NCBI RefSeq assembly: GCF_017347085.1
Contig: NZ_JADPSA010000029.1
Span: forward strand, 434,001 to 498,000
DNA from: Nesterenkonia sp. E16_10
Lineage (GTDB): Bacteria; Actinomycetota; Actinomycetes; Actinomycetales; Micrococcaceae
Direction of reading: 5' to 3'
DNA: 64,000 bases
Positions 1-64,000 of this stretch are shown here, in pieces. The notes under the pieces are model-generated. The model had not been told where the DNA came from. It did no database searches and saw only the letters and a list, made by a program, of their open reading frames with translations. The translations under genes and the position numbers were made by a program. How positions within the stretch are numbered: the first letter of the stretch is position 1; every line of letters begins with the position of its first letter.

Positions 1-2
1 CC

Positions 3-416
3 GACGTTAATCCCGACGCCGCGCAGTACCAGCCCGCACCCGGGCGCTACGGAACCGTCCGGTTCACCACCGAACCGGGCAGCCGATGCGCGCAGCTGCT
101 CGGGGAGAGCGCCGAGTCACCCTGCTACCACCACCAGGCGCTGGACACGGTGGCGGAAGGGCTCATCGTCACCGCCCGCGCCGCCGACGGGACCATCGAG
201 GCCGTGGAGACCACCACGGAGCCCTGGGCCCTGGGCGTCCAGTTCCACCCCGAGGAGAACCGCAAGGATGCCCGGCTCTTCGAGGGCTTCGTCGACGTCG
301 CCCGGCACTTCGCCCAGCGGCGAGACGCCGCAGCAGACACCACCCGCCAGCAGAGCCCGCCCCGAGGATCCGAGGCACCGGCTGAGCATGACCGAGAGGA
401 CGCAACGCACCCATGA
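3..416 (+). CDS. Gamma-glutamyl-gamma-aminobutyrate hydrolase-like protein (PuuD type), C-terminal part
   Basis: The reading frame is open from the window edge, so only the last 137 codons are present. The fragment carries a YHHQALD segment and a QFHPEENR segment. These match the substrate-side HHQ motif and the catalytic His of the class I glutamine amidotransferase fold in PuuD-type hydrolases, which cleave gamma-glutamyl amides such as gamma-glutamyl-GABA. The nucleophilic Cys would lie upstream of the window. The stop overlaps the start of the next gene (ATGA), so the two are translationally coupled. Together with the aldehyde dehydrogenase and SDR downstream, it looks like the tail of a polyamine or gamma-glutamyl-amine catabolic operon. 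The exact substrate cannot be read from the sequence. Confidence 0.8.
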
Positions 417-1771
417 CCGCGACCGAGATCATCGATCCGAGCACCGAAGAGGTCATCGAGACCATCGAGCTGGCCTCGCTGCAGGAGACCGACACCGCCA
501 TCGCCCGCGCTCAGCGCGCCTTCACCTCCTGGCGCGCAGTGGACCCGGCGGACCGGGCGCGTCTGCTGCGTCGCTTCGCCCAGGCGGTGGACGCTGATCT
601 GGAGCATCTCGCGGCCCTGGAGGTGCGCAACGCCGGGCACACCATCAGCAATGCCCGCTGGGAGGCCGGCAACGTCCGCGACGTGCTGGACTACTACTCC
701 GGAACTCCCGAGCGGCTCTCCGGTCGGCAGATCCCGGCCCCGGGAGGAGTGAACCTGACCTTCCACGAGCCGCTGGGCGTGATCGGGGTGATCGTGCCCT
801 GGAACTTCCCGATGCCGATCGCCGGGTGGGGCTTCGCGCCTGCCCTGGCTGCGGGAAACACCGTGGTGCTCAAGCCGGCGGAGATCACCCCGCTGACCGC
901 CATCCGGCTGGGCGAGCTCGCGCTGCAGGCCGGACTGCCCGAGGGCGTCTTCACCGTGCTGCCCGGCAAGGGCTCGGTGGTCGGCGAGCGCTTCGTGACC
1001 CACCCGGGGGTGCGCAAGGTGGTCTTCACCGGCTCCACGGCGGTGGGCAAGCGGATCATGGCCGGTTGCGCGGACCAGGTCAAGCGACTCACCCTGGAGC
1101 TGGGCGGGAAGAACTCCAACATCATCTTCGCCGACGCCGACCTGGAGCAGGCCGCCGCCGCCACCCCGGGCGGCGCCTTCGACAATGCCGGACAGGACTG
1201 CTGCGCCCGGTCCCGGGTCCTGGTGCAGCGCAAGGTCCTGGACCGGTACCTGGAGCTGCTGGAACCTGCCGTGCGCGGCTTCCGCTGCGGGGACCCCCGG
1301 CAGGAGCAGACCGACATGGGACCCCTGGTCTCCGCGGCCCATCGCGACTCCGTGGCCGCCTACCTCGAGGACGACGCCCCGATCGCCTTCCAGGGGTCCG
1401 CACCCTCCGGTCCCGGATTCTGGTTCCCGCCGACCGTCCTCACCCCCTCCCCCGACTCCCGAGCGTTCCACGAGGAGATCTTCGGGCCGGTCCTGGCCGT
1501 GGTCCCCTTCGAGGATGAGGCCGAGGCGATCCGACTGGCCAATGACACCGACTATGGCCTCTCGGGCTCCATCTGGACCCGGGATGTGGGACGCGCACTG
1601 CGGGTCTCGCGAGGGGTCGAGGCCGGAAACCTCTCGGTCAACACCCACGCCTCGGTGCGCTACTGGACCCCCTTCGGCGGGTTCAAGGAATCCGGCTTCG
1701 GCCGGGAGCTGGGCCCCGACGCCGCCGAGGCCTTCACCGAGACCAAGAACGTCTTCATCTCCAGCAGCTGA
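413..1771 (+). CDS. NAD(P)-dependent aldehyde dehydrogenase
   Basis: This 452-residue protein belongs to the ALDH superfamily. [11 protein letters not shown] is the cofactor-binding segment. Glu229 in LELGGKN is the general base and Cys263 in GQDCCARSR is the nucleophile; their 34-residue spacing is the family norm. EEIFGPVL and the C-terminal [12 protein letters not shown] segment are also present. At 452 residues it is slightly shorter than the usual 475-500. It overlaps the PuuD-like gene by four bases and precedes the SDR by 48 bases. The likely role is oxidation of gamma-aminobutyraldehyde, gamma-glutamyl-gamma-aminobutyraldehyde or a similar amine-derived aldehyde in the cytoplasm. The family is certain; the substrate is inferred from the neighbour. 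Confidence 0.88.
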
Positions 1772-1819
1772 GCGGCTGCACGGATCATCCCACCCGCTGT
1801 CCATCGACCAAGGAGTCCC

Positions 1820-2596
1820 ATGCAGATCAACGCCCGCCGTCTCGTCGACCGAAGCGCCGTCATCACCGGAGGTGCCAGCGGCATCGGTCTCGCCAGCGCC
1901 CGCCGGATGGCCGCCGAAGGAGCCCGCGTGGTCATCGCCGACGTCGACGCGGTCGCCGGCGAGCAGGCCGCCGCGGAACTGGGCGGGCTCTTCGTCAAGG
2001 TCGACGTCACCGACCCGGAGCAGGTCGAGGACCTGTACGCACAGACCCAGGAGGCCTACGGCAGCGTAGACATCGCGTTCAACAATGCCGGAATCGCCCC
2101 GCCCGAGGACGCCTCGATCTTGGACACCGATATCGACGCCTGGCGCCGGGTCCAGGACGTCAACCTCACCTCGGTCTACCTCTGCTGCAAGCACGCCATC
2201 CCGTATATGCAGCAGCAGGGCAAGGGATCGATCATCAACACGGCCTCCTTCGTCGCGGTGATGGGCGCCGCGACCTCCCAGATCTCCTACAGCGCCTCCA
2301 AGGGGGGCGTGCTCTCGATGAGCCGAGAGCTGGGCGTGGAGTTCGCCCGCCAGGGCATCCGGGTCAACGCGCTGTGCCCGGGACCGGTGAACACCCCCCT
2401 GCTCAAGGAGCTCTTCGCCAAGGACCTGGAGAAGGCGGCCCGCCGACTGGTCCACGTACCGCTGGGCCGCTTCGCGGAGCCCGAGGAGCTCGCCGCCGCC
2501 GTGGCCTTCCTCGCCAGCGACGACTCCTCCTTCATGACCGCCTCCACCTTCCTGGTCGACGGCGGCATCTCCGGCGCCTACGTCACCCCGTTCTGA
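1820..2596 (+). CDS. Short-chain dehydrogenase/reductase (classical SDR)
   Basis: The 258-residue protein has every hallmark of a classical SDR. TGGASGIG near residue 14 forms the Rossmann glycine-rich turn, NNAG stabilises the central sheet, and Tyr157 and Lys161 in YSASKGG form the catalytic pair. The C-terminal FLVDGG segment is typical. The acidic IADVD at the end of strand 2 suggests NAD preference. The start has AAGGAG ten bases upstream. It is the third gene of the operon that begins before the window. Annotation pipelines would probably call it 3-oxoacyl-ACP reductase, but the context suggests an accessory dehydrogenase in amine or polyamine breakdown. Confidence 0.88.
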   Translation: MQINARRLVDRSAVITGGASGIGLASARRMAAEGARVVIADVDAVAGEQAAAELGGLFVKVDVTDPEQVEDLYAQTQEAYGSVDIAFNNAGIAPPEDASILDTDIDAWRRVQDVNLTSVYLCCKHAIPYMQQQGKGSIINTASFVAVMGAATSQISYSASKGGVLSMSRELGVEFARQGIRVNALCPGPVNTPLLKELFAKDLEKAARRLVHVPLGRFAEPEELAAAVAFLASDDSSFMTASTFLVDGGISGAYVTPF

Positions 2597-2653
2597 GCCC
2601 GCCGGCGGCGGAGAACGGCGGAGCAGAGCGGATCCCGCCCTGCAGGGAAAGGT

Positions 2654-2691
2654 TTAACCTCCCCGAAACATCACGGCGCGCCGGGTGAAAC
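2654..2691 (+). promoter_or_regulatory. Candidate GlnR operator upstream of the ammonium transporter
   Basis: The stretch contains TTAAC, six bases, GAAAC, six bases, GCGCG, six bases, GAAAC. The known actinobacterial GlnR box is gTnAC-n6-GaAAC repeated at 11-base intervals. Here both GAAAC half-sites are exact, sit exactly 22 bases apart, and the first is paired with a good TTAAC. Only the third half-site (GCGCG) is poor. The site ends 74 bases before the amt start codon, where nitrogen-limitation activation by GlnR would be expected. The match is seen; binding is inferred. Confidence 0.6.
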
Positions 2692-2765
2692 ACGAGGCGG
2701 TCACCATGGAGATCAGCTCGTCTCGGTGAAGTTCACCGATGAATTGATGTTTCTTGGAGGGACAC

Positions 2766-4046
2766 ATGGAACTTGGATCACTAGACGTCTGGGTGCTTGT
2801 GGCAAGCGGCCTCGTGCTGCTCATGACACCCGGACTGGCCTTCTTCTACGGCGGTCTGTCTCAGGCCAAGTCCGCCATCAACATGATGATGATGAGCTTC
2901 GCGGCCATGGGGCTGGTCGCCGTGGTCTGGGCCCTCTGGGGCTCCGCCATCGCAGGCGGCGAGTCCGTCGGTGGCCTGTTCGGCAATCCCGGCACCGATC
3001 TCGGTCTCTACAACACCCTGGCCGAGGCCCCCGAGGACCTGATCGGCATCGGCTTCGGTGCCACCTTCGCCATCATCACCACGGCACTGATCTCCGGCGC
3101 GATCGCGGACCGCGCCAAGTTCTCCGCCTGGATGGTCTTCGTGCCCATCTGGGTCACCCTGGTCTACTGCCCGCTGGCCTTCATGGTCTGGGGCGATGGT
3201 GGACTCCTCGTCGAGGGCGGCGCCGTGGGCGACGCTGTCGGTGAGGCAGTCGACTACGCCGGCGGCCTCGTGGTCCACATGTGTGCCGGTCTCGCTGCTC
3301 TGGTTCTTGCACTGATCCTGGGCAAGCGTCGCAACTTCACCGAACGCGCCTCACACCGCCCGCACAACACACCGTTCGTGCTGCTGGGCGCCTCACTCCT
3401 CTGGTTCGGCTGGTTCGGCTTCAACGGCGGCGCAGCTGCCGAGGCCGGCGAAGCCGGGCTCATCTGGGTCAACACCCTGCTGGCCCCCGCGTCGGCTCTG
3501 GTCGTCTGGCTCATCACCCAGCGCATCCGCGGCGAGAAGCCGACCGCCCTCGGCGCCGCCTCAGGCATCGTGGCCGGACTCGTGGCCATCACCCCGGCCT
3601 GTGCACACGTGGACCCCGTCGGTGCCATCATCATCGGCGCCATCTCCGGCTTCGTCTGCTACCTGGCAGTCGGCCTGAAGTACAAGCTCGGCTTCGATGA
3701 CACGCTCGACGTGGTCGGCCTGCACTTCGTCGCCGGACTCTGGGGCACCGTGGCGATCGGCCTGCTGGGCCGCGCCGAGCTGATCGACGGCGAACGCGCC
3801 GGTCTGTTCTACGGCGGCGGTCTGGGCCTGATGGGCTCACAGGTCGTGGCCGTGCTGGTGACCCTGGTCTTCACCGTGGTGATGACCGCGATCATCGCCT
3901 ACGCCATCCACGCCACCATCGGCTTCCGCGTCACCTCCGATGTCGAGACCCTCGGCATCGACCGCTCCGAGCACGACGAGGATGCCTACATCTTCGAGAC
4001 CGTCAACGCTGAGCGCAAGACCAGCGTCGGCGCACCCCGCGAGTGA
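2766..4046 (+). CDS. amt: Ammonium transporter (Amt family)
   Basis: This 426-residue, 11-helix inner-membrane channel conducts ammonium/ammonia. It opens with a hydrophobic helix and the PGLAFFYGGL segment typical of Amt proteins. The pore twin histidines are His171 (VVHMCAG) and His320 (GLHFVAG). I chose ATG 2766 because GGAGGG lies four bases upstream; a TTG at 2754 is in frame but sits inside that Shine-Dalgarno. No glnK or glnD follows directly, and the next gene is convergent beyond a terminator, so amt is monocistronic. A GlnR-type operator upstream points to nitrogen-limitation control. Confidence 0.95.
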   Translation: MELGSLDVWVLVASGLVLLMTPGLAFFYGGLSQAKSAINMMMMSFAAMGLVAVVWALWGSAIAGGESVGGLFGNPGTDLGLYNTLAEAPEDLIGIGFGATFAIITTALISGAIADRAKFSAWMVFVPIWVTLVYCPLAFMVWGDGGLLVEGGAVGDAVGEAVDYAGGLVVHMCAGLAALVLALILGKRRNFTERASHRPHNTPFVLLGASLLWFGWFGFNGGAAAEAGEAGLIWVNTLLAPASALVVWLITQRIRGEKPTALGAASGIVAGLVAITPACAHVDPVGAIIIGAISGFVCYLAVGLKYKLGFDDTLDVVGLHFVAGLWGTVAIGLLGRAELIDGERAGLFYGGGLGLMGSQVVAVLVTLVFTVVMTAIIAYAIHATIGFRVTSDVETLGIDRSEHDEDAYIFETVNAERKTSVGAPRE

Positions 4047-4073
4047 CCCCCTTCTAGGTCCCCGCGACGCATC

Positions 4074-4130
4074 AAGAGCCTGGGTCCGGTTCATCGAGCA
4101 TCTCGCTCGGTGGACCGGACCCAGGCTCTT
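4074..4130. terminator. Bidirectional terminator between amt and the MFS gene
   Basis: Two perfect 17-base arms (4074-4090 and 4114-4130) can pair, with a second small stem (CGAGC/GCTCG) inside the 23-base loop. It lies between two convergent genes, 28 bases after the amt stop and 24 bases after the stop of the MFS gene on the other strand, so it can terminate both. Confidence 0.85.
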
Positions 4131-4153
4131 TGCGCAAGATCAGCGGTGGCGGC

Positions 4154-5386
4154 TCAGGGCCGTGTCGCGTCGGCGGACTCCGTTTCGGCTTCCAAGGTCT
4201 CCGGAGCCTGGGTCCAGGCCAGGGCACCGAACATCAGGATCACTCCGGTCACGCCGAAGGCCCAGGCGTAGCCGAGCTGATCGACCAGGAACCCCGCCAG
4301 CAGCGGTCCGATGATCGCCCCGAGGTCCTGGGTCATCTGGAAGGTGGAAACCACCGATCCCCCGTTCCGGCCCGAACCGACGATGTCCGCGATCGCCGCC
4401 TGCTGCGCCGGATTCATCAGGCCGGTGCCCGCCCCGGCGATCACGCTGAGCAGCAGCAGCACCAGCGGGCTCGGTGCGAGACCAAGCAGTCCCGTGGCCA
4501 GCGCCGAGACGAGCAGTCCGAGGATGATCGGGCGTCGTCGTCCGAGCCGGTCTGACCGACGCGAGAACAGCAGCACCGCCGCCACGTTGCCGGCGGCGAA
4601 GGTGGCCAGCGCGACCCCGGCGAGCTGGCTGGAGTCCAACACCCAGCCGGAGCCGACGAAGGCCGTAGCCGCGAAGAGCGGCACCACGGAGTTGCGCAGC
4701 CCGAAGGTCGCCCATCCGTTCGCGAATCCGGCCGTGAGCGCGGCACGGTACCCGCGGTGCTGCCAGGCCTCGGCCAGGGTGGCGGTCTCGCGTTCTTCCT
4801 TGCGTCCCCGATCCTCCAGGCGAGACTGCCGAAGCATGACGAACACGATCGCGGCCGCCACCACCAGCGCCGCACCGTAGACCAGGAAGGGCACCCGCGG
4901 GCCGAAGACCAGGAGCCCCGAACCCACCAGCGGACCGGCGACGCTGCCGATCAGAAACGCCGAGGCATAGGCCCCGGAGACCCTGCCACGGATCGTAGGC
5001 GGTGATTTCCGGGCCAAAAACGTCATCGCCGAGACGGTGAAGAAGGTCGAGCCGATGCCTCCGAGGGCGCGGAAGAGCAGCAGCAGCTCATAGCTGGGGG
5101 CGTAGGCGGTGGCGATCATGGACACCGCCACGATCAGCAACCCGATCACATAGACCGGGGTCTCCCCCAGCCATTGGGTGAGCTTTCCCGATGCCGGGGC
5201 GAAGATCAGCCGGAAGAGGCCGAACGCCGAGACCACGGCGGAGACCGCCATGGCGGAGACGCCGAAGTCTGAGGCGTACTGCGGCAGGATCGGGGCCACG
5301 ATGCCGAACCCGATGGCGATCACGAAGGCCGAGACGATCATCACCTTCAGCTCAGCAGGGATCCCGATCTTCGTGTCACGTGTCAT
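4154..5386 (-). CDS. MFS transporter, drug-efflux type
   Basis: The protein has about 410 residues and twelve predicted hydrophobic segments, the normal size for a major facilitator. The loop between helices 2 and 3 is degenerate (SGKLTQWLGE), and the loop between helices 8 and 9 carries SRRSDRLGRRR, an MFS signature A-type motif. The start at 5386 is preferred over an in-frame ATG at 5419 because AGGAG lies seven bases before it and the longer version adds only a polar tail. Substrate is unknown; a DHA1-like multidrug or metabolite exporter is likely. It is transcribed alone towards amt. Confidence 0.85.
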   Translation of the reverse strand: MTRDTKIGIPAELKVMIVSAFVIAIGFGIVAPILPQYASDFGVSAMAVSAVVSAFGLFRLIFAPASGKLTQWLGETPVYVIGLLIVAVSMIATAYAPSYELLLLFRALGGIGSTFFTVSAMTFLARKSPPTIRGRVSGAYASAFLIGSVAGPLVGSGLLVFGPRVPFLVYGAALVVAAAIVFVMLRQSRLEDRGRKEERETATLAEAWQHRGYRAALTAGFANGWATFGLRNSVVPLFAATAFVGSGWVLDSSQLAGVALATFAAGNVAAVLLFSRRSDRLGRRRPIILGLLVSALATGLLGLAPSPLVLLLLSVIAGAGTGLMNPAQQAAIADIVGSGRNGGSVVSTFQMTQDLGAIIGPLLAGFLVDQLGYAWAFGVTGVILMFGALAWTQAPETLEAETESADATRP

Positions 5387-5516
5387 GGGGCCACTCCTGT
5401 TTGTTCTGCCATCGGTCATCCTCGTTGCTCAACGCAACGAACCCCGGGACCATTCCCTCCCCCGGCTTCGAGATCTCATGGCAGGATAGGGGCACTTCAC
5501 CACGAGAGGCGTTTCG

Positions 5517-5909
5517 ATGGAACCCACTGCTGGCAGCCTGGACGTCTTCTTGAGCGCGATCACGCCGAAGGTGCGGCAGCGTGACGCCCGCAGCATGGTG
5601 GAGCTGATGCGGCGGATCACCGCCGAGGAGCCGCAGCTCTGGGGCAGCATCATCGGCTTCGGGTCCTACCACTACCGCTATGCCTCGGGCCGCGAGGGTG
5701 ACGCCCCGGCGGCGGGCTTCGCCGCCCGGCGGCAGGCCACCACGATCTATCTGCCCGAGGGGGTCGAGGCGCACGCCGAGGCGCTGGACCGGCTCGGTCC
5801 GCACAGCACCGGCGTCGGGTGTCTCTACATCCCACGCCTGGATCAGGTGGATCTCGCGGTGCTCGAGGAGATCATCGCCGGCTCCTACCGCAAGGTCACG
5901 GCGTGGTGA
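5517..5909 (+). CDS. DUF1801 domain protein
   Basis: A 130-residue soluble protein matching the DUF1801 (YdhG-like) family: an N-terminal helical part with VELMRRITAEEPQLWG, then a GFGSYHYRYASG segment, a TTIYLPEG strand and a C-terminal ...DLAVLEEIIAGSYRK helix. Function of the family is not established. The last 14 bases overlap the end of smc on the opposite strand, and there is no room for a terminator between them. Confidence 0.75.
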   Translation: MEPTAGSLDVFLSAITPKVRQRDARSMVELMRRITAEEPQLWGSIIGFGSYHYRYASGREGDAPAAGFAARRQATTIYLPEGVEAHAEALDRLGPHSTGVGCLYIPRLDQVDLAVLEEIIAGSYRKVTAW

Positions 5910-8900
5910 GCTCTGCTGTGCTGGCCTCCTGCGCCGCGCCGAGGCGCTGCGAGACCACCCGGGTGGAGCCGTCCTGCCGCATCGACACCCCGTAGAGCGC
6001 GTCGGCGATCTCCATGGTGCGCTTCTGGTGGGTGATGATGATCAGCTGGGAGGATTCGCGGAGCTCCTCGAAGATCACCAGCAGTCGCGAGAGGTTCGTA
6101 TCGTCGAGCGCCGCCTCCACCTCGTCCATCACATAGAACGGCGAAGGCCTGGCCTTGAAGATCGCGACCAGCAGCGCGACGGCGGTCAGTGAGCGCTCTC
6201 CCCCGGAGAGCAGCGAGAGCCGACGGATCCGTTTGCCGGGAGGCCGCGCCTGCACCTCGATGCCGGTGTTGAGCATGTCTTCGGGGTTGGTCAGCTCCAG
6301 CCGGCCCTCGCCGCCGGGGAAGAGCCGGGCGAAGACCCGTTCGAACTGCACCTTGGTGTCGAGCCAGGCCTGGGTGAACACCTTCTCCACGGTGGCATCC
6401 ACGTCCGCGATGATCTCGAGCAGATCCTGCCGAGACCTCTTGAGGTCGGCCAGCTGATCCTGCAGGTAGGTATGGCGCTCTTCGAGGGCAGAATGTTCCT
6501 CCAGCGCCAGCGGGTTGACCTTGCCGAGTGCCTTCAGATCACGGCGCGCGCGGGTGAGCCGCTTCTCCTGCTCCGAGCGGTCGAAGGGCACTCCGCGCTC
6601 GGGCTCCGATGTCTCTCCAGGCTCCGATGTCTCTGCAGGCTCCGGCGGCTCGGTGACCTCCGGAGTCTCGGCATGCGGCACCAGCTGGTCCGGACCGTAG
6701 TGCTCGATGAGATACTCCGCGGTGAGGCTGAGCTCCTCGAGTCCGCGGGCCTCCGCGGCCTCCAGGCTCAGGCGCAGCTCGGTGCGGGTCAGCTCGGCCC
6801 GGTGCAGCGCTGCGGTGAGCGTCTCGAGCTCGGCGGCGTCGCTGCTGCGTGCGGCGCGCAGCGTGGTGGTGCGCTCCTGGGTGGCAGTCCCGGCGGCTTC
6901 GGCGACGCTGCGCGTGGTCTCCGAGCGGCGCAGGACCTCGTTCAGGGCGAGGATGGCGGTTTCGGCCTCGCCCTGGATGGACTCGGCCGCCTGGGCGCGG
7001 GAGCTGCGAGCCTGCGCGACCTTCTGGGCCTGTTCTCTGCGGGTCTCTTCGGCGGAGGCGCTGCGCCTCAGCGCGGCGGCGCGCTCCAGCATCTGCTTGT
7101 GCTGCTCCTCGGCGGCACGCAGCTCCAGGCGGGCGTCGACCTCTTCACGGCGCCGCGCCGCGGCGGCGGCCGAGAGGTGATCCCGCTCGGCGCTGGAGGG
7201 CTCCTCCTCGATGTCTTCGCTCTGCGCGGCCTCCAGCCGCGCCTGAGCCTCCTGGCACTGCTGCTGCGCCTCGGCGGCCGCAGACTGCGCCGCGTGGGCC
7301 TCCTGATCGGAGGTCTCGATCCGCTCGGCGGAGCGCGCCATCTCGGCGTGGAGCCGCGCGAGCTGTTCGGTCATGGCATGCAACTCGGCGTCGTTGGCGT
7401 GCAGCGCCTGCAGGGTCGACTCCACACGCAGCTCAGCAGCGTTGACCTCCGATTCTTCCGCGGCAGAGGCGGCGGCGAGCGCCTCGAGCTCGAGCTCGAG
7501 CTGGTCCACGGCCTCGGTGAGCTCGGCGATCTCGGCGGTGATCGCCACATCGGAGTTCTCCAGCACCGTGCCGCCGATCCGCTCACCGGCGCGCAGGATG
7601 ATCCCTTCGCTGGTCACCGCGGCGCGCACCTCGGAGAGCTGGAGCAGCCGGGCGGCCTGCGGCTGGTCGGCGCAGAGCACGACCCCGGCAAGGGCTGCGT
7701 GCACCGGGAGCTGCTGGTCCTCGGCGACGCTGACCACCTGGTGGGCCCAGGCCGCGCCCTCGGGAAGCGCGGGAAGCCCAGCGTCGGGAAGCCCAGCGTC
7801 TGGCGGCCCGGCGGAGACCGGCTCGGAGCGGGGATCGGTCCCGGGGAGCACCGGGTGGATCAGGTGTGCCCGGCCGGCGTCCTCGGCGGCGAGCCAGCCC
7901 AGCGCCTGTGCGGCAGTCTCGGCGTCCTTCACGATGAGTGCCGCGTCCAGGCTGCCCAGGCATGCGGCGATCGCGGTCGCCCAGCCACGGGTGATGCGCA
8001 GCCGCTGCGCCAGCGGCGCCTCGATGTCCTCGGTCCGGTCTCGCAGCAGGGCTGCGGCGCCGTCGCGCGGGGTGCGGGCCGCGGAGAGCCCCGAGAGCCG
8101 GGCGCGGTGTTCATTGATCTGTGTGCGCAGCCGCTGCTGGGCGGCGAGCTGTTCGTCGTAGGCGGTGCGCAGCGTCTCGAGTCGCTGGTGCGCGGCCTCG
8201 TAGTCGGCGTCGAGATCCGCTTCGCCGGTCTCGACGCCGGCGAGGCGCTGCTCGAGCTCGGAGAACTCGCCGCGGGCGCGCTCCTGGGCCGCCCGGGCGG
8301 CGTCGCCCTGTTCCTGCGCACGCCGACCACGCGCCTGAGCCGCGTCGATCCGTCCCTGAGCGGTGTCCACCCGGCCACGCAGCGTGGCCAGACCGGCGCG
8401 ACGGTCCGCCACGGCGCGCAGCTGCTCGGTCAGCCGGGTCTCCTCCAGCTTCCATGCCTCCTCGGCCTGCGCCCGCGCGGCCGAGCAGCGTTCCAGCCGT
8501 TCCCGGTCCGCGGTGACCTCGGCGTCGAGCTCGGCGGCGGCCTCGGCCACGGACTCCGCCTGGGCGCGCATCGCCTCCGGGTCGCGGCCGGACTCCTGCA
8601 CCACGGCAGAGGCCCGAAGGCTCCGGGCACGTTCCTGAGCCAGGGAGGCCACCGAGCGCAGCCGCTCCTGGACCCGCTCGAGCCGGTGGTGTCCTGCCAG
8701 CAGCTTCTCGACGTGGGCCCGCTGATCTGCGGCCTGCTGCTCCAGCTGCGCGATCTCCACGTCCTGGGCCGCGAGCGAGGTCCGAAGCTGCTCGGCGGCG
8801 TCCCGGTCCTCCTGTTCGCCCTGGCTGGACTCGTGCAGGGCGGTGGCCGCACGGACCAGATCGTCGGCGATGATCCGGGAGAGCGAATCGCGCAGATCGT

Positions 8901-9558
8901 ACTGGATGCGTTGGGCTCGGCGGGCCACCCGGGCCTGACGGCCCAGCGGCGCGAGCTGCCGGGAGATCTCGCCGATCAGGTCTTCGAGGCGGGAGAGGTT
9001 GGTCTGCATCGATTCGAGCTTGCGCACGCTGCGTTCCCGGCGGCGCCGGTGCTTCAGCACCCCGGCTGCCTCTTCGATGAACCCACGCCGCTGCTCAGGG
9101 GTGGCCTGGAGGATCTGGTCCAGCTGCCCCTGGCCGACGATCACATGCATCTCCCGGCCCAGCCCGGAGTCCGAGAGCAACTCCTGGATGTCGAGCAGCC
9201 GGCACTTCGCGCCGTTGATCGTGTAGTCGCTGCCCCCGGTGCGGAACATCGTCCGGGAGATCGTGACCTCGGAGTATTCGATCGGCAGCGCGCCGTCGGA
9301 ATTGTCGATGGTCAGCGACACCGAGGCTCGGCCCAGCGGCTGGCGCTCGGTGGTGCCGGCGAAGATGACGTCCTCCATGGTGCCGCCCCGCAGGGACTTC
9401 GCGCCCTGTTCGCCCATCACCCAGGCCAGGGCGTCGACCACGTTGGACTTGCCCGACCCGTTGGGGCCCACCACGGCGGTGACCCCGGGTTCGAACTCGA
9501 AGGTCGTGGCCGAGGCGAAGGACTTGAATCCGCGGACGGTCAGGGTCTTCAGGTGCAC
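5896..9558 (-). CDS. smc: Chromosome segregation protein SMC
   Basis: This 1220-residue protein is full length for bacterial SMC, the ATPase of the condensin-like SMC-ScpAB complex that compacts and segregates chromosomes. Walker A is GPNGSGKS at residues 31-38. Two long coiled coils rich in Glu, Gln, Arg and Ala flank a hinge of roughly residues 510-670, and the C-terminal head has LSLLSGGERSLTA (ABC signature) and YVMDEVEAALDD (Walker B). A proline/threonine/glutamate-rich linker (encoded near 6596-6670) interrupts the C-terminal arm just before the head, and a short PDAGLPDAGLP duplication sits by the hinge. It starts ten bases after wecB, so the two may be co-transcribed. Confidence 0.96.
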   Translation of the reverse strand: MHLKTLTVRGFKSFASATTFEFEPGVTAVVGPNGSGKSNVVDALAWVMGEQGAKSLRGGTMEDVIFAGTTERQPLGRASVSLTIDNSDGALPIEYSEVTISRTMFRTGGSDYTINGAKCRLLDIQELLSDSGLGREMHVIVGQGQLDQILQATPEQRRGFIEEAAGVLKHRRRRERSVRKLESMQTNLSRLEDLIGEISRQLAPLGRQARVARRAQRIQYDLRDSLSRIIADDLVRAATALHESSQGEQEDRDAAEQLRTSLAAQDVEIAQLEQQAADQRAHVEKLLAGHHRLERVQERLRSVASLAQERARSLRASAVVQESGRDPEAMRAQAESVAEAAAELDAEVTADRERLERCSAARAQAEEAWKLEETRLTEQLRAVADRRAGLATLRGRVDTAQGRIDAAQARGRRAQEQGDAARAAQERARGEFSELEQRLAGVETGEADLDADYEAAHQRLETLRTAYDEQLAAQQRLRTQINEHRARLSGLSAARTPRDGAAALLRDRTEDIEAPLAQRLRITRGWATAIAACLGSLDAALIVKDAETAAQALGWLAAEDAGRAHLIHPVLPGTDPRSEPVSAGPPDAGLPDAGLPALPEGAAWAHQVVSVAEDQQLPVHAALAGVVLCADQPQAARLLQLSEVRAAVTSEGIILRAGERIGGTVLENSDVAITAEIAELTEAVDQLELELEALAAASAAEESEVNAAELRVESTLQALHANDAELHAMTEQLARLHAEMARSAERIETSDQEAHAAQSAAAEAQQQCQEAQARLEAAQSEDIEEEPSSAERDHLSAAAAARRREEVDARLELRAAEEQHKQMLERAAALRRSASAEETRREQAQKVAQARSSRAQAAESIQGEAETAILALNEVLRRSETTRSVAEAAGTATQERTTTLRAARSSDAAELETLTAALHRAELTRTELRLSLEAAEARGLEELSLTAEYLIEHYGPDQLVPHAETPEVTEPPEPAETSEPGETSEPERGVPFDRSEQEKRLTRARRDLKALGKVNPLALEEHSALEERHTYLQDQLADLKRSRQDLLEIIADVDATVEKVFTQAWLDTKVQFERVFARLFPGGEGRLELTNPEDMLNTGIEVQARPPGKRIRRLSLLSGGERSLTAVALLVAIFKARPSPFYVMDEVEAALDDTNLSRLLVIFEELRESSQLIIITHQKRTMEIADALYGVSMRQDGSTRVVSQRLGAAQEASTAELTTP

Positions 9559-9568
9559 GGGTGTGGAC

Positions 9569-10735
9569 TCACACTCCGCCGGACTCGGCGGGGCTGGGCT
9601 GGAAGTCTTCCAACCGCTCCCCGAGCCCGAACATCGCCGCGATCGCCGCCACGGTGCGCTGCGCGGCGTGGCCGTCGCCGTAGGGGTTCACCGCATTGGC
9701 CATCGCGGAGTACGCCTCCGGGTCATCGAAGAGCGCGGCGACCTCTTCGACCACTCGTTCCTCGGCGGTGCCGATGAGCCGGACGGTGCCGGCGTCCACG
9801 GCTTCGGGGCGTTCGGTGTTGTCCCGCATCACCAGCACCGGCTTGCCCAGGGAGGGGGCCTCCTCCTGCACGCCCCCGGAGTCGGTGAGCACCACGGTGG
9901 CCAGATTCATCAGCCGGGTGAACTCGCCGTAGGGCAGCGGCTCGGTGACGATCACGTTCTCGTGCCCGGCCAGGGCGGGAAGGATCGCTTCGCGGACCAC
10001 CGGGTTGCGGTGTGCCGGGAGCACGATCAGCTTCTCGGGGTACCGGTTGGCCAGGCGGGCCAGCGCGCGGCCCACGCCCTCCATGGCGGAGCCCTGGTTC
10101 TCGCGGCGGTGGGTGGTCACCAGCAGGACGTCCCGGCCCGAGGCCGCCGCGTCCTCGAGCTGAGCATCGGCGAACGGCACATGCTTGCTCGCGACCTCGA
10201 GCAGCGCGTCGATCACGGTGTTGCCGGTGACCACGATGTCCTGGGCCGGCAGCGCCTCGCGCAGCAGGTTGTCCCGGGACTGCCCGGTGGGAGCCAGGTG
10301 CAGCGCGGTGATCTGGCTGGTCATCTTGCGGTTCGCCTCTTCGGGGAACGGTGAGTAGAGGTTGAACGAGCGCAGCCCGGCCTCGGCGTGGATCACCGGA
10401 ATCCCGGAGTAGAACGCAGCCATCGCGCCGGCGGTGGTGGTGGTCGTGTCTCCCTGGACGACGACGGCGTCGGGCTTGTTCCTCGCGAAGATCGCGTCCA
10501 GGCCGATGACCGTGCGGGTCAGCACCCCGTTGAGCGTCTGCCTCGGCTGGATGATGTTCAGGTCATGGTCCGGCACGATGCCGAAGAGCTCGTTGACCTG
10601 GTCCAGCATCTCGCGGTGCTGGCCGGTCACGGTGACCTCGCAGTCGAAGAGCTCGCTGGCCTGCAGCGCCTTGACGATCGGTGCCATCTTGATGGCCTCG
10701 GGACGTGTCCCGTAGATGGGCATGATTCGCTTCAT
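9569..10735 (-). CDS. wecB: UDP-N-acetylglucosamine 2-epimerase (non-hydrolysing)
   Basis: A 388-residue cytoplasmic enzyme that interconverts UDP-GlcNAc and UDP-ManNAc. It shows YGTRPEAIKMAP at the N terminus, VQGDTTTTTAG, HAEAGLRS with PEEANR, and DSGGVQEEAPSLGKP with RDNTERPEA near the C terminus, all diagnostic. The start at 10735 fits the family; an upstream ATG at 10777 would add a tail not seen in WecB proteins. It is divergent from a glycosyltransferase gene and supplies the precursor for the dehydrogenase at 19.8-21.1 kb, so it belongs functionally to the polymer island even though smc follows it. Confidence 0.94.
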   Translation of the reverse strand: MKRIMPIYGTRPEAIKMAPIVKALQASELFDCEVTVTGQHREMLDQVNELFGIVPDHDLNIIQPRQTLNGVLTRTVIGLDAIFARNKPDAVVVQGDTTTTTAGAMAAFYSGIPVIHAEAGLRSFNLYSPFPEEANRKMTSQITALHLAPTGQSRDNLLREALPAQDIVVTGNTVIDALLEVASKHVPFADAQLEDAAASGRDVLLVTTHRRENQGSAMEGVGRALARLANRYPEKLIVLPAHRNPVVREAILPALAGHENVIVTEPLPYGEFTRLMNLATVVLTDSGGVQEEAPSLGKPVLVMRDNTERPEAVDAGTVRLIGTAEERVVEEVAALFDDPEAYSAMANAVNPYGDGHAAQRTVAAIAAMFGLGERLEDFQPSPAESGGV

Positions 10736-10904
10736 CGGTGATGCCTGTCCCTTCGCGCGCCTGGTGTCTGGCCCCAAGCCTAGCTTCCCGTGCCGACATG
10801 GGGCCGGTCTAACACCCAGGCATCCGGGATCGGAGCGAGTATGCCGGTAAACTCGGGCATCGTGTCAGCACCGGAATCCGGATGGTGCAGGAAAGGGATT
10901 GATT

Positions 10905-13748
10905 TTGCGCTCAGGTTCGACGCGTTCGTTGCGTGGCCTTCGTCAACGACTCACGCGGACCCATTGGGTCGCGCTGGGGGTCTTCATCGCTGTTGCGGCG
11001 CTCAGCACCGTGGCCGCCGCGCTGCAGTGGTGGCCGGTCGTTGTCGTCGGGATCTCGGTGATGCTGCTGCTCTCGCTGGCGGTCTCGATCTACGGGTTCA
11101 GCAGCCTCTCCCGACGGCTGCTCGCCCAGACCGGGGACATCTCCCGGCAGCTGCGCAGAGAACGCAAGAACCAGACCCTCGGGACACCCGCCGGCGCTGT
11201 CGCAGCCGGACACGATTCCACCACGGCGTATTGGGCTCAGCAGGTCCGCTCGGTCAAGGGGCAGCTCTCCTGGTTCACCAACCTGGCGATCCGCAACCGG
11301 CTGACCGGTGCCCGCGACGTGCTCGCGCACGCTGCCACCAATGGCCGCCATGACTTCACCCAGCTCGGCGATCTCCTGGAGTCCTGGCGCATCCCGATGC
11401 ACCGGGACAGTGCCGAGAAGGAGCTCATCGGCAGCACCTGGAAGCCTGGGCTGATCAATCTGGCGCGGGTGCTCTACTCCCAGCGTGTCACCGAGATGGA
11501 CCTGCTGGATGCCTTGAGCATCTATGAGCTGCTGCATCGCGAGCACGGCCCGAAGGTGCTCTCCGGGGTGGACCGCTCGTACTTCGCTGACCTACTGACC
11601 TGGAAGAAGCGGTTCCCCGAAGCGATCGAGGTGCTCGAGTCCGCACCCGCGCAGGGCACCGATCGCAGCTACAGCCAGGGCTTCCTGAAGCTCAACGCCA
11701 TCAACCCCAACGTGACCTCAGATGCGCGACGACGTCTCGAATGGCTCGAATCGATCAACGAGCTGCTGGCCGAGAGCGGCCTCAGCCCCGTCGGCGTCAA
11801 GAATCCCGAGGCGCCGTCCTTCTTCGAACTGACCGCCGAGACTCCTGATGCGGGAGTTCCGGTGGAGGAGCAGCCTCTGGTCAGCATCATCATGCCGATC
11901 TACGAGCCGGACGACTCCACAGACCTCGCCATCGAATCACTGCTGCGGCAGAGCTGGCGCAACCTGGAGGTCATCGTCATCGACGACTCCTCCCCCACCC
12001 ATGACCGCGAGGGCGTTCCCACCGACTATCGCGCTCGGCTGCAGCGCTGGGCCGATCATGACGACCGTGTCCGGCTGGTGCTCTGCGAGGAGAACCGCGG
12101 CGCCTATGCGGTGCGCAACGACGGCTACGACCTGGCCCAGGGCCTCTTCGTGACGATCGCAGACAAAGACGACTGGCATCACCCGCAGAAGATCGAGCTG
12201 CAGGCCACCGAGCTTCTCCACGACAGCTCGGTGAAGGCGAACCTCGGCAACTGGGTCCGCGTCAGCGAGGATCTCGAATTCCTCGTGCGCTGGGGCCCTG
12301 ACCGGGTGGTCCACCCCAGCTTCGCCTCCCTGATGTTCCGCCGCGAAGAGATCCAGCAGACCCTCGGGTACTGGGACACGGTGCGGAAGTCCGGCGACGG
12401 CGAGTTCAAGTTCCGGTTCCAGCTTGTCTACGGCGTGGAGCTGCAGCCGACGATCAAGGCGCCGCTCGCCTTCTCCTTGATGGGCGCCGGCAACCTCACC
12501 AGTTCAGACCTCGGTCTGGGGTACCGCCACGATGATCGCCACGCCTATCAGAGGGCGTACCGGGACTGGCACGGGCAGATCGAACGCGGTGAGGCCTCGG
12601 CGTACATGCCGAAGCACCCCGCCGTGCGGCCCTTCGTCGCGCCGCGGAGCTTCCTTCCGCAGAAGTCCGCAGAGCCTCCGGCCTATGACGTCATCTACCT
12701 CTCCGAATTCGGCTTCGAGGCCGGAAACTCCAGCGTCCTGCTCCAGGAGATCACCACCTGCCTGGACGCCGGGCTGCGGGTCGGTGTGATCCCGATCGAG
12801 AACGGCCTCATCGCGTCCGCCTCGAAGCGTCACTTCGTCCCGGCCCTGGAGCGTCTGGTCCTCGACGGACGGGTCGACCGGCTTTCCGTGGCGCAGTCTG
12901 CCCGCACGAAGCTGCTTCTCATCAGATGGCCCGCGTGCATGCAGCTGGCGCTGGGCACCCGATCCGAACTGGTCGCCGACCGGATTCTTGTGGTGGCCAA
13001 CCACATGCCCTACGAGCTTGCCGGAGACCGCCGCAGCTACGATGTGCGGGCGGTCACCCGCAATGTCGCTGCCACCTTCGGCGCAGCCCCAGAGTGGGCC
13101 GCCGAGAGCGAACGGCTGCGCGAGTACATCCAGGACCTCGTGCCCTCCGGCCAGCTGGCCGACGGCGCATGGAAGGGCATCACCGTCCCGCTGAGCGCAG
13201 AGTCTCGCAGCACCCGGGTCCCTTCTGAGGACCGGATCCCGGTGATCGGGCGTCATGGGCGGGACCACCCCGGCAAGTGGCCCTCGACCAAGTCCGACTT
13301 CCTCAAGGCCTATCCGATCGACGGCTCGGTCGGGGTCACGATCCTGGGCGGGGCCAGCACACCGATCAAGGCCGGTTGGCTGCCTGAGGAGCTCCCGCAG
13401 AGCTGGACGGTGCACGCGTTCAACGGCATCGAGGTCTCGGACTACCTGCGCGGCCTCGACTTCTTCGTGTATTACCACAGCGATGAGCTCGTCGAAGCGT
13501 TCGGGATGGCGATCCTCGAGGCGATGAACCATGGTGTCGTCTGCGTGCTGCCGCCGCATTTCGAACCCGTCTTCGGTGAGGGTGCCGTCTACGCGACGCC
13601 GCGCAATGTGCAGGCGACGATCAGCGGACTCCGGGATCCCCAGCGCTACGAGGAACAGCGCCAGAAGGGGCTCGACTTCGTGCGCGCCGAATGCAGCCCT
13701 GCCGCGTACCTCGCCCGGCTTCGGCCATACGGGATCGGTCCTGCGTAG
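10905..13748 (+). CDS. Two-domain glycosyltransferase (GT2 plus GT-B/GT4-like) with N-terminal membrane anchor
   Basis: About 947 residues. Two adjacent hydrophobic segments lie within the first 70 residues, then an alpha-helical, TPR-like region, then a GT2 domain from about residue 322 (LVSIIMPIYEP, VIVIDDSSP, metal-binding DKDDW). From about residue 594 a second fold begins (DVIYLSEFGFEAGN) and ends in a GT4-type donor site, EAFGMAILEAMNHG near 863. I chose TTG 10905 because AAAGGG lies seven bases upstream; a TTG at 10899 is too close to it. It shares this architecture with the gene at 17.2-19.7 kb. The likely role is assembly of a surface glycopolymer, possibly adding two sugars. Acceptor and sugars are unknown. 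Confidence 0.8.
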   Translation: MRSGSTRSLRGLRQRLTRTHWVALGVFIAVAALSTVAAALQWWPVVVVGISVMLLLSLAVSIYGFSSLSRRLLAQTGDISRQLRRERKNQTLGTPAGAVAAGHDSTTAYWAQQVRSVKGQLSWFTNLAIRNRLTGARDVLAHAATNGRHDFTQLGDLLESWRIPMHRDSAEKELIGSTWKPGLINLARVLYSQRVTEMDLLDALSIYELLHREHGPKVLSGVDRSYFADLLTWKKRFPEAIEVLESAPAQGTDRSYSQGFLKLNAINPNVTSDARRRLEWLESINELLAESGLSPVGVKNPEAPSFFELTAETPDAGVPVEEQPLVSIIMPIYEPDDSTDLAIESLLRQSWRNLEVIVIDDSSPTHDREGVPTDYRARLQRWADHDDRVRLVLCEENRGAYAVRNDGYDLAQGLFVTIADKDDWHHPQKIELQATELLHDSSVKANLGNWVRVSEDLEFLVRWGPDRVVHPSFASLMFRREEIQQTLGYWDTVRKSGDGEFKFRFQLVYGVELQPTIKAPLAFSLMGAGNLTSSDLGLGYRHDDRHAYQRAYRDWHGQIERGEASAYMPKHPAVRPFVAPRSFLPQKSAEPPAYDVIYLSEFGFEAGNSSVLLQEITTCLDAGLRVGVIPIENGLIASASKRHFVPALERLVLDGRVDRLSVAQSARTKLLLIRWPACMQLALGTRSELVADRILVVANHMPYELAGDRRSYDVRAVTRNVAATFGAAPEWAAESERLREYIQDLVPSGQLADGAWKGITVPLSAESRSTRVPSEDRIPVIGRHGRDHPGKWPSTKSDFLKAYPIDGSVGVTILGGASTPIKAGWLPEELPQSWTVHAFNGIEVSDYLRGLDFFVYYHSDELVEAFGMAILEAMNHGVVCVLPPHFEPVFGEGAVYATPRNVQATISGLRDPQRYEEQRQKGLDFVRAECSPAAYLARLRPYGIGPA

Positions 13749-13764
13749 CTCGAGGGCGGAGCGT

Positions 13765-15849
13765 GTGTCTGAGATGCCCACAAGCGCCCAGGCACGCCCT
13801 GCCGTCACGGACCAGAGCCTGACGCACAACCTCCCCGAACGCCGGTTCCGTCCAGAGCTCCACGGGGTGCGTGGTCTGGCGATTCTTGGGGTGGTGCTGT
13901 TCCATCTCTTCGGAGCCGGCCGGGTCTCGGGCGGCATCGACATCTTCCTCGCGGTCTCGGGATTCCTCTTCACCGGTATGCTGCTGCGCGAGTCTGCTGC
14001 CGGTGCAGGCCCCATCGATATCGCGCGATACCTGGCTCGCATCGCGCGACGGCTCTTGCCCGCCGCTGCGATCGTCATCGCCACGACTCTGGCCGTCGGG
14101 CTCTTCCTTTTCCCCAGTACTCGACATGAACAGCTCTGGGCAGAGGCCCGGGCCTCGTTCCTGTATTTCGAGAACATCGAGCTGATCAACTCACAGCTGG
14201 CCTACGGCGCCGCAGGGCTTGGGACCAGCCCGTTCCAGCACTTCTGGTCGCTCAGTGTCCAGGGGCAGTTCTACCTGGTCTGGCCAGTTGTCGCCGTGAT
14301 GTCCGTGCTGCTCGCCCGCAGGCTCAAGAGGCCTGCCGTACACGTGATGACCCTCCTGGTCGTGCTCATCATCGCCGCATCCTTCGTCTTCACGCTCTAC
14401 ATGCAGACGATGGATCAGGACCAGGCCTATCTCATGACGCGCACGCGCTTCTGGGAGCTGGCGTTCGGCGGGCTTCTGGCTCTCGTCGCCTCATCGATCG
14501 CGCTGCCCTCTCGACTGCGCTTCCTCGCGGGATGGCTAGGCGTCGGTTTGATCGTCACCTGTGGCTTCGTCCTCGATGGGGCCTCGCTGTTCCCGGGACC
14601 CTGGGCACTGTGGCCCCTGGCAGGGCTCACACTGGTGATGCTCTCGGCCAACGGCGGGCTGGGACTGGATGAGTCCAGAGCCAGCGCTGCGACGTTCCTC
14701 TCCAACGGCTTCTTCGCCTGGATCGGCAACGTGGCGTACGGGCTCTATCTCTGGCACTGGCCGCTGTTGATCTTCTATCTTGAGGCGCGAGACCGAGAAG
14801 CGATCGGCGTACGCGGCGCCGCAGCGGTCTTCGCCGTCTCGCTGCTGCTTGCCTGGGCGACCTACCGGTGGATCGAGCTGCCGATGGGCCGCACGAAGGT
14901 CCGGGAAAGGGCACAGCTCGGTGCCGCTGCAGTGGTCCTGGCTGCTGCGGGAGTTGCCTCCACGTTGGTTCTGAACCAGCTGACGCCTGCGATCCCAGAG
15001 GGCTATACCATGTCTGGAGTCGACCGCAGCGACTACCCCGGTGCCGCCGCCGTGGGTGACGCCCAGCGCGTCGATGCAAGCATCGACTTCTTCCCGGAAC
15101 CTAACGAGCTGAGCGCGAGCGAACCAATGTTCGCGACCTGGGGCTGCGAACAGACGCACCTGGATGAACCTGGCTCGGATGAGGTGCTGGTCTGTGAGGA
15201 TCCGGATCCACCGGCGGAACCTGCCGCGACGATCATGCTCACCGGAGGCTCCCACTCTGCCCACTGGTACAACGCACTCGCTCTCCTGGCCGAGGAGCAC
15301 CGCTGGGAGCTCATCGTGGCAAACAAGTCTGGATGCAGACTTCGAGGAGCGGAGGATGAGGACAGGGACGACTGCGTGAGGTGGAACGAGAACCTGCTCT
15401 CCGTGGTGGAGGAGCGCCAACCTGACCTTGTGATCTCCACCGGAACCGCTCTGTACCGCAGTGGAAGCGAGGAGAAGATCACCCCAGGCGCGGAAGATCG
15501 CTGGAACCAGATCGTGGAGACCGGCGTTGAACTGCTTCTGATCCGGGGAACAGCACGTCCAGACGAGAACGTCCCCGACTGCCTCGCCGCTGGCGGAACT
15601 TCAGAGAGCTGCGGCGTCGATCACAGCATCTACGCCGAGCAAGATCTCCTCGCTGAGATCGCTCAGACCGAATCCATCTATTCGATCGACATGACGGAAT
15701 ACATCTGCCCTGAGGATGCGTGTCCCGCAGTCATCGGCAACGTCGGTGTCTACCGAGACGACAGCCACCTGAGCTCCCACTACGTGGAGACCCTTGCTCC
15801 CTATCTCGATGAGCGGATCAGGGCCGAGCTGCCTGAACTGTACCGCTGA
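13765..15849 (+). CDS. Acyltransferase-3 membrane protein with C-terminal SGNH domain (GGSH variant)
   Basis: About 694 residues. The N-terminal half is an OafA-like acyltransferase-3 domain: RPELHGVRGLAILG with FHLFGAG, then about ten membrane helices. The C-terminal part is an extracytoplasmic SGNH domain with a block I of TGGSHSAHW in place of the usual GDSH, and a DDSHLSSHY block V. The GTG at 13765 has GAGGG eight bases upstream; an in-frame ATG at 13774 is the alternative. The gene follows the glycosyltransferase by 16 bases, so they form one operon. It probably O-acylates the polymer on the cell surface. It is a close paralogue of the gene at 27.2-29.3 kb. Confidence 0.85.
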   Translation: MSEMPTSAQARPAVTDQSLTHNLPERRFRPELHGVRGLAILGVVLFHLFGAGRVSGGIDIFLAVSGFLFTGMLLRESAAGAGPIDIARYLARIARRLLPAAAIVIATTLAVGLFLFPSTRHEQLWAEARASFLYFENIELINSQLAYGAAGLGTSPFQHFWSLSVQGQFYLVWPVVAVMSVLLARRLKRPAVHVMTLLVVLIIAASFVFTLYMQTMDQDQAYLMTRTRFWELAFGGLLALVASSIALPSRLRFLAGWLGVGLIVTCGFVLDGASLFPGPWALWPLAGLTLVMLSANGGLGLDESRASAATFLSNGFFAWIGNVAYGLYLWHWPLLIFYLEARDREAIGVRGAAAVFAVSLLLAWATYRWIELPMGRTKVRERAQLGAAAVVLAAAGVASTLVLNQLTPAIPEGYTMSGVDRSDYPGAAAVGDAQRVDASIDFFPEPNELSASEPMFATWGCEQTHLDEPGSDEVLVCEDPDPPAEPAATIMLTGGSHSAHWYNALALLAEEHRWELIVANKSGCRLRGAEDEDRDDCVRWNENLLSVVEERQPDLVISTGTALYRSGSEEKITPGAEDRWNQIVETGVELLLIRGTARPDENVPDCLAAGGTSESCGVDHSIYAEQDLLAEIAQTESIYSIDMTEYICPEDACPAVIGNVGVYRDDSHLSSHYVETLAPYLDERIRAELPELYR

Positions 15850-16038
15850 ATTTGAGCATCGCGCCGCGCCTTCTGGAGCCTCCGGATGCGCTACCTGCCG
15901 GTACCGACCGCTGGGGGACCACCCCTGGGGGACGACCACACGGGCCGCGTCAGCCCCCTCCGTGTCCGGGCCGTCCTGAGCGGGCTCTGGACCAGGAGTG
16001 CCCCGTTTCTGTTCCGCGCTCTCGGTAGAACGTGAAAA

Positions 16039-16091
16039 GGAGAGCTCCTAGACCGGGAGACCACTCGTGGTCACCGATCTAGGAGCTCTCC
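16039..16091. terminator. Bidirectional terminator between acyltransferase and methyltransferase genes
   Basis: Perfect 14-base arms at 16039-16052 and 16078-16091, with an inner GACCAC/GTGGTC stem in the loop. It lies in the 288-base gap between two convergent genes. The rest of that gap (15850-16038) shows no gene or recognisable element. Confidence 0.8.
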
Positions 16092-16137
16092 CTCCCGCTC
16101 TCCGGGGGCGACCGCGATTGTCCTCCCGAAGACTACG

Positions 16138-17244
16138 TCAGGATTCGTTCTTCCGGGTCAGCACGCCGAGCCGACTCAGACCCTTGTCCTCCTGGACGAG
16201 GTCCGTGAAGCGGCTCAGCCAGGATTTCAGGATCTTCACTTCACCCTCGCGGTGGGTGTCATCCAGGACCACCGAGGCGTGGCCTGAGAGCCTGTCCCAC
16301 AGGACAGGAACTGCGGGGAACCGTGCACGTGGACCCGTGGACTCGGGCGGGCCGTCGATGATCAGGAAATCGATCTGGTCCAGGCTGGAGATTGCGTCTC
16401 TTGAGTACCACTCGAAGCTCTTTCCGTCGAGCTCGTAGGTCTCCAGGGGCGCCACTCGAAGATCCACAACATCCTCAAGTCCGTGCCGCTTCAGTCCTTC
16501 TCGTGTTCGCGATGCATACCCTTCCAGGTGATCAAGAGAGATCAGCTGTATTCCCAGTTCGCGGCAGAGATATGCCATCCAGATCGTTGAGGTGCCGCTT
16601 CCAAGTTCAAGGATTCGCCGGGGTCGCTTGGTTCGAATGAGGTGCAGCAGGTGCAGCAGAGCCTGAGCGTCGAGGGCAAAGTTCCCGGTCGGGGGCATCG
16701 GCGCTCGACGGTCGGCAGCGCCACTGGCGAATAACTGGAGCAGCGACTCAACCTGCAGCACGGTCTCCCTGCTCTCCCGCGTGGACTGGTTGGTCAGCTT
16801 CTTCGCCGAATCTTCCATCGAGAGCCGGGAGACCTCTGTGCCAGCCAGGATCCTACGTTCGGCCTCTTCGAGTCGCACCCGAAGCTGCCGAATCCGATCA
16901 ACATCGCCGGCAGACTTCGCAATGCGCGCTTCGTTCTTGTTATGTGTCGTCTTCAAGTCCGTCCGCATCACGGCGAGCTTCTCTTCAATCGCTGCCTGTC
17001 GGGCCGAGACCTTGGAGAGTTCCCTGTGCGTCTTCTCATCCGCACGCTTCGTAGCGGTGGAAGCCCGACGCAGTTCTCGCAGAACTGCATACTGGACCCG
17101 CAGGACGAGCACGCTCAGGAGGCCCAGGGTGAGGAGAACCGTAACAGCCGCGACCCACAATCCGGTGTCCTCGACGGTCAAAAGGATGACGGCCACTCCT
17201 GCCACCAGCAGCGCTGCGGCGATGAGCGCCTGTTTTCTAGACAT
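16138..17244 (-). CDS. Membrane-anchored class I SAM-dependent methyltransferase
   Basis: About 368 residues. The N terminus has two hydrophobic segments (AALLVAGVAVILL and a second one ending near residue 50), then roughly 100 residues of charged coiled coil, then a methyltransferase domain. Its SAM-binding loop is ILELGSGTSTIWMA, followed by LISLDH and DFLIIDGPPEST, like the Methyltransf_24 family. ATG 17244 overlaps the end of the upstream glycosyltransferase gene by eight bases; an in-frame ATG at 17286 is possible and neither has a strong ribosome site. Position in the island suggests methylation of a sugar or polymer end. Methylation as a chain-length or capping signal is known for some O-antigens; here it is only inference. 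Confidence 0.75.
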   Translation of the reverse strand: MSRKQALIAAALLVAGVAVILLTVEDTGLWVAAVTVLLTLGLLSVLVLRVQYAVLRELRRASTATKRADEKTHRELSKVSARQAAIEEKLAVMRTDLKTTHNKNEARIAKSAGDVDRIRQLRVRLEEAERRILAGTEVSRLSMEDSAKKLTNQSTRESRETVLQVESLLQLFASGAADRRAPMPPTGNFALDAQALLHLLHLIRTKRPRRILELGSGTSTIWMAYLCRELGIQLISLDHLEGYASRTREGLKRHGLEDVVDLRVAPLETYELDGKSFEWYSRDAISSLDQIDFLIIDGPPESTGPRARFPAVPVLWDRLSGHASVVLDDTHREGEVKILKSWLSRFTDLVQEDKGLSRLGVLTRKNES

Positions 17245-19726
17245 TCCCAGCAACGAATTCTCCACTCTTGTCCGAGGACGCTTCATTCGATAAGACGGAT
17301 TGGATCAGCTGCACAAAATCGGCATTGCGTACGAGACGGCGACGAAGAAGCTCAGCGGCTGATCTCCGATGCAGATTCATGGCCTCTGGCGATCTCCACA
17401 TCTCGTGGATTCGTTCGGAGACCTGAGACGGGGTCGCGTAGAGTGCCGCCTGGCCGAGCAGCGGCCGGAACGTCTCCGGAACAATAGCAATGCAGCCGCT
17501 CGCGATGGCCTCGAAGACCTCTCTGACCTCGTGCGGGGCGTTCCTCGTGAAGGTCGGCACGTAGAAGTCGACGGTATTCAAGAATGGCCGGACCGGCAGG
17601 TCCTGGTGCGGAAAGAGCACCCACGAGCTTGGCAGTTCGCCGGCGCCCAAGACCTGCAGAGCGTCATCGGCGTTGCCGCGGACCCACACATCGACAGCAC
17701 CGTCAAGCGGCCAGAGCAACGCGAGCGTCTCCGAGTCTTTGGGCCAGGCTTGATCGAGGACTCGGGCGTGACGACCGACGACAGGTCGCTCCCGATGCCG
17801 CGCCCGGGGTCTGCTCAGCCACTGCTCATCCGAGAGGGCGTATGGGATGGTCTCCGGAAGCACCGAGATGCCTTCTCTGCGCACACCCTCGAGAACGGGC
17901 AGGCCTGCTTGCGTTGCTCCCCACATCGGCTCGACGCCGAAGAGCTGACGTGCGTTGTCAGTGCAGGATTCGACGTCGTAACCGTTGAACTCTCCAGCAG
18001 CGGGGCTCTCATCGGCGAGAATGATGAGTCGTCGAGTCTCAAGATGGGATGGCTCAGCAGGCAGGAACTGGACCGACCGAGGATCACGAACCACAAGAAG
18101 TCCTACTTCTGCTGCCTCATCGAGACGAAGCAGACTCCACTTGCGCTCGTTGATTCCATCCTGCAACCGCGCCAGAAACGGGCCCATCCGCTCACCGCAA
18201 TACTTCCAGGTATCCATGTGGATCACCGCGACCCGGCGCCCGGCGGCGACCAGGAGGTCCAGCTCGTCCAGCGCCGCCCGTTGCACACCTTCGTCTCCCC
18301 GCCAGTCCGCAAGATACGCCACATCAAACTGCGAAGGCTCAGGCTGCTCGAGCTGGAACCGCCCGGGGATGACCACATCCAACTCGTCGACAGGTGTGCC
18401 CGGGGTGTAGTGGAGTCTCTCTTGGGGTGCGGTGGCGTGCCAGCGGGCATACGATCGCCGGAAGCCCATTCTGCTGGGGTGGGACCACCCTGGAAGGTAG
18501 TCCCCTCGGGAAAGGGAGTTCGGCAACAGACGAATCAGGTAGAGGGGTGCCACCAGCCTGCCGACCGGCTCAGAGGCTGCGGCGGAGACTCGCATGCGAA
18601 ACTCCGAGTCTGCAGCCTTTCGAGCCGGCAGGTATCCCCCGACGAGGTCCACTGCAGTGCGGCGAACCATCAGGCTCACCTCACAGGGCCTTCTGGGGTC
18701 TCGTCCCCTCCACGTCATGACGAGGTCTTCGTCGGTTCTGAGCGCGGAAGTCATCACACCTGGAGTTTCGGGGTTCTCCGTGAGGTAGTCGACTTGAGCG
18801 CGGATCCTCTCGGGGTGGGACCAGTCATCCGAGTCCTGTCCCGCGATGAAACGGCCTGAAGCAACCCGCATACCTTCGTTCCGGGCGACGTACGTCCCCC
18901 CGTTCCTGGTCAGCCGGATGACACGAAGCCGTTCATCCAACGCCTCCACCTCGTCGAGAATGCCCTGGTACTCCTGGGGCGATGCATCGTCAACGATGAT
19001 GAGCTCAAGATTGCGCCAGGTCTGCGTCAGAATGGAATTTACGGCAGCAAGCACTGTATGGCGTTCTGGCTTGTAGGTCGTCATGATGACCGACACCAGC
19101 GGAGATTTCGCGCCTGTTCCCTGAGGTTTCCCGTCATGGGCCGCCAGAAGCCGGTCAAAAGGCTGCGAAGAACCTTCAGCCACACTGAGCGGCAACCAAC
19201 CACCTTTGATGAATGGCCGATTAAATTCCTCAATCCACGCACCATAGAGTTGCGGTTCAGCACGCAGGAAGGGATTTTTTAGGTCACACTGGATATAACC
19301 TTTAGTCACCCGGCGCAGGTCGAAATTCTCTTCGATCCGAAGTTCCGCCTCCTCGAACTCCCGCTGCTCCATCAGCAGCTGGATCTCGAGAACGTGGAAC
19401 CTTCGGTACGGCTGGGACCTCCACAAGAGCCTGTTGGTATGGCGCAATGCCGTCAAGGCGAAGAGCGCATCACCTGCATAGAGATCCTGCAGTCCGCACA
19501 CGCGAGCGAGCTTGGCGAGCCATAGCGGATCGAGCCCGCGGAAGTCGGCCTGCATGACTTGGCGCTGAACCTCCTCCCAGCCGGCTTTCCCGTCGCTGGC
19601 CGCGTAGGCGAAGATCTCCCGCATGTCTGGTGATCTCGCTTGAAGCGCCGCTACCTCTGCCGAGGCCCCAAGACCTCGTGCGTCGGCGGAGTACTCCTCG
19701 AGGAGGTGATCGGGGATCGTGCTCAT
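17237..19726 (-). CDS. Two-domain glycosyltransferase (GT2 plus GT-B-like), paralogue of the 10.9-kb gene
   Basis: 829 residues. An N-terminal helical, TPR-like domain of about 200 residues is followed by a GT2 domain (PLVSVIMTTYKPE, LIIVDDASP, and the metal-binding GQDSDDWSHP). A C-terminal GT-B-like half starts at FDVAYLADWRGDEG and ends with EVREVFEAIASG and PETFRPLLGQAALYAT. The same order of parts occurs in the 10.9-kb gene, but this one lacks the two N-terminal membrane segments. It lies within a minus-strand run, 97 bases after the dehydrogenase gene and overlapping the methyltransferase gene. Likely a cytoplasmic polymer glycosyltransferase; specificity unknown. Confidence 0.8.
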   Translation of the reverse strand: MSTIPDHLLEEYSADARGLGASAEVAALQARSPDMREIFAYAASDGKAGWEEVQRQVMQADFRGLDPLWLAKLARVCGLQDLYAGDALFALTALRHTNRLLWRSQPYRRFHVLEIQLLMEQREFEEAELRIEENFDLRRVTKGYIQCDLKNPFLRAEPQLYGAWIEEFNRPFIKGGWLPLSVAEGSSQPFDRLLAAHDGKPQGTGAKSPLVSVIMTTYKPERHTVLAAVNSILTQTWRNLELIIVDDASPQEYQGILDEVEALDERLRVIRLTRNGGTYVARNEGMRVASGRFIAGQDSDDWSHPERIRAQVDYLTENPETPGVMTSALRTDEDLVMTWRGRDPRRPCEVSLMVRRTAVDLVGGYLPARKAADSEFRMRVSAAASEPVGRLVAPLYLIRLLPNSLSRGDYLPGWSHPSRMGFRRSYARWHATAPQERLHYTPGTPVDELDVVIPGRFQLEQPEPSQFDVAYLADWRGDEGVQRAALDELDLLVAAGRRVAVIHMDTWKYCGERMGPFLARLQDGINERKWSLLRLDEAAEVGLLVVRDPRSVQFLPAEPSHLETRRLIILADESPAAGEFNGYDVESCTDNARQLFGVEPMWGATQAGLPVLEGVRREGISVLPETIPYALSDEQWLSRPRARHRERPVVGRHARVLDQAWPKDSETLALLWPLDGAVDVWVRGNADDALQVLGAGELPSSWVLFPHQDLPVRPFLNTVDFYVPTFTRNAPHEVREVFEAIASGCIAIVPETFRPLLGQAALYATPSQVSERIHEMWRSPEAMNLHRRSAAELLRRRLVRNADFVQLIQSVLSNEASSDKSGEFVAGNV

Positions 19727-19823
19727 CAGCTGGAGGCTCCATCGCCGGCATTCAGGGGGCTACGGGCCATGGATTCTCGGTGCACCACGGCATGGACGGC
19801 GCGTCCTGGCAGGCAGTGACTCA

Positions 19824-21101
19824 TCAGAGCTTGTACACACCTTCCTGGCCGGTCACGGCGCCGCGGGTGTCGAAGAGCGTCTTCGACAGGCGAGCCACAT
19901 GGTCCATGTCGTAGCTGGCGTGTGCCTGAAGCAGCAGCACCAGGTCAGCCTCCTCCAGCGCGGCGTCGAGGTCGGGGACTCGGGAGATGTGCTCGCCAGC
20001 AACATCCCACTCTTCGACCAGCGGGTCGTGGAAGGAAACCTCGGCGTTGCGCGCACGGAGGATCTCCACGAGCGGCAGTGCTGGAGACTCACGCTGGTCG
20101 GCAATGTTGGGCTTATAGGTGATTCCCAGGATGAGAATCTTGGACCCGTTCAGAGGCTTGCGCTGGTCGTTGAGCAGCTCAGACACTCGGCCCACGACGT
20201 ACTGAGGCATGGAGTTGTTGATCTCCTGTGCCAGTTCCACGAAACGGAACTGGTAGCCCAGCGTCTTCTTGACCTGGAAGCTGAGGTAATTGGGATCGAT
20301 GGGGATGCAGTGTCCGCCGACGCCAGGACCTGGTGTGAACTTCTGGAACCCGAAGGGCTTGCTGGCGGCTCCGCGGATGACCTCCCAGATGTCGATGTCC
20401 AGATCATGACAGAATCGGGCCATCTCATTGACCAACGCAATGTTGACGTGGCGGTAGGTGTTCTCGAGCAGCTTGGCAGTCTCAGCCTCTTTGGCTCCGG
20501 ACAGCGGAACCACGGTGTCCACGAAGCCTTCGTAGAAGCGGGTGGCCTTTTCAGTCGCCTCGGGAGTGAGGCCCCCAACCAGCTTCGGGGTGTTCCTGAT
20601 GCCGAACTCGGCGGACCCGGGGTCCACTCGTTCGGGTGAGAACGCGAGGAAGAAGTCTTTTCCATGCACGCGTCCTCCACTTTCGAGGATCGGCAACACG
20701 ATGTCTTCAGTGGTGCCCGGGTAGGTGGTGGATTCCAGGACCACGGTCGCACCCGGCTTCAACTCCACCGCGAGTGCCCGCGCAGCGGACTCCACGGCGC
20801 GCAGATCGGGGCCTCCACCGTCATCGAGCGGGGTAGGGACTGCGATGATCGCGAAGTCGGCGGCGCGGAGGACCTCCGGGTCGGCAGATGCCTCGTAACC
20901 GGCTGCGAGCATCGCGTGCAGCTGGGCATCACTGAGGTCATCGATGTGTGAGTGACCGCCGTTGATCGACTCGACTCGGTCGAGGTTGATCTCGAAGCCA
21001 TAGACCTTTGCTCCGCTTTCGACGACCGCCTCGGCCAGGGGCAGACCCACGTACCCCTGTCCCAGCACGACGACGACGTCGCGACCTTCTGTTGAATTCA
21101 T
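19824..21101 (-). CDS. wecC: UDP-sugar 6-dehydrogenase, UDP-ManNAc dehydrogenase type
   Basis: 425 residues. The NAD site is VVVLGQGYVGLPLAE near residue 10, and the catalytic Cys lies in GPGVGGHCIPIDPNYL. The C-terminal LGITYKPNIADQRESPA segment is the UDP-binding domain of the family. The start at 21101 has GGAAGAG nearby and gives the family N terminus; the frame extends upstream without homology. The enzyme oxidises a UDP-HexNAc to its uronic acid. With wecB in the same island, UDP-ManNAc to UDP-ManNAcA is the best reading; a WbpA-like UDP-GlcNAc dehydrogenase is the alternative. The product would make the polymer acidic. Confidence 0.85.
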   Translation of the reverse strand: MNSTEGRDVVVVLGQGYVGLPLAEAVVESGAKVYGFEINLDRVESINGGHSHIDDLSDAQLHAMLAAGYEASADPEVLRAADFAIIAVPTPLDDGGGPDLRAVESAARALAVELKPGATVVLESTTYPGTTEDIVLPILESGGRVHGKDFFLAFSPERVDPGSAEFGIRNTPKLVGGLTPEATEKATRFYEGFVDTVVPLSGAKEAETAKLLENTYRHVNIALVNEMARFCHDLDIDIWEVIRGAASKPFGFQKFTPGPGVGGHCIPIDPNYLSFQVKKTLGYQFRFVELAQEINNSMPQYVVGRVSELLNDQRKPLNGSKILILGITYKPNIADQRESPALPLVEILRARNAEVSFHDPLVEEWDVAGEHISRVPDLDAALEEADLVLLLQAHASYDMDHVARLSKTLFDTRGAVTGQEGVYKL

Positions 21102-21236
21102 TGCAGCTCTTCCCATTCGGGGTAGGTGTCGGATTCCAGTGCCGGGACCAAGGATCCGGCGACACCGCAGACTTGAAATTCTATAAAGAACTAACGCCAT
21201 TCTCGGGCTGAAATCGCCGAGTCCTGCTGATCTCAT

Positions 21237-22490
21237 TCATGAAACGTCGACATCGCCCGGTTTCCCACCGCTGGGAGCACCGGCGGCGCACCACTGGGAG
21301 CATCGCGCCATCCGTCTCGCCCAGTTGTCGGGATGATGCATGTTGGTCTTGTTCTGCGCCTCGGGATACATCCAGGTGAACTCAGCGTCACCGTATAGGG
21401 TCCCGAAAGGCCGTCCGAGCATCAAGTCTCGTTCCAGCTCCGCGTCGGCGTCGACCCAAGCCTGACCCATCAGTTGGTCATGGTCCTGCACGTAGCTCTG
21501 CTTGCCCCCACTGGGCACTGACGTCAACTCCCCCAGGACGGGCCCGGTGCGCGTTGCGTACATGTCCACACGGATGAACGGCAGACCGACGGCTCGAGAG
21601 AGATGCCGCGCGGCTTCGACCAGCTCGGGAAGCTGGCCCGGCGCTTCGATCCCGGTGTCATATCTGAGCCCCCGCCGGATCTCGTCGAAGGGCTCGCCCT
21701 GCGCGTCGAAGAAGCGGCTCGAGAAGCTCTCGCGTTCCATGTTTCCCTCGCTGGAGGACCGCATCACATAGACCTGCAGCACCTCTCCATAGGCGCAGTA
21801 GAGCTTCACATCCTCTGGGATAGCCCAGCCGCTCGGACTCTCCAGGAACTCTTCCGCGAAGAAGGGAGCCCTCGCTCTGCTCAGGGGGTCCAGTATCTCC
21901 GGCGGGGGAACATCCCCGGAGAATCGGATGGCACCGTCCAAGGACCGCCACCCCCCGCTGGTGCGTTCAAGAGGAAAGACCCCTTGCGCGCTGTGGCCGC
22001 CGTCGCCTTTGAGCACTATGCGTTCGGCAGTGACCTCACTGAGCGTGACCTCGCTCGCCGCGCTCCAGACGCCCGAGATCCGGGGCGTAGGGACTCCATG
22101 GCTCTGGGCCAGGGAGTAGTTGCGCAGCTTATAGGGAATCTGGGCCATCGGGCTGAGGCTTCGATCGCCAAGTCTGAGCGCCGCGCTGTGCTGGGCGGCA
22201 TATGCCGAGAGCAGGGCCTCGAATGATGGTGCCCGACGTCGAAGGCGTTCCAACCTCGCCAGCTGTTCGGCCGTCTTGAGCTCCTCGGTCAAGACATGAA
22301 CCCGGGACCTCATCTCGTCTCTGTCACGTCGGCTGGCGGCGACCTGGTCCCGCGCCGCGCTCAGCTTCTGGGTCAGCTTCTGGCGCTCGGCCTCGTTGGT
22401 GGAGAGCCTGCTCTCCAGGAATTCGAGTTTGCGATCTCGCCAGGCGATTCCTGGGACTCGTTGCACCATCCGGCCGCGCAGGTTCTTCAT
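21237..22490 (-). CDS. TupA-like ATP-grasp protein with N-terminal coiled coil
   Basis: About 417 residues. Residues 15-100 form a coiled coil rich in Glu, Arg, Gln and Leu. The ATP-grasp part has IVLKGDGGHSAQGV, FFAEEFLE, EDVKLYCAYGEV, and a C-terminal FIRVDMY ... GELTSVPSGG segment that resembles TupA-like ATP-grasp proteins. TupA is the Bacillus teichuronopeptide biosynthesis protein. ATG 22490 has GGGAG just upstream; the frame upstream of it is unrelated. It starts seven bases after the previous ATP-grasp gene. Probable role: ATP-dependent formation of an amide or peptide bond on a wall-polymer precursor. The family match is by eye. Confidence 0.7.
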   Translation of the reverse strand: MKNLRGRMVQRVPGIAWRDRKLEFLESRLSTNEAERQKLTQKLSAARDQVAASRRDRDEMRSRVHVLTEELKTAEQLARLERLRRRAPSFEALLSAYAAQHSAALRLGDRSLSPMAQIPYKLRNYSLAQSHGVPTPRISGVWSAASEVTLSEVTAERIVLKGDGGHSAQGVFPLERTSGGWRSLDGAIRFSGDVPPPEILDPLSRARAPFFAEEFLESPSGWAIPEDVKLYCAYGEVLQVYVMRSSSEGNMERESFSSRFFDAQGEPFDEIRRGLRYDTGIEAPGQLPELVEAARHLSRAVGLPFIRVDMYATRTGPVLGELTSVPSGGKQSYVQDHDQLMGQAWVDADAELERDLMLGRPFGTLYGDAEFTWMYPEAQNKTNMHHPDNWARRMARCSQWCAAGAPSGGKPGDVDVS

Positions 22491-22497
22491 ATGCTCC

Positions 22498-23652
22498 CTA
22501 AGCTCTCTGGATGAACAGGTCGACGATCCCCTGGGCGACCTGACGCGAGGCACCGAATGTCGGGTAGAGGTGCAGCTGCTGACTGGCGCGGTCATTGACT
22601 CCTATGACGACGCCGCGCGAGGAGGAGATACGGGGTACGGAGATGTCGATGCCGGCTGCCAGCATTCCCGGGATGGCCCACCGGGCCTCGATCGCCAGCT
22701 GCTTCAGGGCAGGGTCGAGCCTGTTGGTGACGTCGAGGCTGAGCCCACCCCGTTGCATGCTCGGGCCTTCCTGGAGACGACATACCTCCCCGGAGCCCGG
22801 TATGGCCTTCGGGGAGATTCCGAGCCGCTCGAGGCGTCCCTCCAGGACGTTCTCCCGGGGCGTCAGTCGTCTGAGCAGCGCGTGCTGGTCCCGCCATGCA
22901 TACAGCTCCTCGATGAGTTCCCCCACCGGATGGATCCCGTCTCCTAGAACGAACATGGGCAGCCGGACCACGGCCCCGACGACGTTCTCCCCCGTCACGA
23001 AAACCCGAAGGGCGAGTCCGGCGTCGTCAGGTTCCACGAGGAGCTGATCGACTCCCTCCCCCGCCAGTGAAGCAGGGTCCCAGGGACGCGGTGGTTCTGC
23101 TTTGGTCGCAGCCGCGGCCGCCGAGCGCCACGCTGCGAGAAACCGCTTGCCATCGCCCACGCCGGTAGACACGCCGGCACCAGAGGTCCGTCCGTTCGGC
23201 TTCACCGCGACGAGGCCGTCGAGCGACTTCATATACGCCTCAGCGGCATCCCGATCCCCTGCGCTGAAGACGCGTCCCTCCGGCACCGGGAGTCCGGCAC
23301 TCTGCAGGTGGGCCTTCACCGAGCTCTTTGTCAGCAGGATGCGCTCAGCCAGGTCACTGGTCAACGAGGTTCCATCCCCGTCCCGGCCGCCGATGACCTT
23401 ACCCTCCCGGGTATATATCCGGCAGCGGTCATTCACCTTGGTTCCTTTGACACCGCGGCTCTTCAGCGGCGTCCAGAAGATTCCTGAGGTGTCCAAGATC
23501 TTGGTCGGTCGATTGACCGCGGAGAGTCTCGGCAGGATCTCTTCTGCGATGACCTTCTCCAATGGACTGTGTCCACCGGTCCCTGACGCAGCCACGGAGG
23601 CGGGCCAGGACAGTGCGGGCTCGTCGGTAGGGGTCTCGGGCATAGGCTCCAT
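22498..23652 (-). CDS. ATP-grasp protein resembling the cyanophycin synthetase central domain, altered metal site
   Basis: About 384 residues. Features shared with the ATP-grasp domain of cyanophycin synthetase are VAVKPNGRTSGAGVSTG, LVEPDDAGLALRVFVTGE, FVLGDGIHPVGEL and RGGLSLDVTN. The usual metal-binding IEVN motif near the C terminus reads VIGVNDRA, so the conserved Glu is Gly, and the proline-rich continuation is also lost. The neighbour at 23.7-24.9 kb keeps IEVN. This copy may therefore be inactive, or act as a partner subunit. Start 23652 is uncertain; an ATG at 23643 is also in frame. Confidence 0.7.
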   Translation of the reverse strand: MEPMPETPTDEPALSWPASVAASGTGGHSPLEKVIAEEILPRLSAVNRPTKILDTSGIFWTPLKSRGVKGTKVNDRCRIYTREGKVIGGRDGDGTSLTSDLAERILLTKSSVKAHLQSAGLPVPEGRVFSAGDRDAAEAYMKSLDGLVAVKPNGRTSGAGVSTGVGDGKRFLAAWRSAAAAATKAEPPRPWDPASLAGEGVDQLLVEPDDAGLALRVFVTGENVVGAVVRLPMFVLGDGIHPVGELIEELYAWRDQHALLRRLTPRENVLEGRLERLGISPKAIPGSGEVCRLQEGPSMQRGGLSLDVTNRLDPALKQLAIEARWAIPGMLAAGIDISVPRISSSRGVVIGVNDRASQQLHLYPTFGASRQVAQGIVDLFIQRA

Positions 23653-23687
23653 GCTAATTGCCTGAGAGCCAGAGACCGGGAACCGGA

Positions 23688-24851
23688 TCAGTGTCTCTGG
23701 CCAGGGAGTCCGAAGCGGCGCCTCCACGAAGGCCGTTCCACGGCTCCCGCAGCGGCAGGCGCTGACTCAGCGGACCCGGCCTGGTGGGGCTTCGAGGACC
23801 CCGGGTCGGCCAATGCCCGGATCAGGAGGTCCGCTGTATGGCGTGGCCTGCCGTAGGCGGGGGCGTCGTGGACCAAGAGATTGGGGCTCGTATTGACCTC
23901 GATGACGCTCGCACTGTGCGCGGCCCTCAGATCCGGCATCAGAACGTCGACGCCGGCGAAGTTCAGTCCCGGCACGGCCGCGGCGGCGGCTTCCGCCAGC
24001 GCCAGCGCATCTGCAGGGATCGCTTCTGTGAGATCCACTGCCACGCCACCCTGCGACAGGTTGGCGGTCCCATTGAGGAACTGCACGCTTCCAGCGGCCG
24101 GCACATCACCGAGGGCGGCATGACAGCGCTGGAGATAATGTTCGTCCACCTTCACCGCTCGGCTTCTGAGGTACACATGACCCTCCCGGGCGAGCCTCAA
24201 TCGATCGGCCAGTTCCTGAATGGAGCTTTCGCCGTCGCCGATGACGAAGGGTGGGATCCTCGTCGCTGCGGCCACTGCGCGACCAGCAACGATGAGGATA
24301 CGAACGTCCACCCCGGGCACTTCTTCCTCGATGAGCACGCGCCCGCTCTTGGAGTGTTCCAGCGCGTTGGTCCACGCAGGCGAGAGATCTTCCGGGTCCA
24401 CAACGCCGGTGGTGATGCCAAGCCCCTGACGCCCGTCCGCAGGCTTGACCACCTGGCGCCTGCGCCCCTGAGCCTCGAGGTAGGTCAGAGCTGGGGTCCA
24501 CTCCGATGCCCCGAATTGTTTCGCCGGCGGAGTCGGCAGCCCGGCCCGGCGGAGGACAGACTTGGTGAGGTTCTTCGAGGCTGCGACCAGCTGTGCGAAG
24601 CTGCTGTTCATCGAAGGAGTTGCGCCCATGAGACCACCGACGCAGCGCCCCTCGTCGAAGAGCAGGACGTTCTTGCCTGAGCGCTGGGAGACGAGACCGT
24701 GTTCCGCTGCGGCCGCAAGGATCGCTTCCGTGTGGGCCAGAGGCTGTCCACCTTCACTGAACTGCAGCCATCGATCCCGAAGATGCTCTTCCACGAATGT
24801 CACGTTGACCGACTCTGGGGTCGCCCCTTGAACATCAGTTGCGTGATCCAT
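23688..24851 (-). CDS. ATP-grasp ligase resembling the cyanophycin synthetase central domain
   Basis: About 387 residues. The ATP-binding elements are VVKPADGRQGLGITTG and VLIEEEVPGVDVRILIV. FVIGDGESSIQELAD, ANLSQGGVAVDLTEAIP, FAGVDVLMPD and VIEVNTSP follow, the same order as in the central ATP-grasp domain of CphA, with metal-binding Glu and Asn intact. The Mur-ligase-like third domain of CphA is absent, so this is a stand-alone ligase. The start is either 24851 (AAAGG five bases upstream) or 24872. It probably attaches an amino acid to a carboxylate in the surface-polymer pathway; the substrate is not visible. Confidence 0.75.
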   Translation of the reverse strand: MDHATDVQGATPESVNVTFVEEHLRDRWLQFSEGGQPLAHTEAILAAAAEHGLVSQRSGKNVLLFDEGRCVGGLMGATPSMNSSFAQLVAASKNLTKSVLRRAGLPTPPAKQFGASEWTPALTYLEAQGRRRQVVKPADGRQGLGITTGVVDPEDLSPAWTNALEHSKSGRVLIEEEVPGVDVRILIVAGRAVAAATRIPPFVIGDGESSIQELADRLRLAREGHVYLRSRAVKVDEHYLQRCHAALGDVPAAGSVQFLNGTANLSQGGVAVDLTEAIPADALALAEAAAAAVPGLNFAGVDVLMPDLRAAHSASVIEVNTSPNLLVHDAPAYGRPRHTADLLIRALADPGSSKPHQAGSAESAPAAAGAVERPSWRRRFGLPGQRH

Positions 24852-24947
24852 AACTCCCTTTCTGGGGATCATTGCAGGGACAGCCTCGGGGGCTGAGGTG
24901 CGGGCCCCTCCATAAGTCTGGGATACAAAGCTGTCCGGACTCAGTCG

Positions 24948-27074
24948 TCAGTCATTGAGGAACTGGAGTTCGTCTGCCTTCCGGAACTCCTCTTCCATGT
25001 GGGAGGCGAGAGAGCGGGCATAGGTCGCCGTGAGGTGATGCGAATCCCTGTAGACCAGGACCGAACCGATGATCGGCGCACATTCCTGCTCCGGACAGAT
25101 TGCGTCGGTGAGATCCACGGGCGTCGCCCCGCTGGACTCCGCGGCCGCACTCTGTTGGCCGTAGCCGCTCGCCTCGATCGCCTTTTCGCGGTCGGCGGCG
25201 CACTCCTGAAGATCTTCAGGGTGCTCTGCCACGCATTCGGGAAGATCGATCTGGATTCGGGGAGTATCCAGCAGCACCGTCACCGGGATTGAATCCTCTT
25301 CCAGTTCCCGCCACACCTGCGAGTATCCATCTTCCACGCTCCCCGTAGGCACAGATTCGGGTGCGTCCTCCGCGGGGTTGTAGCGAGAGGCGCTCACGAT
25401 GACGTGGTCCATGTCGTCCCGGTCACGGAGAGTCTCAGCCATGCGCTGTCCCCATTCGTAGCACTCTTCGTAGAAGCCGTCCTCGCCGGCCAGAGCAACC
25501 CCGTTGAGTGAGCAGGCCGACTTCGTGTAGGTCTCCAGCCTCCATCCCTGGGCCTCCGCTATCGGCAGTAGCCCGGGCAGCCAATGCGCGGCGTGGGAAT
25601 CACCGACCAGCGCGACGACATAGTCGGATTCGGAGTCACCGAAGACACATGGTTCCACGTCGACCTCGCTCTGCTCCTGGTGACACCCGCCCTCGTACAG
25701 GGAGGGGACGTCATCGACTGCCTCCTCGACTCGGGGTTCGAAGGAGCCCACCTCATCGACCATCTCCCCCGCTGAACCGTCGCTGTACAACGCTTCCGCG
25801 CCGAGCGCGGAAGATGGTCCTTCTGCGCTGTCCCCACTCAGTGAGCTCACGGCAATGAGCATCGCGACACCGAGCAAGGCAGAGGCGAGCATCATCGCCA
25901 GTCCCACCTTGATGGCCCGCCAGGGCATGCTCGCCACATAACTCCAGTGCCTGAACGGAGTCTCGACGTAGGTGTAGCTCAACCATGCCGGCAGCAGCGC
26001 GAACACGACGATGAGAAGGCCATATCTGAAACGCAGCTCATCGTCCATCAGCTGAGTGCCGAGAACCAGGAGCGGCCAGTGCCACAGGTAGAGCGAGTAG
26101 GAAACGTCACCCACCCAGGTCATGGGCTTGAGCGCGAGAAGTCTCGCCGCTCCCGACTCGGCACGTCCTGCCATGCCCCCGACGATGACCGCAGCTGCCC
26201 CTAGAGTTGGCAGCAACGCGGCGATGCCCGGAAACGGTGTTGCACTCGAGTACGCCACCGCTGCGATGACGATGCACAACAGACCGCCCACCTGCAGGCT
26301 TGACGCCACCCGCGAAGGAAGACGCTCCAGGTAGACGGCGAACACCGCGATCCCCGCCCCGATGCCGAGTTCCCAAAGACGCGTGGTCGTCACGAAGTAG
26401 GCGCGTGCCGGCTCAGCGGCGGTCCAGTAGACGGACCAGGCCAGCGAGGGGAGGATCATCAGGGCGACGCCGAGCTCCAGCGATCTGCGGATCCTTCGCC
26501 GGTTCCGCTCGGGTGACTGCGGCAGTGCGGTCACATCACGCAGCTTCTTGACGGCGAAGAGCAGGCCCACGATCACCAGCGGCCAGAGGATGTAGAACTG
26601 TTCCTCCACCGCCAGGGTCCAGAAGTGCTGGAGCGGACTGGCCACGGTTTCCGCGTTGAGGTAATCGGTATTGGCCGCGAAAACCCAGTTCGCGTAGTAG
26701 AGCGCACTGCCGACGAGGTCGTGGCCGATGTCTTCCCAACGAGTCCGGGGAAGGATCAGCACTGTTGCGATCGCTGTGAACCCGAGAACCACGGTCGCCG
26801 CTGGCAGGATCCGGCGGATACGCCGCGCGTAGAAGTCCGCCAGATCAACTCTGCCGGTCTCGAGGCTCTGACGCAGCAGCATGCCCGTGATGAGGAACCC
26901 GGAGATCACGAAGAAGACATCCACCCCGACGAACCCTCCGCCTAGGAAGGGAGCGCCGGCGTGATAGAGCAGAACGAGGCCGACCGCGATAGCCCGCAGA
27001 CCCTGGATGTCGGGTCGGTACCTGGACGGGGCGTGCGCAGTAGCTGCGACCGGTGAGATCACCGCTGCGGTCAT
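24948..27074 (-). CDS. Acyltransferase-3 membrane protein with C-terminal SGNH domain (canonical GDSH)
   Basis: 708 residues. The N-terminal acyltransferase-3 domain opens with RPDIQGLRAIAVGLVLLYH and GFVGVDVFFVISGFLITG, followed by about ten membrane helices. After an acidic linker the SGNH domain has VALVGDSHAAHW (nucleophile Ser) and YRDSHHLTATY (catalytic Asp-His). AGGAG lies eight bases before the ATG. This is the standard OafA/SGNH layout used for O-acetylation of surface polysaccharide. It is the first gene of the minus-strand run leading to the ATP-grasp genes, the dehydrogenase, a glycosyltransferase and the methyltransferase, and is divergent from the next acyltransferase gene. Confidence 0.9.
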   Translation of the reverse strand: MTAAVISPVAATAHAPSRYRPDIQGLRAIAVGLVLLYHAGAPFLGGGFVGVDVFFVISGFLITGMLLRQSLETGRVDLADFYARRIRRILPAATVVLGFTAIATVLILPRTRWEDIGHDLVGSALYYANWVFAANTDYLNAETVASPLQHFWTLAVEEQFYILWPLVIVGLLFAVKKLRDVTALPQSPERNRRRIRRSLELGVALMILPSLAWSVYWTAAEPARAYFVTTTRLWELGIGAGIAVFAVYLERLPSRVASSLQVGGLLCIVIAAVAYSSATPFPGIAALLPTLGAAAVIVGGMAGRAESGAARLLALKPMTWVGDVSYSLYLWHWPLLVLGTQLMDDELRFRYGLLIVVFALLPAWLSYTYVETPFRHWSYVASMPWRAIKVGLAMMLASALLGVAMLIAVSSLSGDSAEGPSSALGAEALYSDGSAGEMVDEVGSFEPRVEEAVDDVPSLYEGGCHQEQSEVDVEPCVFGDSESDYVVALVGDSHAAHWLPGLLPIAEAQGWRLETYTKSACSLNGVALAGEDGFYEECYEWGQRMAETLRDRDDMDHVIVSASRYNPAEDAPESVPTGSVEDGYSQVWRELEEDSIPVTVLLDTPRIQIDLPECVAEHPEDLQECAADREKAIEASGYGQQSAAAESSGATPVDLTDAICPEQECAPIIGSVLVYRDSHHLTATYARSLASHMEEEFRKADELQFLND

Positions 27075-27183
27075 GGGGTTGCTCCTAGAGTAAAATCCAG
27101 CAAGAGAGCTTCCGCTCAGTACGCATTCTTCTTGGTCACTCCGCCACGTCCAGCCTGGCGTCCATCGGATAGCCTAGGCCACA

Positions 27184-29298
27184 ATGCCTCGAACGATCTT
27201 CATGACGTCTCCGCGCGCCTCCAGAGCTGACGAGCCTGCGGCAGGCGTGCTCCCTGAACGTCGCCACCGTCCGGAGCTGCACGGTCTGCGTGGACTGGCC
27301 ATCGCCGGCGTCGTGCTGTTTCACCTCTTCGGTGCGGGCAGGGTCTCCGGGGGCATCGACATCTTCTTGGCCATCTCGGGCTTCCTGTTCACCGGCATGC
27401 TGCTGCGGGAGGCGGGGTCGACCGGGAAGATCGACTTCCTGCGCTACTTCGTGCGACTTGCGAAGCGGATCCTAGCCCCGGCCGCGCTGGTCATCGCGGT
27501 CACCACGATGGCGGGCCTGATCTTGCTTCCGCTCACCCGACACGCCCAGCTCGTCACCGAGGCGCGCGCCTCGCTGCTCTACTTCGAGAACTTTGAACTG
27601 ATCCGATCCCAGCTGTCCTACGAGGCGGCTGGCGCAGAGACCAGCCCTTTCCAGCATTTCTGGTCCCTCTCCGTCCAGGGGCAGTTCTATCTGATCTGGC
27701 CCTCGGTGGCTCTGCTCGCCGTCTGGCTGGCTCGGCGGTCCCGGTTCTCCCCCACCGCCACGATGGCGACGCTGATCATGCTGCTGATGATCGCCTCCTT
27801 CGCGGCCGCGCTGGTCCTCCAGCAGCAGAACCAGGCAGAGGCGTATCTGCTGACCCAGACGCGGATCTGGGAATTGGGCTTCGGCGGGCTGTTGGCCCTG
27901 TTCGGGGCCAGGGTCGTGCTTCCACGCGCCGCGCGCACGACGGCGGGCTGGCTGGGCCTGGGACTCGTGGTCAGCTGTGGCTTCGTCCTGGACGGGGCGG
28001 CGCTCTTCCCCGGACCCGCGGCGCTGTGGCCCCTTATGGGTATGGCGCTGATCCTGGTCTCGACGGCTCCTCCCAGCTCGGATGAGCCGGATCGGCCGCG
28101 CACCGCCGCGGCGCTGCTGTCCACGACTCCGTTCACCCGACTCGGTGACATCGCCTACGGGCTCTTCCTGTGGCATTGGCCGCTGGTCATCTTCACCCTG
28201 GAGTTCCACGGGGACTCCGGGCTGAGACTGACCGACGCGGTGATCGTGCTCGCTCTCTCCCTGCTGCTGGGCTGGGCGACTCACCGTTTCCTCGAGCAGC
28301 CCCTGGCGCGCAGCTCCAGCATCGGGAACGCACCACGGCCGAGGAGGGCGATGACCCTGGGCCTGGCCGCAAGCACACTGGTGGTAGGTGGCCTCGGAGC
28401 TACGGCCTACGTCCAGAAGACCACCGCCCCTCAGGAAGACGGCCTGGCCATGGCCGGGGTGGATCGCATGCTCTATCCCGGCGCAGACATCATCCATACG
28501 GAAAACTCCGCCCGTGACGTCGAGTTCTACCCGGAGCTGGGCGGCATCTCCCGACGCGTGCCCGAATACGCGCGCACCGACTGTCACCAGCCCACCGGGG
28601 ATCAGCCGGGATCCGGAGAGGTGCTGGTCTGCGAGGATCCCGCTGCGCCGGAGAACCCCGCCAAGACCATCATGCTCGCCGGCGGCTCCCACGCCGGGCA
28701 TTGGCACAACGCGTGGATCATCCTGGCCGAGAAGCACGACTGGGAGGTGCTGGTCGCCACCAAGGGCGGATGCGTGTTTCGCGGTCTCGACACCGAGGAT
28801 CCCAACACCTGCGACGAATGGCTCGCCGGCTTTCCCGAGGTTCTCGCCGAACACCAGCCCGACCTGGTGGTGACTCCTGGCACCGCAGTCCCCCAGGAGA
28901 CCGGCACCGAGAGCATCCATGAAGGTGCCGAAGAGCAGTGGCAGGCGATCACAGACGCCGGGTCGGAGCTGCTGCTGCTCCGTGGAACACCTCGGCAGGA
29001 GCACAATGTTCCCGACTGCCTGGCCGAGGGCGGAGACGAGCTGGACTGCGCCCCGGACTACGGCAAGTACGCGGAGGTCAACCCGCTGAAAGATCTGGAC
29101 CTGCCCGAGAACACCTACAGCCTGGATCTCACCGATCACTTCTGCCCTGACCGGGAATGCTCGGCCGTGATCGGCAACGTCCTGGTCTACCGAGACAGCC
29201 ATCACCTGACCAATGAATACGTCGAGACCATGGTCCCGCATCTGGAGCGCGAGCTTCGGGAATCCATCCCCGATCTGTTCTCCTCGCAGGCGAGCTGA
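27184..29298 (+). CDS. Acyltransferase-3 membrane protein with C-terminal SGNH domain (GGSH variant)
   Basis: 704 residues, a close paralogue of the protein at 13.8-15.8 kb. Both share RPELHG, FHLFGAGRVSGGIDIF, SPFQHFWSLSVQGQFYL and a C-terminal SGNH domain with GGSHAGHW in place of GDSH; block V is YRDSHHLTNEY. About ten hydrophobic helices separate the ends. The start is ATG 27184 or ATG 27202; no strong ribosome site precedes either. It heads the plus-strand run containing the ABC exporter, 147 bases upstream of it, which ties acylation to export. Confidence 0.85.
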   Translation: MPRTIFMTSPRASRADEPAAGVLPERRHRPELHGLRGLAIAGVVLFHLFGAGRVSGGIDIFLAISGFLFTGMLLREAGSTGKIDFLRYFVRLAKRILAPAALVIAVTTMAGLILLPLTRHAQLVTEARASLLYFENFELIRSQLSYEAAGAETSPFQHFWSLSVQGQFYLIWPSVALLAVWLARRSRFSPTATMATLIMLLMIASFAAALVLQQQNQAEAYLLTQTRIWELGFGGLLALFGARVVLPRAARTTAGWLGLGLVVSCGFVLDGAALFPGPAALWPLMGMALILVSTAPPSSDEPDRPRTAAALLSTTPFTRLGDIAYGLFLWHWPLVIFTLEFHGDSGLRLTDAVIVLALSLLLGWATHRFLEQPLARSSSIGNAPRPRRAMTLGLAASTLVVGGLGATAYVQKTTAPQEDGLAMAGVDRMLYPGADIIHTENSARDVEFYPELGGISRRVPEYARTDCHQPTGDQPGSGEVLVCEDPAAPENPAKTIMLAGGSHAGHWHNAWIILAEKHDWEVLVATKGGCVFRGLDTEDPNTCDEWLAGFPEVLAEHQPDLVVTPGTAVPQETGTESIHEGAEEQWQAITDAGSELLLLRGTPRQEHNVPDCLAEGGDELDCAPDYGKYAEVNPLKDLDLPENTYSLDLTDHFCPDRECSAVIGNVLVYRDSHHLTNEYVETMVPHLERELRESIPDLFSSQAS

Positions 29299-29445
29299 CC
29301 CGGTGGTGATCGGGGACGCTGATAGACTCGCAGGCGCTCAGCCGGTCCTGCACCTCGAGTCCGCGCGTTTCGCAGAACGAGGCAAGATGACAGCGAGAAC
29401 GAGACGGTATACCTGCCGGATCGAGGCATCAGGAAGGAAACGACC

Positions 29446-30384
29446 ATGGCCGCACCTGCTCTAGAGCGCGCCGGTGGACCCACGGAGTCGGGCGACGCTC
29501 GCAGGGTCGCTCAACTTGATGGCAGCAATCTCATCCGGGTGGGCGCCCGTCCCGGGCTCTTCCGCTACATCCGGGAGATCTGGTCCTTCCGCCACTTCCT
29601 GTATTACGACTCGCACTCCCGCGTCTCCTCGGCCAACAGCTATGACTCGCTGGGCCGGATCTGGATGATCCTGAATCCGGTCCTGTTCGGGACGGCCTAC
29701 TTCTTCGTCTTTGGGCTGCTGTTGAACACCGGCCGCGGGATCGACAACTTCATCGGCTACCTGATCATCGGCGTGTTCACCTTCCGGTTCTTCACCGCGG
29801 CGGTCTCAGGCGGCGCCAATGCCATCGCGGGGAACCAGAAGGTCGTCCAGGCGTTCAACTTCCCGCGAGCCTGCCTGGTCATCTCCACCACGGTCCGCGA
29901 GCTCTTCTCGAGCATCCCGATGTTCTTCGTGATGGCGCTGCTGGTGCTGAGCATCGGGGACATGCAGCTCGGCGGGGCGGAGTCGATCCCGATCACCCTG
30001 ACCTGGCACTGGCTGCTCTTCTTCCCCTGCATCGCGCTGGCCCTGATGGTGATGCTCGGCTGGTCGCTGGCACTGGCCCGTGCGGTCAACGCGCACAACG
30101 ACGTCAAGCACCTGATCAGCTTCAGCACCCGGATCCTGTTCTACACCTCGGCGGTCTTCTTCTCCGCGGATCGCTACGCTGACCTCGGCGTGGAATGGCT
30201 GGACACCGTGATGAGCCTGAACCCGCTGTTCTGCGTGCTGGACATCCTCCGCCATGCCTGGCTCTACGACGGCTTCGCCGATCCAGGCCGCTGGATCGTC
30301 CTGGGATCCTGGGCCGCGGGCTCCATGGTGATCGGATTCCTGATCTTCTGGCACGGTGAAGAAAGCTACGGGAAGGAACGATGA
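29446..30384 (+). CDS. ABC-2 type polysaccharide/teichoic-acid exporter permease (TagG/Wzm-like)
   Basis: 312 residues with six hydrophobic helices typical of ABC-2 permeases. The segment LGRIWMILNPVLFGTAYFFV and the repeated aromatic-rich helices match TagG/Wzm proteins, which flip lipid-linked polymers across the membrane. AGGAAGGAAA precedes the ATG. The stop overlaps the ATPase gene start (ATGA), giving a coupled pair. The protein would carry the island's polymer to the cell surface. Polymer identity is inferred from the neighbours, not from this sequence. Confidence 0.88.
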   Translation: MAAPALERAGGPTESGDARRVAQLDGSNLIRVGARPGLFRYIREIWSFRHFLYYDSHSRVSSANSYDSLGRIWMILNPVLFGTAYFFVFGLLLNTGRGIDNFIGYLIIGVFTFRFFTAAVSGGANAIAGNQKVVQAFNFPRACLVISTTVRELFSSIPMFFVMALLVLSIGDMQLGGAESIPITLTWHWLLFFPCIALALMVMLGWSLALARAVNAHNDVKHLISFSTRILFYTSAVFFSADRYADLGVEWLDTVMSLNPLFCVLDILRHAWLYDGFADPGRWIVLGSWAAGSMVIGFLIFWHGEESYGKER

Positions 30385-31418
30385 GCACCTCAACCCGCCC
30401 GGCGCGACGTCAGGGAAGAAACACCGAGGCAGACCTGATCGCTGAGGATCTTGCCATCGAATTCGACGACGATTCCTCCGGTCCCCCCGAGGACCGGGAC
30501 GACCACCCCTTCACCCAGCAGCGCCCGGTGATCCAGGCAGTGGATCCGAAGAACGTGTGCATGGTTGTCGACGATGCCTCCATGACCTACCGGGTGCGCT
30601 CCTCCACGGGCAACAACAATTCCGGGGGTCGGATCTCCCGCGGCCTCAAGCGCATCACCGGCGCGGGCTGGGCCGAGGTCCACGCCCTCTCCAACCTGAG
30701 CTTCATCGTCAATCGCGGAGAATCCGTCGGAGTGATCGGCACCAACGGGTCCGGCAAGTCCACCCTGATGAAGCTGCTCACCGGCAAGGTCCGCCCCACC
30801 AGCGGCGAGGTCTATGCCACCTCGACCCCGGTGATGCTCGGAGTCAACGCCGCCCTGGTCAAGGAGATCTCCGGCCGGGAGAACATCCGGCTCGGCTGCC
30901 TGGCCATGGGCCTGACTCCCGAGCAGACCGCGGCGAAATACGATCAGATCGTGGAGATCTCCGGGCTCTCCGATGCCCTGGAGATGCCGCTGAAGACCTA
31001 CTCCTCGGGCATGTCCTCGCGTCTGCAGTTCGCCATCGCGACCTCGGTGGACCCGGACATCCTCTTGATCGATGAGGCCCTGAACACCGGTGACGCGCAG
31101 TTCCGGGCCCGCACCAAGGAACGCCTCGACGAGGTGCGCGCCAACGCCGGCGCGGTCTTCCTGGTCTCGCACTCCCTGGGCACCATCAAGCAGATGTGCA
31201 CCCGGGTGATCTGGATCGAACAGGGCGAGATGCTCGCCGACGGCGACCCACAGTGGGTCTGCGAGCAGTACGAGGAGTACACCTCACACAAGTCCAACGG
31301 ACGCACCCGAGCGGCCAAGGTGGTCTACGAGCGCACCCGCCTGCGGCTGGACCCGGTCAAGATCGACTTCACCTCCGGCTCCCGGCCGAAGAAGGCCGGC
31401 AGCAGCCGCATTCGCTGA
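30381..31418 (+). CDS. ABC exporter ATPase (TagH/Wzt-like)
   Basis: 345 residues. An N-terminal acidic extension of about 60 residues precedes the ABC domain: Walker A GTNGSGKST, the relaxed signature YSSGMSSRLQFA typical of polysaccharide-exporter ATPases, and Walker B ILLIDEALNTGD. The segment after the ABC domain is short and there is no Wzt-type carbohydrate-binding domain, so export is probably not coupled to recognition of a capped chain end by this subunit. It forms the ATPase half of the transporter with the preceding gene. Confidence 0.9.
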   Translation: MSTSTRPARRQGRNTEADLIAEDLAIEFDDDSSGPPEDRDDHPFTQQRPVIQAVDPKNVCMVVDDASMTYRVRSSTGNNNSGGRISRGLKRITGAGWAEVHALSNLSFIVNRGESVGVIGTNGSGKSTLMKLLTGKVRPTSGEVYATSTPVMLGVNAALVKEISGRENIRLGCLAMGLTPEQTAAKYDQIVEISGLSDALEMPLKTYSSGMSSRLQFAIATSVDPDILLIDEALNTGDAQFRARTKERLDEVRANAGAVFLVSHSLGTIKQMCTRVIWIEQGEMLADGDPQWVCEQYEEYTSHKSNGRTRAAKVVYERTRLRLDPVKIDFTSGSRPKKAGSSRIR

Positions 31419-31423
31419 GCAAC

Positions 31424-31467
31424 GAGGCCGGCGGCCCGGGAAACTCGTCCCCGTGGCCGCCGGCCTC
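31424..31467. terminator. Bidirectional terminator between exporter ATPase and ndk
   Basis: Perfect 13-base arms (31424-31436 and 31455-31467), GC-rich, six bases after the ATPase stop and 43 bases after the ndk stop on the other strand. It closes the surface-polymer island. Confidence 0.75.
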
Positions 31468-31510
31468 CCTCACGCGCTCAGCTCGGCTGAACAGCCCCGA
31501 GGATTCAGGT

Positions 31511-31924
31511 TCAGCTGAACCAGATGCCGATCTCGCGCTCGGCGGACTCCACCGAATCGGAGCCGTGGACCAGGTTCTTCTGCACCTTCTCGCCCCAGTC
31601 CCGGCCGAGGTCGCCGCGGATGGTGCCCGGCGCTGCGGTGGTGGGCTCGGTGGTGCCGGCCAGGGAGCGGAAGCCTTCAATGACGCGCTCCCCCTCGACC
31701 ACGGCGGCGACCACCGGGCCGGAGAGCATGAAGTCCACCAGCGGCTGGTAGAACGGCTTGCCCTCGTGTTCGGCGTAGTGCTGCGCCAGCTGCTCGGTGC
31801 TCGCGCTGATCTGCTGCAGCGCGGTGATCCGGTAGCCCTTGGCCTCGACGCGGCGCAGGATCTCGCCGGTCAGGCCTCGTTCAACACCGTCGGGCTTGAC
31901 CAGGATCAGGGTACGTTCAGTCAT
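31511..31924 (-). CDS. ndk: Nucleoside diphosphate kinase
   Basis: 137 residues, the normal length. The enzyme transfers phosphate between nucleoside triphosphates and diphosphates through a phosphohistidine. The N terminus RTLILVKPDGVERGL and the active site NLVHGSDS (His120) are diagnostic. GGAG lies nine bases before ATG 31924, which overlaps the end of the DUF4233 gene. It is the last gene of the ileS-folC-DUF4233-ndk operon. Confidence 0.97.
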   Translation of the reverse strand: MTERTLILVKPDGVERGLTGEILRRVEAKGYRITALQQISASTEQLAQHYAEHEGKPFYQPLVDFMLSGPVVAAVVEGERVIEGFRSLAGTTEPTTAAPGTIRGDLGRDWGEKVQKNLVHGSDSVESAEREIGIWFS

Positions 31925-32396
31925 TCTTGTGCTCCTCACTTGTCGGGTTCTCTGCCAGGGCCTGTTCGGCCCGGAATCTGTCGAGCTTCTCGTCGTCGAG
32001 CTGGTCGCCCTTGTTCAGCGCGTACCACCAGCAGGCCATGAAGGCGACCCCGGGGATCGCGGCCAACGGCACGATCAGGCCTTCGCTGGTCACCAGGGCA
32101 ACGCCGATGAAGCCGAAGAGCATCACGAACTGCAGGATCCAGCCGACGATGTAGCCGCCGGGTCGCTGCAGGATGGCGCAGGTGAGGACCAGCACGACCG
32201 CCAGGGCGATCGAGCCGCCGAACAACCACCAGGCGTAAGACTCGTTCTGGTTCAGCCCCCAGGCCATGAGGCTGAAGAAGAACATCAGCACCGCTTCCAG
32301 GCAGAGCACGGTCGAGGCGAACAGCGTCTTCACCGACCGTGGTGCCTTGACCTGTCCGGGGCGCCATTCGCGCTGTGCGCGGGTCTGCTTGGGCAT
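31917..32396 (-). CDS. DUF4233 membrane protein
   Basis: About 159 residues with four hydrophobic helices after a basic N-terminal tail, and a charged C-terminal tail (DEKLDRFRAEQALAENP). This matches DUF4233, an actinobacterial family found between folC and ndk, as here. ATG 32396 has AGGAG six bases upstream; ATG 32414 would instead overlap the folC stop. It overlaps ndk by eight bases. Function unknown. Confidence 0.8.
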   Translation of the reverse strand: MPKQTRAQREWRPGQVKAPRSVKTLFASTVLCLEAVLMFFFSLMAWGLNQNESYAWWLFGGSIALAVVLVLTCAILQRPGGYIVGWILQFVMLFGFIGVALVTSEGLIVPLAAIPGVAFMACWWYALNKGDQLDDEKLDRFRAEQALAENPTSEEHKND

Positions 32397-32410
32397 CCTC
32401 TGCTCCTGTC

Positions 32411-33787
32411 TCATGTACCTTCGGGGGCGCCCAGCAGTGTCCGGGCCTCCCCCACCAGGGTGATCGAGCCGGTGATCAGCACCCCGCCGATCAGGCCCGG
32501 GTCGGCCTCGTCGGCGCGTCCGACCGCCCAGTCGATCGCATCGTCGAGGCGTTCGGTGACGTAGATGTCCTGTTCGGCGTAGCCGACGTCGAGCGCGAGG
32601 CTGCCGAGCTGCCCGGCGGGAATGGCACGCGGCGAGGTGGACTGGGTGAAACAGATGTCCTCGACGAGTCCCTCATACTCCTTGTACAGCGCGGTGAGCA
32701 TCTCGCGGGCGTCCTTGTCCTGCAGGATCCCGACCACCAGCACCAGTCGGGAGAGTCCGAAGCTCTCCTTCAGCGCCTGGGCGCTGGCGGTGACCCCGGC
32801 GGGGTTGTGCGCGGCGTCGACGATGATGCTGGGACCGGTGCGCAGCGTCTCCAACCGGCCCGGGGCGCTGATATGCTCCGCGGCCAGGCGCAGGTTCTCG
32901 ATGTTGAGCTCCTGGTCTCCCCCGCCGATGAAGGCCTCCAGCGCGGCCACCGCGACAGCGAAGTTCTGCGCCTGATGCGCACCATGCAGGGGCAGCAGGA
33001 TGTCCGGGTAGCGGCCCGCCAGCCCTGTGACGCTCAGCTGCTGGCCGCCCACGCCGGGGACCCGGGATTCGACGCCGAACTCCACACCCTCGAAGCGGTA
33101 GGCCACGTTCTTCTCGCGCGCCTCGGCGAGCAGCACATCGGCGGCGGCCGGCACCTGGGCGGCAGAGATCAGGAACCCGTCGGTCTTGATGATGCCGGCC
33201 TTCTCCAGGGCGATGTCGCGCTCATCGTCGCCGAGCAGGTCGGTGTGGTCCAGACTGATCGGGGTGATCACACTGACCGAACCGTCGGCCACGTTCGTGG
33301 CGTCGGTGATGCCGCCGAGGCCGACCTCCAGGACCATGACGTCTACCGGGGCGTCGGCGAAGACCGCGAAGGCCAGGATGGTGACGCATTCGAAGTAGGT
33401 CAGCGGCACCTCGCCGCGCTCGGCGAGCTTGTCGTCGACCAGGCTGATGAACGGGCGGACCTCGTCCCAGATCCGGACGAAGGTGGCGTCCTCCACCGGC
33501 TGCCCGTCGAGGCAGATCCGTTCGGTCACCGAGTTCAGGTGCGGTGAGGTGTAGCGCCCGACCCGCAGATCGTGGGCCAGCAGCCCGGCCTCGATCATCC
33601 GTGCCGTGGAGGTCTTGCCGTTGGTGCCGGTGATATGGATCACCGGCGCGGTCTTGTTCGGCTCCCCCAGCAGGTCCATGGCGTCGATCATGGGCTGCAT
33701 CCGCGGTTCCATCTTGTTCTCCGGGGCGCGCGAGAGCAGCTCCGCGTAGACGCTGGCTACTGAGAACTGGTCCAGTTCCTCGCTCAT
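32411..33787 (-). CDS. folC: Folylpolyglutamate synthase / dihydrofolate synthase
   Basis: 458 residues, a Mur-ligase-type ATP-dependent enzyme that adds Glu to dihydropteroate and folates. It contains the P-loop [13 protein letters not shown], the [13 protein letters not shown] segment, and [13 protein letters not shown], all typical of FolC. The start overlaps the ileS stop by four bases (ATGA), so folC is translationally coupled to ileS and would share its T-box control. Confidence 0.95.
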
Positions 33788-36700
33788 GCTCGAGCTCCTT
33801 CGACGACGGATACATGGATGCTCGGTTCGGATGCAGTCTCGCAGGGAACCGGGTGCAGATCCACCGTGAGAGTCTCCTCACAGACGAGCTGCCGGTGGGC
33901 CTGAAGCGCTTCCACGATGGCCGGGGCGGCGGTCACCGTGGTCTCGATCCGGTCCGAGACCTGGAGATCGGCGTCCTTGCGGGCCTGTTGGATGCTGCGG
34001 ATCAGATCCCGGGCGGTGCCCTCCTTGATCAGCTCCTCGCTGAGCTCGGTGTCGAGCACCAGGAACCCTCCGGTGCCGTCCAGGACCGTGACCGCCTTCT
34101 CGCTGAGCTGTTCCGAGACCGTGGTGCTCAGCGTGTACTCGCCCTCGAAGAGCTCGAGGCCTCCGGCGGTGACCACACCCTCGGCCACCGACCAGTCACC
34201 GGACTTCGCGCCCTTGATCGCCTGCTGGACCTGCTTGCCCAACCGGGGGCCGACGGCGCGGGCGTTGACCACCAGCTGCTGCCCGATCCCCCAATCCGCG
34301 GCGTCGGTCTGCGCGGCGTCGAGCAGCTGGACCTCTTTGAGGTTCAGCTCATCGGCGATGATCTGCTGGTAGGTGCCTTGAAGCGCCGGGGCCTGCGGCA
34401 CGGCCACGGTGAGCGTGGCCAGCGGCTGGCGCACCCGCAGGTTCGCCTGCTTGCGCAGCGAGGAGCCGGCGGAGCTGACCAGACGGGTGAGCTCCATGAG
34501 CTCCACGGCGCGCTCGTCGCTCAGGTAGTCCTCGGGGTCCGGCCAGTCGGCCAGGTGCACCGAGCGGCCCCCGGTCAGCCCGCGCCAGATCTCCTCGCTG
34601 ATCATGGGCAGCAGCGGAGCCGCCACCCGGGCGAAGGTCTCGAGCACCGTGTAGAGCACGTCGTAGGCGGCGAAGTCCTCGGCGTAGAACCGGGCCCGGG
34701 AACGTCGGATGTACCAGTTGGTGAGCGTGTCGGAGAACCGGCGCAGCGATTCGCAGGCGTCGGAGACGTCATAGGCGTCCAGCGAGGCGGTGACCTCACG
34801 GACCAGATCGCCGGTGGCGGCGAGGATGTAGCGGTCCAGCGGGCTGGCCACGTCCTCGGCTCCCACGGACTTCGCCTGGTAGCCGGCGCCCTGGTTGGCG
34901 GTGTTGGCGTAGAGCCCGAAGAAGTGCCACGCGTTCCACATCGGCAGCAGCACCTGGCGGACGCTCTCGCGGATCCCCTCCTCGGTGACCACCAGGTTGC
35001 CGCCGCGCAGGATCGGCGAGGACATCAGGAACCAGCGCATCGCGTCGGAGCCGTCACGGTCCAGGACCTCGGAGACATCGGGGTAGTTCTGCAGCGACTT
35101 GGACATCTTCGCCCCGTCCGAGCCGAGCACGATCCCGTGGCTGATCACGTTGGTGAAGGCCGGGCGGTCGAAGAGCGCGGTGGCCAGCACGTGCATCGTG
35201 TAGAACCAGCCGCGGGTCTGCCCGATGTACTCCACGATGAAGTCGGCCGGATGGTGATCGGCGAACCACTGCGCGTTCTCGAAGGGGTAATGGACCTGGG
35301 CGAACTGCATCGACCCGGAGTCGAACCAGACGTCCAGGACGTCCTCGACCCGGCGCATGGTGGACTTCCCGGTGGGATCATCGGGGTTCGGCCGGGTCAG
35401 CGCGTCGATCCAGGGCCGGTGCAGGTCCGGCTCACCCTCGGCGTTGCGCGGGTAGTCCCCGAAGGCTTCCTTGAGCTCCTCCAGCGAGCCGTAGACCTCG
35501 GTGCGCGGGTGCTCGGGGTCATCGGAGACCCAGACCGGCAGCGGACTGCCCCAGTAGCGGTTGCGCGAGATCGACCAGTCGCGGGCGTTCTCGAGCCATT
35601 TCCCGAACTGGCCGTGCTTGACGTTGCCCGGGATCCAGTTGATCTCTTCGTTGAGTTCGAGCATCCGCTCCTTGACCTGGGTGACCGCCACGTACCAGGA
35701 GGTCACCGCCTTGTAGATCAGCGGGGTGCGGCAGCGCCAGCAGTGCGGGTAGGAGTGCACATAGGACGCCTCACGGACCAGCCGGCCGGAGGCCTTGAGC
35801 TCGTTGATGATGGTGCGGTTGGCCTCGAAGACCTGGACGCCGGCGATCTCGGCCAGCGGGGTCTCACCGGTCGGCGTGGGCTGGGCGAACATCGGCAGGA
35901 ACCGGGCACCCTCATCCACCGAGAGGATCACCGGGATCCCGGCCTGCTCGGAGGAGCGCTGATCCTCTTCACCGTAGGCCGAGGCCTGGTGGACCAGCCC
36001 GGTGCCGTCGGTGGTGGTGACGTAGTCCTCCACCAGCACCCGGAAGGCGTGCTGCGTGCCCCAGGTCTCGGTGTCGGTGTAGTAGTCCCACAGCGGCGCG
36101 TACTCGATGCCGGCCAGCTCGGTGCCCTGGTAGCGGGCGACGACGGCGGCGGTTGCGGCCTCTGCGGCGGTGGTCTTCGCGGCGGCGGTGACCTCGGTCT
36201 GGGCCACGTCAGTGTCGGTGGTCTCGGCGTCGGTGAAGCCCAGGTCCTTGGCGTAGGCGCCCAGCAGCTCGGCCGCGATCAGGTGCCGGCCAGGCAGCGG
36301 CGAATCGGCGGGCGCCTGGACGACCACGTATTCCACCTCGGGCCCGACGGCCACGGAGAAGTTCGTCGGCAGCGTCCAGGGGGTGGTGGTCCAGGCGAGC
36401 AGGTTGACCCCGGCCAGGGCGTCACCGTGGGCGCCGCCGCCGGTGATCGGGAAGGCCACGGTGACCGAGGGGTCCTGACGGTCCTTGTAGACGTCATCGT
36501 CCATCCGCAGCTCATGGTTGGACAGCGGGGTCTCGTCCTTCCAGCAGTAGGGCAGCACGCGGAAGCCCTGGTAGGTCAGACCCTTCTCATGCAGCTGCTT
36601 GAAGGCCCAGATGACCGACTCCATGTAGTCGACGTTGAGCGTCTTGTAGTCGTTCTCGAAGTCCACCCAGCGGGCCTGACGGTGCACATAGGACTGCCAT

Positions 36701-37158
36701 TCGCCGGTGTACTTCAGCACCGAGGCGCGGCAGGCGTCGTTGAACTTGTCCACCCCGAAGGCCTCGATCTCGGCCTTGTCGGTCATGCCGAGTTCCTTCA
36801 TGGCGGTCAGCTCGGCGGGCAGCCCATGGGTGTCCCAGCCGAAGCGCCGCTCCACCCGGGACCCGCGCTGGGTCTGGTAGCGGGCCACGAGGTCTTTGAC
36901 GTAGCCCGTGAGCAGGTGGCCGTAGTGCGGCAGACCGTTGGCGAAGGGCGGACCATCGTAGAAGACGAACTCGTTGGCCTCACCCGAGGCGTCCTCGGTG
37001 GGCCGGTTGTCGATGGAGGCCTGGAAGGTGCCGTCCTTCTCCCACTGCGCCAGCACACGCTCTTCGATCCTCGGGAAGCGCGGGGAGGCGGGGATCCGGC
37101 GCGCACCGGAATCGTCGGCTGATGCGCGGGGATACACGGGAGAGTTGTTCTCGGTCAT
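33784..37158 (-). CDS. ileS: Isoleucine--tRNA ligase
   Basis: 1124 residues, class I aminoacyl-tRNA synthetase with the HIGH motif as HYGH in [12 protein letters not shown] and KMSKS in [12 protein letters not shown]. The long C-terminal region and the lack of a zinc-knuckle Cys cluster at the C terminus fit the eukaryote-like IleRS class found in many Actinobacteria. ATG 37158 is chosen because the upstream extension in frame lies over the T-box leader and is low-complexity. A run of Thr/Ala ([19 protein letters not shown]) in the editing region is a local low-complexity insertion. Confidence 0.96.
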
Positions 37159-37200
37159 GGAGGTCCGTCCTGCTGTGGTGCTGAGCGATGGTCTGACGCA

Positions 37201-37440
37201 CTCACAAGGACGCCTGCCGGGCGCGGTACCACCTTGCTTGCCCCACGCCTGACGCCCCTGCTCCCGGGAGGAGCTGGGGCGCGCCGCCGTCGGGCCACTC
37301 CATGACTGCTGTGACGGGCTTACCCGTCCGGCTCTACTGCGGCGCTGCGGCGGTGGTGCCGCGGGCCGGTTCTTCCGGAAGCTCACCGGTGATGGCCGGG
37401 TCGAAGCTGCTGGGGTTCAGTCTACTGGGTCCATGCGTGC
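37201..37440 (-). promoter_or_regulatory. T-box riboswitch of ileS (translational type)
   Basis: On the minus strand, GGTGGTACCGCG (covering 37222-37231) is the invariant T-box sequence that pairs with the uncharged tRNA 3' end. Upstream are GAGCTTCCGGAAGAACC, which I recognise from actinobacterial ileS T-boxes, and an ATC isoleucine specifier codon in CCATCACCGG (37391-37393). The element stops about 40 bases before the start codon with no obvious intrinsic terminator. That fits the actinobacterial form, which exposes the ribosome site when tRNA-Ile is uncharged. Ends are approximate. Confidence 0.88.
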
Positions 37441-37792
37441 GGGGCCATACGAGGCCCCGGCCGGAAGGGCCGCCCCTGCCGAGGTCGGCGGTCCGGCGAA
37501 AAAGGCCATGTGTTACGGTCTACTGCTTGTGGCCTGGTTCACCCCCTGTGATGAGTGAGGGTGGGCTCGGCCCGGCATGAGGGGAATACCGTCGCACGCC
37601 GCCTGCCCGAGCTCCGCCGAGGCTGAGAACCAGCCCGCGTCATGAGCCGAGAGCGCGGCCACGGATCCGCAGCAGCGAGAAGCAGCGTCTGACAGACGCC
37701 TGTACGACTGAGCCCAAAAGTGCCCTGACACAGCGATGCCGCGGCATCTGAAGATGCGAGACGACTGATACTCAACGAGGGGAACATACAAC
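37441..37792 (+). other. Intergenic region and hairpin-rich leader of the symporter gene
   Basis: This 352-base stretch contains no gene. It holds several compact hairpins: AGGCCA/TGGCCT (37503-37508 with 37530-37535), GCGTCT/AGACGC (37685-37699) and the perfect palindrome GATGCCGCGGCATC (37735-37748). It ends with AGGGG before a GTG start. The left end contains the promoter side of the ileS T-box. I could not match the leader to a known riboswitch class. Confidence 0.4.
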
Positions 37793-39523
37793 GTGAACGA
37801 ATCAAGCGCGGCCCAGTTCGGCGCCATCACGGTGGTGCTGCTGCTGGTGGCCTTCTACGGGGGGACTTACCTGGTCTCACATCGGATCAGGAAGAAGAAG
37901 GAGAACGCTGACCAGTACATGACCGCCGGGAACAAGATCGGTTTCGGGATCTCGGCGGCCTCGATGACCGCCACCTGGATCTGGGCATCTTCGATGTATG
38001 CCTCCGCGGAGGCCGGATATACCTACGGGATCTCCGGGCCCATCCACTATGGGCTCTGGGGCGCACTGATGATCCTGTTCATCTACCCCTTCGGCAAGCG
38101 GATCCGCGCGGTGGCCCCGAAGGCGCACAGCATTGCGGAGGTCATGCATGCTCGGCACGGCCGTTCCAGCCAGCTGATGCTCGCCGGCTCCAACGTGGTG
38201 GGCAGCTTGATCTCGCTGATGTCGAACTTCATCGCCGGCGGCGTGCTGATCGCGATGCTCTCGCCGTTCACGTTTATCCAGGGCGTGCTCACCGTGGCCG
38301 CCGGGGTGCTGCTCTACACGCTGTGGTCAGGCTTCCGCGCCTCGGTGCTCACCGATTTCATCCAGGTCATGGCGATGTTCGGGGCGGTGGCGGTGATCAT
38401 CCCGTTCATCTTCTTCGCCGCGGACTTCCCCGCCGCCTTCGAGACCGGCGCGCAGAACCTCACCTCCGAGCAGCAGAGCTTCTTCTCCAGCGAGGCGTTC
38501 CTGAATCAGGGGGCTCCCTATATCGCGGCGGTGCTCGCCTACGCGATCGGCAACCAGACCATCGCGCAGCGACTCTTCGCGGTGCGCGAGGATCTGATCA
38601 AGCCGACCTTCATCACCGCGACCATCGGCTATGGCGCGATGGTCATCGGGGTGGGCATGTTCGGTGTGCTGGCCCTCTACCTGGGCTTCGAGCCCACCGG
38701 CGGGGATGTCAACAACATCATCCCGGAGATGGCCGCGAGCTATCTGCCTGCGGTGCTGCTGGCGGTCTTCTTCGTGATGATCATCGGAGCGCTCTCCTCC
38801 ACCGCGGATTCCGATCTCTCGGCGATGTCCTCGATCATGATGGCCGACGTCTACGGCCAGAACGTCGCCGGCAAGGCCAAGGCCAACCCGCGGACCATGC
38901 TGCTTGTGGGTCGGGTGACCATGCTGCTGGCCACCGCCGCGGCGGTGAGCTTCGCCAGCCTGCAGCTGAGCATCCTGGATCTGCTGGTGTTCGTCGGTGC
39001 GCTCTGGGGCGCGCTGGTGTTCCCGGTGCTCGCCAGCTTCTACTGGAAGAAGGTCACGAACAAGGCGTTCACCGTCTCGGTCCTCGCGGCCCTGGCCTGC
39101 TTCGTGCCGGTCCGCTTCGAGTGGTTCCCGCTCACCGGCGTGGTCGGAATCATCGTGGACCTGTTCTCGGTGGTCGGCATCGCCGTGATCCTGGGCCTGA
39201 TGTGCTTCGGCTTCTTCGGGCTCAAGGTGGCCAAGGTGGTGGCGGTGATCGCCGCGATCGTCTCGGCGCCCTTCGTGGTCGGCTTCCTGCACGACTACGC
39301 CACGCTCAGCGCCTCGCTTCTCGCCTACGCCGTGAGCACGATCGTCTGCTGGGCGATGTCCGTGCGCGGCAACGCCGAGTTCGACTTCGCGCTGATCGAG
39401 CAGCGGACCGGGAACTTCGACGACGACGACGCCGCAGCCAGCCCCGCGGTCGCGGCCAGCTCGGTCGCAGCCGCCCCTGGCTCGACCAGCCATGAATCGA
39501 CAACAGTGGGAGACCCCCGATGA
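37793..39523 (+). CDS. Sodium/solute symporter (SSS family)
   Basis: 576 residues with about thirteen hydrophobic helices. The N-terminal segments ADQYMTAGNKIGFGISAASM, TWIWASSMYASAEAGYTYG and GPIHYGLW resemble the urea/purine-like branch of the SSS family more than PutP. STADSDLSAMSSIM in the middle is the usual Na-site helix. The C terminus is a soluble acidic and Ala/Ser-rich tail. The start is GTG 37793. A 43-residue membrane protein follows with a four-base overlap, suggesting an obligate small subunit. The solute is not identifiable from sequence alone. Confidence 0.88.
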   Translation: MNESSAAQFGAITVVLLLVAFYGGTYLVSHRIRKKKENADQYMTAGNKIGFGISAASMTATWIWASSMYASAEAGYTYGISGPIHYGLWGALMILFIYPFGKRIRAVAPKAHSIAEVMHARHGRSSQLMLAGSNVVGSLISLMSNFIAGGVLIAMLSPFTFIQGVLTVAAGVLLYTLWSGFRASVLTDFIQVMAMFGAVAVIIPFIFFAADFPAAFETGAQNLTSEQQSFFSSEAFLNQGAPYIAAVLAYAIGNQTIAQRLFAVREDLIKPTFITATIGYGAMVIGVGMFGVLALYLGFEPTGGDVNNIIPEMAASYLPAVLLAVFFVMIIGALSSTADSDLSAMSSIMMADVYGQNVAGKAKANPRTMLLVGRVTMLLATAAAVSFASLQLSILDLLVFVGALWGALVFPVLASFYWKKVTNKAFTVSVLAALACFVPVRFEWFPLTGVVGIIVDLFSVVGIAVILGLMCFGFFGLKVAKVVAVIAAIVSAPFVVGFLHDYATLSASLLAYAVSTIVCWAMSVRGNAEFDFALIEQRTGNFDDDDAAASPAVAASSVAAAPGSTSHESTTVGDPR

Positions 39524-39651
39524 GCACCCTTGCGATGACCCTCTACACCCTGATGTGGCCCTTGATCGTCCTGACCGTGATGGTCGTGATCGGCTACGCC
39601 TTCTTCGCCGATTGGAAGAAGGCCCGCGAGAACGGGCAGGACATCATCTGA
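39520..39651 (+). CDS. 43-residue single-helix membrane protein, probable symporter small subunit
   Basis: The ORF overlaps the symporter stop by four bases (ATGA) and encodes one hydrophobic helix (about residues 10-30, LMWPLIVLTVMVVIGYAFFA) followed by a charged tail, DWKKARENGQDII. The coupling and the position indicate an accessory subunit of the symporter, as seen for other small transporter partners. No catalytic motif is expected. The frame and start are clear; the role is inferred from context. Confidence 0.7.
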   Translation: MSTLAMTLYTLMWPLIVLTVMVVIGYAFFADWKKARENGQDII

Positions 39652-39692
39652 GGCCAGGGGGCGGCGCACTCCTCGCCGGGAAGCTGCGATGC

Positions 39693-39756
39693 GACTGTCC
39701 GGCGGGGCTGTCCCGCGGGGAAGGTCCCGCGAGACTGTCCGACGGGGCTGTCCCGC
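39693..39756 (+). repeat. Two 24-base direct repeats
   Basis: Copies at 39693-39716 and 39733-39756 differ at one base and begin 40 bases apart. They lie in the 153-base gap between the small membrane protein and the MgtC gene. Each copy contains GACTGTCCG and GGGGCTGTCCCGC, and related GTCCCGCG stretches sit between them. They could be a regulatory site or a remnant tandem duplication; no gene is present in the gap. Confidence 0.6.
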
Positions 39757-39804
39757 CACAGAACGCGGCTATAGGGTGATGTGGGACCTTGAGAGGAGCA
39801 GGTG

Positions 39805-40512
39805 ATGAACATCGACGTCTGGCCGGAATCGGCCCCGACCCAGATTCTGCTTCTGACCCTGGCGTTCCTGATGTCGGCGGCGATCGGGATCGAGCGTGAC
39901 ATCCGGCAGAAGTCCGCCGGGGCGCGCACCCACATCCTGGTCGGCATGGGCTCGGCCCTGTTCACCCTGGTCTCCGCCTACGGCTTCTCGCATCTGATCG
40001 GCGGGGACGTGGTCCTGGACCCCTCCAGGATCGCCGCGCAGATCGTGAGCGGGATCGGCTTCATCGGTGCCGGGGTGATCTTCGTCCGGCAGAACGTGGT
40101 CTCGGGGCTGACCACCGCGGCGTCGATCTGGGTGACGGCCGCCGTGGGCATGGCCTGCGGCGCCGGAATGCCGGTGATCGCCGGACTCACGGTGGTGTTC
40201 TACCTGTTCTCGGTCACCCTGGTGACGAATCTGGTCCGCCGGCTCCCCCGCCACGATCGCTCCGAGCGCTACATCGTGCGCTACACCGACGGGCGTGGGA
40301 TCCTGCGTGAGATCCTCGGCGCCGCCTCGCAATGGGGCTACGAGACTCGGCTGGTGCGCACCCGCCGACTTGAAGTCTCCGATGGGTTCGCCGTCGACGC
40401 CACCATGACCTTCACCCGCACCCAGCGCGTAGGCCGCGAGCAGCTCTTCGAAGCGCTCCAGGAGCTCGAGGGCGTCCTGGAGATCCGCACCGTCACTGAG
40501 GAGAACGACTGA
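39805..40512 (+). CDS. MgtC/SapB family membrane protein
   Basis: 235 residues. The N-terminal half has four to five hydrophobic helices with the family segment SAAIGIERDIRQKSAGARTH, and GIGFIGAGVIF. The C-terminal half is a soluble ACT-like domain (residues about 150-235). MgtC proteins are linked to magnesium limitation and, in pathogens, to inhibition of F-ATPase; here the role is not shown. ATG 39805 has AGGAG six bases upstream; the GTG just before it is less likely. It is a single-gene unit. Confidence 0.88.
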   Translation: MNIDVWPESAPTQILLLTLAFLMSAAIGIERDIRQKSAGARTHILVGMGSALFTLVSAYGFSHLIGGDVVLDPSRIAAQIVSGIGFIGAGVIFVRQNVVSGLTTAASIWVTAAVGMACGAGMPVIAGLTVVFYLFSVTLVTNLVRRLPRHDRSERYIVRYTDGRGILREILGAASQWGYETRLVRTRRLEVSDGFAVDATMTFTRTQRVGREQLFEALQELEGVLEIRTVTEEND

Positions 40513-40549
40513 GGCGGCAATCCATGCTGAGGGTTGGCCGCGCTGAAGC

Positions 40550-41797
40550 TCAGCAGGGCTTCCACCAGTTGCCACCGGGGAGGAAGCAGCGCGGTCCCGT
40601 GTAATTCGTCGGTTCATTCCGGTGGGTATACCCGGCGGGTCGGTCCGACGGTCCAAGGTTTGGTGTTCCGCCCCCGCCTCCGGAGGATCCATTGTTCGGA
40701 GCGGGTGCCGGGGCCGGCTGTTGCGTACGTTGCGGCGCAGGCGCGGGTGCAGGTGCAGGTGCAGGTGCAGGCTGTTGCGTAGGTTGGGGCACCGGCGCAG
40801 GTGCAGGCGCAGGTTGTTGTGTGGGCTGCGGAGCCGGGGCCGGCTGAGGCGCGGGAGCCGGGGCCGGCTGAGGCGCGGGCTGTCGGTTGCGTTCACGCTC
40901 TTCGGCCGCCTGGTCCGCGGCCTTCTGGCGTTCAACCTCTTCCCGCGCCGACTCCTGACGCTCAGCGGCCTCACGTTCTGCCTCGCGCGCCTCGTCGATC
41001 TCCTGGATCTCTCCCTTGGTTTCCGAGACTCGTTCCTCGGCGGTCGTGATCGCCCGGTCCAGCCGCCTCTCGAATGGACCTAGAAGCGGCCCGTAGGCGC
41101 GATGGTGGATTCCTGGCTCGTCCGGATCCAGAGAAAGGATGAGATCTCGGGTCTCTTCGGCCAACAGGACGGCAGCAGCGGCGGAGGCAGCGGATTCCTC
41201 CAGCGCTTCATATTCCTCGGGCAGCTCGGTGCCTAATTCGTCGACCTCGTCGACGGCCTCCTGCACCTGCGAGGGAACGGTGCATGGCAGCGAATCGTTG
41301 AACAGTCCACGACCGGCGGATTCTGCTTCCGCCTGCGCCTCTTGGACCGGCGGGAGGAACCTGTCATTGGGTTCGAAATAGGCCGCGATGCCGAAGCCAG
41401 CTCTCGCGATGGCGGCGTTGATGAGGTCGTCATCTTTGAAGACACCAGCCAGAATCCGGTCGTACCGATCGGTGCGCTCCTCATCGAATTCAAGACGGAC
41501 CGAGTCGCCGGGCGCCAACAGTTCGTTGAGATAGTCCGAGGCCTCGGGCCCCAAGCACTCCACGTCGCGATCAGGGTGTTTCGTCTCCGGGGTGTCGATG
41601 TTGAGCAGACGAACACTCTGGCGTTCACCCGCGTATTCGACACGGATGGTGTCACCGTCGATCACCTCGACCACCTGGGCGTCGACCGAGCTGTCGTTGG
41701 GCGCGGATGACCCTGCCGCACATCCGCTGCCTGCGAGCAGTCCGATCAGAGACACCGACGCTAGAACGAAAGTCTTCAAACTGGATGCTCCCCCCAT
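40550..41797 (-). CDS. Thermonuclease-like (SNase) lipoprotein with Pro/Ala/Gln-rich tail
   Basis: 415 residues. A signal peptide ends in the lipobox LAGSGC (Cys26). A staphylococcal-nuclease-like domain follows: VVEVIDGDTIRVEY, VRLLNIDTPETKH and ERTDRYDRILAGVF, which carry the usual acidic and Arg positions. Next come an acidic coiled-coil region (about residues 200-300), a PAPAPQP/TQQ repeat stretch of about 60 residues, and a C-terminal motif NYTGPRCFLPGGNWWKPC. The protein is probably tethered outside the membrane and reaches through the wall. The terminal Cys-containing motif is not the standard Excalibur motif. Transcribed alone. Confidence 0.82.
   Translation of the reverse strand: MGGASSLKTFVLASVSLIGLLAGSGCAAGSSAPNDSSVDAQVVEVIDGDTIRVEYAGERQSVRLLNIDTPETKHPDRDVECLGPEASDYLNELLAPGDSVRLEFDEERTDRYDRILAGVFKDDDLINAAIARAGFGIAAYFEPNDRFLPPVQEAQAEAESAGRGLFNDSLPCTVPSQVQEAVDEVDELGTELPEEYEALEESAASAAAAVLLAEETRDLILSLDPDEPGIHHRAYGPLLGPFERRLDRAITTAEERVSETKGEIQEIDEAREAEREAAERQESAREEVERQKAADQAAEERERNRQPAPQPAPAPAPQPAPAPQPTQQPAPAPAPVPQPTQQPAPAPAPAPAPAPQRTQQPAPAPAPNNGSSGGGGGTPNLGPSDRPAGYTHRNEPTNYTGPRCFLPGGNWWKPC
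40831..40878 (-). repeat. Perfect 24-base tandem repeat in the proline-rich coding region
   Basis: Units at 40831-40854 and 40855-40878 are identical, encoding part of the PAPQPAPAP stretch. GCAGGT-rich iterations continue between 40745 and 40825. Such in-frame repeats change length easily and would vary the wall-spanning linker. Confidence 0.75.
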
Positions 41798-41872
41798 GTA
41801 ATCTTGACGCCACCTGTGCAGAGATTACACGTCCTGCGGCGGAAGACCTGCGGAGCAAGTCCTCGAGCAACC

Positions 41873-41924
41873 AAAAAATCGTAGAGCTGCAGCCCGACGA
41901 TCGGCTGCAGCTCTACGATTTTTT
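41873..41924 (-). terminator. Intrinsic terminator downstream of valS
   Basis: A 22-base perfect stem (41873-41894 with 41903-41924) with an eight-base loop ends in six T residues in the valS direction and mirrors a six-A run on the other side. It lies 15 bases after the valS stop. It also sits upstream of the nuclease gene, isolating that transcription unit. Confidence 0.92.
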
Positions 41925-41939
41925 GACGCGACGGGGAGG

Positions 41940-44636
41940 TCAGACCTGGGCGGGCTGCTCCTCTTCGGCGAGCTCGACCTCGGTGACGACCACGGACTGG
42001 GTCCCGTCGGTCTGTGGGCTCAGCGCCAGGGAGCGGGATCGGGTGGCCGCCTGGACGTCGGCGATGGCGGCGTCGATGTGGGCCAGCGTCCGCTCGGGTG
42101 CGGAGACCGTCGCGGTGATCACCTCGGTGCGCTGCTTCACCTTGGCCTCAGACTTGACCTTGCGCAGACCGGAGAGCACCTGCGCCACGGAGTCCAGCAT
42201 CCCGGTCGAGCCCTGCACGGACTCCAACCCGGAGGTGGTCGGCCACTGGGTGGAGTGCACCGAGCCGTGGCGCCACCAGCGCCAGACCTCGTCGGTGACG
42301 AAGGGCAGCACCGGGGCGAAGAGCCGCAGCAGCGAGTCGAGCGTGGTCGCCAAGGCCGCCAGCACCGAATCCTGGGCCGACTCACCGCGTGAGCCGTAGG
42401 CGCGGTCCTTGACCAGCTCCACATAGTCGTCGGTGAAGGACCAGAAGAAGGACTCCACCAGCTGCAGCGCCCGGGCGTAGTCGTAGTCGGCGAAGTGCTT
42501 GGTCGCCTGGTCCACCACGGTGCGCAGCTCGGCGATCAGGGCGCGGTCCAGGGCCTCGGTGAGGACCTGAGCTCCGGCGTCGTCGCCGATGATGTGGGCT
42601 TCGGTGACACCGAGGTTCAGCGCGAACTTCGAGGCGTTGAGCAGCTTGATCGCGAGGCGGCGCCCGATCTTCATCTGCGCCACCTCGTAGGCGGTGTCTG
42701 CGCCGAGCTTCGCCGAGGCGGCCCAGTAGCGCACCGCGTCGGAGCCGAACTGCTCCAGCGGCTCGGTGGGCACGACGACATTGCCCTTGGACTTGGACAT
42801 CTTCTTGCGATCCGGGTCCAGGATCCAGCCGGAGATCGCGGTGTTGGTCCACGGCACGGAGTCATTCAGCGAGTTCGCGCGGACCGCGGAGGCGAAGAGC
42901 CAGGTGCGGATGATGTCGTGACCCTGGGGGCGCAGATCGAAGGGGAACACCTTGTTGAAGAAGTCGTTGTCCTTCTCCCAGCGGCCTGCGATGTGCGGAG
43001 TGATCGCCGAGGTGGCCCAGGTGTCCAGGACGTCGGCCTCACCGATGAAGCCACCGGCGACGCCGCGCTGGGACTCCTGGTATCCGGCGGGGACCTGCGA
43101 GGCCGGGTCCACCGGCAGCAGGGCCTCCTCGGGCAGCAGCGGGTGGTCGTAGTCGGGCTCGGCGTCGGCGTTCAGCGGGTACCAGACCGGGATCGGCACG
43201 CCGAAGAAGCGCTGCCGCGAGACCAGCCAGTCGCCGTTGAGCCCCTCCACCCAGTTCTCGTAGCGAGAGCGCATGAAGGTCGGGTGCCAGGAGATCTCCC
43301 TGCCGCGGGCGACCATCTTCTCGCGCCGGGCGGCGTCGCGACCGCCGTTGCGGATGTACCACTGCCGGGAGGTGACGACCTCCAGCGGCTTGTCGCCCTT
43401 CTCGTAGAAGTGCACCGCGTGGGTGATCTTCTTGGGCTCCCCCTCGAGCAGCTCGGCGGCCTTGAGCAGCTCCACCACGGCCTCCTTGGCCGAATGCACG
43501 GTCTTGCCGGCGAGCTGTTCGTAGTTCGCCTGACCCTCCGTGGAGCTGATCCACTCCGGGGCCTCCCGTGAGAAGCGGCCGTCGCGGCCGATCAGCGCCC
43601 GGGTGGGCAGCTGCAGCTCGCGCCACCAGGTCACGTCGGTCATATCGCCGAAGGTGCAGATCATGGCGGCGCCGGAGCCCTTGTCCGGCTGCGCGAGTCC
43701 GTGCGCCTTGACCTCGACCTCCACGCCGAAGAGCGGGGAGATCGCGGTCTTGCCGAAGAGGTGCTGGTAGCGCTCATCATCGGGGTGCGCGACCAGGGCC
43801 ACGCAGGAGGGCAGCAGCTCGGGGCGTGTGGTCTCGATGAAGACCTGTTCGCCGGTGTCCTTCACGGTGAAGGGGTAGCGATGATACGCGCCGGGGTGGT
43901 CCTTGAACTCGAGCTCGGCCTGGGCCACGGCCGTGCGGAAGGTGATGTCCCACAGCGTCGGCGCTTGGGCTGTGTAGGCGTTGCCGGCGTGGATGTCGCG
44001 CAGGAAGGCCCGCTGAGAGGCGGCGCGGGAGTCATCGTCGATGGTGCGGTAGGTCTGGCGCCAGTCCACCGAGAGGCCCAGCCGGGAGAAGAGATCCTCG
44101 AAGACCTTCTCGTCTTCCACGGTGAGGGTCTCGCAGAGCTCGATGAAGTTCGCGCGGCTGATCGCGTCCCAGTCGCGCTGGTTCTTGGCCGGCTTCTCCG
44201 GCGGGGTGTAGTCCGGGTCGTAGGGCTGCGCGGGATCGCAGCGCACCCCGTAGTAGTTCTGGACCCGACGCTCGGTGGGCAGTCCGTTGTCGTCCCAGCC
44301 CAGCGGGTAGAAGACGTTCTTCCCGGACATCCGCATGAAGCGGGCCATCACGTCGGTCTGCGTGTAGGAGAACATATGCCCCACGTGCAGCGAGCCGGAG
44401 GCGGTGGGCGGCGGAGTGTCGATGGAGTAGACCTCGGCGCGCTCGGTGTCCTCGTTGAAGTGGTAGATCTCCTCGTCCTGCCAGGCGGCATGGAGCTTCT
44501 CCTCGAGGCCCTCCAGCGCCGGGCGGTCCGGGACCACGGGGCTCTTGTGCGCGGCGGTGGCCTGGGAGGGGTCTGCGGAATGGGTCGCGGTGGCGGGCGC
44601 GTCTGTGCCCGGAGTCTGATCAGCCATGCTGGCCAT
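41940..44636 (-). CDS. valS: Valine--tRNA ligase
   Basis: 898 residues, class I synthetase. The HIGH motif is HVGH in GSLHVGHMFSYTQTD and KMSKS appears in KKMSKSKGNVVVP. The ASGSLHVGHMFSYTQ region is characteristic of ValRS. The N terminus has a 40-residue Ala/Thr/Pro-rich extension. Starts at 44636 and 44627 are both possible. It is a single-gene unit closed by a strong terminator, and I saw no T-box upstream, unlike ileS. Confidence 0.96.
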   Translation of the reverse strand: MASMADQTPGTDAPATATHSADPSQATAAHKSPVVPDRPALEGLEEKLHAAWQDEEIYHFNEDTERAEVYSIDTPPPTASGSLHVGHMFSYTQTDVMARFMRMSGKNVFYPLGWDDNGLPTERRVQNYYGVRCDPAQPYDPDYTPPEKPAKNQRDWDAISRANFIELCETLTVEDEKVFEDLFSRLGLSVDWRQTYRTIDDDSRAASQRAFLRDIHAGNAYTAQAPTLWDITFRTAVAQAELEFKDHPGAYHRYPFTVKDTGEQVFIETTRPELLPSCVALVAHPDDERYQHLFGKTAISPLFGVEVEVKAHGLAQPDKGSGAAMICTFGDMTDVTWWRELQLPTRALIGRDGRFSREAPEWISSTEGQANYEQLAGKTVHSAKEAVVELLKAAELLEGEPKKITHAVHFYEKGDKPLEVVTSRQWYIRNGGRDAARREKMVARGREISWHPTFMRSRYENWVEGLNGDWLVSRQRFFGVPIPVWYPLNADAEPDYDHPLLPEEALLPVDPASQVPAGYQESQRGVAGGFIGEADVLDTWATSAITPHIAGRWEKDNDFFNKVFPFDLRPQGHDIIRTWLFASAVRANSLNDSVPWTNTAISGWILDPDRKKMSKSKGNVVVPTEPLEQFGSDAVRYWAASAKLGADTAYEVAQMKIGRRLAIKLLNASKFALNLGVTEAHIIGDDAGAQVLTEALDRALIAELRTVVDQATKHFADYDYARALQLVESFFWSFTDDYVELVKDRAYGSRGESAQDSVLAALATTLDSLLRLFAPVLPFVTDEVWRWWRHGSVHSTQWPTTSGLESVQGSTGMLDSVAQVLSGLRKVKSEAKVKQRTEVITATVSAPERTLAHIDAAIADVQAATRSRSLALSPQTDGTQSVVVTEVELAEEEQPAQV

Positions 44637-44708
44637 TCTCTCACGACGGAAGTGTCACATACTGAACCACCGGTTCTCTCAGCGCACCCTGCTCACTAGG
44701 CTGTCTCC

Positions 44709-45473
44709 ATGATCGACACCGATACCTCCACCCGCAGCGCCATGGTCACCGGCGCCTCCTCCGGGATCGGCGCCGCCACTGCGCACCGACTCACCACCGA
44801 GGGCTGGCGGGTCTTCGCGGTCGCGAGGCGCGCCGAGAAGCTCGAGAGCCTCGCCGAGCAGGAGGGGATCATCCCGATCATCTGCGACGTCACCGATCCG
44901 GAGCAGGTGGCTGTGGCTCTTGCGGAGGTCACCGCCGCCGGAGGGATCGACACCCTGATCAACAACGCCGGCGGGGCGCTGGGCATGGACCCGGTGGCCG
45001 AGGGCAGGCCCGAGGACTGGCGCTGGATGTACGAGGTCAACGTGCTCGGCGCGCTGAACGTGATCCAGGCCTTCATCCCGATGCTGCGCGCCCACGGTGA
45101 AGGCACGATCCTCACCGTCACCTCCACCGCTGGGATCACGGCCTACGAGGGCGGAGCCGGCTATAACGCGGCAAAGTTCGGCGAGCACGCACTCACCGGG
45201 GCGCTGCGATTGGAAGAGGCCGAGCACAATATCCGGGTCATCGAGGTGCTGCCGGGCATGGTCGCCACCGAGGAGTTCACCGCGAAGCGGCTCCGCGGAG
45301 ACGTGGCCGCCGCCGAGGCGGTCTATCGCGGGGTCAAGCGTCCCCTGGTCGCTGAGGACATCGCCGAGGTGATCGCGGGCGCCGTCACGCTCCCCCACCA
45401 TGTGAACCTGGATCAGGTCGTGGTCCGCCCGGTCGCCCAGGCGGCCCAGCACAAGGTGATCCGCGAGGAGTGA
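44709..45473 (+). CDS. Short-chain dehydrogenase (YdfG-like)
   Basis: 254 residues, classical SDR. TGASSGIG at the N terminus, basic AVARRAEKL after strand 2 (NADP preference), NNAG, and the catalytic YNAAKFGEHAL. The C-terminal PHHVNLDQVVVRPVAQ segment is typical of the YdfG-like 3-hydroxy-acid dehydrogenase group. It is divergent from valS by 72 bases and convergent with the DsbA-like gene. The physiological substrate is unknown. Confidence 0.88.
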   Translation: MIDTDTSTRSAMVTGASSGIGAATAHRLTTEGWRVFAVARRAEKLESLAEQEGIIPIICDVTDPEQVAVALAEVTAAGGIDTLINNAGGALGMDPVAEGRPEDWRWMYEVNVLGALNVIQAFIPMLRAHGEGTILTVTSTAGITAYEGGAGYNAAKFGEHALTGALRLEEAEHNIRVIEVLPGMVATEEFTAKRLRGDVAAAEAVYRGVKRPLVAEDIAEVIAGAVTLPHHVNLDQVVVRPVAQAAQHKVIREE

Positions 45474-45504
45474 GCACTCCCCCGACCTGAGCACACCGGA
45501 ACCG

Positions 45505-45549
45505 ACGACGACGCCGGCGCGGGCTTCAAGCCCGCGCCGGCGTCGTCGT
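45505..45549. terminator. Long GC-rich bidirectional terminator
   Basis: Arms of 22 bases (45505-45526 and 45528-45549) flank a single base, so the folded stem has only a TTCAA-type loop. It lies between the convergent SDR and DsbA-like genes, 31 bases past the SDR stop and 40 bases past the other stop. Confidence 0.85.
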
Positions 45550-45589
45550 GTGGTGCCCTCTGCTGAGGGCCCTGTGGTGGGAGCCTCGA

Positions 45590-46192
45590 TCAGTCGAAGG
45601 CTGGGGACTCCGTGCGGGAGCGCTTGAGCTCGAAGAAGTACGGGAACTGGGCCAGTGCCACGGCACCGTCGAAGACCTTGCCGGCGTCCTCGCCGCGCGG
45701 GATGCGGGTCAGCACGGGGCCGAAGAACGCGGTGCCCTGGAATGCGACGACCGGGGTGCCGACGTCCTGACCGACCAGGGAGATGCCCTTGTCGTGGGAG
45801 GCGCGCATCTCGGCGTCGTTCTTCTCCGTCTTGGCCTCGGCGAGCAGGTCCTCCTCCAGGCCGACGGCGCGCAGTGCGTTGCGCGTGGCCGCCTCGAAAT
45901 CCTTGTTGCCGTTGTTGTGGATCTCGGTGCCGGCGGCGGTGTAGAACTCTCCGACCTTGTCCTCGCCATGCTTCAGAGCCACAGCGGTGGCGGTGCGGGC
46001 CGGGATCCAGCGGGCGAGCTGCTCGGGGTCCTCGGACGGCGCGGGGTTCTTGGCCTCGTTGAGCACACCGAGGCTCATCACGTTCCAGTGCACCTCGATG
46101 TCACGGACCTTCTCGGCCTCCAGGATCCAGCGTGAGGTCACCCAGGCGAAGGGGCACAGCGGGTCGAACCAGAAATCAACGCGTTCTGCCAT
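45590..46192 (-). CDS. DsbA-family mycothiol-dependent nitroreductase (Rv2466c-like), single-Cys form
   Basis: 200 residues. The sequence follows Mycobacterium Rv2466c closely: FWFDPLCPFAWVTSRWILE, DIEVHWNVMSLG, EIHNNGN, VGTPVVAFQGTAFFGPVLTR and FFELKRSRTE at the C terminus. In Rv2466c the active site is CPWC; here it is CPFA, so only the first Cys (Cys13) remains. ATG 46192 has AGGAG six bases upstream. It is adjacent to the mycothione reductase gene, which supports a mycothiol-dependent role. A monothiol mechanism is inferred, not shown. Confidence 0.85.
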   Translation of the reverse strand: MAERVDFWFDPLCPFAWVTSRWILEAEKVRDIEVHWNVMSLGVLNEAKNPAPSEDPEQLARWIPARTATAVALKHGEDKVGEFYTAAGTEIHNNGNKDFEAATRNALRAVGLEEDLLAEAKTEKNDAEMRASHDKGISLVGQDVGTPVVAFQGTAFFGPVLTRIPRGEDAGKVFDGAVALAQFPYFFELKRSRTESPAFD

Positions 46193-46400
46193 GGAAAGCT
46201 CCTCTCGGCGCGGGACGATCGGTCGCCGCGCACGGATCAGTGGTGTTCGGGCCAGCCGCAGCGCTGCCCAGTTCAGGGGGCTGCTGCTGGTGCTTCTTCT
46301 CCTGACAACCGGGGTGCCGCGGAATCCATTCCTGGCGCCGCTGCTCCGGTAGGGCAGCCACGGTGAGGCATCTGCGGTGCGCGCGGCAGCCCCGGCAGAC

Positions 46401-47849
46401 TCAGAGCGGGGCGTCCTGCGGGATCGGGACCTCGAGTCCCAGCAGCGCATTCTCGGTGACCTCCATCAGGGCGGGATGGATCCAGTACTGTCCCCGGGCG
46501 GCCGTGTAGGCGTCCTGGCCGAAGCTCATCGCCTGGATGACCGGCTGGATCAGGTTCGAGGCCTGGTAGCCCATGACATGCGCGCCGAGGATCTGCCCGC
46601 TGCGGCGGTCCGCGATCACCTTGAAGATCCCCTCGCCGTCTTCCATCGCCCAGCCATAGGCGGTGTCGCCGTAGCGCTGGATCTTGGTGGTGAGGTTCTC
46701 CGGCCCGATGGTCTCTGCGGCCTGGGCCTCGGTGATTCCGACCTGAGCCATCTCGGGGAAGGAGAAGATCGCCGAGGGGATCGCCTCGTGCCGCGATGCG
46801 CGGATCCGGTCCGGGTGCTCCAGGTTGTGGGCGACCACCCGGGCCTCCTGGTTCGCCACATGCTTGAGCATCGCCTCGGAGCTGACATCGCCCAGCGCGT
46901 AGAGACCCGCAACCGGCTCGCCCTGGCTGAGCACTCGCTGGTATTCATCCACCGCGAGGCGCCCGTCGGAGTGCACGTCGAGACCGACCTCTTGAGCTCC
47001 GATCAGGTCGGTGTTCGGGGTGCGGCCGATGGCCACCAGGACCGCGTCCACGTCCTGGTGCTCGACCCGGCCGTCGGAGGTGACCAGCTCGACGCGCAGC
47101 CCCGCACCGTGCTCGACGATCCGGGTCGCGGTGCGCTGGTAGTGCACCGTCCAGTTCTTCTCGGCCTCGGCAGAGAAGGCGGCGGAGATGTCGGCGTCCA
47201 TGGCGGTCATCAGCCCCTGGCTGCGATTGATCTGAATGACCTCGGTGCCGAAGGCGGAGAACACCCCGGCGAACTCGCAGGCGATGTAGCCGCCGCCGAT
47301 GATCAGCAGCTTTTCGGGCCGCTGCTCGATGCGCATGATGCTGTCAGAGGTGTGCACTCCAGGCAGGTCGATTCCTGGGACCTGGGGAAGCGAGGGTCGT
47401 GATCCGGCGGCGATGACCAGCTGGTCGGCCTCGGCGCGGACACCGGAGTCAGAGACGAACGCGAAGGGCGGCTGGCTGAAGTCCCCGGTGAGCGTGACGT
47501 GCTCCGTCACGAGGTCCACATGGTCCAGCTCGACCTCGCGGTACTGCCGGCCGCCGGCCGAGATGGCGTCGATCCGGGAGAAGATCCGGTCGCGCATCGC
47601 GGGCCAGTCCACCTCGGTGGTCTCCTGGGTGACGTTGAGCCGGGCCGCTTCCACCGGCCCCCGGGCCAGCGCCGCCGGGCGGACGAACATCTTGGTCGGG
47701 ATGCACCCCACGTTGAGACAGGTGCCGCCGAAGGCCGCCGTGCTGCCAGATCCCTTGTCCGCGAGGACCACGCGCTTGTTTTCCCAGAAGGGTGTGATCA
47801 GGGAGTTCCCTGAGCCGGAACCGATGATGGAGAGGTCGTAGTGGGCCAT
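46401..47849 (-). CDS. mtr: Mycothione reductase
   Basis: 482 residues, a flavoprotein disulphide reductase. It has the N-terminal FAD site IIGSGSGNS, the redox pair in GGTCLNVGCIPTK (Cys44 and Cys49), the NAD(P) site IIGGGYIACEFAG, the second FAD segment LYALGDVSSEAML, and the C-terminal HPALMEVTENALL with the His-Glu pair. GSGSGNS at the start and HPALMEVTENALL separate it from lipoamide dehydrogenase and glutathione reductase. It reduces mycothiol disulphide with NADPH. A 208-base gap with no recognisable element separates it from the DsbA-like gene. Confidence 0.93.
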   Translation of the reverse strand: MAHYDLSIIGSGSGNSLITPFWENKRVVLADKGSGSTAAFGGTCLNVGCIPTKMFVRPAALARGPVEAARLNVTQETTEVDWPAMRDRIFSRIDAISAGGRQYREVELDHVDLVTEHVTLTGDFSQPPFAFVSDSGVRAEADQLVIAAGSRPSLPQVPGIDLPGVHTSDSIMRIEQRPEKLLIIGGGYIACEFAGVFSAFGTEVIQINRSQGLMTAMDADISAAFSAEAEKNWTVHYQRTATRIVEHGAGLRVELVTSDGRVEHQDVDAVLVAIGRTPNTDLIGAQEVGLDVHSDGRLAVDEYQRVLSQGEPVAGLYALGDVSSEAMLKHVANQEARVVAHNLEHPDRIRASRHEAIPSAIFSFPEMAQVGITEAQAAETIGPENLTTKIQRYGDTAYGWAMEDGEGIFKVIADRRSGQILGAHVMGYQASNLIQPVIQAMSFGQDAYTAARGQYWIHPALMEVTENALLGLEVPIPQDAPL

Positions 47850-47980
47850 GTGGCAATCCTAGACGCGACCGTCGACGTCGTTTCACATCAGCTGTATGAG
47901 TAGCACCTTGACGGTCGGGGCGGTCCTCCCGGAGGACCGGCCTGGCTGCACGGACCGCTCGCGGAGGTGCGGCGCCGACC

Positions 47981-48024
47981 GAATGCAGTCTCTGTCCGGC
48001 CGCGGCCGGACAGAGACTGCATTC
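47981..48024. terminator. Perfect 44-base palindrome, probable terminator
   Basis: The sequence is a perfect palindrome, with 21-base arms around a central GC. It lies five bases after the stop of the DUF4352 gene (minus strand). No T run follows it in that direction, so it may act as a hairpin barrier or mRNA 3' end. No other element was seen between it and mtr. Confidence 0.7.
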
Positions 48025-48029
48025 CGGTG

Positions 48030-48935
48030 TCAGGAAGCTTCGAAGAAGAAGTCCTGGGTGTCGAAGAAGCCGATTCGCACCCGGAGGGTGCCGTCGTCGT
48101 CGTTTGGAACGGCCAAGGAGATGTTCCCTGTCTCTGAGCCGCCGTTGTAGAGCTCGGCGATCGAATCGAAGGAATCCGGTGCTACGGCGGAGAGTTCGTA
48201 GTCTGAGCTGGTCTCTCCAGTACTGCTGACGTAGGCGACCTCTGTAGCCATCATCGGCGAGTCCGATTCGTCCCCGAGGTAGGTCGCGGTCATGTTCACG
48301 AGCATGTAGCTCTGCCCCTCGGGTGCGGGGTCGTTGAACTGGTTCTCTGCGGCGATCGCGTCATCGGCGTTAGGGGTCACGCTGTTGATAGTGACCTCCC
48401 AATCGTCGTGGGAGACGGGTTCACCGATCGGCAATGGGTTCTCGCGGCTACCCTCGTCCCCTCCCGTACCGGCTGCTTCTGGTTCTTCGCGGTCTTCGGC
48501 GATGTCTTCCTGCTCGTCCTGAATGTCCTCTTCGAGCTCGGCGACCTCCTCGTCATCCGCCGGGTCGACACTCTGAGCCTCTTCCTCAAGCTCTCGCATG
48601 TCGTCATCGACGCTGGAGAAGATCGCACCGGCAATCGCAACTCCGATGATGGTGATCAGCAGAGCGATCGCGCCGGTGATCACACCCGTGATGCCCTGGC
48701 CGCGGCCCCGGCGCTTCACGAAGGCGACGATGCCCAAGATCACGGCCAGAGGAGCAAGAATGAAGTTGGCTAGACCGATAACGGGTATAAACGCAAAGAC
48801 AATCGCGACGATACCAAGCACCATGGCAGCGATTCCGATGCCCTTCCGTGGAGGTGCTGCAGTCATCATTGGATGATGCTGTTGTTGGTCGTATTGTTGT
48901 GGTTGCTGGGGGTTCTGGGCGTAATGGTCAGACAT
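48030..48935 (-). CDS. Membrane protein with DUF4190-like and DUF4352 domains
   Basis: 301 residues. The N terminus is Gln/Pro/His-rich (QNPQQPQQYDQQQHH), then two hydrophobic helices (about residues 34-60 and 78-106) as in DUF4190-type proteins. A strongly acidic coiled segment (about residues 110-160) follows, then an extracytoplasmic beta domain like DUF4352 with PLPIGEPVSHDDWEVTINSV and YMLVNMTATY. It is probably a surface-exposed sensor or adhesive protein; the function is not known. Upstream, 48936-49180 is a relatively AT-rich gap with no recognisable gene. Confidence 0.75.
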   Translation of the reverse strand: MSDHYAQNPQQPQQYDQQQHHPMMTAAPPRKGIGIAAMVLGIVAIVFAFIPVIGLANFILAPLAVILGIVAFVKRRGRGQGITGVITGAIALLITIIGVAIAGAIFSSVDDDMRELEEEAQSVDPADDEEVAELEEDIQDEQEDIAEDREEPEAAGTGGDEGSRENPLPIGEPVSHDDWEVTINSVTPNADDAIAAENQFNDPAPEGQSYMLVNMTATYLGDESDSPMMATEVAYVSSTGETSSDYELSAVAPDSFDSIAELYNGGSETGNISLAVPNDDDGTLRVRIGFFDTQDFFFEAS

Positions 48936-49180
48936 GGGTGCCTCATTAAGGTTGGGAAAATCATGTGCGCGAGTGATAGCGCCGCGGTCGATCTGCGAAG
49001 TATCAGGAAAAGACTACGTGAGTAAATTCATCTTCTAAATGCATACACACTCCTGACCTTCACAGCATCAACGGTCGTCGTGGCACGAGCGCGCCGAAAG
49101 AGAGAGACTGAAGGGTGCCGGTAGACAGCCGCTACAGGGCCAACACCGGCCTCCCACACAGTCTCAAGAGAGTAGGACCC

Positions 49181-49510
49181 ATGATCTTCATCGTCGTGAA
49201 ATTCCAGGTCAAGCCCGAGCTGGCAGACCAGTGGCCCGCCATCACCGCTGAGTTCACCGAAGCCACCCGGGCCGAGCCCGGCAATAAGTGGTTCGACTGG
49301 TCCCGCAGCCTCGAGGACCCCAACGAGTACGTGCTCATCGAAGCCTTCGACGACGACGCCGCTGGCCCGCACGTGGAATCCGCGCACTTCCAGCAGGCGG
49401 TCAGCTCAGACGGGGCCATGGCGCAGGCGCTGGTCTCCACCCCGAAAATCATCTCGCGCCAGGTCGAAGGTGAGGGCTGGGAAGAGATGGGTGAGATGAA
49501 GATCAACTGA
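49181..49510 (+). CDS. Antibiotic biosynthesis monooxygenase (ABM) family protein
   Basis: 109 residues with the dimeric ferredoxin-like ABM fold: IFIVVKFQVKPELADQW, EPGNKWFDWSRSLEDPNEYVLIEAFDD and HVESAHFQQAV. This is the YgiN-like layout. Catalytic activity is not assured in such proteins; many act on quinones. ATG 49181 follows TAGGA. The longer frame from 49115 adds an unrelated tail. Confidence 0.82.
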   Translation: MIFIVVKFQVKPELADQWPAITAEFTEATRAEPGNKWFDWSRSLEDPNEYVLIEAFDDDAAGPHVESAHFQQAVSSDGAMAQALVSTPKIISRQVEGEGWEEMGEMKIN

Positions 49511-49575
49511 TCCGTCCCTTCCTGCGCGGAGCGCCGGGGCAAGGATCACCGCAGATCATCCCTATGATGGGGAGC

Positions 49576-50361
49576 GTGCAGATCTTGAGCGTTTCCAGCC
49601 TGAAAGGCGGGGTCGGTAAGACCTCGGTCACCATGGGCCTTGCCTCGGCCGCCCTCCACCAGGGGGTGCGGACCCTCGTCGTCGACCTAGACCCCCACGC
49701 GGATTCCACCACCGGGCTGGGCGTCACCCGCGGCGCCGGCACCGAGGCCGGGCAGCTGCTGCGCGACGCCAAGCGCACCACCTTGGGTGACCATGTGGTC
49801 CGTTCCGGCTGGCTGGATCTGCTCCCCGCAGAGCAGCGCTCCGAAGCGACGCTGGACGTCGTCGTCGGCTCCGCGCTCTCGGCGGCCTTCGATCGCCCCG
49901 ATATCCGGCCTCGCGATATGCGTCGACTCCGGATGATCCTCGATCGGGTCACCGGCTATGACCTGGTGCTCATCGATTGCCCGCCCTCCTTGTCTGGTCT
50001 GACCCGGATCGGGTGGTCGGCCTCGGATGGCGTGCTCCTGGTGGCGGAGCCGAGTCTGTTCTCCGTGGCCGGCACCGAGCGGACGATGCGTGCGATCCGG
50101 ATGTTCTCCAGCGAATACGCACCGCAGCTGAAGTCCGCCGGCGTGGTGGTCAACCGTGCCCGCGCCGATTCCACCGAGCACGAGTACCGCCTGCTGGAGA
50201 TGGAGCGGCTCTATAAGGACAAGCTGATGCTCCCGGTGCTGGAGGAGAACCCGTTCTGGCAGCAGATCCAGGGCGCGGCGTACCCGGTGCACCAGTGGCC
50301 CGGCGAACAGGTCAAGGACCTGGCGAAATCCTTCGACCAGCTGCTCAAGCAGCTGGTCTGA
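49576..50361 (+). CDS. ParA-family ATPase
   Basis: 261 residues. Deviant Walker A is KGGVGKTS near residue 10 (SVSSLKGGVGKT), with VVDLDPHADST (switch) and LVLIDCPPSLSG (Walker B). I chose GTG 49576 because orthologues begin with the MQ-LSVSSLKGG segment; an ATG at 49564 is also in frame. There is no parB or parS visible nearby, so it is an orphan ParA next to the ftsR cluster. A role in positioning or cell-cycle control is inferred. Confidence 0.82.
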   Translation: MQILSVSSLKGGVGKTSVTMGLASAALHQGVRTLVVDLDPHADSTTGLGVTRGAGTEAGQLLRDAKRTTLGDHVVRSGWLDLLPAEQRSEATLDVVVGSALSAAFDRPDIRPRDMRRLRMILDRVTGYDLVLIDCPPSLSGLTRIGWSASDGVLLVAEPSLFSVAGTERTMRAIRMFSSEYAPQLKSAGVVVNRARADSTEHEYRLLEMERLYKDKLMLPVLEENPFWQQIQGAAYPVHQWPGEQVKDLAKSFDQLLKQLV

Positions 50362-50398
50362 CACAGCAGCTGATCTGACCCAGCAGCTGGTCTGACCC
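50348..50398 (+). repeat. Three 17-base tandem repeats across the parA stop codon
   Basis: Units at 50348-50364, 50365-50381 and 50382-50398 differ at only one or two bases. The stop codon TGA lies within the first unit, so the end of the gene has been copied twice into the 3' untranslated region. Each unit holds CAGCTGGTCTGA, or CAGCTGATCTGA in the second. Confidence 0.8.
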
Positions 50399-50403
50399 AG
50401 TAG

Positions 50404-50438
50404 AAAAGGACCGCTCCTCATCGAGGGGCGGTCCTTTT
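50404..50438. terminator. Bidirectional terminator between parA and the merR gene
   Basis: A 14-base stem (50404-50417 with 50425-50438, one G-T pair) with a seven-base loop, A-rich on the left and T-rich on the right. It serves the convergent parA and merR genes. Confidence 0.88.
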
Positions 50439-50470
50439 GCGTATGGCCCCGAGGGGGCGAAGTCTGAGGG

Positions 50471-51076
50471 TCAGGAGGCTTGGGAACGACGCGCCCTGAG
50501 CTGGGCGAGTTCGTCTCCGGCCGAGCCGAAGGCCTCAAGCTCGGGAATGGCCTCGGGCTCGGTGCGCTCCCGGGGAAGCTCCACCAGGCTGGCTTCGACC
50601 TCGCGCCACACCCGACCCACGGCGATGCCGAAGACTCCCTGTCCGCCCTGCACAAGGTCGATGACCTCGTCTGCGGAGGTGCATTCATAGACCGAGGCGC
50701 CGTCCGACATCAGGGTGATCTGGGCGAGGTCATCGACGCCGCGTTCGCGCAGATGCTCGATGGCGCTTCGGATCTGCTGCAGCGAGACACCGGTGTCCAG
50801 CAGACGCTTGACCACCTTGAGCACCAGCACGTCTCGGAAGGAATACAGTCGGGCCGAACCCGAGCCGGCGGCATTGCGCATGGAGGGCTGCACCAGCTTC
50901 GTGCGCGCCCAGTAGTCCAGCTGACGATAGGTGATCCCTGCGGCGGCGCAGGCCACGGGACCGCGGTAGCCGAGCTCCTCGTCCAGCTCAGGCCGGCCGT
51001 CGCTGAACAGGGGCTGCTGGGCAGCTGCCTGCCCTGGCCGTACACGCTCGGTGCCCGCGTGCGATTCTGGACCCAC
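50471..51076 (-). CDS. MerR-family regulator (Rv1830-like)
   Basis: 201 residues. The N-terminal MerR helix-turn-helix starts at YRGPVACAAAGITYRQLDYW, with RLYSFRDVLVLKVVKRLLDTG in the wing region. The C-terminal part (AITYPE-type effector domain absent) matches the Rv1830 group, not metal-sensing MerR. GTG 51076 has AGGAGG seven bases upstream. In Mycobacterium the same gene follows the gcvH-garA-ftsR-DUF151 cluster, as here. A candidate sigma-70 promoter lies at 51173-51201. The regulon is unknown. Confidence 0.88.
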   Translation of the reverse strand: MGPESHAGTERVRPGQAAAQQPLFSDGRPELDEELGYRGPVACAAAGITYRQLDYWARTKLVQPSMRNAAGSGSARLYSFRDVLVLKVVKRLLDTGVSLQQIRSAIEHLRERGVDDLAQITLMSDGASVYECTSADEVIDLVQGGQGVFGIAVGRVWREVEASLVELPRERTEPEAIPELEAFGSAGDELAQLRARRSQAS

Positions 51077-51172
51077 CTGGTAGCCTCCTGAAGTGCCGGA
51101 CTCCGCTGGGAAAGCCCCTGCCCGGCGCCGCGGAAGCGGCGAGGAAGGTGCCTGCGAAGGCCTTGTCCCTAG

Positions 51173-51201
51173 ACGGTATTGCCGCAGCCGCGCAGGGTCA
51201 A
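51173..51201 (-). promoter_or_regulatory. Candidate sigma-70-type promoter for the Rv1830-like merR gene
   Basis: On the minus strand TTGACC (51196-51201) is followed by a 17-base spacer and TACCGT (51173-51178), with a predicted start near 51166 and a leader of about 90 bases. Both hexamers fit the actinobacterial housekeeping pattern, so this gene can be transcribed apart from the DUF151 gene upstream. Confidence 0.5.
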
Positions 51202-51270
51202 AGACATTTGAGTTTTACTCTACGGCGTGTCGCGAAGTTCCACCAGTGACAGGCTCGCCTCGGCCCTGGT

Positions 51271-51774
51271 TCAGGCGAAGTCGCCCGGCTCGGCATCGTC
51301 GAGGAACCGACGGAATTCCTTGATCTCCTCCTCGGAGATCGGACGCTGTCCCGTGGCTGCGGTGCGCGGTGTGATGCCCACCCGAGTGAGCATCTCACGC
51401 TCCATGGTGACCAGGCACTGCACCCGCACCGCCACGGCGATCGCATCCGAGGCCCGGGCATCGAAGCTGCGCCCGCTGCCCAGGGTGATGGTCCCCCGGT
51501 AGGTCGATGAGTCCAGCATGCCGATCTCCACCGAGCGCACTCCTGAGCCGAGCCGGGTCATGACCTCGGCGAGCAGATCGTGGGTCATCGGCCGGGGTGG
51601 GACCTTCTTCTCCATGGCCATGGCGATGGCATTGGCCTCAGCGGGTCCCACCAAGACGGCCACATGAAGAGTGTCCAGCCCGGGTTCCGCGCCGCGGAGC
51701 ACCACCACAGGCTGTTTCGATGGGAGCTCGATCCGAACTCCCACGACATCCAGCGGTACAAGCTGGCTCTCCAT
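51271..51774 (-). CDS. Bifunctional nuclease domain protein (DUF151)
   Basis: 167 residues. It matches DUF151/BFN proteins: VPLDVVGVRIELPSKQPVVVL, EANAIAMAMEKK, RPMTHDLLAEVM and GRSFDARASDAIAVAVR. The Mycobacterium counterpart is Rv1829. In vitro nuclease activity has been described for some members; the bacterial role is unsettled. It lies 14 bases after ftsR, so they form an operon. Confidence 0.9.
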   Translation of the reverse strand: MESQLVPLDVVGVRIELPSKQPVVVLRGAEPGLDTLHVAVLVGPAEANAIAMAMEKKVPPRPMTHDLLAEVMTRLGSGVRSVEIGMLDSSTYRGTITLGSGRSFDARASDAIAVAVRVQCLVTMEREMLTRVGITPRTAATGQRPISEEEIKEFRRFLDDAEPGDFA

Positions 51775-51788
51775 GGTTCAAGTCTAGG

Positions 51789-52547
51789 TCAGTTCTTGTC
51801 CAACTGCTCCACTGAGGTGTCCATGATTGAGCCGCGCAGATCCTTGAGGCACTGGAGCATCTCCTTGGAGGACTCCGCGACCCGCGCCCGGGCGGCAGTG
51901 TCCTTGCGGGCCGCGTGCGGGGCCATGGCGCGTGAGATCAGATCCAGCTCGTTGTCCGCCGAACGGCGGATGTTGACCAGGTGCTTTGGTTCCAGCCCAT
52001 AGCGCGCGAGGATCCGGACCGCTTTGACGGCCTTGAGATCGTGGTGGCTGTAGTTGCCCTCCGCGTCGGCCGCGATGATCCGGAACTTCTCCAGCGTGTC
52101 GAGCATCCCGCGGGTGGCGCCGGAGTGGGCGCGCAGCTCCTTGCGAGACATCGGCCGGATCCGTCCGGTGATCTGGGCGGCCATCTCATCGGTGACCTCA
52201 CGGGGACCCACCGGGGCCGCCTGCGGCAGAGCCTCCGGGGTCTCCCCGGAGTCGATGGCGTCCATGGTCTGTTTGATGACGTCGAGTGGCATGTACCGGT
52301 CACGCTGCAGCGCCAGGATGAAGCGGAGTCGCTCGACGTCGGCCGCGCAGTACTTGCGGTAGCCCGATGCGGTGCGGGCGGGTTCCACCAGATCGCGCTC
52401 TTCGAGAAAGCGTAGCTTCGACGCGGTCAGATCGGGGAACTCGTTCTGCAGCTCGCGCAGAACCTCGGAGATGGTGAACACATGCGTGGCGGCGCGCTCG
52501 GTGGGGGTCGCGGCCGGTTTCGGCTTCGACGCTGCTGAAGCACTCAC
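51789..52547 (-). CDS. ftsR: MerR-family transcriptional regulator FtsR
   Basis: 252 residues. It has a MerR-type DNA-binding domain (TISEVLRELQNEFPDLTASK, FLEERDLVEPARTASGYRKY) and a longer C-terminal helical part (MSRKELRAHSGATRG, RYGLEPKHLVNIRR). This matches Rv1828 and corynebacterial FtsR, which regulates ftsZ in Corynebacterium. GTG 52547 has GAGG seven bases upstream; the frame upstream to 52625 is unlikely to be translated. Gene order with garA and gcvH is the actinobacterial one. Confidence 0.9.
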   Translation of the reverse strand: MSASAASKPKPAATPTERAATHVFTISEVLRELQNEFPDLTASKLRFLEERDLVEPARTASGYRKYCAADVERLRFILALQRDRYMPLDVIKQTMDAIDSGETPEALPQAAPVGPREVTDEMAAQITGRIRPMSRKELRAHSGATRGMLDTLEKFRIIAADAEGNYSHHDLKAVKAVRILARYGLEPKHLVNIRRSADNELDLISRAMAPHAARKDTAARARVAESSKEMLQCLKDLRGSIMDTSVEQLDKN

Positions 52548-52638
52548 TGCATGTCCTCTTTCGAGCTGTGGGGAAGAGACGAAATCACCCTTAGGATAAC
52601 GTTTCCCTCCGGTCCGCCCTGGCATTGTGGATCACCGG

Positions 52639-53082
52639 TCAGTCGGATTCCTTGGATCCGGCGTAGAAGGTCAGCCGGAACTTGCCGATCTGCACCTCAT
52701 CGCCGGGCTTCAAGGCGTACTCATCCACGCGGTCGTGGTTCACATACGTGCCGTTGAGGCTGCCGAGATCCCGAATCTTGAAGCCCAGACCCTGCCGGGT
52801 CAGTTCGACGTGACGCCGGGACACGGTGACGTCGTCGAGGAAGATCCCTGCCTCTGGGTGCCTGCCGACGGTGGTCAGATCTTGGTCCAGCAGGAAGCGG
52901 GCGCCCTGGTTCGCGCCGCTGTGGGCGATCAACAGCGCCGAGTTCCGCGGCAGCGCCGCGATGGCCTGCCTGTCATCGTCCGAGAGATGAGGCTCCCCTG
53001 CGTGCGCCTCCGCCGGCGGCAACGAGATGCTCGTGGTCTCCGCCGCACTTTGGCCATTGTCGCGATTTTGCGTGCTCTCCAC
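52639..53082 (-). CDS. garA: FHA-domain regulator GarA/OdhI
   Basis: 147 residues. The N-terminal ETTS motif (Thr16, Thr17) is the Ser/Thr-kinase phosphorylation site of GarA. The FHA domain contains TVGRHPEAGIFLDD, TVSRRHVEL, LGSLNGTYVN and DEVQIGKFRL, almost as in Rv1827. In its unphosphorylated form GarA/OdhI inhibits 2-oxoglutarate dehydrogenase and activates glutamate synthase, directing carbon and nitrogen flow. It lies between gcvH and ftsR, transcribed in the same direction. Confidence 0.95.
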   Translation of the reverse strand: MESTQNRDNGQSAAETTSISLPPAEAHAGEPHLSDDDRQAIAALPRNSALLIAHSGANQGARFLLDQDLTTVGRHPEAGIFLDDVTVSRRHVELTRQGLGFKIRDLGSLNGTYVNHDRVDEYALKPGDEVQIGKFRLTFYAGSKESD

Positions 53083-53118
53083 GTCGCCTCCTCTCGCCGG
53101 GCCGCCTTTTGGTGGCCT

Positions 53119-53505
53119 TCAGCCTACTTGGTTTTTGTAATCTGCTGCACTGAGCAGGGTGTCTGCCGCTGAGGATTCTGCAAGCTTGATCTCAAACAGC
53201 CAGCCCGCCGCATAGGGGGCGGAGTTCACGGCACCGGGATTCTCGTCGAGGTCGGTGTTGACGGACACGATCTCTCCGGCGACCGGGGCGAAGATGTCGG
53301 AGACCGACTTGGTGGATTCCACCTCGCCCACCACGTCACCCGCGGCCACCGTCGCACCGACCTCAGGATGCTCCACATAGACGACCTCACCGAGGGCGTC
53401 CTGGGCGAAGTCGGTGATGCCCACGCGCACCACGAGTGAATCCTCGGTGGTGCCGACCCACTCGTGCTCGGCACTGTACTTGAACTCTTCGGGGACGGTG
53501 CTCAT
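53119..53505 (-). CDS. gcvH: Glycine cleavage system H protein
   Basis: 128 residues. The lipoyl lysine is Lys66 in VESTKSVSDIFAP, and the N-terminal HEWVG and ITDFAQDALGEVVYV segments are diagnostic. It carries the aminomethyl group between the P and T proteins. No gcvP or gcvT is present in the window. It is the first gene of the gcvH-garA-ftsR run. Confidence 0.96.
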   Translation of the reverse strand: MSTVPEEFKYSAEHEWVGTTEDSLVVRVGITDFAQDALGEVVYVEHPEVGATVAAGDVVGEVESTKSVSDIFAPVAGEIVSVNTDLDENPGAVNSAPYAAGWLFEIKLAESSAADTLLSAADYKNQVG

Positions 53506-53539
53506 GGTAGCGCTCCAACTCTTCGGCCTGGTGTTGACT

Positions 53540-53582
53540 GCTCAGCCAGACGAGTGCCCCTCGGGGGCCCGTCTGGCTGAGC
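53540..53582. terminator. Probable terminator downstream of sugC
   Basis: 13-base arms (53540-53552 and 53570-53582) with an inner GCCCC/GGGGG stem. It lies 86 bases after the sugC stop on the minus strand and upstream of gcvH, separating the two units. Confidence 0.7.
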
Positions 53583-53668
53583 GTCAGGTCTGTCTGGCAA
53601 TAACTTAGCACCCCGGGCTCGCCTGTGGGGGTGACCGTGCAGGTCAGCGGGGCAGGAAACGGCCCCGG

Positions 53669-54916
53669 TCAGGATTGCTTGGAGACGAACCGCTCGGCAT
53701 CGCGCTTGCGGTCCTCGCGCGCCTCCCGGGTCAGCTCGGCGCCTGCTTCCGCGTCGCGGGTCAGGTTCTCCCCGGTGGCCGGGTCGAAGAGGTGCATTCG
53801 GCGGGTGTCGAGCCAGAGCTCGGCGCTGTCCCCGCTGCGGAAGCGCGAGGTGGCGTCGACCTCGACCACGAGCTGGGTGCGCAGCTCATCGGCGTCCATC
53901 TCCTCGGCGAGGTTCCGCAGCGTCTCCTGGACCCGCTCGTCGGTCTCATAGGAGACATAGGCGTACTGCTCGTTGCCCATCCACTCGCTGTGGCTGATCT
54001 CCGCCGCGAAGGTCGTGCCCTTGGAGAGCTGAACCTCGCTGAGCTGGGACGCATCCTCAAAGAACTCCGGACGAATGCCCGCCAGCACGATCTCCCGGCC
54101 CGCGCCGGCCTTGGCCGCGCGATCCGGGATCTCGATCTTGCCCAGTGGGGTGGAGAAGATGTTGCCCTCCACGGTGCCGGGCAGGAAGTTCATCGAGGGT
54201 GAGCCGATGAATCCGGCGACGAAGAGGTTCGCCGGCTGCTCATAGAGCTCACGCGGAGAGGCGATCTGCTGGAGCAGGCCCTTCTTCAGCACTGCCACCC
54301 GGTCTCCCAGGGTCATCGCCTCGGTCTGATCGTGGGTGACGTAGACGCTGGTGGTGTTGAGCTCACGCTGGAGCCTGGCGATCTCGGCACGCATCTGACC
54401 GCGCAGCTTGGCATCGAGGTTCGAGAGCGGCTCATCGAAGAGGAAGGCATCCGCCTCGCGCACGATGGCCCGGCCCATGGCCACACGCTGCCGCTGACCG
54501 CCGGAGAGGTTCGCCGGCTTGCGGTCCAGGTGTTCGGTGAGCTCAAGCATGGCCGCTGCATGCTGGACCTTCTCATCGATCTCTTCCTTGGTGAACTTCC
54601 CCTTGGTCAGCCGCATCGGGAACGCGATGTTCTCGTAGACGGTCAGGTGCGGGTAGAGCGCGTAGCTCTGGAACACCATGGCGAGGTTGCGTTCGCGCGG
54701 CGCCTTCTCGTTCACGCGCTCCCCGCCGATGAGCAGGTCACCTTCGGTGATGTCTTCCAGGCCCACGATCATGCGCAGCAGCGTGGACTTTCCGCAGCCG
54801 GAGGGGCCCACCAGGATGATGAACTCGCCGTCTTCGATGTCGATGGAGATGTCATTGACGGCGGGAAAGCCGTCGTCGTATTTCTTGACGAGATTCTGAA
54901 GCGTGATGGATGACAT
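53669..54916 (-). CDS. sugC: Sugar ABC transporter ATPase (SugC/MalK/UgpC family)
   Basis: 415 residues. Walker A is GPSGCGKST (residues 37-45), signature LSGGQRQRVAMGRA, Walker B FLFDEPLSNLD, and a C-terminal OB-type regulatory region as in MalK-like ATPases. It powers the importer encoded by the three genes upstream of it in the same direction (LpqY-SugA-SugB). Gap to sugB is 21 bases. The C-terminal tail is charged (EDRKRDAERFVSKQS). Confidence 0.92.
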   Translation of the reverse strand: MSSITLQNLVKKYDDGFPAVNDISIDIEDGEFIILVGPSGCGKSTLLRMIVGLEDITEGDLLIGGERVNEKAPRERNLAMVFQSYALYPHLTVYENIAFPMRLTKGKFTKEEIDEKVQHAAAMLELTEHLDRKPANLSGGQRQRVAMGRAIVREADAFLFDEPLSNLDAKLRGQMRAEIARLQRELNTTSVYVTHDQTEAMTLGDRVAVLKKGLLQQIASPRELYEQPANLFVAGFIGSPSMNFLPGTVEGNIFSTPLGKIEIPDRAAKAGAGREIVLAGIRPEFFEDASQLSEVQLSKGTTFAAEISHSEWMGNEQYAYVSYETDERVQETLRNLAEEMDADELRTQLVVEVDATSRFRSGDSAELWLDTRRMHLFDPATGENLTRDAEAGAELTREAREDRKRDAERFVSKQS

Positions 54917-54937
54917 TTCGGTGGAGTCCTTATCTAC

Positions 54938-55789
54938 TCAGCCCTTGACGGCGCCCTGGGTCAGGCCGGAGACGATCTGGCGCTGGAACAGCAGCACCAG
55001 AACGACGACGGGGATGGTCACGATGATGGCGGCCGCGGAGATCGCGCCGGTGGGTTCCTCGAACTGCGAGGCGCCGTTGAAGAAGGCCAGTGCGGCCGGA
55101 ACCGGTCTGGCGGCTTCGGTGGAGGTCAGGGATATCCCGTAGACGAAGTCGTTCCAGGCGATGAAGAAGGCGATGATGGCCGTGGTGAACACGCCCGGCA
55201 TGGCCAGCGGCACGATGGCCCGGCGGAAGGCCTGCCACTGGGTGGCGCCGTCCACCTGCGCGGCCTGTTCCAGGTCCCAGGGGATCTGCCGGAAGAACGC
55301 CGCGAGGGTCCAGATCGAAATCGGCAGGGTCAGAGACAGATACGGGATGATCAGGCCGAGCCAGGTGTCGTAGAGCCCGATGTTGCGCCACAGGTTGAAC
55401 AGCGGGGTGACCACGGAGATCACCGGGAAGATCGACACCGCCAGCGCGGTGCCCAGGATGATCTTCTTGCCCGGGAAGTTCAGCCTCGCGATGGCGTAGG
55501 CGCACAGCGTGGCCAGCACCACGGCAATGAACGTGGCGATCAGCGTGATGCCGATCGAGTTGCGGAATGCGGTGAGGAACAGGCCCTGAGCATCCCCGAA
55601 GAGGATCATCTCGTAGTTCTCCCAGGTCGGATTGCCGGGCAGGAACGTGGCACTGCCGAGGTCGGCCTGGGTCTTGAAGCTGGTGGCGAGGATCGCGGCC
55701 ACCGGGAACAGGGCGTAGATCAGGACGACGACGGTGAGCACCGTCCATCCGAGGCGCTGCTTGCCGGTGAGCTTGCCGGTGGAGGCCAT
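54938..55789 (-). CDS. sugB: Sugar ABC transporter permease (SugB, MalG type)
   Basis: 283 residues, six hydrophobic helices, and the cytoplasmic EAA loop EQAAQVDGATQWQAFRRAIV. It forms the membrane channel with SugA. It starts two bases after the SugA stop, and the next gene is sugC. The same order is known for trehalose import in Mycobacterium. Confidence 0.92.
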   Translation of the reverse strand: MASTGKLTGKQRLGWTVLTVVVLIYALFPVAAILATSFKTQADLGSATFLPGNPTWENYEMILFGDAQGLFLTAFRNSIGITLIATFIAVVLATLCAYAIARLNFPGKKIILGTALAVSIFPVISVVTPLFNLWRNIGLYDTWLGLIIPYLSLTLPISIWTLAAFFRQIPWDLEQAAQVDGATQWQAFRRAIVPLAMPGVFTTAIIAFFIAWNDFVYGISLTSTEAARPVPAALAFFNGASQFEEPTGAISAAAIIVTIPVVVLVLLFQRQIVSGLTQGAVKG

Positions 55790-55791
55790 CT

Positions 55792-56802
55792 CTACTTACC
55801 TCCCTTTGCATCGGTCCCGCTGGCGAGATCAACCTTGAAGAACTTGATCGCGATGACGCAGATCAGCAGGACGCAGGCGAAGAGGATGACCGAGACCGCG
55901 GAGCCCAGCCCGATCTCCAGACGCCCGATGGAGGTCCGATAGGCCAGCAGCGAGAGCACCTCGGTGTTGGCTGCACCATTGGTCATGATGAAGACGTTGT
56001 CGAATATTCGGAAGGCGTCCAGTGCTCGGAAGAGCACCGCGACCATGATGGCGGCCTTCATATTCGGCAGGATCACCCGGGTCATCTGCTGCCGCCAGCT
56101 GGCGCCGTCGACCTTTGAGGCCTCGACCAGTTCGTCGGGGACCTGCGCGAGTCCGGCCAGCAGCAGCAGGGCGATGAATGGGGTGGTCTTCCAGATCTCC
56201 GAGGCCATGATCACCGTGATCGCGGTCGGGAAGTTGGCGAACCAGTCGAGGTCGCTGTCGATCCCCGGCACCCAGCCGAACCAGCTGTTCACGAAGCCCG
56301 AGTTGATGTCGAACATGTAGTACCAGGCGAAGGCCGAGACCACGGTGATGATCCCGTAGGGCACCAGAATCGCGGTGCGCAGCGCGCCACGGATCCGCAA
56401 CAGCGCCTTGTGCATCACCAAGGCCAGCCCGAAGCCGAGGACCAGCTCCACGGCCACGGTGACCACCGTGACCAACACCGTGACACCTAGTGCAGACCAG
56501 AAGACGTCCCAGTCAGAGAGGATCGTCTGATAGTTCTGCAGGAATACGAAGGACCGTTCATCCGGGGCCGTCAGCCGAAAGGAGAACAGCGAGTCGTAGA
56601 CCGCCTGGGCGATCGGATACGCGGTGACCGCGAGCATGATGAAGAAGGCCGGCCCGGCGATGAGCCAGCCCAATCGCGCCTCAGACTTAGCCCGGTTCGT
56701 GCGTTTCTTGCCGTTGCCGTTCCTGCGATCGGCGTTCTTGGCGTTCGCCGACGCGGCGGCTTCGCGCTTCTGCCGCCGCGAGGTTTCAGGTGCGGTTGTC
56801 AC
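55792..56802 (-). CDS. sugA: Sugar ABC transporter permease (SugA, MalF type)
   Basis: 336 residues. A charged 40-residue N-terminal tail (RRNGNGKKRTNRAK) precedes six hydrophobic helices and the EAA loop VEASKVDGASWRQQMTRVIL. GTG 56802 overlaps the LpqY stop (GTGA), and GGGGAG lies eight bases upstream, so this start is well supported. The frame further upstream is in the LpqY coding region. Confidence 0.9.
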   Translation of the reverse strand: MTTAPETSRRQKREAAASANAKNADRRNGNGKKRTNRAKSEARLGWLIAGPAFFIMLAVTAYPIAQAVYDSLFSFRLTAPDERSFVFLQNYQTILSDWDVFWSALGVTVLVTVVTVAVELVLGFGLALVMHKALLRIRGALRTAILVPYGIITVVSAFAWYYMFDINSGFVNSWFGWVPGIDSDLDWFANFPTAITVIMASEIWKTTPFIALLLLAGLAQVPDELVEASKVDGASWRQQMTRVILPNMKAAIMVAVLFRALDAFRIFDNVFIMTNGAANTEVLSLLAYRTSIGRLEIGLGSAVSVILFACVLLICVIAIKFFKVDLASGTDAKGGK

Positions 56803-58109
56803 AGGAGACGCTCCCCTCTGAGCACTTCGACGATGAAGGCATCGGTCTGTGTAGGAGTCTGTTCTGCGTCGACCCCGGCAATGGGTGTGAACTGCTGCTG
56901 GATCGCGGTGGAGATCTCGTTGTAGAAGGGGGTCTGTGGTCGCGGCGCAGCATTCTCGAGCGCCTCCCGGATGGCATCGGCCATCGGGAAGTCGTCCTCG
57001 AGCGCCGGATCGTCGTAGGCGGCCTCTGATGAGGGCGGGTTGCCGTTGGTGATGAAGTACTCGGTCTGGTTCTCCGGGGTCACGATGCACTCGATGGCCT
57101 CGAAGGCGAGCTCCTGGTTCTCGGAGTCCGCGCCCACGGCGAGGTTGATGCCGCCCAGCGGAGGCGCCGAGGCGGTGTCCTCGTCGACCCGGGGGTACTG
57201 CGCCCATCCGATGTCCTCGACAAGCTCGGACTCGACTGCGCCCTCCTCGGCGGCGGCGTTGGTGGCTGCCCAGACGAAGGGCCAGTTGACCATGAAGGAT
57301 CCCTGATCCCGCTGGAACAGCAGCATCGACTGGTTCTCATCCATGGAGGCGACACCGGGACCTGCCAGGCCTTCCGAGCCGATCGTCCCGATGATCTCGG
57401 CGGCCCGGGACCCGGGCTCGGTATCCAGGTTGGTCTGCAGATCGGCCGCCGGCGCCTCGGGGTTGGCCAGGATCGACTCGTCCTGGGACTCGACGAGCGC
57501 GTTGAGCCAGACGGTCATGGATTCTGCGCGGATGCCCTGGACCCCGAGGAGCTTGTCCTGCTCGAGCGCGGTCTCGATGACCTGGTCCCAGGTGACGGGC
57601 TCCTCCATGTCGAGGCCGGCCTCCTCGACCACGGACTCGCGGTACCAGAGCAGCTGGGTGTTGGCCCAGAACGGGACGGTGACCAGTTCGTCGTCCCACA
57701 TCGCCCCGGCGAGGGCACCCTCGAGGGTGTCTTCGGTGGTGCGTTCTGCGACATCCTCCGGGACCGGGGCCAGGAATCCGGGTTCGGCGAGCTCAGGGAT
57801 GAACGGCGGGTCCAGCGACATGATGTCCAAGGATGAGTCGTTGGCCGCGAGACGCCGGGCCAGCTGCTCGCGCTGGGAGGGTGCGTCGGCCGGCAGCAGC
57901 GACGTCTGAATCGTGTAGGCACCCTCAGCCTCCTCGGTGCACAGCTGCGCGAGGGTGGCCTGTCCGCCGTCATCGGGATTGATATACCAGGTGAGGACGG
58001 GAACGTCCTCGGTGTCCGAGCAGCCGCTCAGCAGGATGGCCGCCGCGAGTGCGGTGCCGGCTGCCCGAACCGTCCGTCCCCTGCGCGGGGAGCCTTGGGA
58101 TTGACCCAT
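56799..58109 (-). CDS. lpqY: Sugar-binding lipoprotein, LpqY-like (trehalose-type importer)
   Basis: 436 residues. A signal peptide ends in LLSGC (Cys30). The mature part resembles Mycobacterium LpqY: LTWYINPDDGGQA, LLPADAPSQREQLARRLAAN, LDIMSLDPPFIPELAEPGFL and VPFWANTQLLWYR. LpqY-SugABC of Mycobacterium imports trehalose. ATG 58109 is chosen over 58151 because it starts the signal peptide directly. The substrate assignment rests on similarity and gene order; another disaccharide is possible. Confidence 0.85.
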   Translation of the reverse strand: MGQSQGSPRRGRTVRAAGTALAAAILLSGCSDTEDVPVLTWYINPDDGGQATLAQLCTEEAEGAYTIQTSLLPADAPSQREQLARRLAANDSSLDIMSLDPPFIPELAEPGFLAPVPEDVAERTTEDTLEGALAGAMWDDELVTVPFWANTQLLWYRESVVEEAGLDMEEPVTWDQVIETALEQDKLLGVQGIRAESMTVWLNALVESQDESILANPEAPAADLQTNLDTEPGSRAAEIIGTIGSEGLAGPGVASMDENQSMLLFQRDQGSFMVNWPFVWAATNAAAEEGAVESELVEDIGWAQYPRVDEDTASAPPLGGINLAVGADSENQELAFEAIECIVTPENQTEYFITNGNPPSSEAAYDDPALEDDFPMADAIREALENAAPRPQTPFYNEISTAIQQQFTPIAGVDAEQTPTQTDAFIVEVLRGERLL

Positions 58110-58182
58110 GAATCTTCCACCTCTCGTCACCCGGCGCAGTGGCCCGATCACTTGATGTGACCTAGGCCACGACGTGTGATCG

Positions 58183-58210
58183 AGCCTACACCTCAGCTCC
58201 TGTACAGCAA
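58183..58210 (-). promoter_or_regulatory. Candidate promoter for the lpqY-sugABC operon
   Basis: On the minus strand TTGCTG (58205-58210) and TAGGCT (58183-58188) are separated by 16 bases. An inverted repeat CGATCAC/GTGATCG (58145-58151 and 58176-58182) lies just downstream and overlaps the start region, so it could be a repressor site. These are pattern matches only. Confidence 0.35.
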
Positions 58211-58244
58211 ATAGACAGGCTCTGAAAAGGGTGAAAAAGGCAGG

Positions 58245-59537
<1,293 letters not shown>

Positions 59538-59601
59538 GGACGTTGGATCCCCTTAAGAACTGTGGTGCTTTTCGGGTCTAGCGTACTCCAGGGCCCTGAC
59601 A

Positions 59602-59636
59602 CGTTCGGGGACGTTCCAAAGGAACGTCCCCGAACG
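59602..59636. terminator. Hairpin terminator between clpP2 and clpX
   Basis: A perfect 16-base stem (59602-59617 with 59621-59636) with a three-base loop, 25 bases after the clpP2 stop on the minus strand. No T run follows, so it may only reduce read-through into clpX. Confidence 0.7.
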
Positions 59637-59661
59637 GGTCGAGATCTTCAGCTCAAAGGCC

Positions 59662-60330
59662 TCAGAGCGGAAGCTTGCGTGAGGCCAGCACCTCGTCCAC
59701 CAGGCCATAATCCTTGGCTCCGGCGGCGGAGAGGAACTTGTCACGGTCGATGTCCTCAGCGATCTCGTCCGGGGACTTCTTGGTGAGATCTCCCAGCACG
59801 TCCTCCATCCAGGTGCGGATGCGGCGCACCTCATCGGCCTGGATCTGCAGGTCCGTTGCGGTGCCGCGGGTGCCGCCGACGGCGGGCTGGTGGATCAGCA
59901 CGCGTGCATTGGGCAGCGCCAGGCGCTTGCCGGGGGTGCCTGCGGCCAGAAGCACCGCTGCTGCGGAGGCTGCCTGCCCCAGGCAGACGGTCTGGATATG
60001 CGGCCGGACGAACTGCATCGTGTCGTAGATGGCGGTCATCGCGGTGAACGAGCCACCCGGGGAGTTGATGTAGAGCGTGATGTCGCGCTCGGAGTCCATC
60101 GACTCGAGCACGAGCAGCTGCGCCATGATGTCATCGGCCGAGGCGTCATCGACCTGGCTGCCCAGGAAGACGATGCGATCCTCGAAGAGCTTCGCATACG
60201 GGTCCTGGCGCTTGAAGCCATAGGGTGTCCGCTCCTCGAAGGAGGGGAGGATGTAGCGCGAGTCCGGCATGCCGGGGCCGCTGGGCTGGGCCGAGGGGAG
60301 GCCGTGTGCCGAAGGATCAAGTGGGTTCAT
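59662..60330 (-). CDS. clpP2: ATP-dependent Clp protease proteolytic subunit ClpP2
   Basis: 222 residues. The catalytic triad is Ser122 ([11 protein letters not shown]), His147 (ARVLIHQP) and probably Asp197 (DRDKFLS). [20 protein letters not shown] closely matches mycobacterial ClpP2. An N-terminal extension of about 40 residues is probably a propeptide. It is downstream of clpP1 by 65 bases, and the two subunits would form the mixed ClpP1P2 barrel. Confidence 0.93.
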
Positions 60331-60395
60331 GTCAGATGTGCTCCTGTGGTCCTGGTGCGAATCGTGGGCTGAAGGTGATCTGGTCCCGTCAGGGA

Positions 60396-61004
60396 TCAGA
60401 CTCCCCCGCCTCCGGAGACGGTGGAAGACCGCTGGGCGATCTTGTCGAAGAAGCCATACTCGAGGCCGTCCTCAGCGGTGAACCACTTGTCACGGGCGTT
60501 GTCCCGCAGGATCGTCTCGAGGCTCTGGCCGGTCTGCTCGGCGGTGAGCTCCGCCATGACCTGCTTCATGTGCTGGATCAGCTGTGCCTGGATCCGGACG
60601 TCAGACTCGGTGCCTCCGATGCCGCCGGAGGGCTGGTGCATCAGGATGCGCGCATGCGGGGTGGCGAAACGCTTGCCCGGAGTGCCCGAGGAGAGCAGGA
60701 ACTGTCCCATCGAGGCGGCGAGGCCGGTGGCGACGGTGACGATGTCGTTCGGGATGAACTCCATCGTGTCGTAGATCGCCATGCCCGCGGTGACGGATCC
60801 GCCCGGGGAGTTGATGTAGAGGTAGATGTCCTTCTCGGTGTCTTCGGCCGAGAGCAGGAGCAGCTGTGAGCAGATGGCGTTGGCGTTGTCGTCGCGGACC
60901 TCTGAACCGAGCCAGATGATCCGTTCTTTGAGCAGACGGTTGTAGATGTAGTCGTCGCGGGACGCGGGATCCACGCTGGACATGCTCGGCAGGCTCTGGG
61001 TCAT
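60396..61004 (-). CDS. clpP1: ATP-dependent Clp protease proteolytic subunit ClpP1
   Basis: 202 residues. Catalytic triad Ser98 ([11 protein letters not shown]), His123 (ARILMHQP) and Asp172 (NARDKWF). ATG 61004 has GGAGG eight bases upstream. The [21 protein letters not shown] segment is typical of ClpP1. It starts the clpP1-clpP2 operon, with a candidate ClgR site upstream at 61110-61123 and a 15-base dyad (61040-61054) in the leader. Confidence 0.93.
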
Positions 61005-61109
61005 GGACTCATCCTCCACTGGTGGGTAAATCTGGGGTCGGCACTTGCAGTGCCCTCGGCAAGAACATTACTGGTTCCTCTGCTCCAGGTGAGCCCCTGA
61101 CCCGGGACT

Positions 61110-61123
61110 GTTCGCTGTTGGCA
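61110..61123 (-). promoter_or_regulatory. Candidate ClgR operator upstream of clpP1
   Basis: The sequence GTTCGC, five bases, GCA has one perfect half-site and the exact spacing of the known ClgR box (GTTCGC-N5-GCG), with a single mismatch in the core of the second half. It lies about 106 bases before the clpP1 start, upstream of a possible TAATGT -10 hexamer (61065-61070). ClgR is the activator of clp genes in Actinobacteria. Confidence 0.4.
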
Positions 61124-61160
61124 CATGGTTTCTACCGGCAGTGAACGCCTGGACGCACAG

Positions 61161-61194
61161 AAGGGCCCCACTTCTGGTGTGAAGTGGGGCCCTT
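61161..61194 (-). terminator. Intrinsic terminator downstream of tig
   Basis: A perfect 14-base stem (61161-61174 with 61181-61194) and a six-base loop, 18 bases after the tig stop. It separates tig from clpP1P2, so these are independent units. No T run follows on the minus strand. Confidence 0.8.
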
Positions 61195-61212
61195 CCGATG
61201 CTGCAGGCTGGA

Positions 61213-62637
61213 TCAGCCCTGCTTGGTCTCCTCGGAAGCCTCAGACTCGGTGGTCTCAGCTTCGGCGGTCTCAGTGGTCTCAGCTTCAGCAGACTCAGTG
61301 GTCTCAGACTCGACGCCCTCAGGCTCAGCCTCGTCCTCGTCGCCGGCGGGGGTGACGAAGTCGGTCAGGTCCACGAGGTTGCCCTCGGTGTCCTTGACGA
61401 CGGCGAGCTCGAGCACCTTGGCCAGGGCCTTGCGGCGGCGGACCTCGCCCATGATCATGGGGACCTGTCCGGCCTGGTCGAGCATCTGCGCGAACTGGTT
61501 CGGCTCCATGCCGTACTGCGAGGCGGTGGAGACGATGTATTCGATGACTTCGCTCTGCTCGACGCCGATCTCTTCCTTCTGCGCGATCTCGTCGAGGACG
61601 AGCTCGTTGCGGAAGGCTTCTGCGGTCTGCTTGGAGAGCTCCTCGCGGTGCTCCTCGGTGTCGTGATCGTCGCCGACCTCGTGGCCCTGCGATGAGAAGT
61701 GCTGCTCGACCTGCTCGGCGACCACGGACTCGGGCACGGGGACCTCGATGAGCTCCATGAGCTTCTCGAGCACCTTGTCGCGTGCTTCCACGCCCTGTTC
61801 CACGACGAGGTTCTCCTCGGCCTTGGACGTCAGGTCGGCGCGAAGCTCCTCGATGGTGTCGAACTCCGAGGCGAGCTGAGCGAACTCGTCGTCGGCCTCG
61901 GGCAGCTCGCGCTCCTTGACAGCCTGCAGGGTGACCTTGACCGAGGCGGTCTCACCGGAGTGATCGCCGCCGGCCAGGGTGGTCTCGAAGGTGGCGTCCT
62001 CGCCGGCGGAAAGGCCTTCGAGGGCCTCGTCGATGCCCTCGAGCATGGTGCCTGCGCCGACCTGGTAGGAGAGGCCCGACGCGGTGTCGACCTCTTCCTC
62101 CCCGACGGTGGCGATCAGGTCGATGGTCACGAAGTCGTCGTTGGCGGCGGGGCGCTCGACGTCCTTGAGCGTGCCGAAGCGGGCGCGGAGCTCATCCAGC
62201 TGCTCCTGGACCGCTGCTTCGTCTGCCGAGCGGGACTCGACCTCGATCTCGAGGCCGGAGTACTCCGGCAGCTCGATGACGGGCTTGATGTCCAGCTCGC
62301 CGGTGAACTTGAGCACGCCTTCGTTGGTCTTGACGTCGGGGATCTCTTCGATCTCCACCTCGGGACGGGACAGCGGGGCGAGCTCGGCCTCGGCCAGGCC
62401 CTGCTGGTAGAAGTCGTTGAGACCATCGTTGATGGCCTGCTGCATCACGTACTCGCGTCCGACGCGCTGATCGATGATCGGAGCCGGCACCTTGCCCTTG
62501 CGGAAGCCGGGGACCTGGACCTGCTCGGCGATGCTCTTGTATGCCGCCTTGATCTTTGGCGCCAGCTCCTCGGAAGTCACCTCAACGGTGAGCTTGACGC
62601 GGGTCGGGTTCAGATTCTCTACGGTGCTCTTGACCAC
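61213..62637 (-). CDS. tig: Trigger factor
   Basis: 474 residues. The ribosome-binding signature is [15 protein letters not shown], followed by the PPIase domain and helical arms. The C-terminal tail is a Thr/Glu/Ser/Ala repeat ([19 protein letters not shown]) of about 40 residues, unusually acidic and repetitive. GTG 62637 has AGGAG eight bases upstream. It is a ribosome-associated chaperone. The tRNA-Pro gene lies 40 bases upstream in the same direction. Confidence 0.95.
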
Positions 62638-62677
62638 GTGTGGGGCTCCTGATCGATGACTGGTGAATCGTCTGCTG

Positions 62678-62751
62678 TCGGGGTGACAGGATTTGAACCT
62701 GCGGCCTCACGCTCCCAAAGCGCGCGCTCTACCAAGCTGAGCTACACCCCG
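62678..62751 (-). tRNA. tRNA-Pro (anticodon TGG)
   Basis: A 74-base cloverleaf. Acceptor CGGGGTG pairs with CACCCCG, discriminator A, anticodon loop TTTGGGA with anticodon TGG (plus-strand 62715-62717), T-loop GTTCAAATC. No CCA is encoded. It lies directly upstream of tig in the same direction and may be processed from a shared transcript. Confidence 0.97.
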
Positions 62752-62954
62752 ATTGACTGTCCGCCCTGCCGTGCGGCCGCGCCGTGATGGATCGGCGGGC
62801 CTCCGTGAGGACTTCAGGCGGACCGGTCCACAGTACCGTGTCCTCCCCCAAGGCGACGAATCCTGCGCCATGCGCCCAGGTGAGCCCTCAGATCAGGCAG
62901 TCCGGCGTGACACCGGCGATCTGGCCCGGTGAGAGCACGGTCACCCATTCTCAA

Positions 62955-62984
62955 TTGGCGCACCCGCAGACCTGGTGCTAGAGT
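62955..62984 (+). promoter_or_regulatory. Candidate promoter of the tRNA-Lys gene
   Basis: TTGGCG (62955-62960) and TAGAGT (62979-62984) with an 18-base spacer. The predicted start near 62991 gives a 55-base 5' leader to be removed by RNase P. No other feature was seen in 62752-62954. Confidence 0.5.
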
Positions 62985-63045
62985 TTTATGTCGTTGCCCT
63001 GCTGAGATGCAGAGCAGCAACAGGCAGTACGGCGCTTGTCACTAA

Positions 63046-63118
63046 GGGCCTCTAGCTCAATTGGTAGAGCATCAGACTCTTAATCTGCAGGTTTCGGGTT
63101 CAAGTCCCGAGGGGCCCA
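63046..63118 (+). tRNA. tRNA-Lys (anticodon CTT)
   Basis: A 73-base cloverleaf. Acceptor GGGCCTC pairs with GGGGCCC (one G-T pair), anticodon loop CTCTTAA with anticodon CTT, T-loop GTTCAAGTC, discriminator A, no encoded CCA. It is followed by a strong terminator and is a single-gene unit. Confidence 0.97.
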
Positions 63119-63149
63119 CTTTTGAAGGGCAGGCGCTGTGGCCAGAATC

Positions 63150-63192
63150 AGGCCGCCGGATCACGAGTTCATCGTGAACCGGCGGCCTTTTT
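63150..63192 (+). terminator. Intrinsic terminator of the tRNA-Lys unit
   Basis: AGGCCGCCGG (63150-63159) pairs with CCGGCGGCCT (63179-63188); an inner TCACGA/TCGTGA stem extends the hairpin and a T run follows directly. It is oriented for the tRNA-Lys transcript. Confidence 0.9.
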
Positions 63193-63271
63193 CGTCCCTT
63201 CGCCCGGTCTCACCTGGGCCCACCGCCGCGGGCTCATGCGGTGACAGGCTTGTGGCGTGGCCAAACGCCGC

Positions 63272-63790
63272 TCAGGCGGCGTTCATCCGCTCGACCACGT
63301 CCATGAAGTAGTCGATGAATTCATAGAAGTCCGCCACATCCCGGCCCTGGTGCAGCACGGTCTCGGGGAACTGGTCGAAGCGCACCTGCGCATGGAGATC
63401 CAGCTTCATCCGTCGCCCGGTCGAGAGGGTCACCTCGACCACGTTGTCCTGTGACGCCATCCCGGCGAGGTTCGTGAGGTTGACCAGGGTGGGAATCGCT
63501 GCCGCGGCAGGGCCTGGTTCTTCCCCTCTCCGCAGGGTCTCGACCCGGCTCAGCGCGTCATCGAGATCCACCGGGCAGAGCACGATCTCGACGGGTTCTC
63601 GGCGGTATCCCACCAGCAGCAACGACCCGCCCCAGGCGCGGGCAGCGCCGGTGTTGGCCGGGGCCCCCAGCCGGTCCACCGTGCAGAGGATGTTGTAGGA
63701 CCCGAAGTTCATCACCGAGGCGTCGAAGCTTGCACGCAGGGCATCGACCAGGAGCTGCTCCGGCTGGCTGCGCTCGGTGTGGATGACCAT
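63272..63790 (-). CDS. Hypothetical protein
   Basis: 172 residues, no signal peptide or membrane helix. It has SYNILCTVDRLG, LLLVGYRREPVEIVLCPVDL, and a helical C terminus FYEFIDYFMDVVERMN. I do not recognise a family. The start is ATG 63790, which is divergent from the peroxiredoxin gene by 90 bases. The frame is long and uses the same codon bias as its neighbours, so a real gene is likely. Confidence 0.65.
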   Translation of the reverse strand: MVIHTERSQPEQLLVDALRASFDASVMNFGSYNILCTVDRLGAPANTGAARAWGGSLLLVGYRREPVEIVLCPVDLDDALSRVETLRRGEEPGPAAAAIPTLVNLTNLAGMASQDNVVEVTLSTGRRMKLDLHAQVRFDQFPETVLHQGRDVADFYEFIDYFMDVVERMNAA

Positions 63791-63880
63791 GGGTGCCTCG
63801 ACTCTCTCGGGGGCTGGGTCGATCTATTCTACGGATAGGCTGGTTCAGGCGCATCAGCCATACCGTTGAAAGGATCTTCG

Positions 63881-64000
63881 ATGAGCATTCGACTTGAGAC
63901 CGGCGACGACGCTCCTGACTTCAACCTGCCGAGCGCCGGCGGGGATTCGGTGAGTCTGGACCAGCTGCGCGGGCAGCGGGTCATCCTCTACTTCTACCCC
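63881..64000 (+). CDS. bcp: Peroxiredoxin (Bcp/thioredoxin-dependent peroxidase type), N-terminal part
   Basis: The first 40 codons only; the window ends inside the gene. The sequence RLETGDDAPDFNLPSAGG and the strand RVILYFYP are typical of the AhpC/TSA peroxiredoxin fold of the Bcp group. AAAGGA lies six bases before the ATG. The peroxidatic Cys would follow within a few residues beyond the window. Bcp or a closely related Prx is the likely product. Confidence 0.85.
   Translation, partial: MSIRLETGDDAPDFNLPSAGGDSVSLDQLRGQRVILYFYP

Follow-up and report, generated by a model that had tools for sequence, protein, structure and literature searches.

The 64,000-nucleotide window of Nesterenkonia sp. 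E16_10 analysed here (contig NZ_JADPSA010000029.1, positions 434,001 to 498,000) carries 22 kb of surface-polymer genes, which raises the question of whether these form one system and what they make. A sequence-only reading had taken them as a single island for an acylated, amino-acid-decorated acidic glycopolymer, possibly of a new type. Profile searches confirmed the gene set it had listed within 9569-31418, i.e., WecB, a dehydrogenase, two fusion glycosyltransferases, three acyltransferase-3/SGNH proteins, three ATP-grasp proteins and an exporter, and added a methyltransferase (MT) that had been overlooked (Table 1). Coordinates are based on the starts favoured by codon usage, and several starts in the original ORF list lie upstream of these.

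Table 1. Genes of the polymer locus, their positions in the window and the basis of each assignment.
Gene	Product	Position	Strand	Basis
wecB	Non-hydrolysing UDP-GlcNAc 2-epimerase; constant end, adjoins smc	9569..10735	-	TIGR00236
GTA	GT2 + weak GT4 fusion glycosyltransferase, hydrophobic N-terminus	11010..13748	+	PF00535, hydropathy
AT1	Acyltransferase-3 with SGNH domain	13891..15849	+	PF01757 + PF19040 over cut-off
MT	Methyltransferase (Methyltransf_24), two predicted TM helices	16138..17244	-	PF13578, hydropathy
GTB	Helical + GT-A (GT2) + GT-B (GT4-like) fusion glycosyltransferase	17237..19624	-	PF00535, model
UDH	Nucleotide-sugar dehydrogenase, probably UDP-ManNAc 6-dehydrogenase	19824..21101	-	TIGR03026 over, PRK11064 below cut-off
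TupA	TupA-like ATP-grasp amidoligase, long N-terminal helix	21237..22490	-	PF14305 over cut-off
ATPgX	Cyanophycin-synthetase-like ATP-grasp module, metal-site Glu -> Gly	22498..23652	-	NF010623 below cut-off
ATPgY	Cyanophycin-synthetase-like ATP-grasp module, metal-site residues intact	23688..24803	-	TIGR02068 below cut-off
AT2	Acyltransferase-3 with SGNH domain	24948..27074	-	PF01757 + PF19040 over cut-off
AT3	Acyltransferase-3 with SGNH domain, adjoins exporter	27247..29298	+	PF01757 + PF19040 over cut-off
wzm	Wzm/TagG-type permease	29539..30384	+	PF01061 over cut-off
wzt	Wzt/TagH-type ATPase, 4-base overlap with wzm	30381..31418	+	PF00005 over cut-off

The island is a polymorphic surface-polymer type locus of Nesterenkonia, in which the site between smc and folC is fixed and the middle is exchanged among strains. 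The interval was taken from 23 of the 30 genus genomes, where smc and folC are 5.6 to 23 kb apart (G151, G156, G161, G162, G167, G169 and G170 were omitted, for split contigs or missing or broken genes), and N. muleiensis (L089) supplied the 24th locus. Since the gene calls came from a codon-score script trained partly on island genes, presence was counted by tblastn, with the top-scoring query kept per place. Wzm, Wzt and a cyanophycin-synthetase-like ATP-grasp of the ATPgX family were each found in all 24 loci, wecB inside the interval in 14, a GTA match of more than 800 aa in 13, TupA in six and UDH in three. Relatives keep different cassettes at the same spot, each with an amino-acid-ligase-like gene. 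The cassette recurs in only one other of the 24 loci; its families are found together in other families of Micrococcales (see below). In G107 the cassette genes are 74-96% identical (UDH 96%), and in N. aurantiaca wecB, wzm and AT3 are 99%, 98% and 93% identical to those of the island and the ATP-grasp 38%. Codon usage is ordinary in wecB, GTA, AT3, wzm and wzt (z -1.0 to +0.9) and atypical in the eight genes from AT1 to AT2 (z -2.2 to -5.3; AT1 -2.7, GTB -5.3, AT2 -3.2). What had been read as a single system is instead an exchangeable cassette in a site that stays the same. One fixed conserved machine was rejected in view of the swapped middles, and a decayed island because the frames in the window are open and the cassette genes have close matches in G107 (see above).

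The supply of UDP-ManNAcA had been attributed to wecB and the dehydrogenase. WecB scores 460 bits against TIGR00236 (cut-off 210). The label of WecC-type holds for the dehydrogenase UDH at the subfamily level, in that it exceeds the cut-off of TIGR03026 for nucleotide-sugar 6-dehydrogenases (423.4 bits versus 189.8), but not at the level of the WecC equivalog NF008286 (258.3 bits, cut-off 459). Its nearest solved relatives are Cap5O (E 4e-67), which we take to be a UDP-ManNAc dehydrogenase, and 4r16, named UDP-ManNAcA dehydrogenase, with a GalNAcA enzyme behind them. UDH is probably a UDP-ManNAc 6-dehydrogenase; these best matches favour the proposed supply, and the missed WecC cut-off counts against it. 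Within the 30 genus genomes, a dehydrogenase of either type (counted at E 1e-30) is present in 18/18 genomes with wecB versus 1/12 without, although the two may merely follow one clade. Island-type UDH matches occur in nine of the 30 (54-100% identical, one genome with fragments only), and wecB-dehydrogenase pairs are adjacent in G155 and G169. The reading that wecB only serves linkage-unit synthesis by TagA was rejected, as wecB follows the dehydrogenase and not the TagA family, which is found in 12/18 genomes with wecB and 4/12 without (p 0.13).

It is also conceivable, but in our view unlikely, that the polymer contains another aminouronate, with UDH making UDP-GlcNAcA or UDP-GalNAcA and wecB providing ManNAc or ManNAcA for another polymer together with a second dehydrogenase, encoded outside the island at C29:424801. 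This surer WecC passes the NF008286 cut-off that UDH misses (567 bits), UDH is not in the locus in 11 of the 14 wecB-bearing smc-folC loci, and the two genes differ in codon usage (wecB ordinary, UDH atypical). Against such a separation stand the ranking of Cap5O and 4r16 ahead of the GalNAcA enzyme and the arrangement in two Micrococcales genomes, where UDH is the immediate neighbour of wecB (L152) or lies some 4 kb away (L156).

The same families were screened in 396 Micrococcales genomes, an even sample of the order without phylogenetic correction. UDH was found in 13 of the 19 other genomes with TupA, against 3.0 expected (hypergeometric 1.4e-7), with five of the 13 belonging to one genus (g55) and kinship among genomes inflating this and all other counts. 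Taking the nearest TupA match per genome, picked by eye, the two genes lie at most 50 kb apart in 12 of these 13 genomes and at most 20 kb apart in 11. The association of TupA with UDH extends over six families, that of the present genome included; at the threshold used, 49 of the 63 UDH genomes are without TupA and 6 of the 20 TupA genomes without UDH. Nine genomes, a subset picked post hoc after inspection of the table, have at least two cyanophycin-type ATP-grasp matches; in seven of them, the present genome included, UDH lies no more than 17 kb away on the same contig. When all ATP-grasp matches are counted, the association is weak: UDH occurs in 18 of 63 other genomes (9.9 expected, p 0.003) and in 12 of the 55 genomes with a single copy. 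UDH adjoins wzm in eight genomes (L094, L125, L127, L130, L141, L154, L155, L156), L152 holds UDH, wecB, wzt, wzm, GTB and MT inside 11 kb, and TupA and a fusion glycosyltransferase overlap by 4 bases in L058, L061 and L062. Thus, since TupA, the UDH clade, the fusion glycosyltransferases and Wzm-Wzt recur together in other Micrococcales families, the grouping in the island is beyond chance.

Of the three ATP-grasp proteins, TupA stands as named, but the other two are cyanophycin-synthetase-like. TupA scores 50.7 bits against PF14305 (cut-off 25), its best stretch covering profile positions 127-239 of 241 only, and K161, E213, D309 and E321 are invariant in 13/13 alignment rows. Its model (pLDDT 73.9) matched RimK, PsnB, ArgX and Ddl in Foldseek (best E 1.1e-7, TM-scores 0.25-0.46), and its profile gave chance-level matches only against solved structures. 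ATPgX matches NF010623 at E 9.5e-33, below the cut-off. Against TIGR02068 (cut-off 850 bits), ATPgY reaches 184 bits (E 3.4e-54) and ATPgX 105 bits, both over the ATP-grasp part and not the whole cyanophycin synthetase with its Mur-ligase half; ATPgY also matches 7lg5 (E 1e-34). The Asp, Glu and Asn of the metal site, presumably the metal ligands, are all present in ATPgY, while ATPgX has Gly for the second metal-binding Glu. The canonical Glu is kept in 3 of 19 rows and missing in ATPgX and most genus relatives.

These altered sites would suit an explanation in which the ATP-grasps do not decorate a glycan. Their product would then be an independent small peptide, osmolyte or signal, or they would assist the exporter without catalysis, and chance or regulation would account for their place in the locus. 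We regard this as quite improbable, even if ATPgX-type proteins accompany Wzm-Wzt in every locus, including those without a GT-, UDH- or TupA-like match (e.g., L055), and the family is weakly linked to UDH outside multi-copy genomes. The tie of TupA to UDH in six families speaks against it, as do the Mur-ligase, PGA_cap and asparagine-synthase-like proteins that relatives encode in clusters of this kind. Moreover, the ATP-grasp alleles vary by strain far more than wecB and wzm do (see N. aurantiaca above), as expected if they are matched to a variable polymer.

The two fusion glycosyltransferases, GTA (101.7 kDa) and GTB (89.9 kDa), share 28% identity across 821 columns. The C-terminal part of GTA matches PF13692 at E 0.00034, under the cut-off; that of GTB has no Pfam match, and its GT-B fold was recognised in the model (pLDDT 81.8), in which an N-terminal helical domain precedes the GT-A and GT-B domains. 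Among solved structures, the best match of the modelled GT-A domain is heparosan synthase 2, a uronate polymerase (Z 29.9), and the GT-B domain resembles BshA/TarM (Z 22 to 23; BshA Z 22.9). GT4 enzymes are retaining. A longer GTA ORF from 10899 would, read by eye, bring one more hydrophobic stretch. MT scores 43.9 bits against PF13578 (cut-off 26.3) and overlaps GTB by 8 bases; by eye, a coiled-coil-like stretch follows its two predicted TM helices.

We consider it somewhat probable that the cassette makes a uronate copolymer, amidated by TupA and exported by Wzm-Wzt, from an exchanged smc-folC locus, with UDP-ManNAcA supplied by WecB and UDH. Given the clustering of the families elsewhere and the precedent of TupA-like uronate amidation, a uronate-containing, amide-decorated, O-acylated, Wzm-Wzt-exported polymer is the best reading. 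The acylated, amino-acid-decorated acidic polymer first proposed survives to this extent, but TupA and UDH are each absent from the majority of loci in the genus, and thus uronate/TupA chemistry is not general to the smc-folC locus. Beyond the observed gene content, locus swapping, codon usage and co-occurrence, we infer every chemical step as follows. WecB and UDH would yield UDP-ManNAcA, and the GT2-GT4 fusion enzymes would extend a lipid-linked primer with an alternating repeat, the GT2 part adding a beta-linked uronate and the GT4 part an alpha-linked neutral sugar; such a repeat would match the beta-ManNAcA/alpha-Glc repeat of Micrococcus luteus, a member of the same family as Nesterenkonia. 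By analogy with Cj1438 and HS19.11, TupA would couple the carboxylate of the newly added uronate with an amine, most likely that of an amino acid, before the next sugar is attached. ATPgY may add or extend an amino acid, with ATPgX as a putative metal-site-altered partner, and the membrane-bound MT may cap the chain. Wzm-Wzt would export the polymer, O-acylation by the AT3-SGNH proteins would take place outside the cell, and attachment to the wall would fall to an LCP protein whose gene is not in the island.

In Campylobacter jejuni, a TupA-like domain amidates the GlcA carboxylate on the growing chain (PMC11800379, PMC13276843). As far as the available text of these papers goes, the HS:2/HS:19 capsule systems (Cj1438, HS19.11) are alike in coupling TupA-like uronate amidation to a GT2 enzyme, but they use a serinol-phosphate amine and GlcA in a Gram-negative capsule, and their amidase is fused to GT2 whereas ours is a separate gene. 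The idea of a new type of wall polymer was overstated: ManNAcA with Ala/Ser/Thr or Gly amide-linked at C6 is described, in the accessible part of PMC10627249, for the Gram-negative capsules of H. influenzae type d and P. multocida type B, compared here by chemistry. The teichuronic acid of M. luteus has beta-linked ManNAcA alternating with alpha-linked glucose; its synthetase subunits (52.5 and 54 kDa) do not match GTA and GTB in size, and the term "amino acid" is absent from the main text of that paper (PMC3005890). The Bacillus halodurans teichuronopeptide, an acidic uronate polymer with amino acids from an alkaliphile, likewise involves a TupA homologue, but according to the text available it combines polyglucuronate and poly-gamma-glutamate (PMC8153356), and none of the island proteins has a PGA_cap or Mur-ligase domain. 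The teichuronic acid-like (utr) loci of Streptomyces are also variable actinobacterial aminouronate loci, with a core and varying genes, but they encode a ManNAc3NAcA pathway for a polymer on wall teichoic acid, and ATP-grasp genes are not mentioned in the accessible text (PMC13274773). Our literature search, over titles and abstract starts with subscription journals mostly outside it, returned no wall-polymer analysis of Nesterenkonia and, among part of the records on Nesterenkonia wall polymers or ATP-grasp clusters, no description of this gene set.

If the proposed pathway holds, amino-acid or peptide decoration of Gram-positive wall uronates would extend beyond Bacillus, with genes for it, and the GT2-GT4 fusion enzymes would be candidate single-protein copolymerases. 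Exchange of a polymer locus throughout the genus could point to selection at the surface by phages or toxins, and amidation of an acidic polymer would bear on surface-charge management in haloalkaliphiles, among which Nesterenkonia is counted. The ATP-grasp family, mostly metal-site-altered and found in all 24 loci, presents an obvious enzymology target. More tentatively, Micrococcales could hold widespread, undescribed peptidyl-teichuronates, in which TupA-like and cyanophycin-synthetase-like ATP-grasps would place amino acids or short peptides on aminouronate polymers, some families adding Mur-ligase, enolase-superfamily (dipeptide-epimerase-like) and PGA_cap partners. The Nesterenkonia locus would then be exchanged in a serotype-like manner, each cassette bringing a distinct ATP-grasp, in most cases one whose metal site is unusual, and the peptidyl-teichuronates would be a bacterial counterpart to the uronate-linked peptide of pseudomurein, as the available text of PMC11915815 describes it.

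As to the location of the polymer, the permease scores 36.3 bits against PF01061 (cut-off 26.9) and the ATPase 76.4 bits against PF00005 (cut-off 25), the latter also matching PRK13545 TagH at E 1.8e-53, under its cut-off. A TagF-type teichoic acid locus was rejected as a candidate, with no TagB/TagF-family (PF04464) match at E 0.001 in the draft genome (98.75% complete). A conventional O-acetylated capsule or exopolysaccharide, identical in chemistry and without a link to peptidoglycan, seems to us somewhat unlikely. The island itself is without an LCP gene and the three LCP matches all lie on other contigs, in keeping with a capsule, but the exporter is TagGH-like, and both LCP and TagA-family genes are present in the genome.

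All of the gene classes named in the sequence-only reading, which had proposed an acylated ManNAcA polymer bearing amino acids or peptide and possibly of a new type, were found where it had placed them. The island runs wecB, GTA, AT1, MT, GTB, UDH, TupA, ATPgX, ATPgY, AT2, AT3, wzm and wzt (GTA and GTB, fusion glycosyltransferases; AT1 to AT3, AT3-SGNH acyltransferases; UDH, a UDP-sugar dehydrogenase; TupA, a TupA-like ATP-grasp; ATPgX and ATPgY, cyanophycin-synthetase-like ATP-grasp modules; wzm/wzt, the exporter); beyond wzt lie ndk, a DUF4233 gene, folC and ileS, and smc forms the opposite flank. MT, absent from the earlier list, encodes a methyltransferase predicted to have two membrane helices and overlaps GTB by 8 bases; wzm and wzt overlap by 4, and gaps of 7 and 35 bases separate TupA, ATPgX and ATPgY.

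The position of the locus is constant while its contents are exchanged. SMC matches were present in 29 of the 30 sampled genomes of Nesterenkonia (a member of the Micrococcaceae), as were FolC matches, and the two proteins are 95% and 98% identical to their N. aurantiaca counterparts. The smc-folC interval was compared in 23 of these genomes, including our own, with N. muleiensis as a 24th locus (tblastn, E 1e-10, best query retained per place). By this count, wzm, wzt and a cyanophycin-synthetase-like ATP-grasp occur in all 24 loci, GTA-like matches in 17 (13 of them longer than 800 aa), wecB and any AT3-SGNH protein in 14 each, TupA in six, UDH and MT in three each and GTB in two. The cassette recurs in G107 (MT 75%, GTB 74%, UDH 96%, TupA 83%, ATPgX 82% and ATPgY 89% identical), but the other 22 of the 23 loci carry different contents, encoding among others rhamnosyltransferase-like, pyruvyltransferase-like, pectate-lyase-like, asparagine-synthase-like and sugar-transfer-associated ATP-grasp proteins. 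In G138, whose locus is the smallest, island matches between smc and folC are limited to wecB, one ATP-grasp, wzm and wzt, and in N. aurantiaca wecB and wzm are 99% and 98% identical, yet the ATP-grasp only 38%. Relative to the synonymous codons of 115 other called genes of our genome, usage is ordinary for wecB, GTA, AT3, wzm and wzt (z -1.0 to +0.9) and atypical for the eight genes AT1 through AT2 (z -2.2 to -5.3), and the middle of the island is therefore read as acquired by transfer.

The G089 locus holds a wecB-like fragment together with a duplicate of the first 131 smc codons (98% identical), possibly a footprint of cassette exchange, and the smc-folC interval of G012 encodes a 1,136-aa protein in which LRR repeats and PGA_cap are combined with an ATP-grasp module of the cyanophycin type.

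Coordinates of the island and of the additional features (C29, contig of our own genome)
Feature	Stretch and positions	Position in C29
Surface-polymer island	window:9569-31418	
wecB-like fragment and smc partial copy	L037:1020-4406	
LRR/PGA_cap/ATP-grasp protein	L054:1312-4722	
WecC-passing gene and flanking genes	L077:2384-8255	422383-428254
Second polysaccharide cluster	L083:12643-19620	372642-379619
Proteins of 1,575-1,608 aa	L145:6429-17536	
Proteins of 1,575-1,608 aa	L150:8280-13007	

Across 396 Micrococcales genomes, TupA (E 1e-15) was found in 20 and UDH (E 1e-100) in 63, with both in 14 including our own. Excluding the latter, UDH was present in 13 of 19 TupA genomes versus 3.0 expected (hypergeometric 1.4e-7); these 13 span five families besides our own, although five belong to one genus. 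The two genes lie less than 50 kb apart in 12 of the 13 and less than 20 kb apart in 11, the widest spacings being 46 kb (G211) and 237 kb (G215); at the same thresholds, 49 genomes have UDH without TupA and six the reverse. Ornithinimicrobium laminariae carries, in one 21-kb stretch, three TupA matches, UDH (60%), fusion glycosyltransferases, wzm, wzt and an AT2-type acyltransferase, and the G377 cluster comprises UDH (62%), wecB (60%), wzt, wzm, a nearly full-length GTB (37%) and MT (44%). At least two cyanophycin-type ATP-grasp matches occur in nine genomes including our own, a subset picked after the table was inspected, and in seven of them UDH shares the contig at a distance of 17 kb or less, the exceptions being G012 and G500. 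With all ATP-grasp matches counted, the association with UDH is a weak one (in 18 of 63 other genomes versus 9.9 expected, p 0.003); a large share of these matches fall in single, longer frames that may encode cyanophycin synthetases or other synthetases. Within the genus, a dehydrogenase of either type accompanies wecB in 18/18 genomes, versus 1/12 without wecB, and island-type UDH matches occur in 9/30 (54-100% identical; fragments in G149).

UDH had been called WecC-type; it passes the general family cut-off but falls below that for WecC (258 versus 459), whereas another gene, ~8 kb left of the window, scores 567 and exceeds it. UDP-ManNAcA thus has another, more certain source in this genome, and UDH may act on a UDP-sugar other than UDP-ManNAc. 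The 567-bit gene is flanked by two AT3-SGNH genes; N. aurantiaca (L093) and an uncultured relative (L092) each have a TupA homologue within 4 kb of their counterpart.

Regarding amino-acid attachment, the TupA model, of moderate confidence, shows an ATP-grasp fold resembling RimK and Ddl and bearing a long helix at its N-terminus; across 13 homologues, four residues of ATP-grasp type do not vary. In ATPgX and its G107 orthologue, Gly stands at the position of the second metal-binding residue (19 family rows: Asp 12, Glu 3, His 2, Gln 1, Gly 1), so that this family may be inactive or altered and the count of "three amino-acid ligases" may fall to one or two. The majority of genus loci lack both TupA and UDH, which counts against the simple reading. 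That a TupA-like domain amidates uronate is already known: PMC11800379 and PMC13276843 describe, for the C. jejuni capsule, amidation of the newly added uronate's carboxylate before the next sugar joins. A 4-base overlap of TupA with a fusion glycosyltransferase in three Nesterenkonia loci is a separate-gene version of that arrangement; the window's TupA stands instead after ATPgX and before UDH. A further polysaccharide cluster, some 54 kb to the left of the window, contains a sugar transferase, two TupA-like ATP-grasps in tandem, a gene weakly resembling flippases, a GT2 and a member of the TagA/WecG family.

In the GTB model, a helical domain is joined by a GT-A domain, whose nearest match is heparosan synthase 2 (Z 29.9, rmsd 2.3, 260 residues, 27% identity), and by a GT-B domain resembling BshA and TarM (Z 22 to 23). 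GT4 enzymes are retaining, and an inverting GT2 joined to a retaining GT4 would fit a repeat in which one link is beta and the other alpha. This proposed pattern would match that of the M. luteus polymer, for which PMC3005890 gives one link of each kind.

Related systems are described in the literature, namely amino acids amide-linked to ManNAcA in the capsules of H. influenzae type d and P. multocida type B (PMC10627249), the teichuronopeptide of B. halodurans (PMC8153356) and variable teichuronic acid-like loci in Streptomyces (PMC13274773). As far as literature searches show, what is new is that these genes are combined in a swappable locus of a Gram-positive bacterium, that every examined locus has an ATP-grasp partner and that TupA is linked order-wide to this type of dehydrogenase.

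In UDH clusters of other Micrococcales families, cyanophycin-type ATP-grasps are fused to enolase-superfamily and Mur-ligase domains (L150, less than 1 kb from the dehydrogenase), to acylphosphatase (L149) and to LRR and PGA_cap (L145, at least 16 kb away); a further L145 protein joins PGA_cap and LRR to a MurF-like ligase scoring below the MurF cut-off. Since the fused parts are peptide-forming or capsule-type, the peptide reading extends beyond the window. Three L145 and L150 proteins of 1,575-1,608 aa mix PGA_cap, LRR repeats, Mur-ligase, enolase-superfamily and cyanophycin-type ATP-grasp parts in differing combinations.
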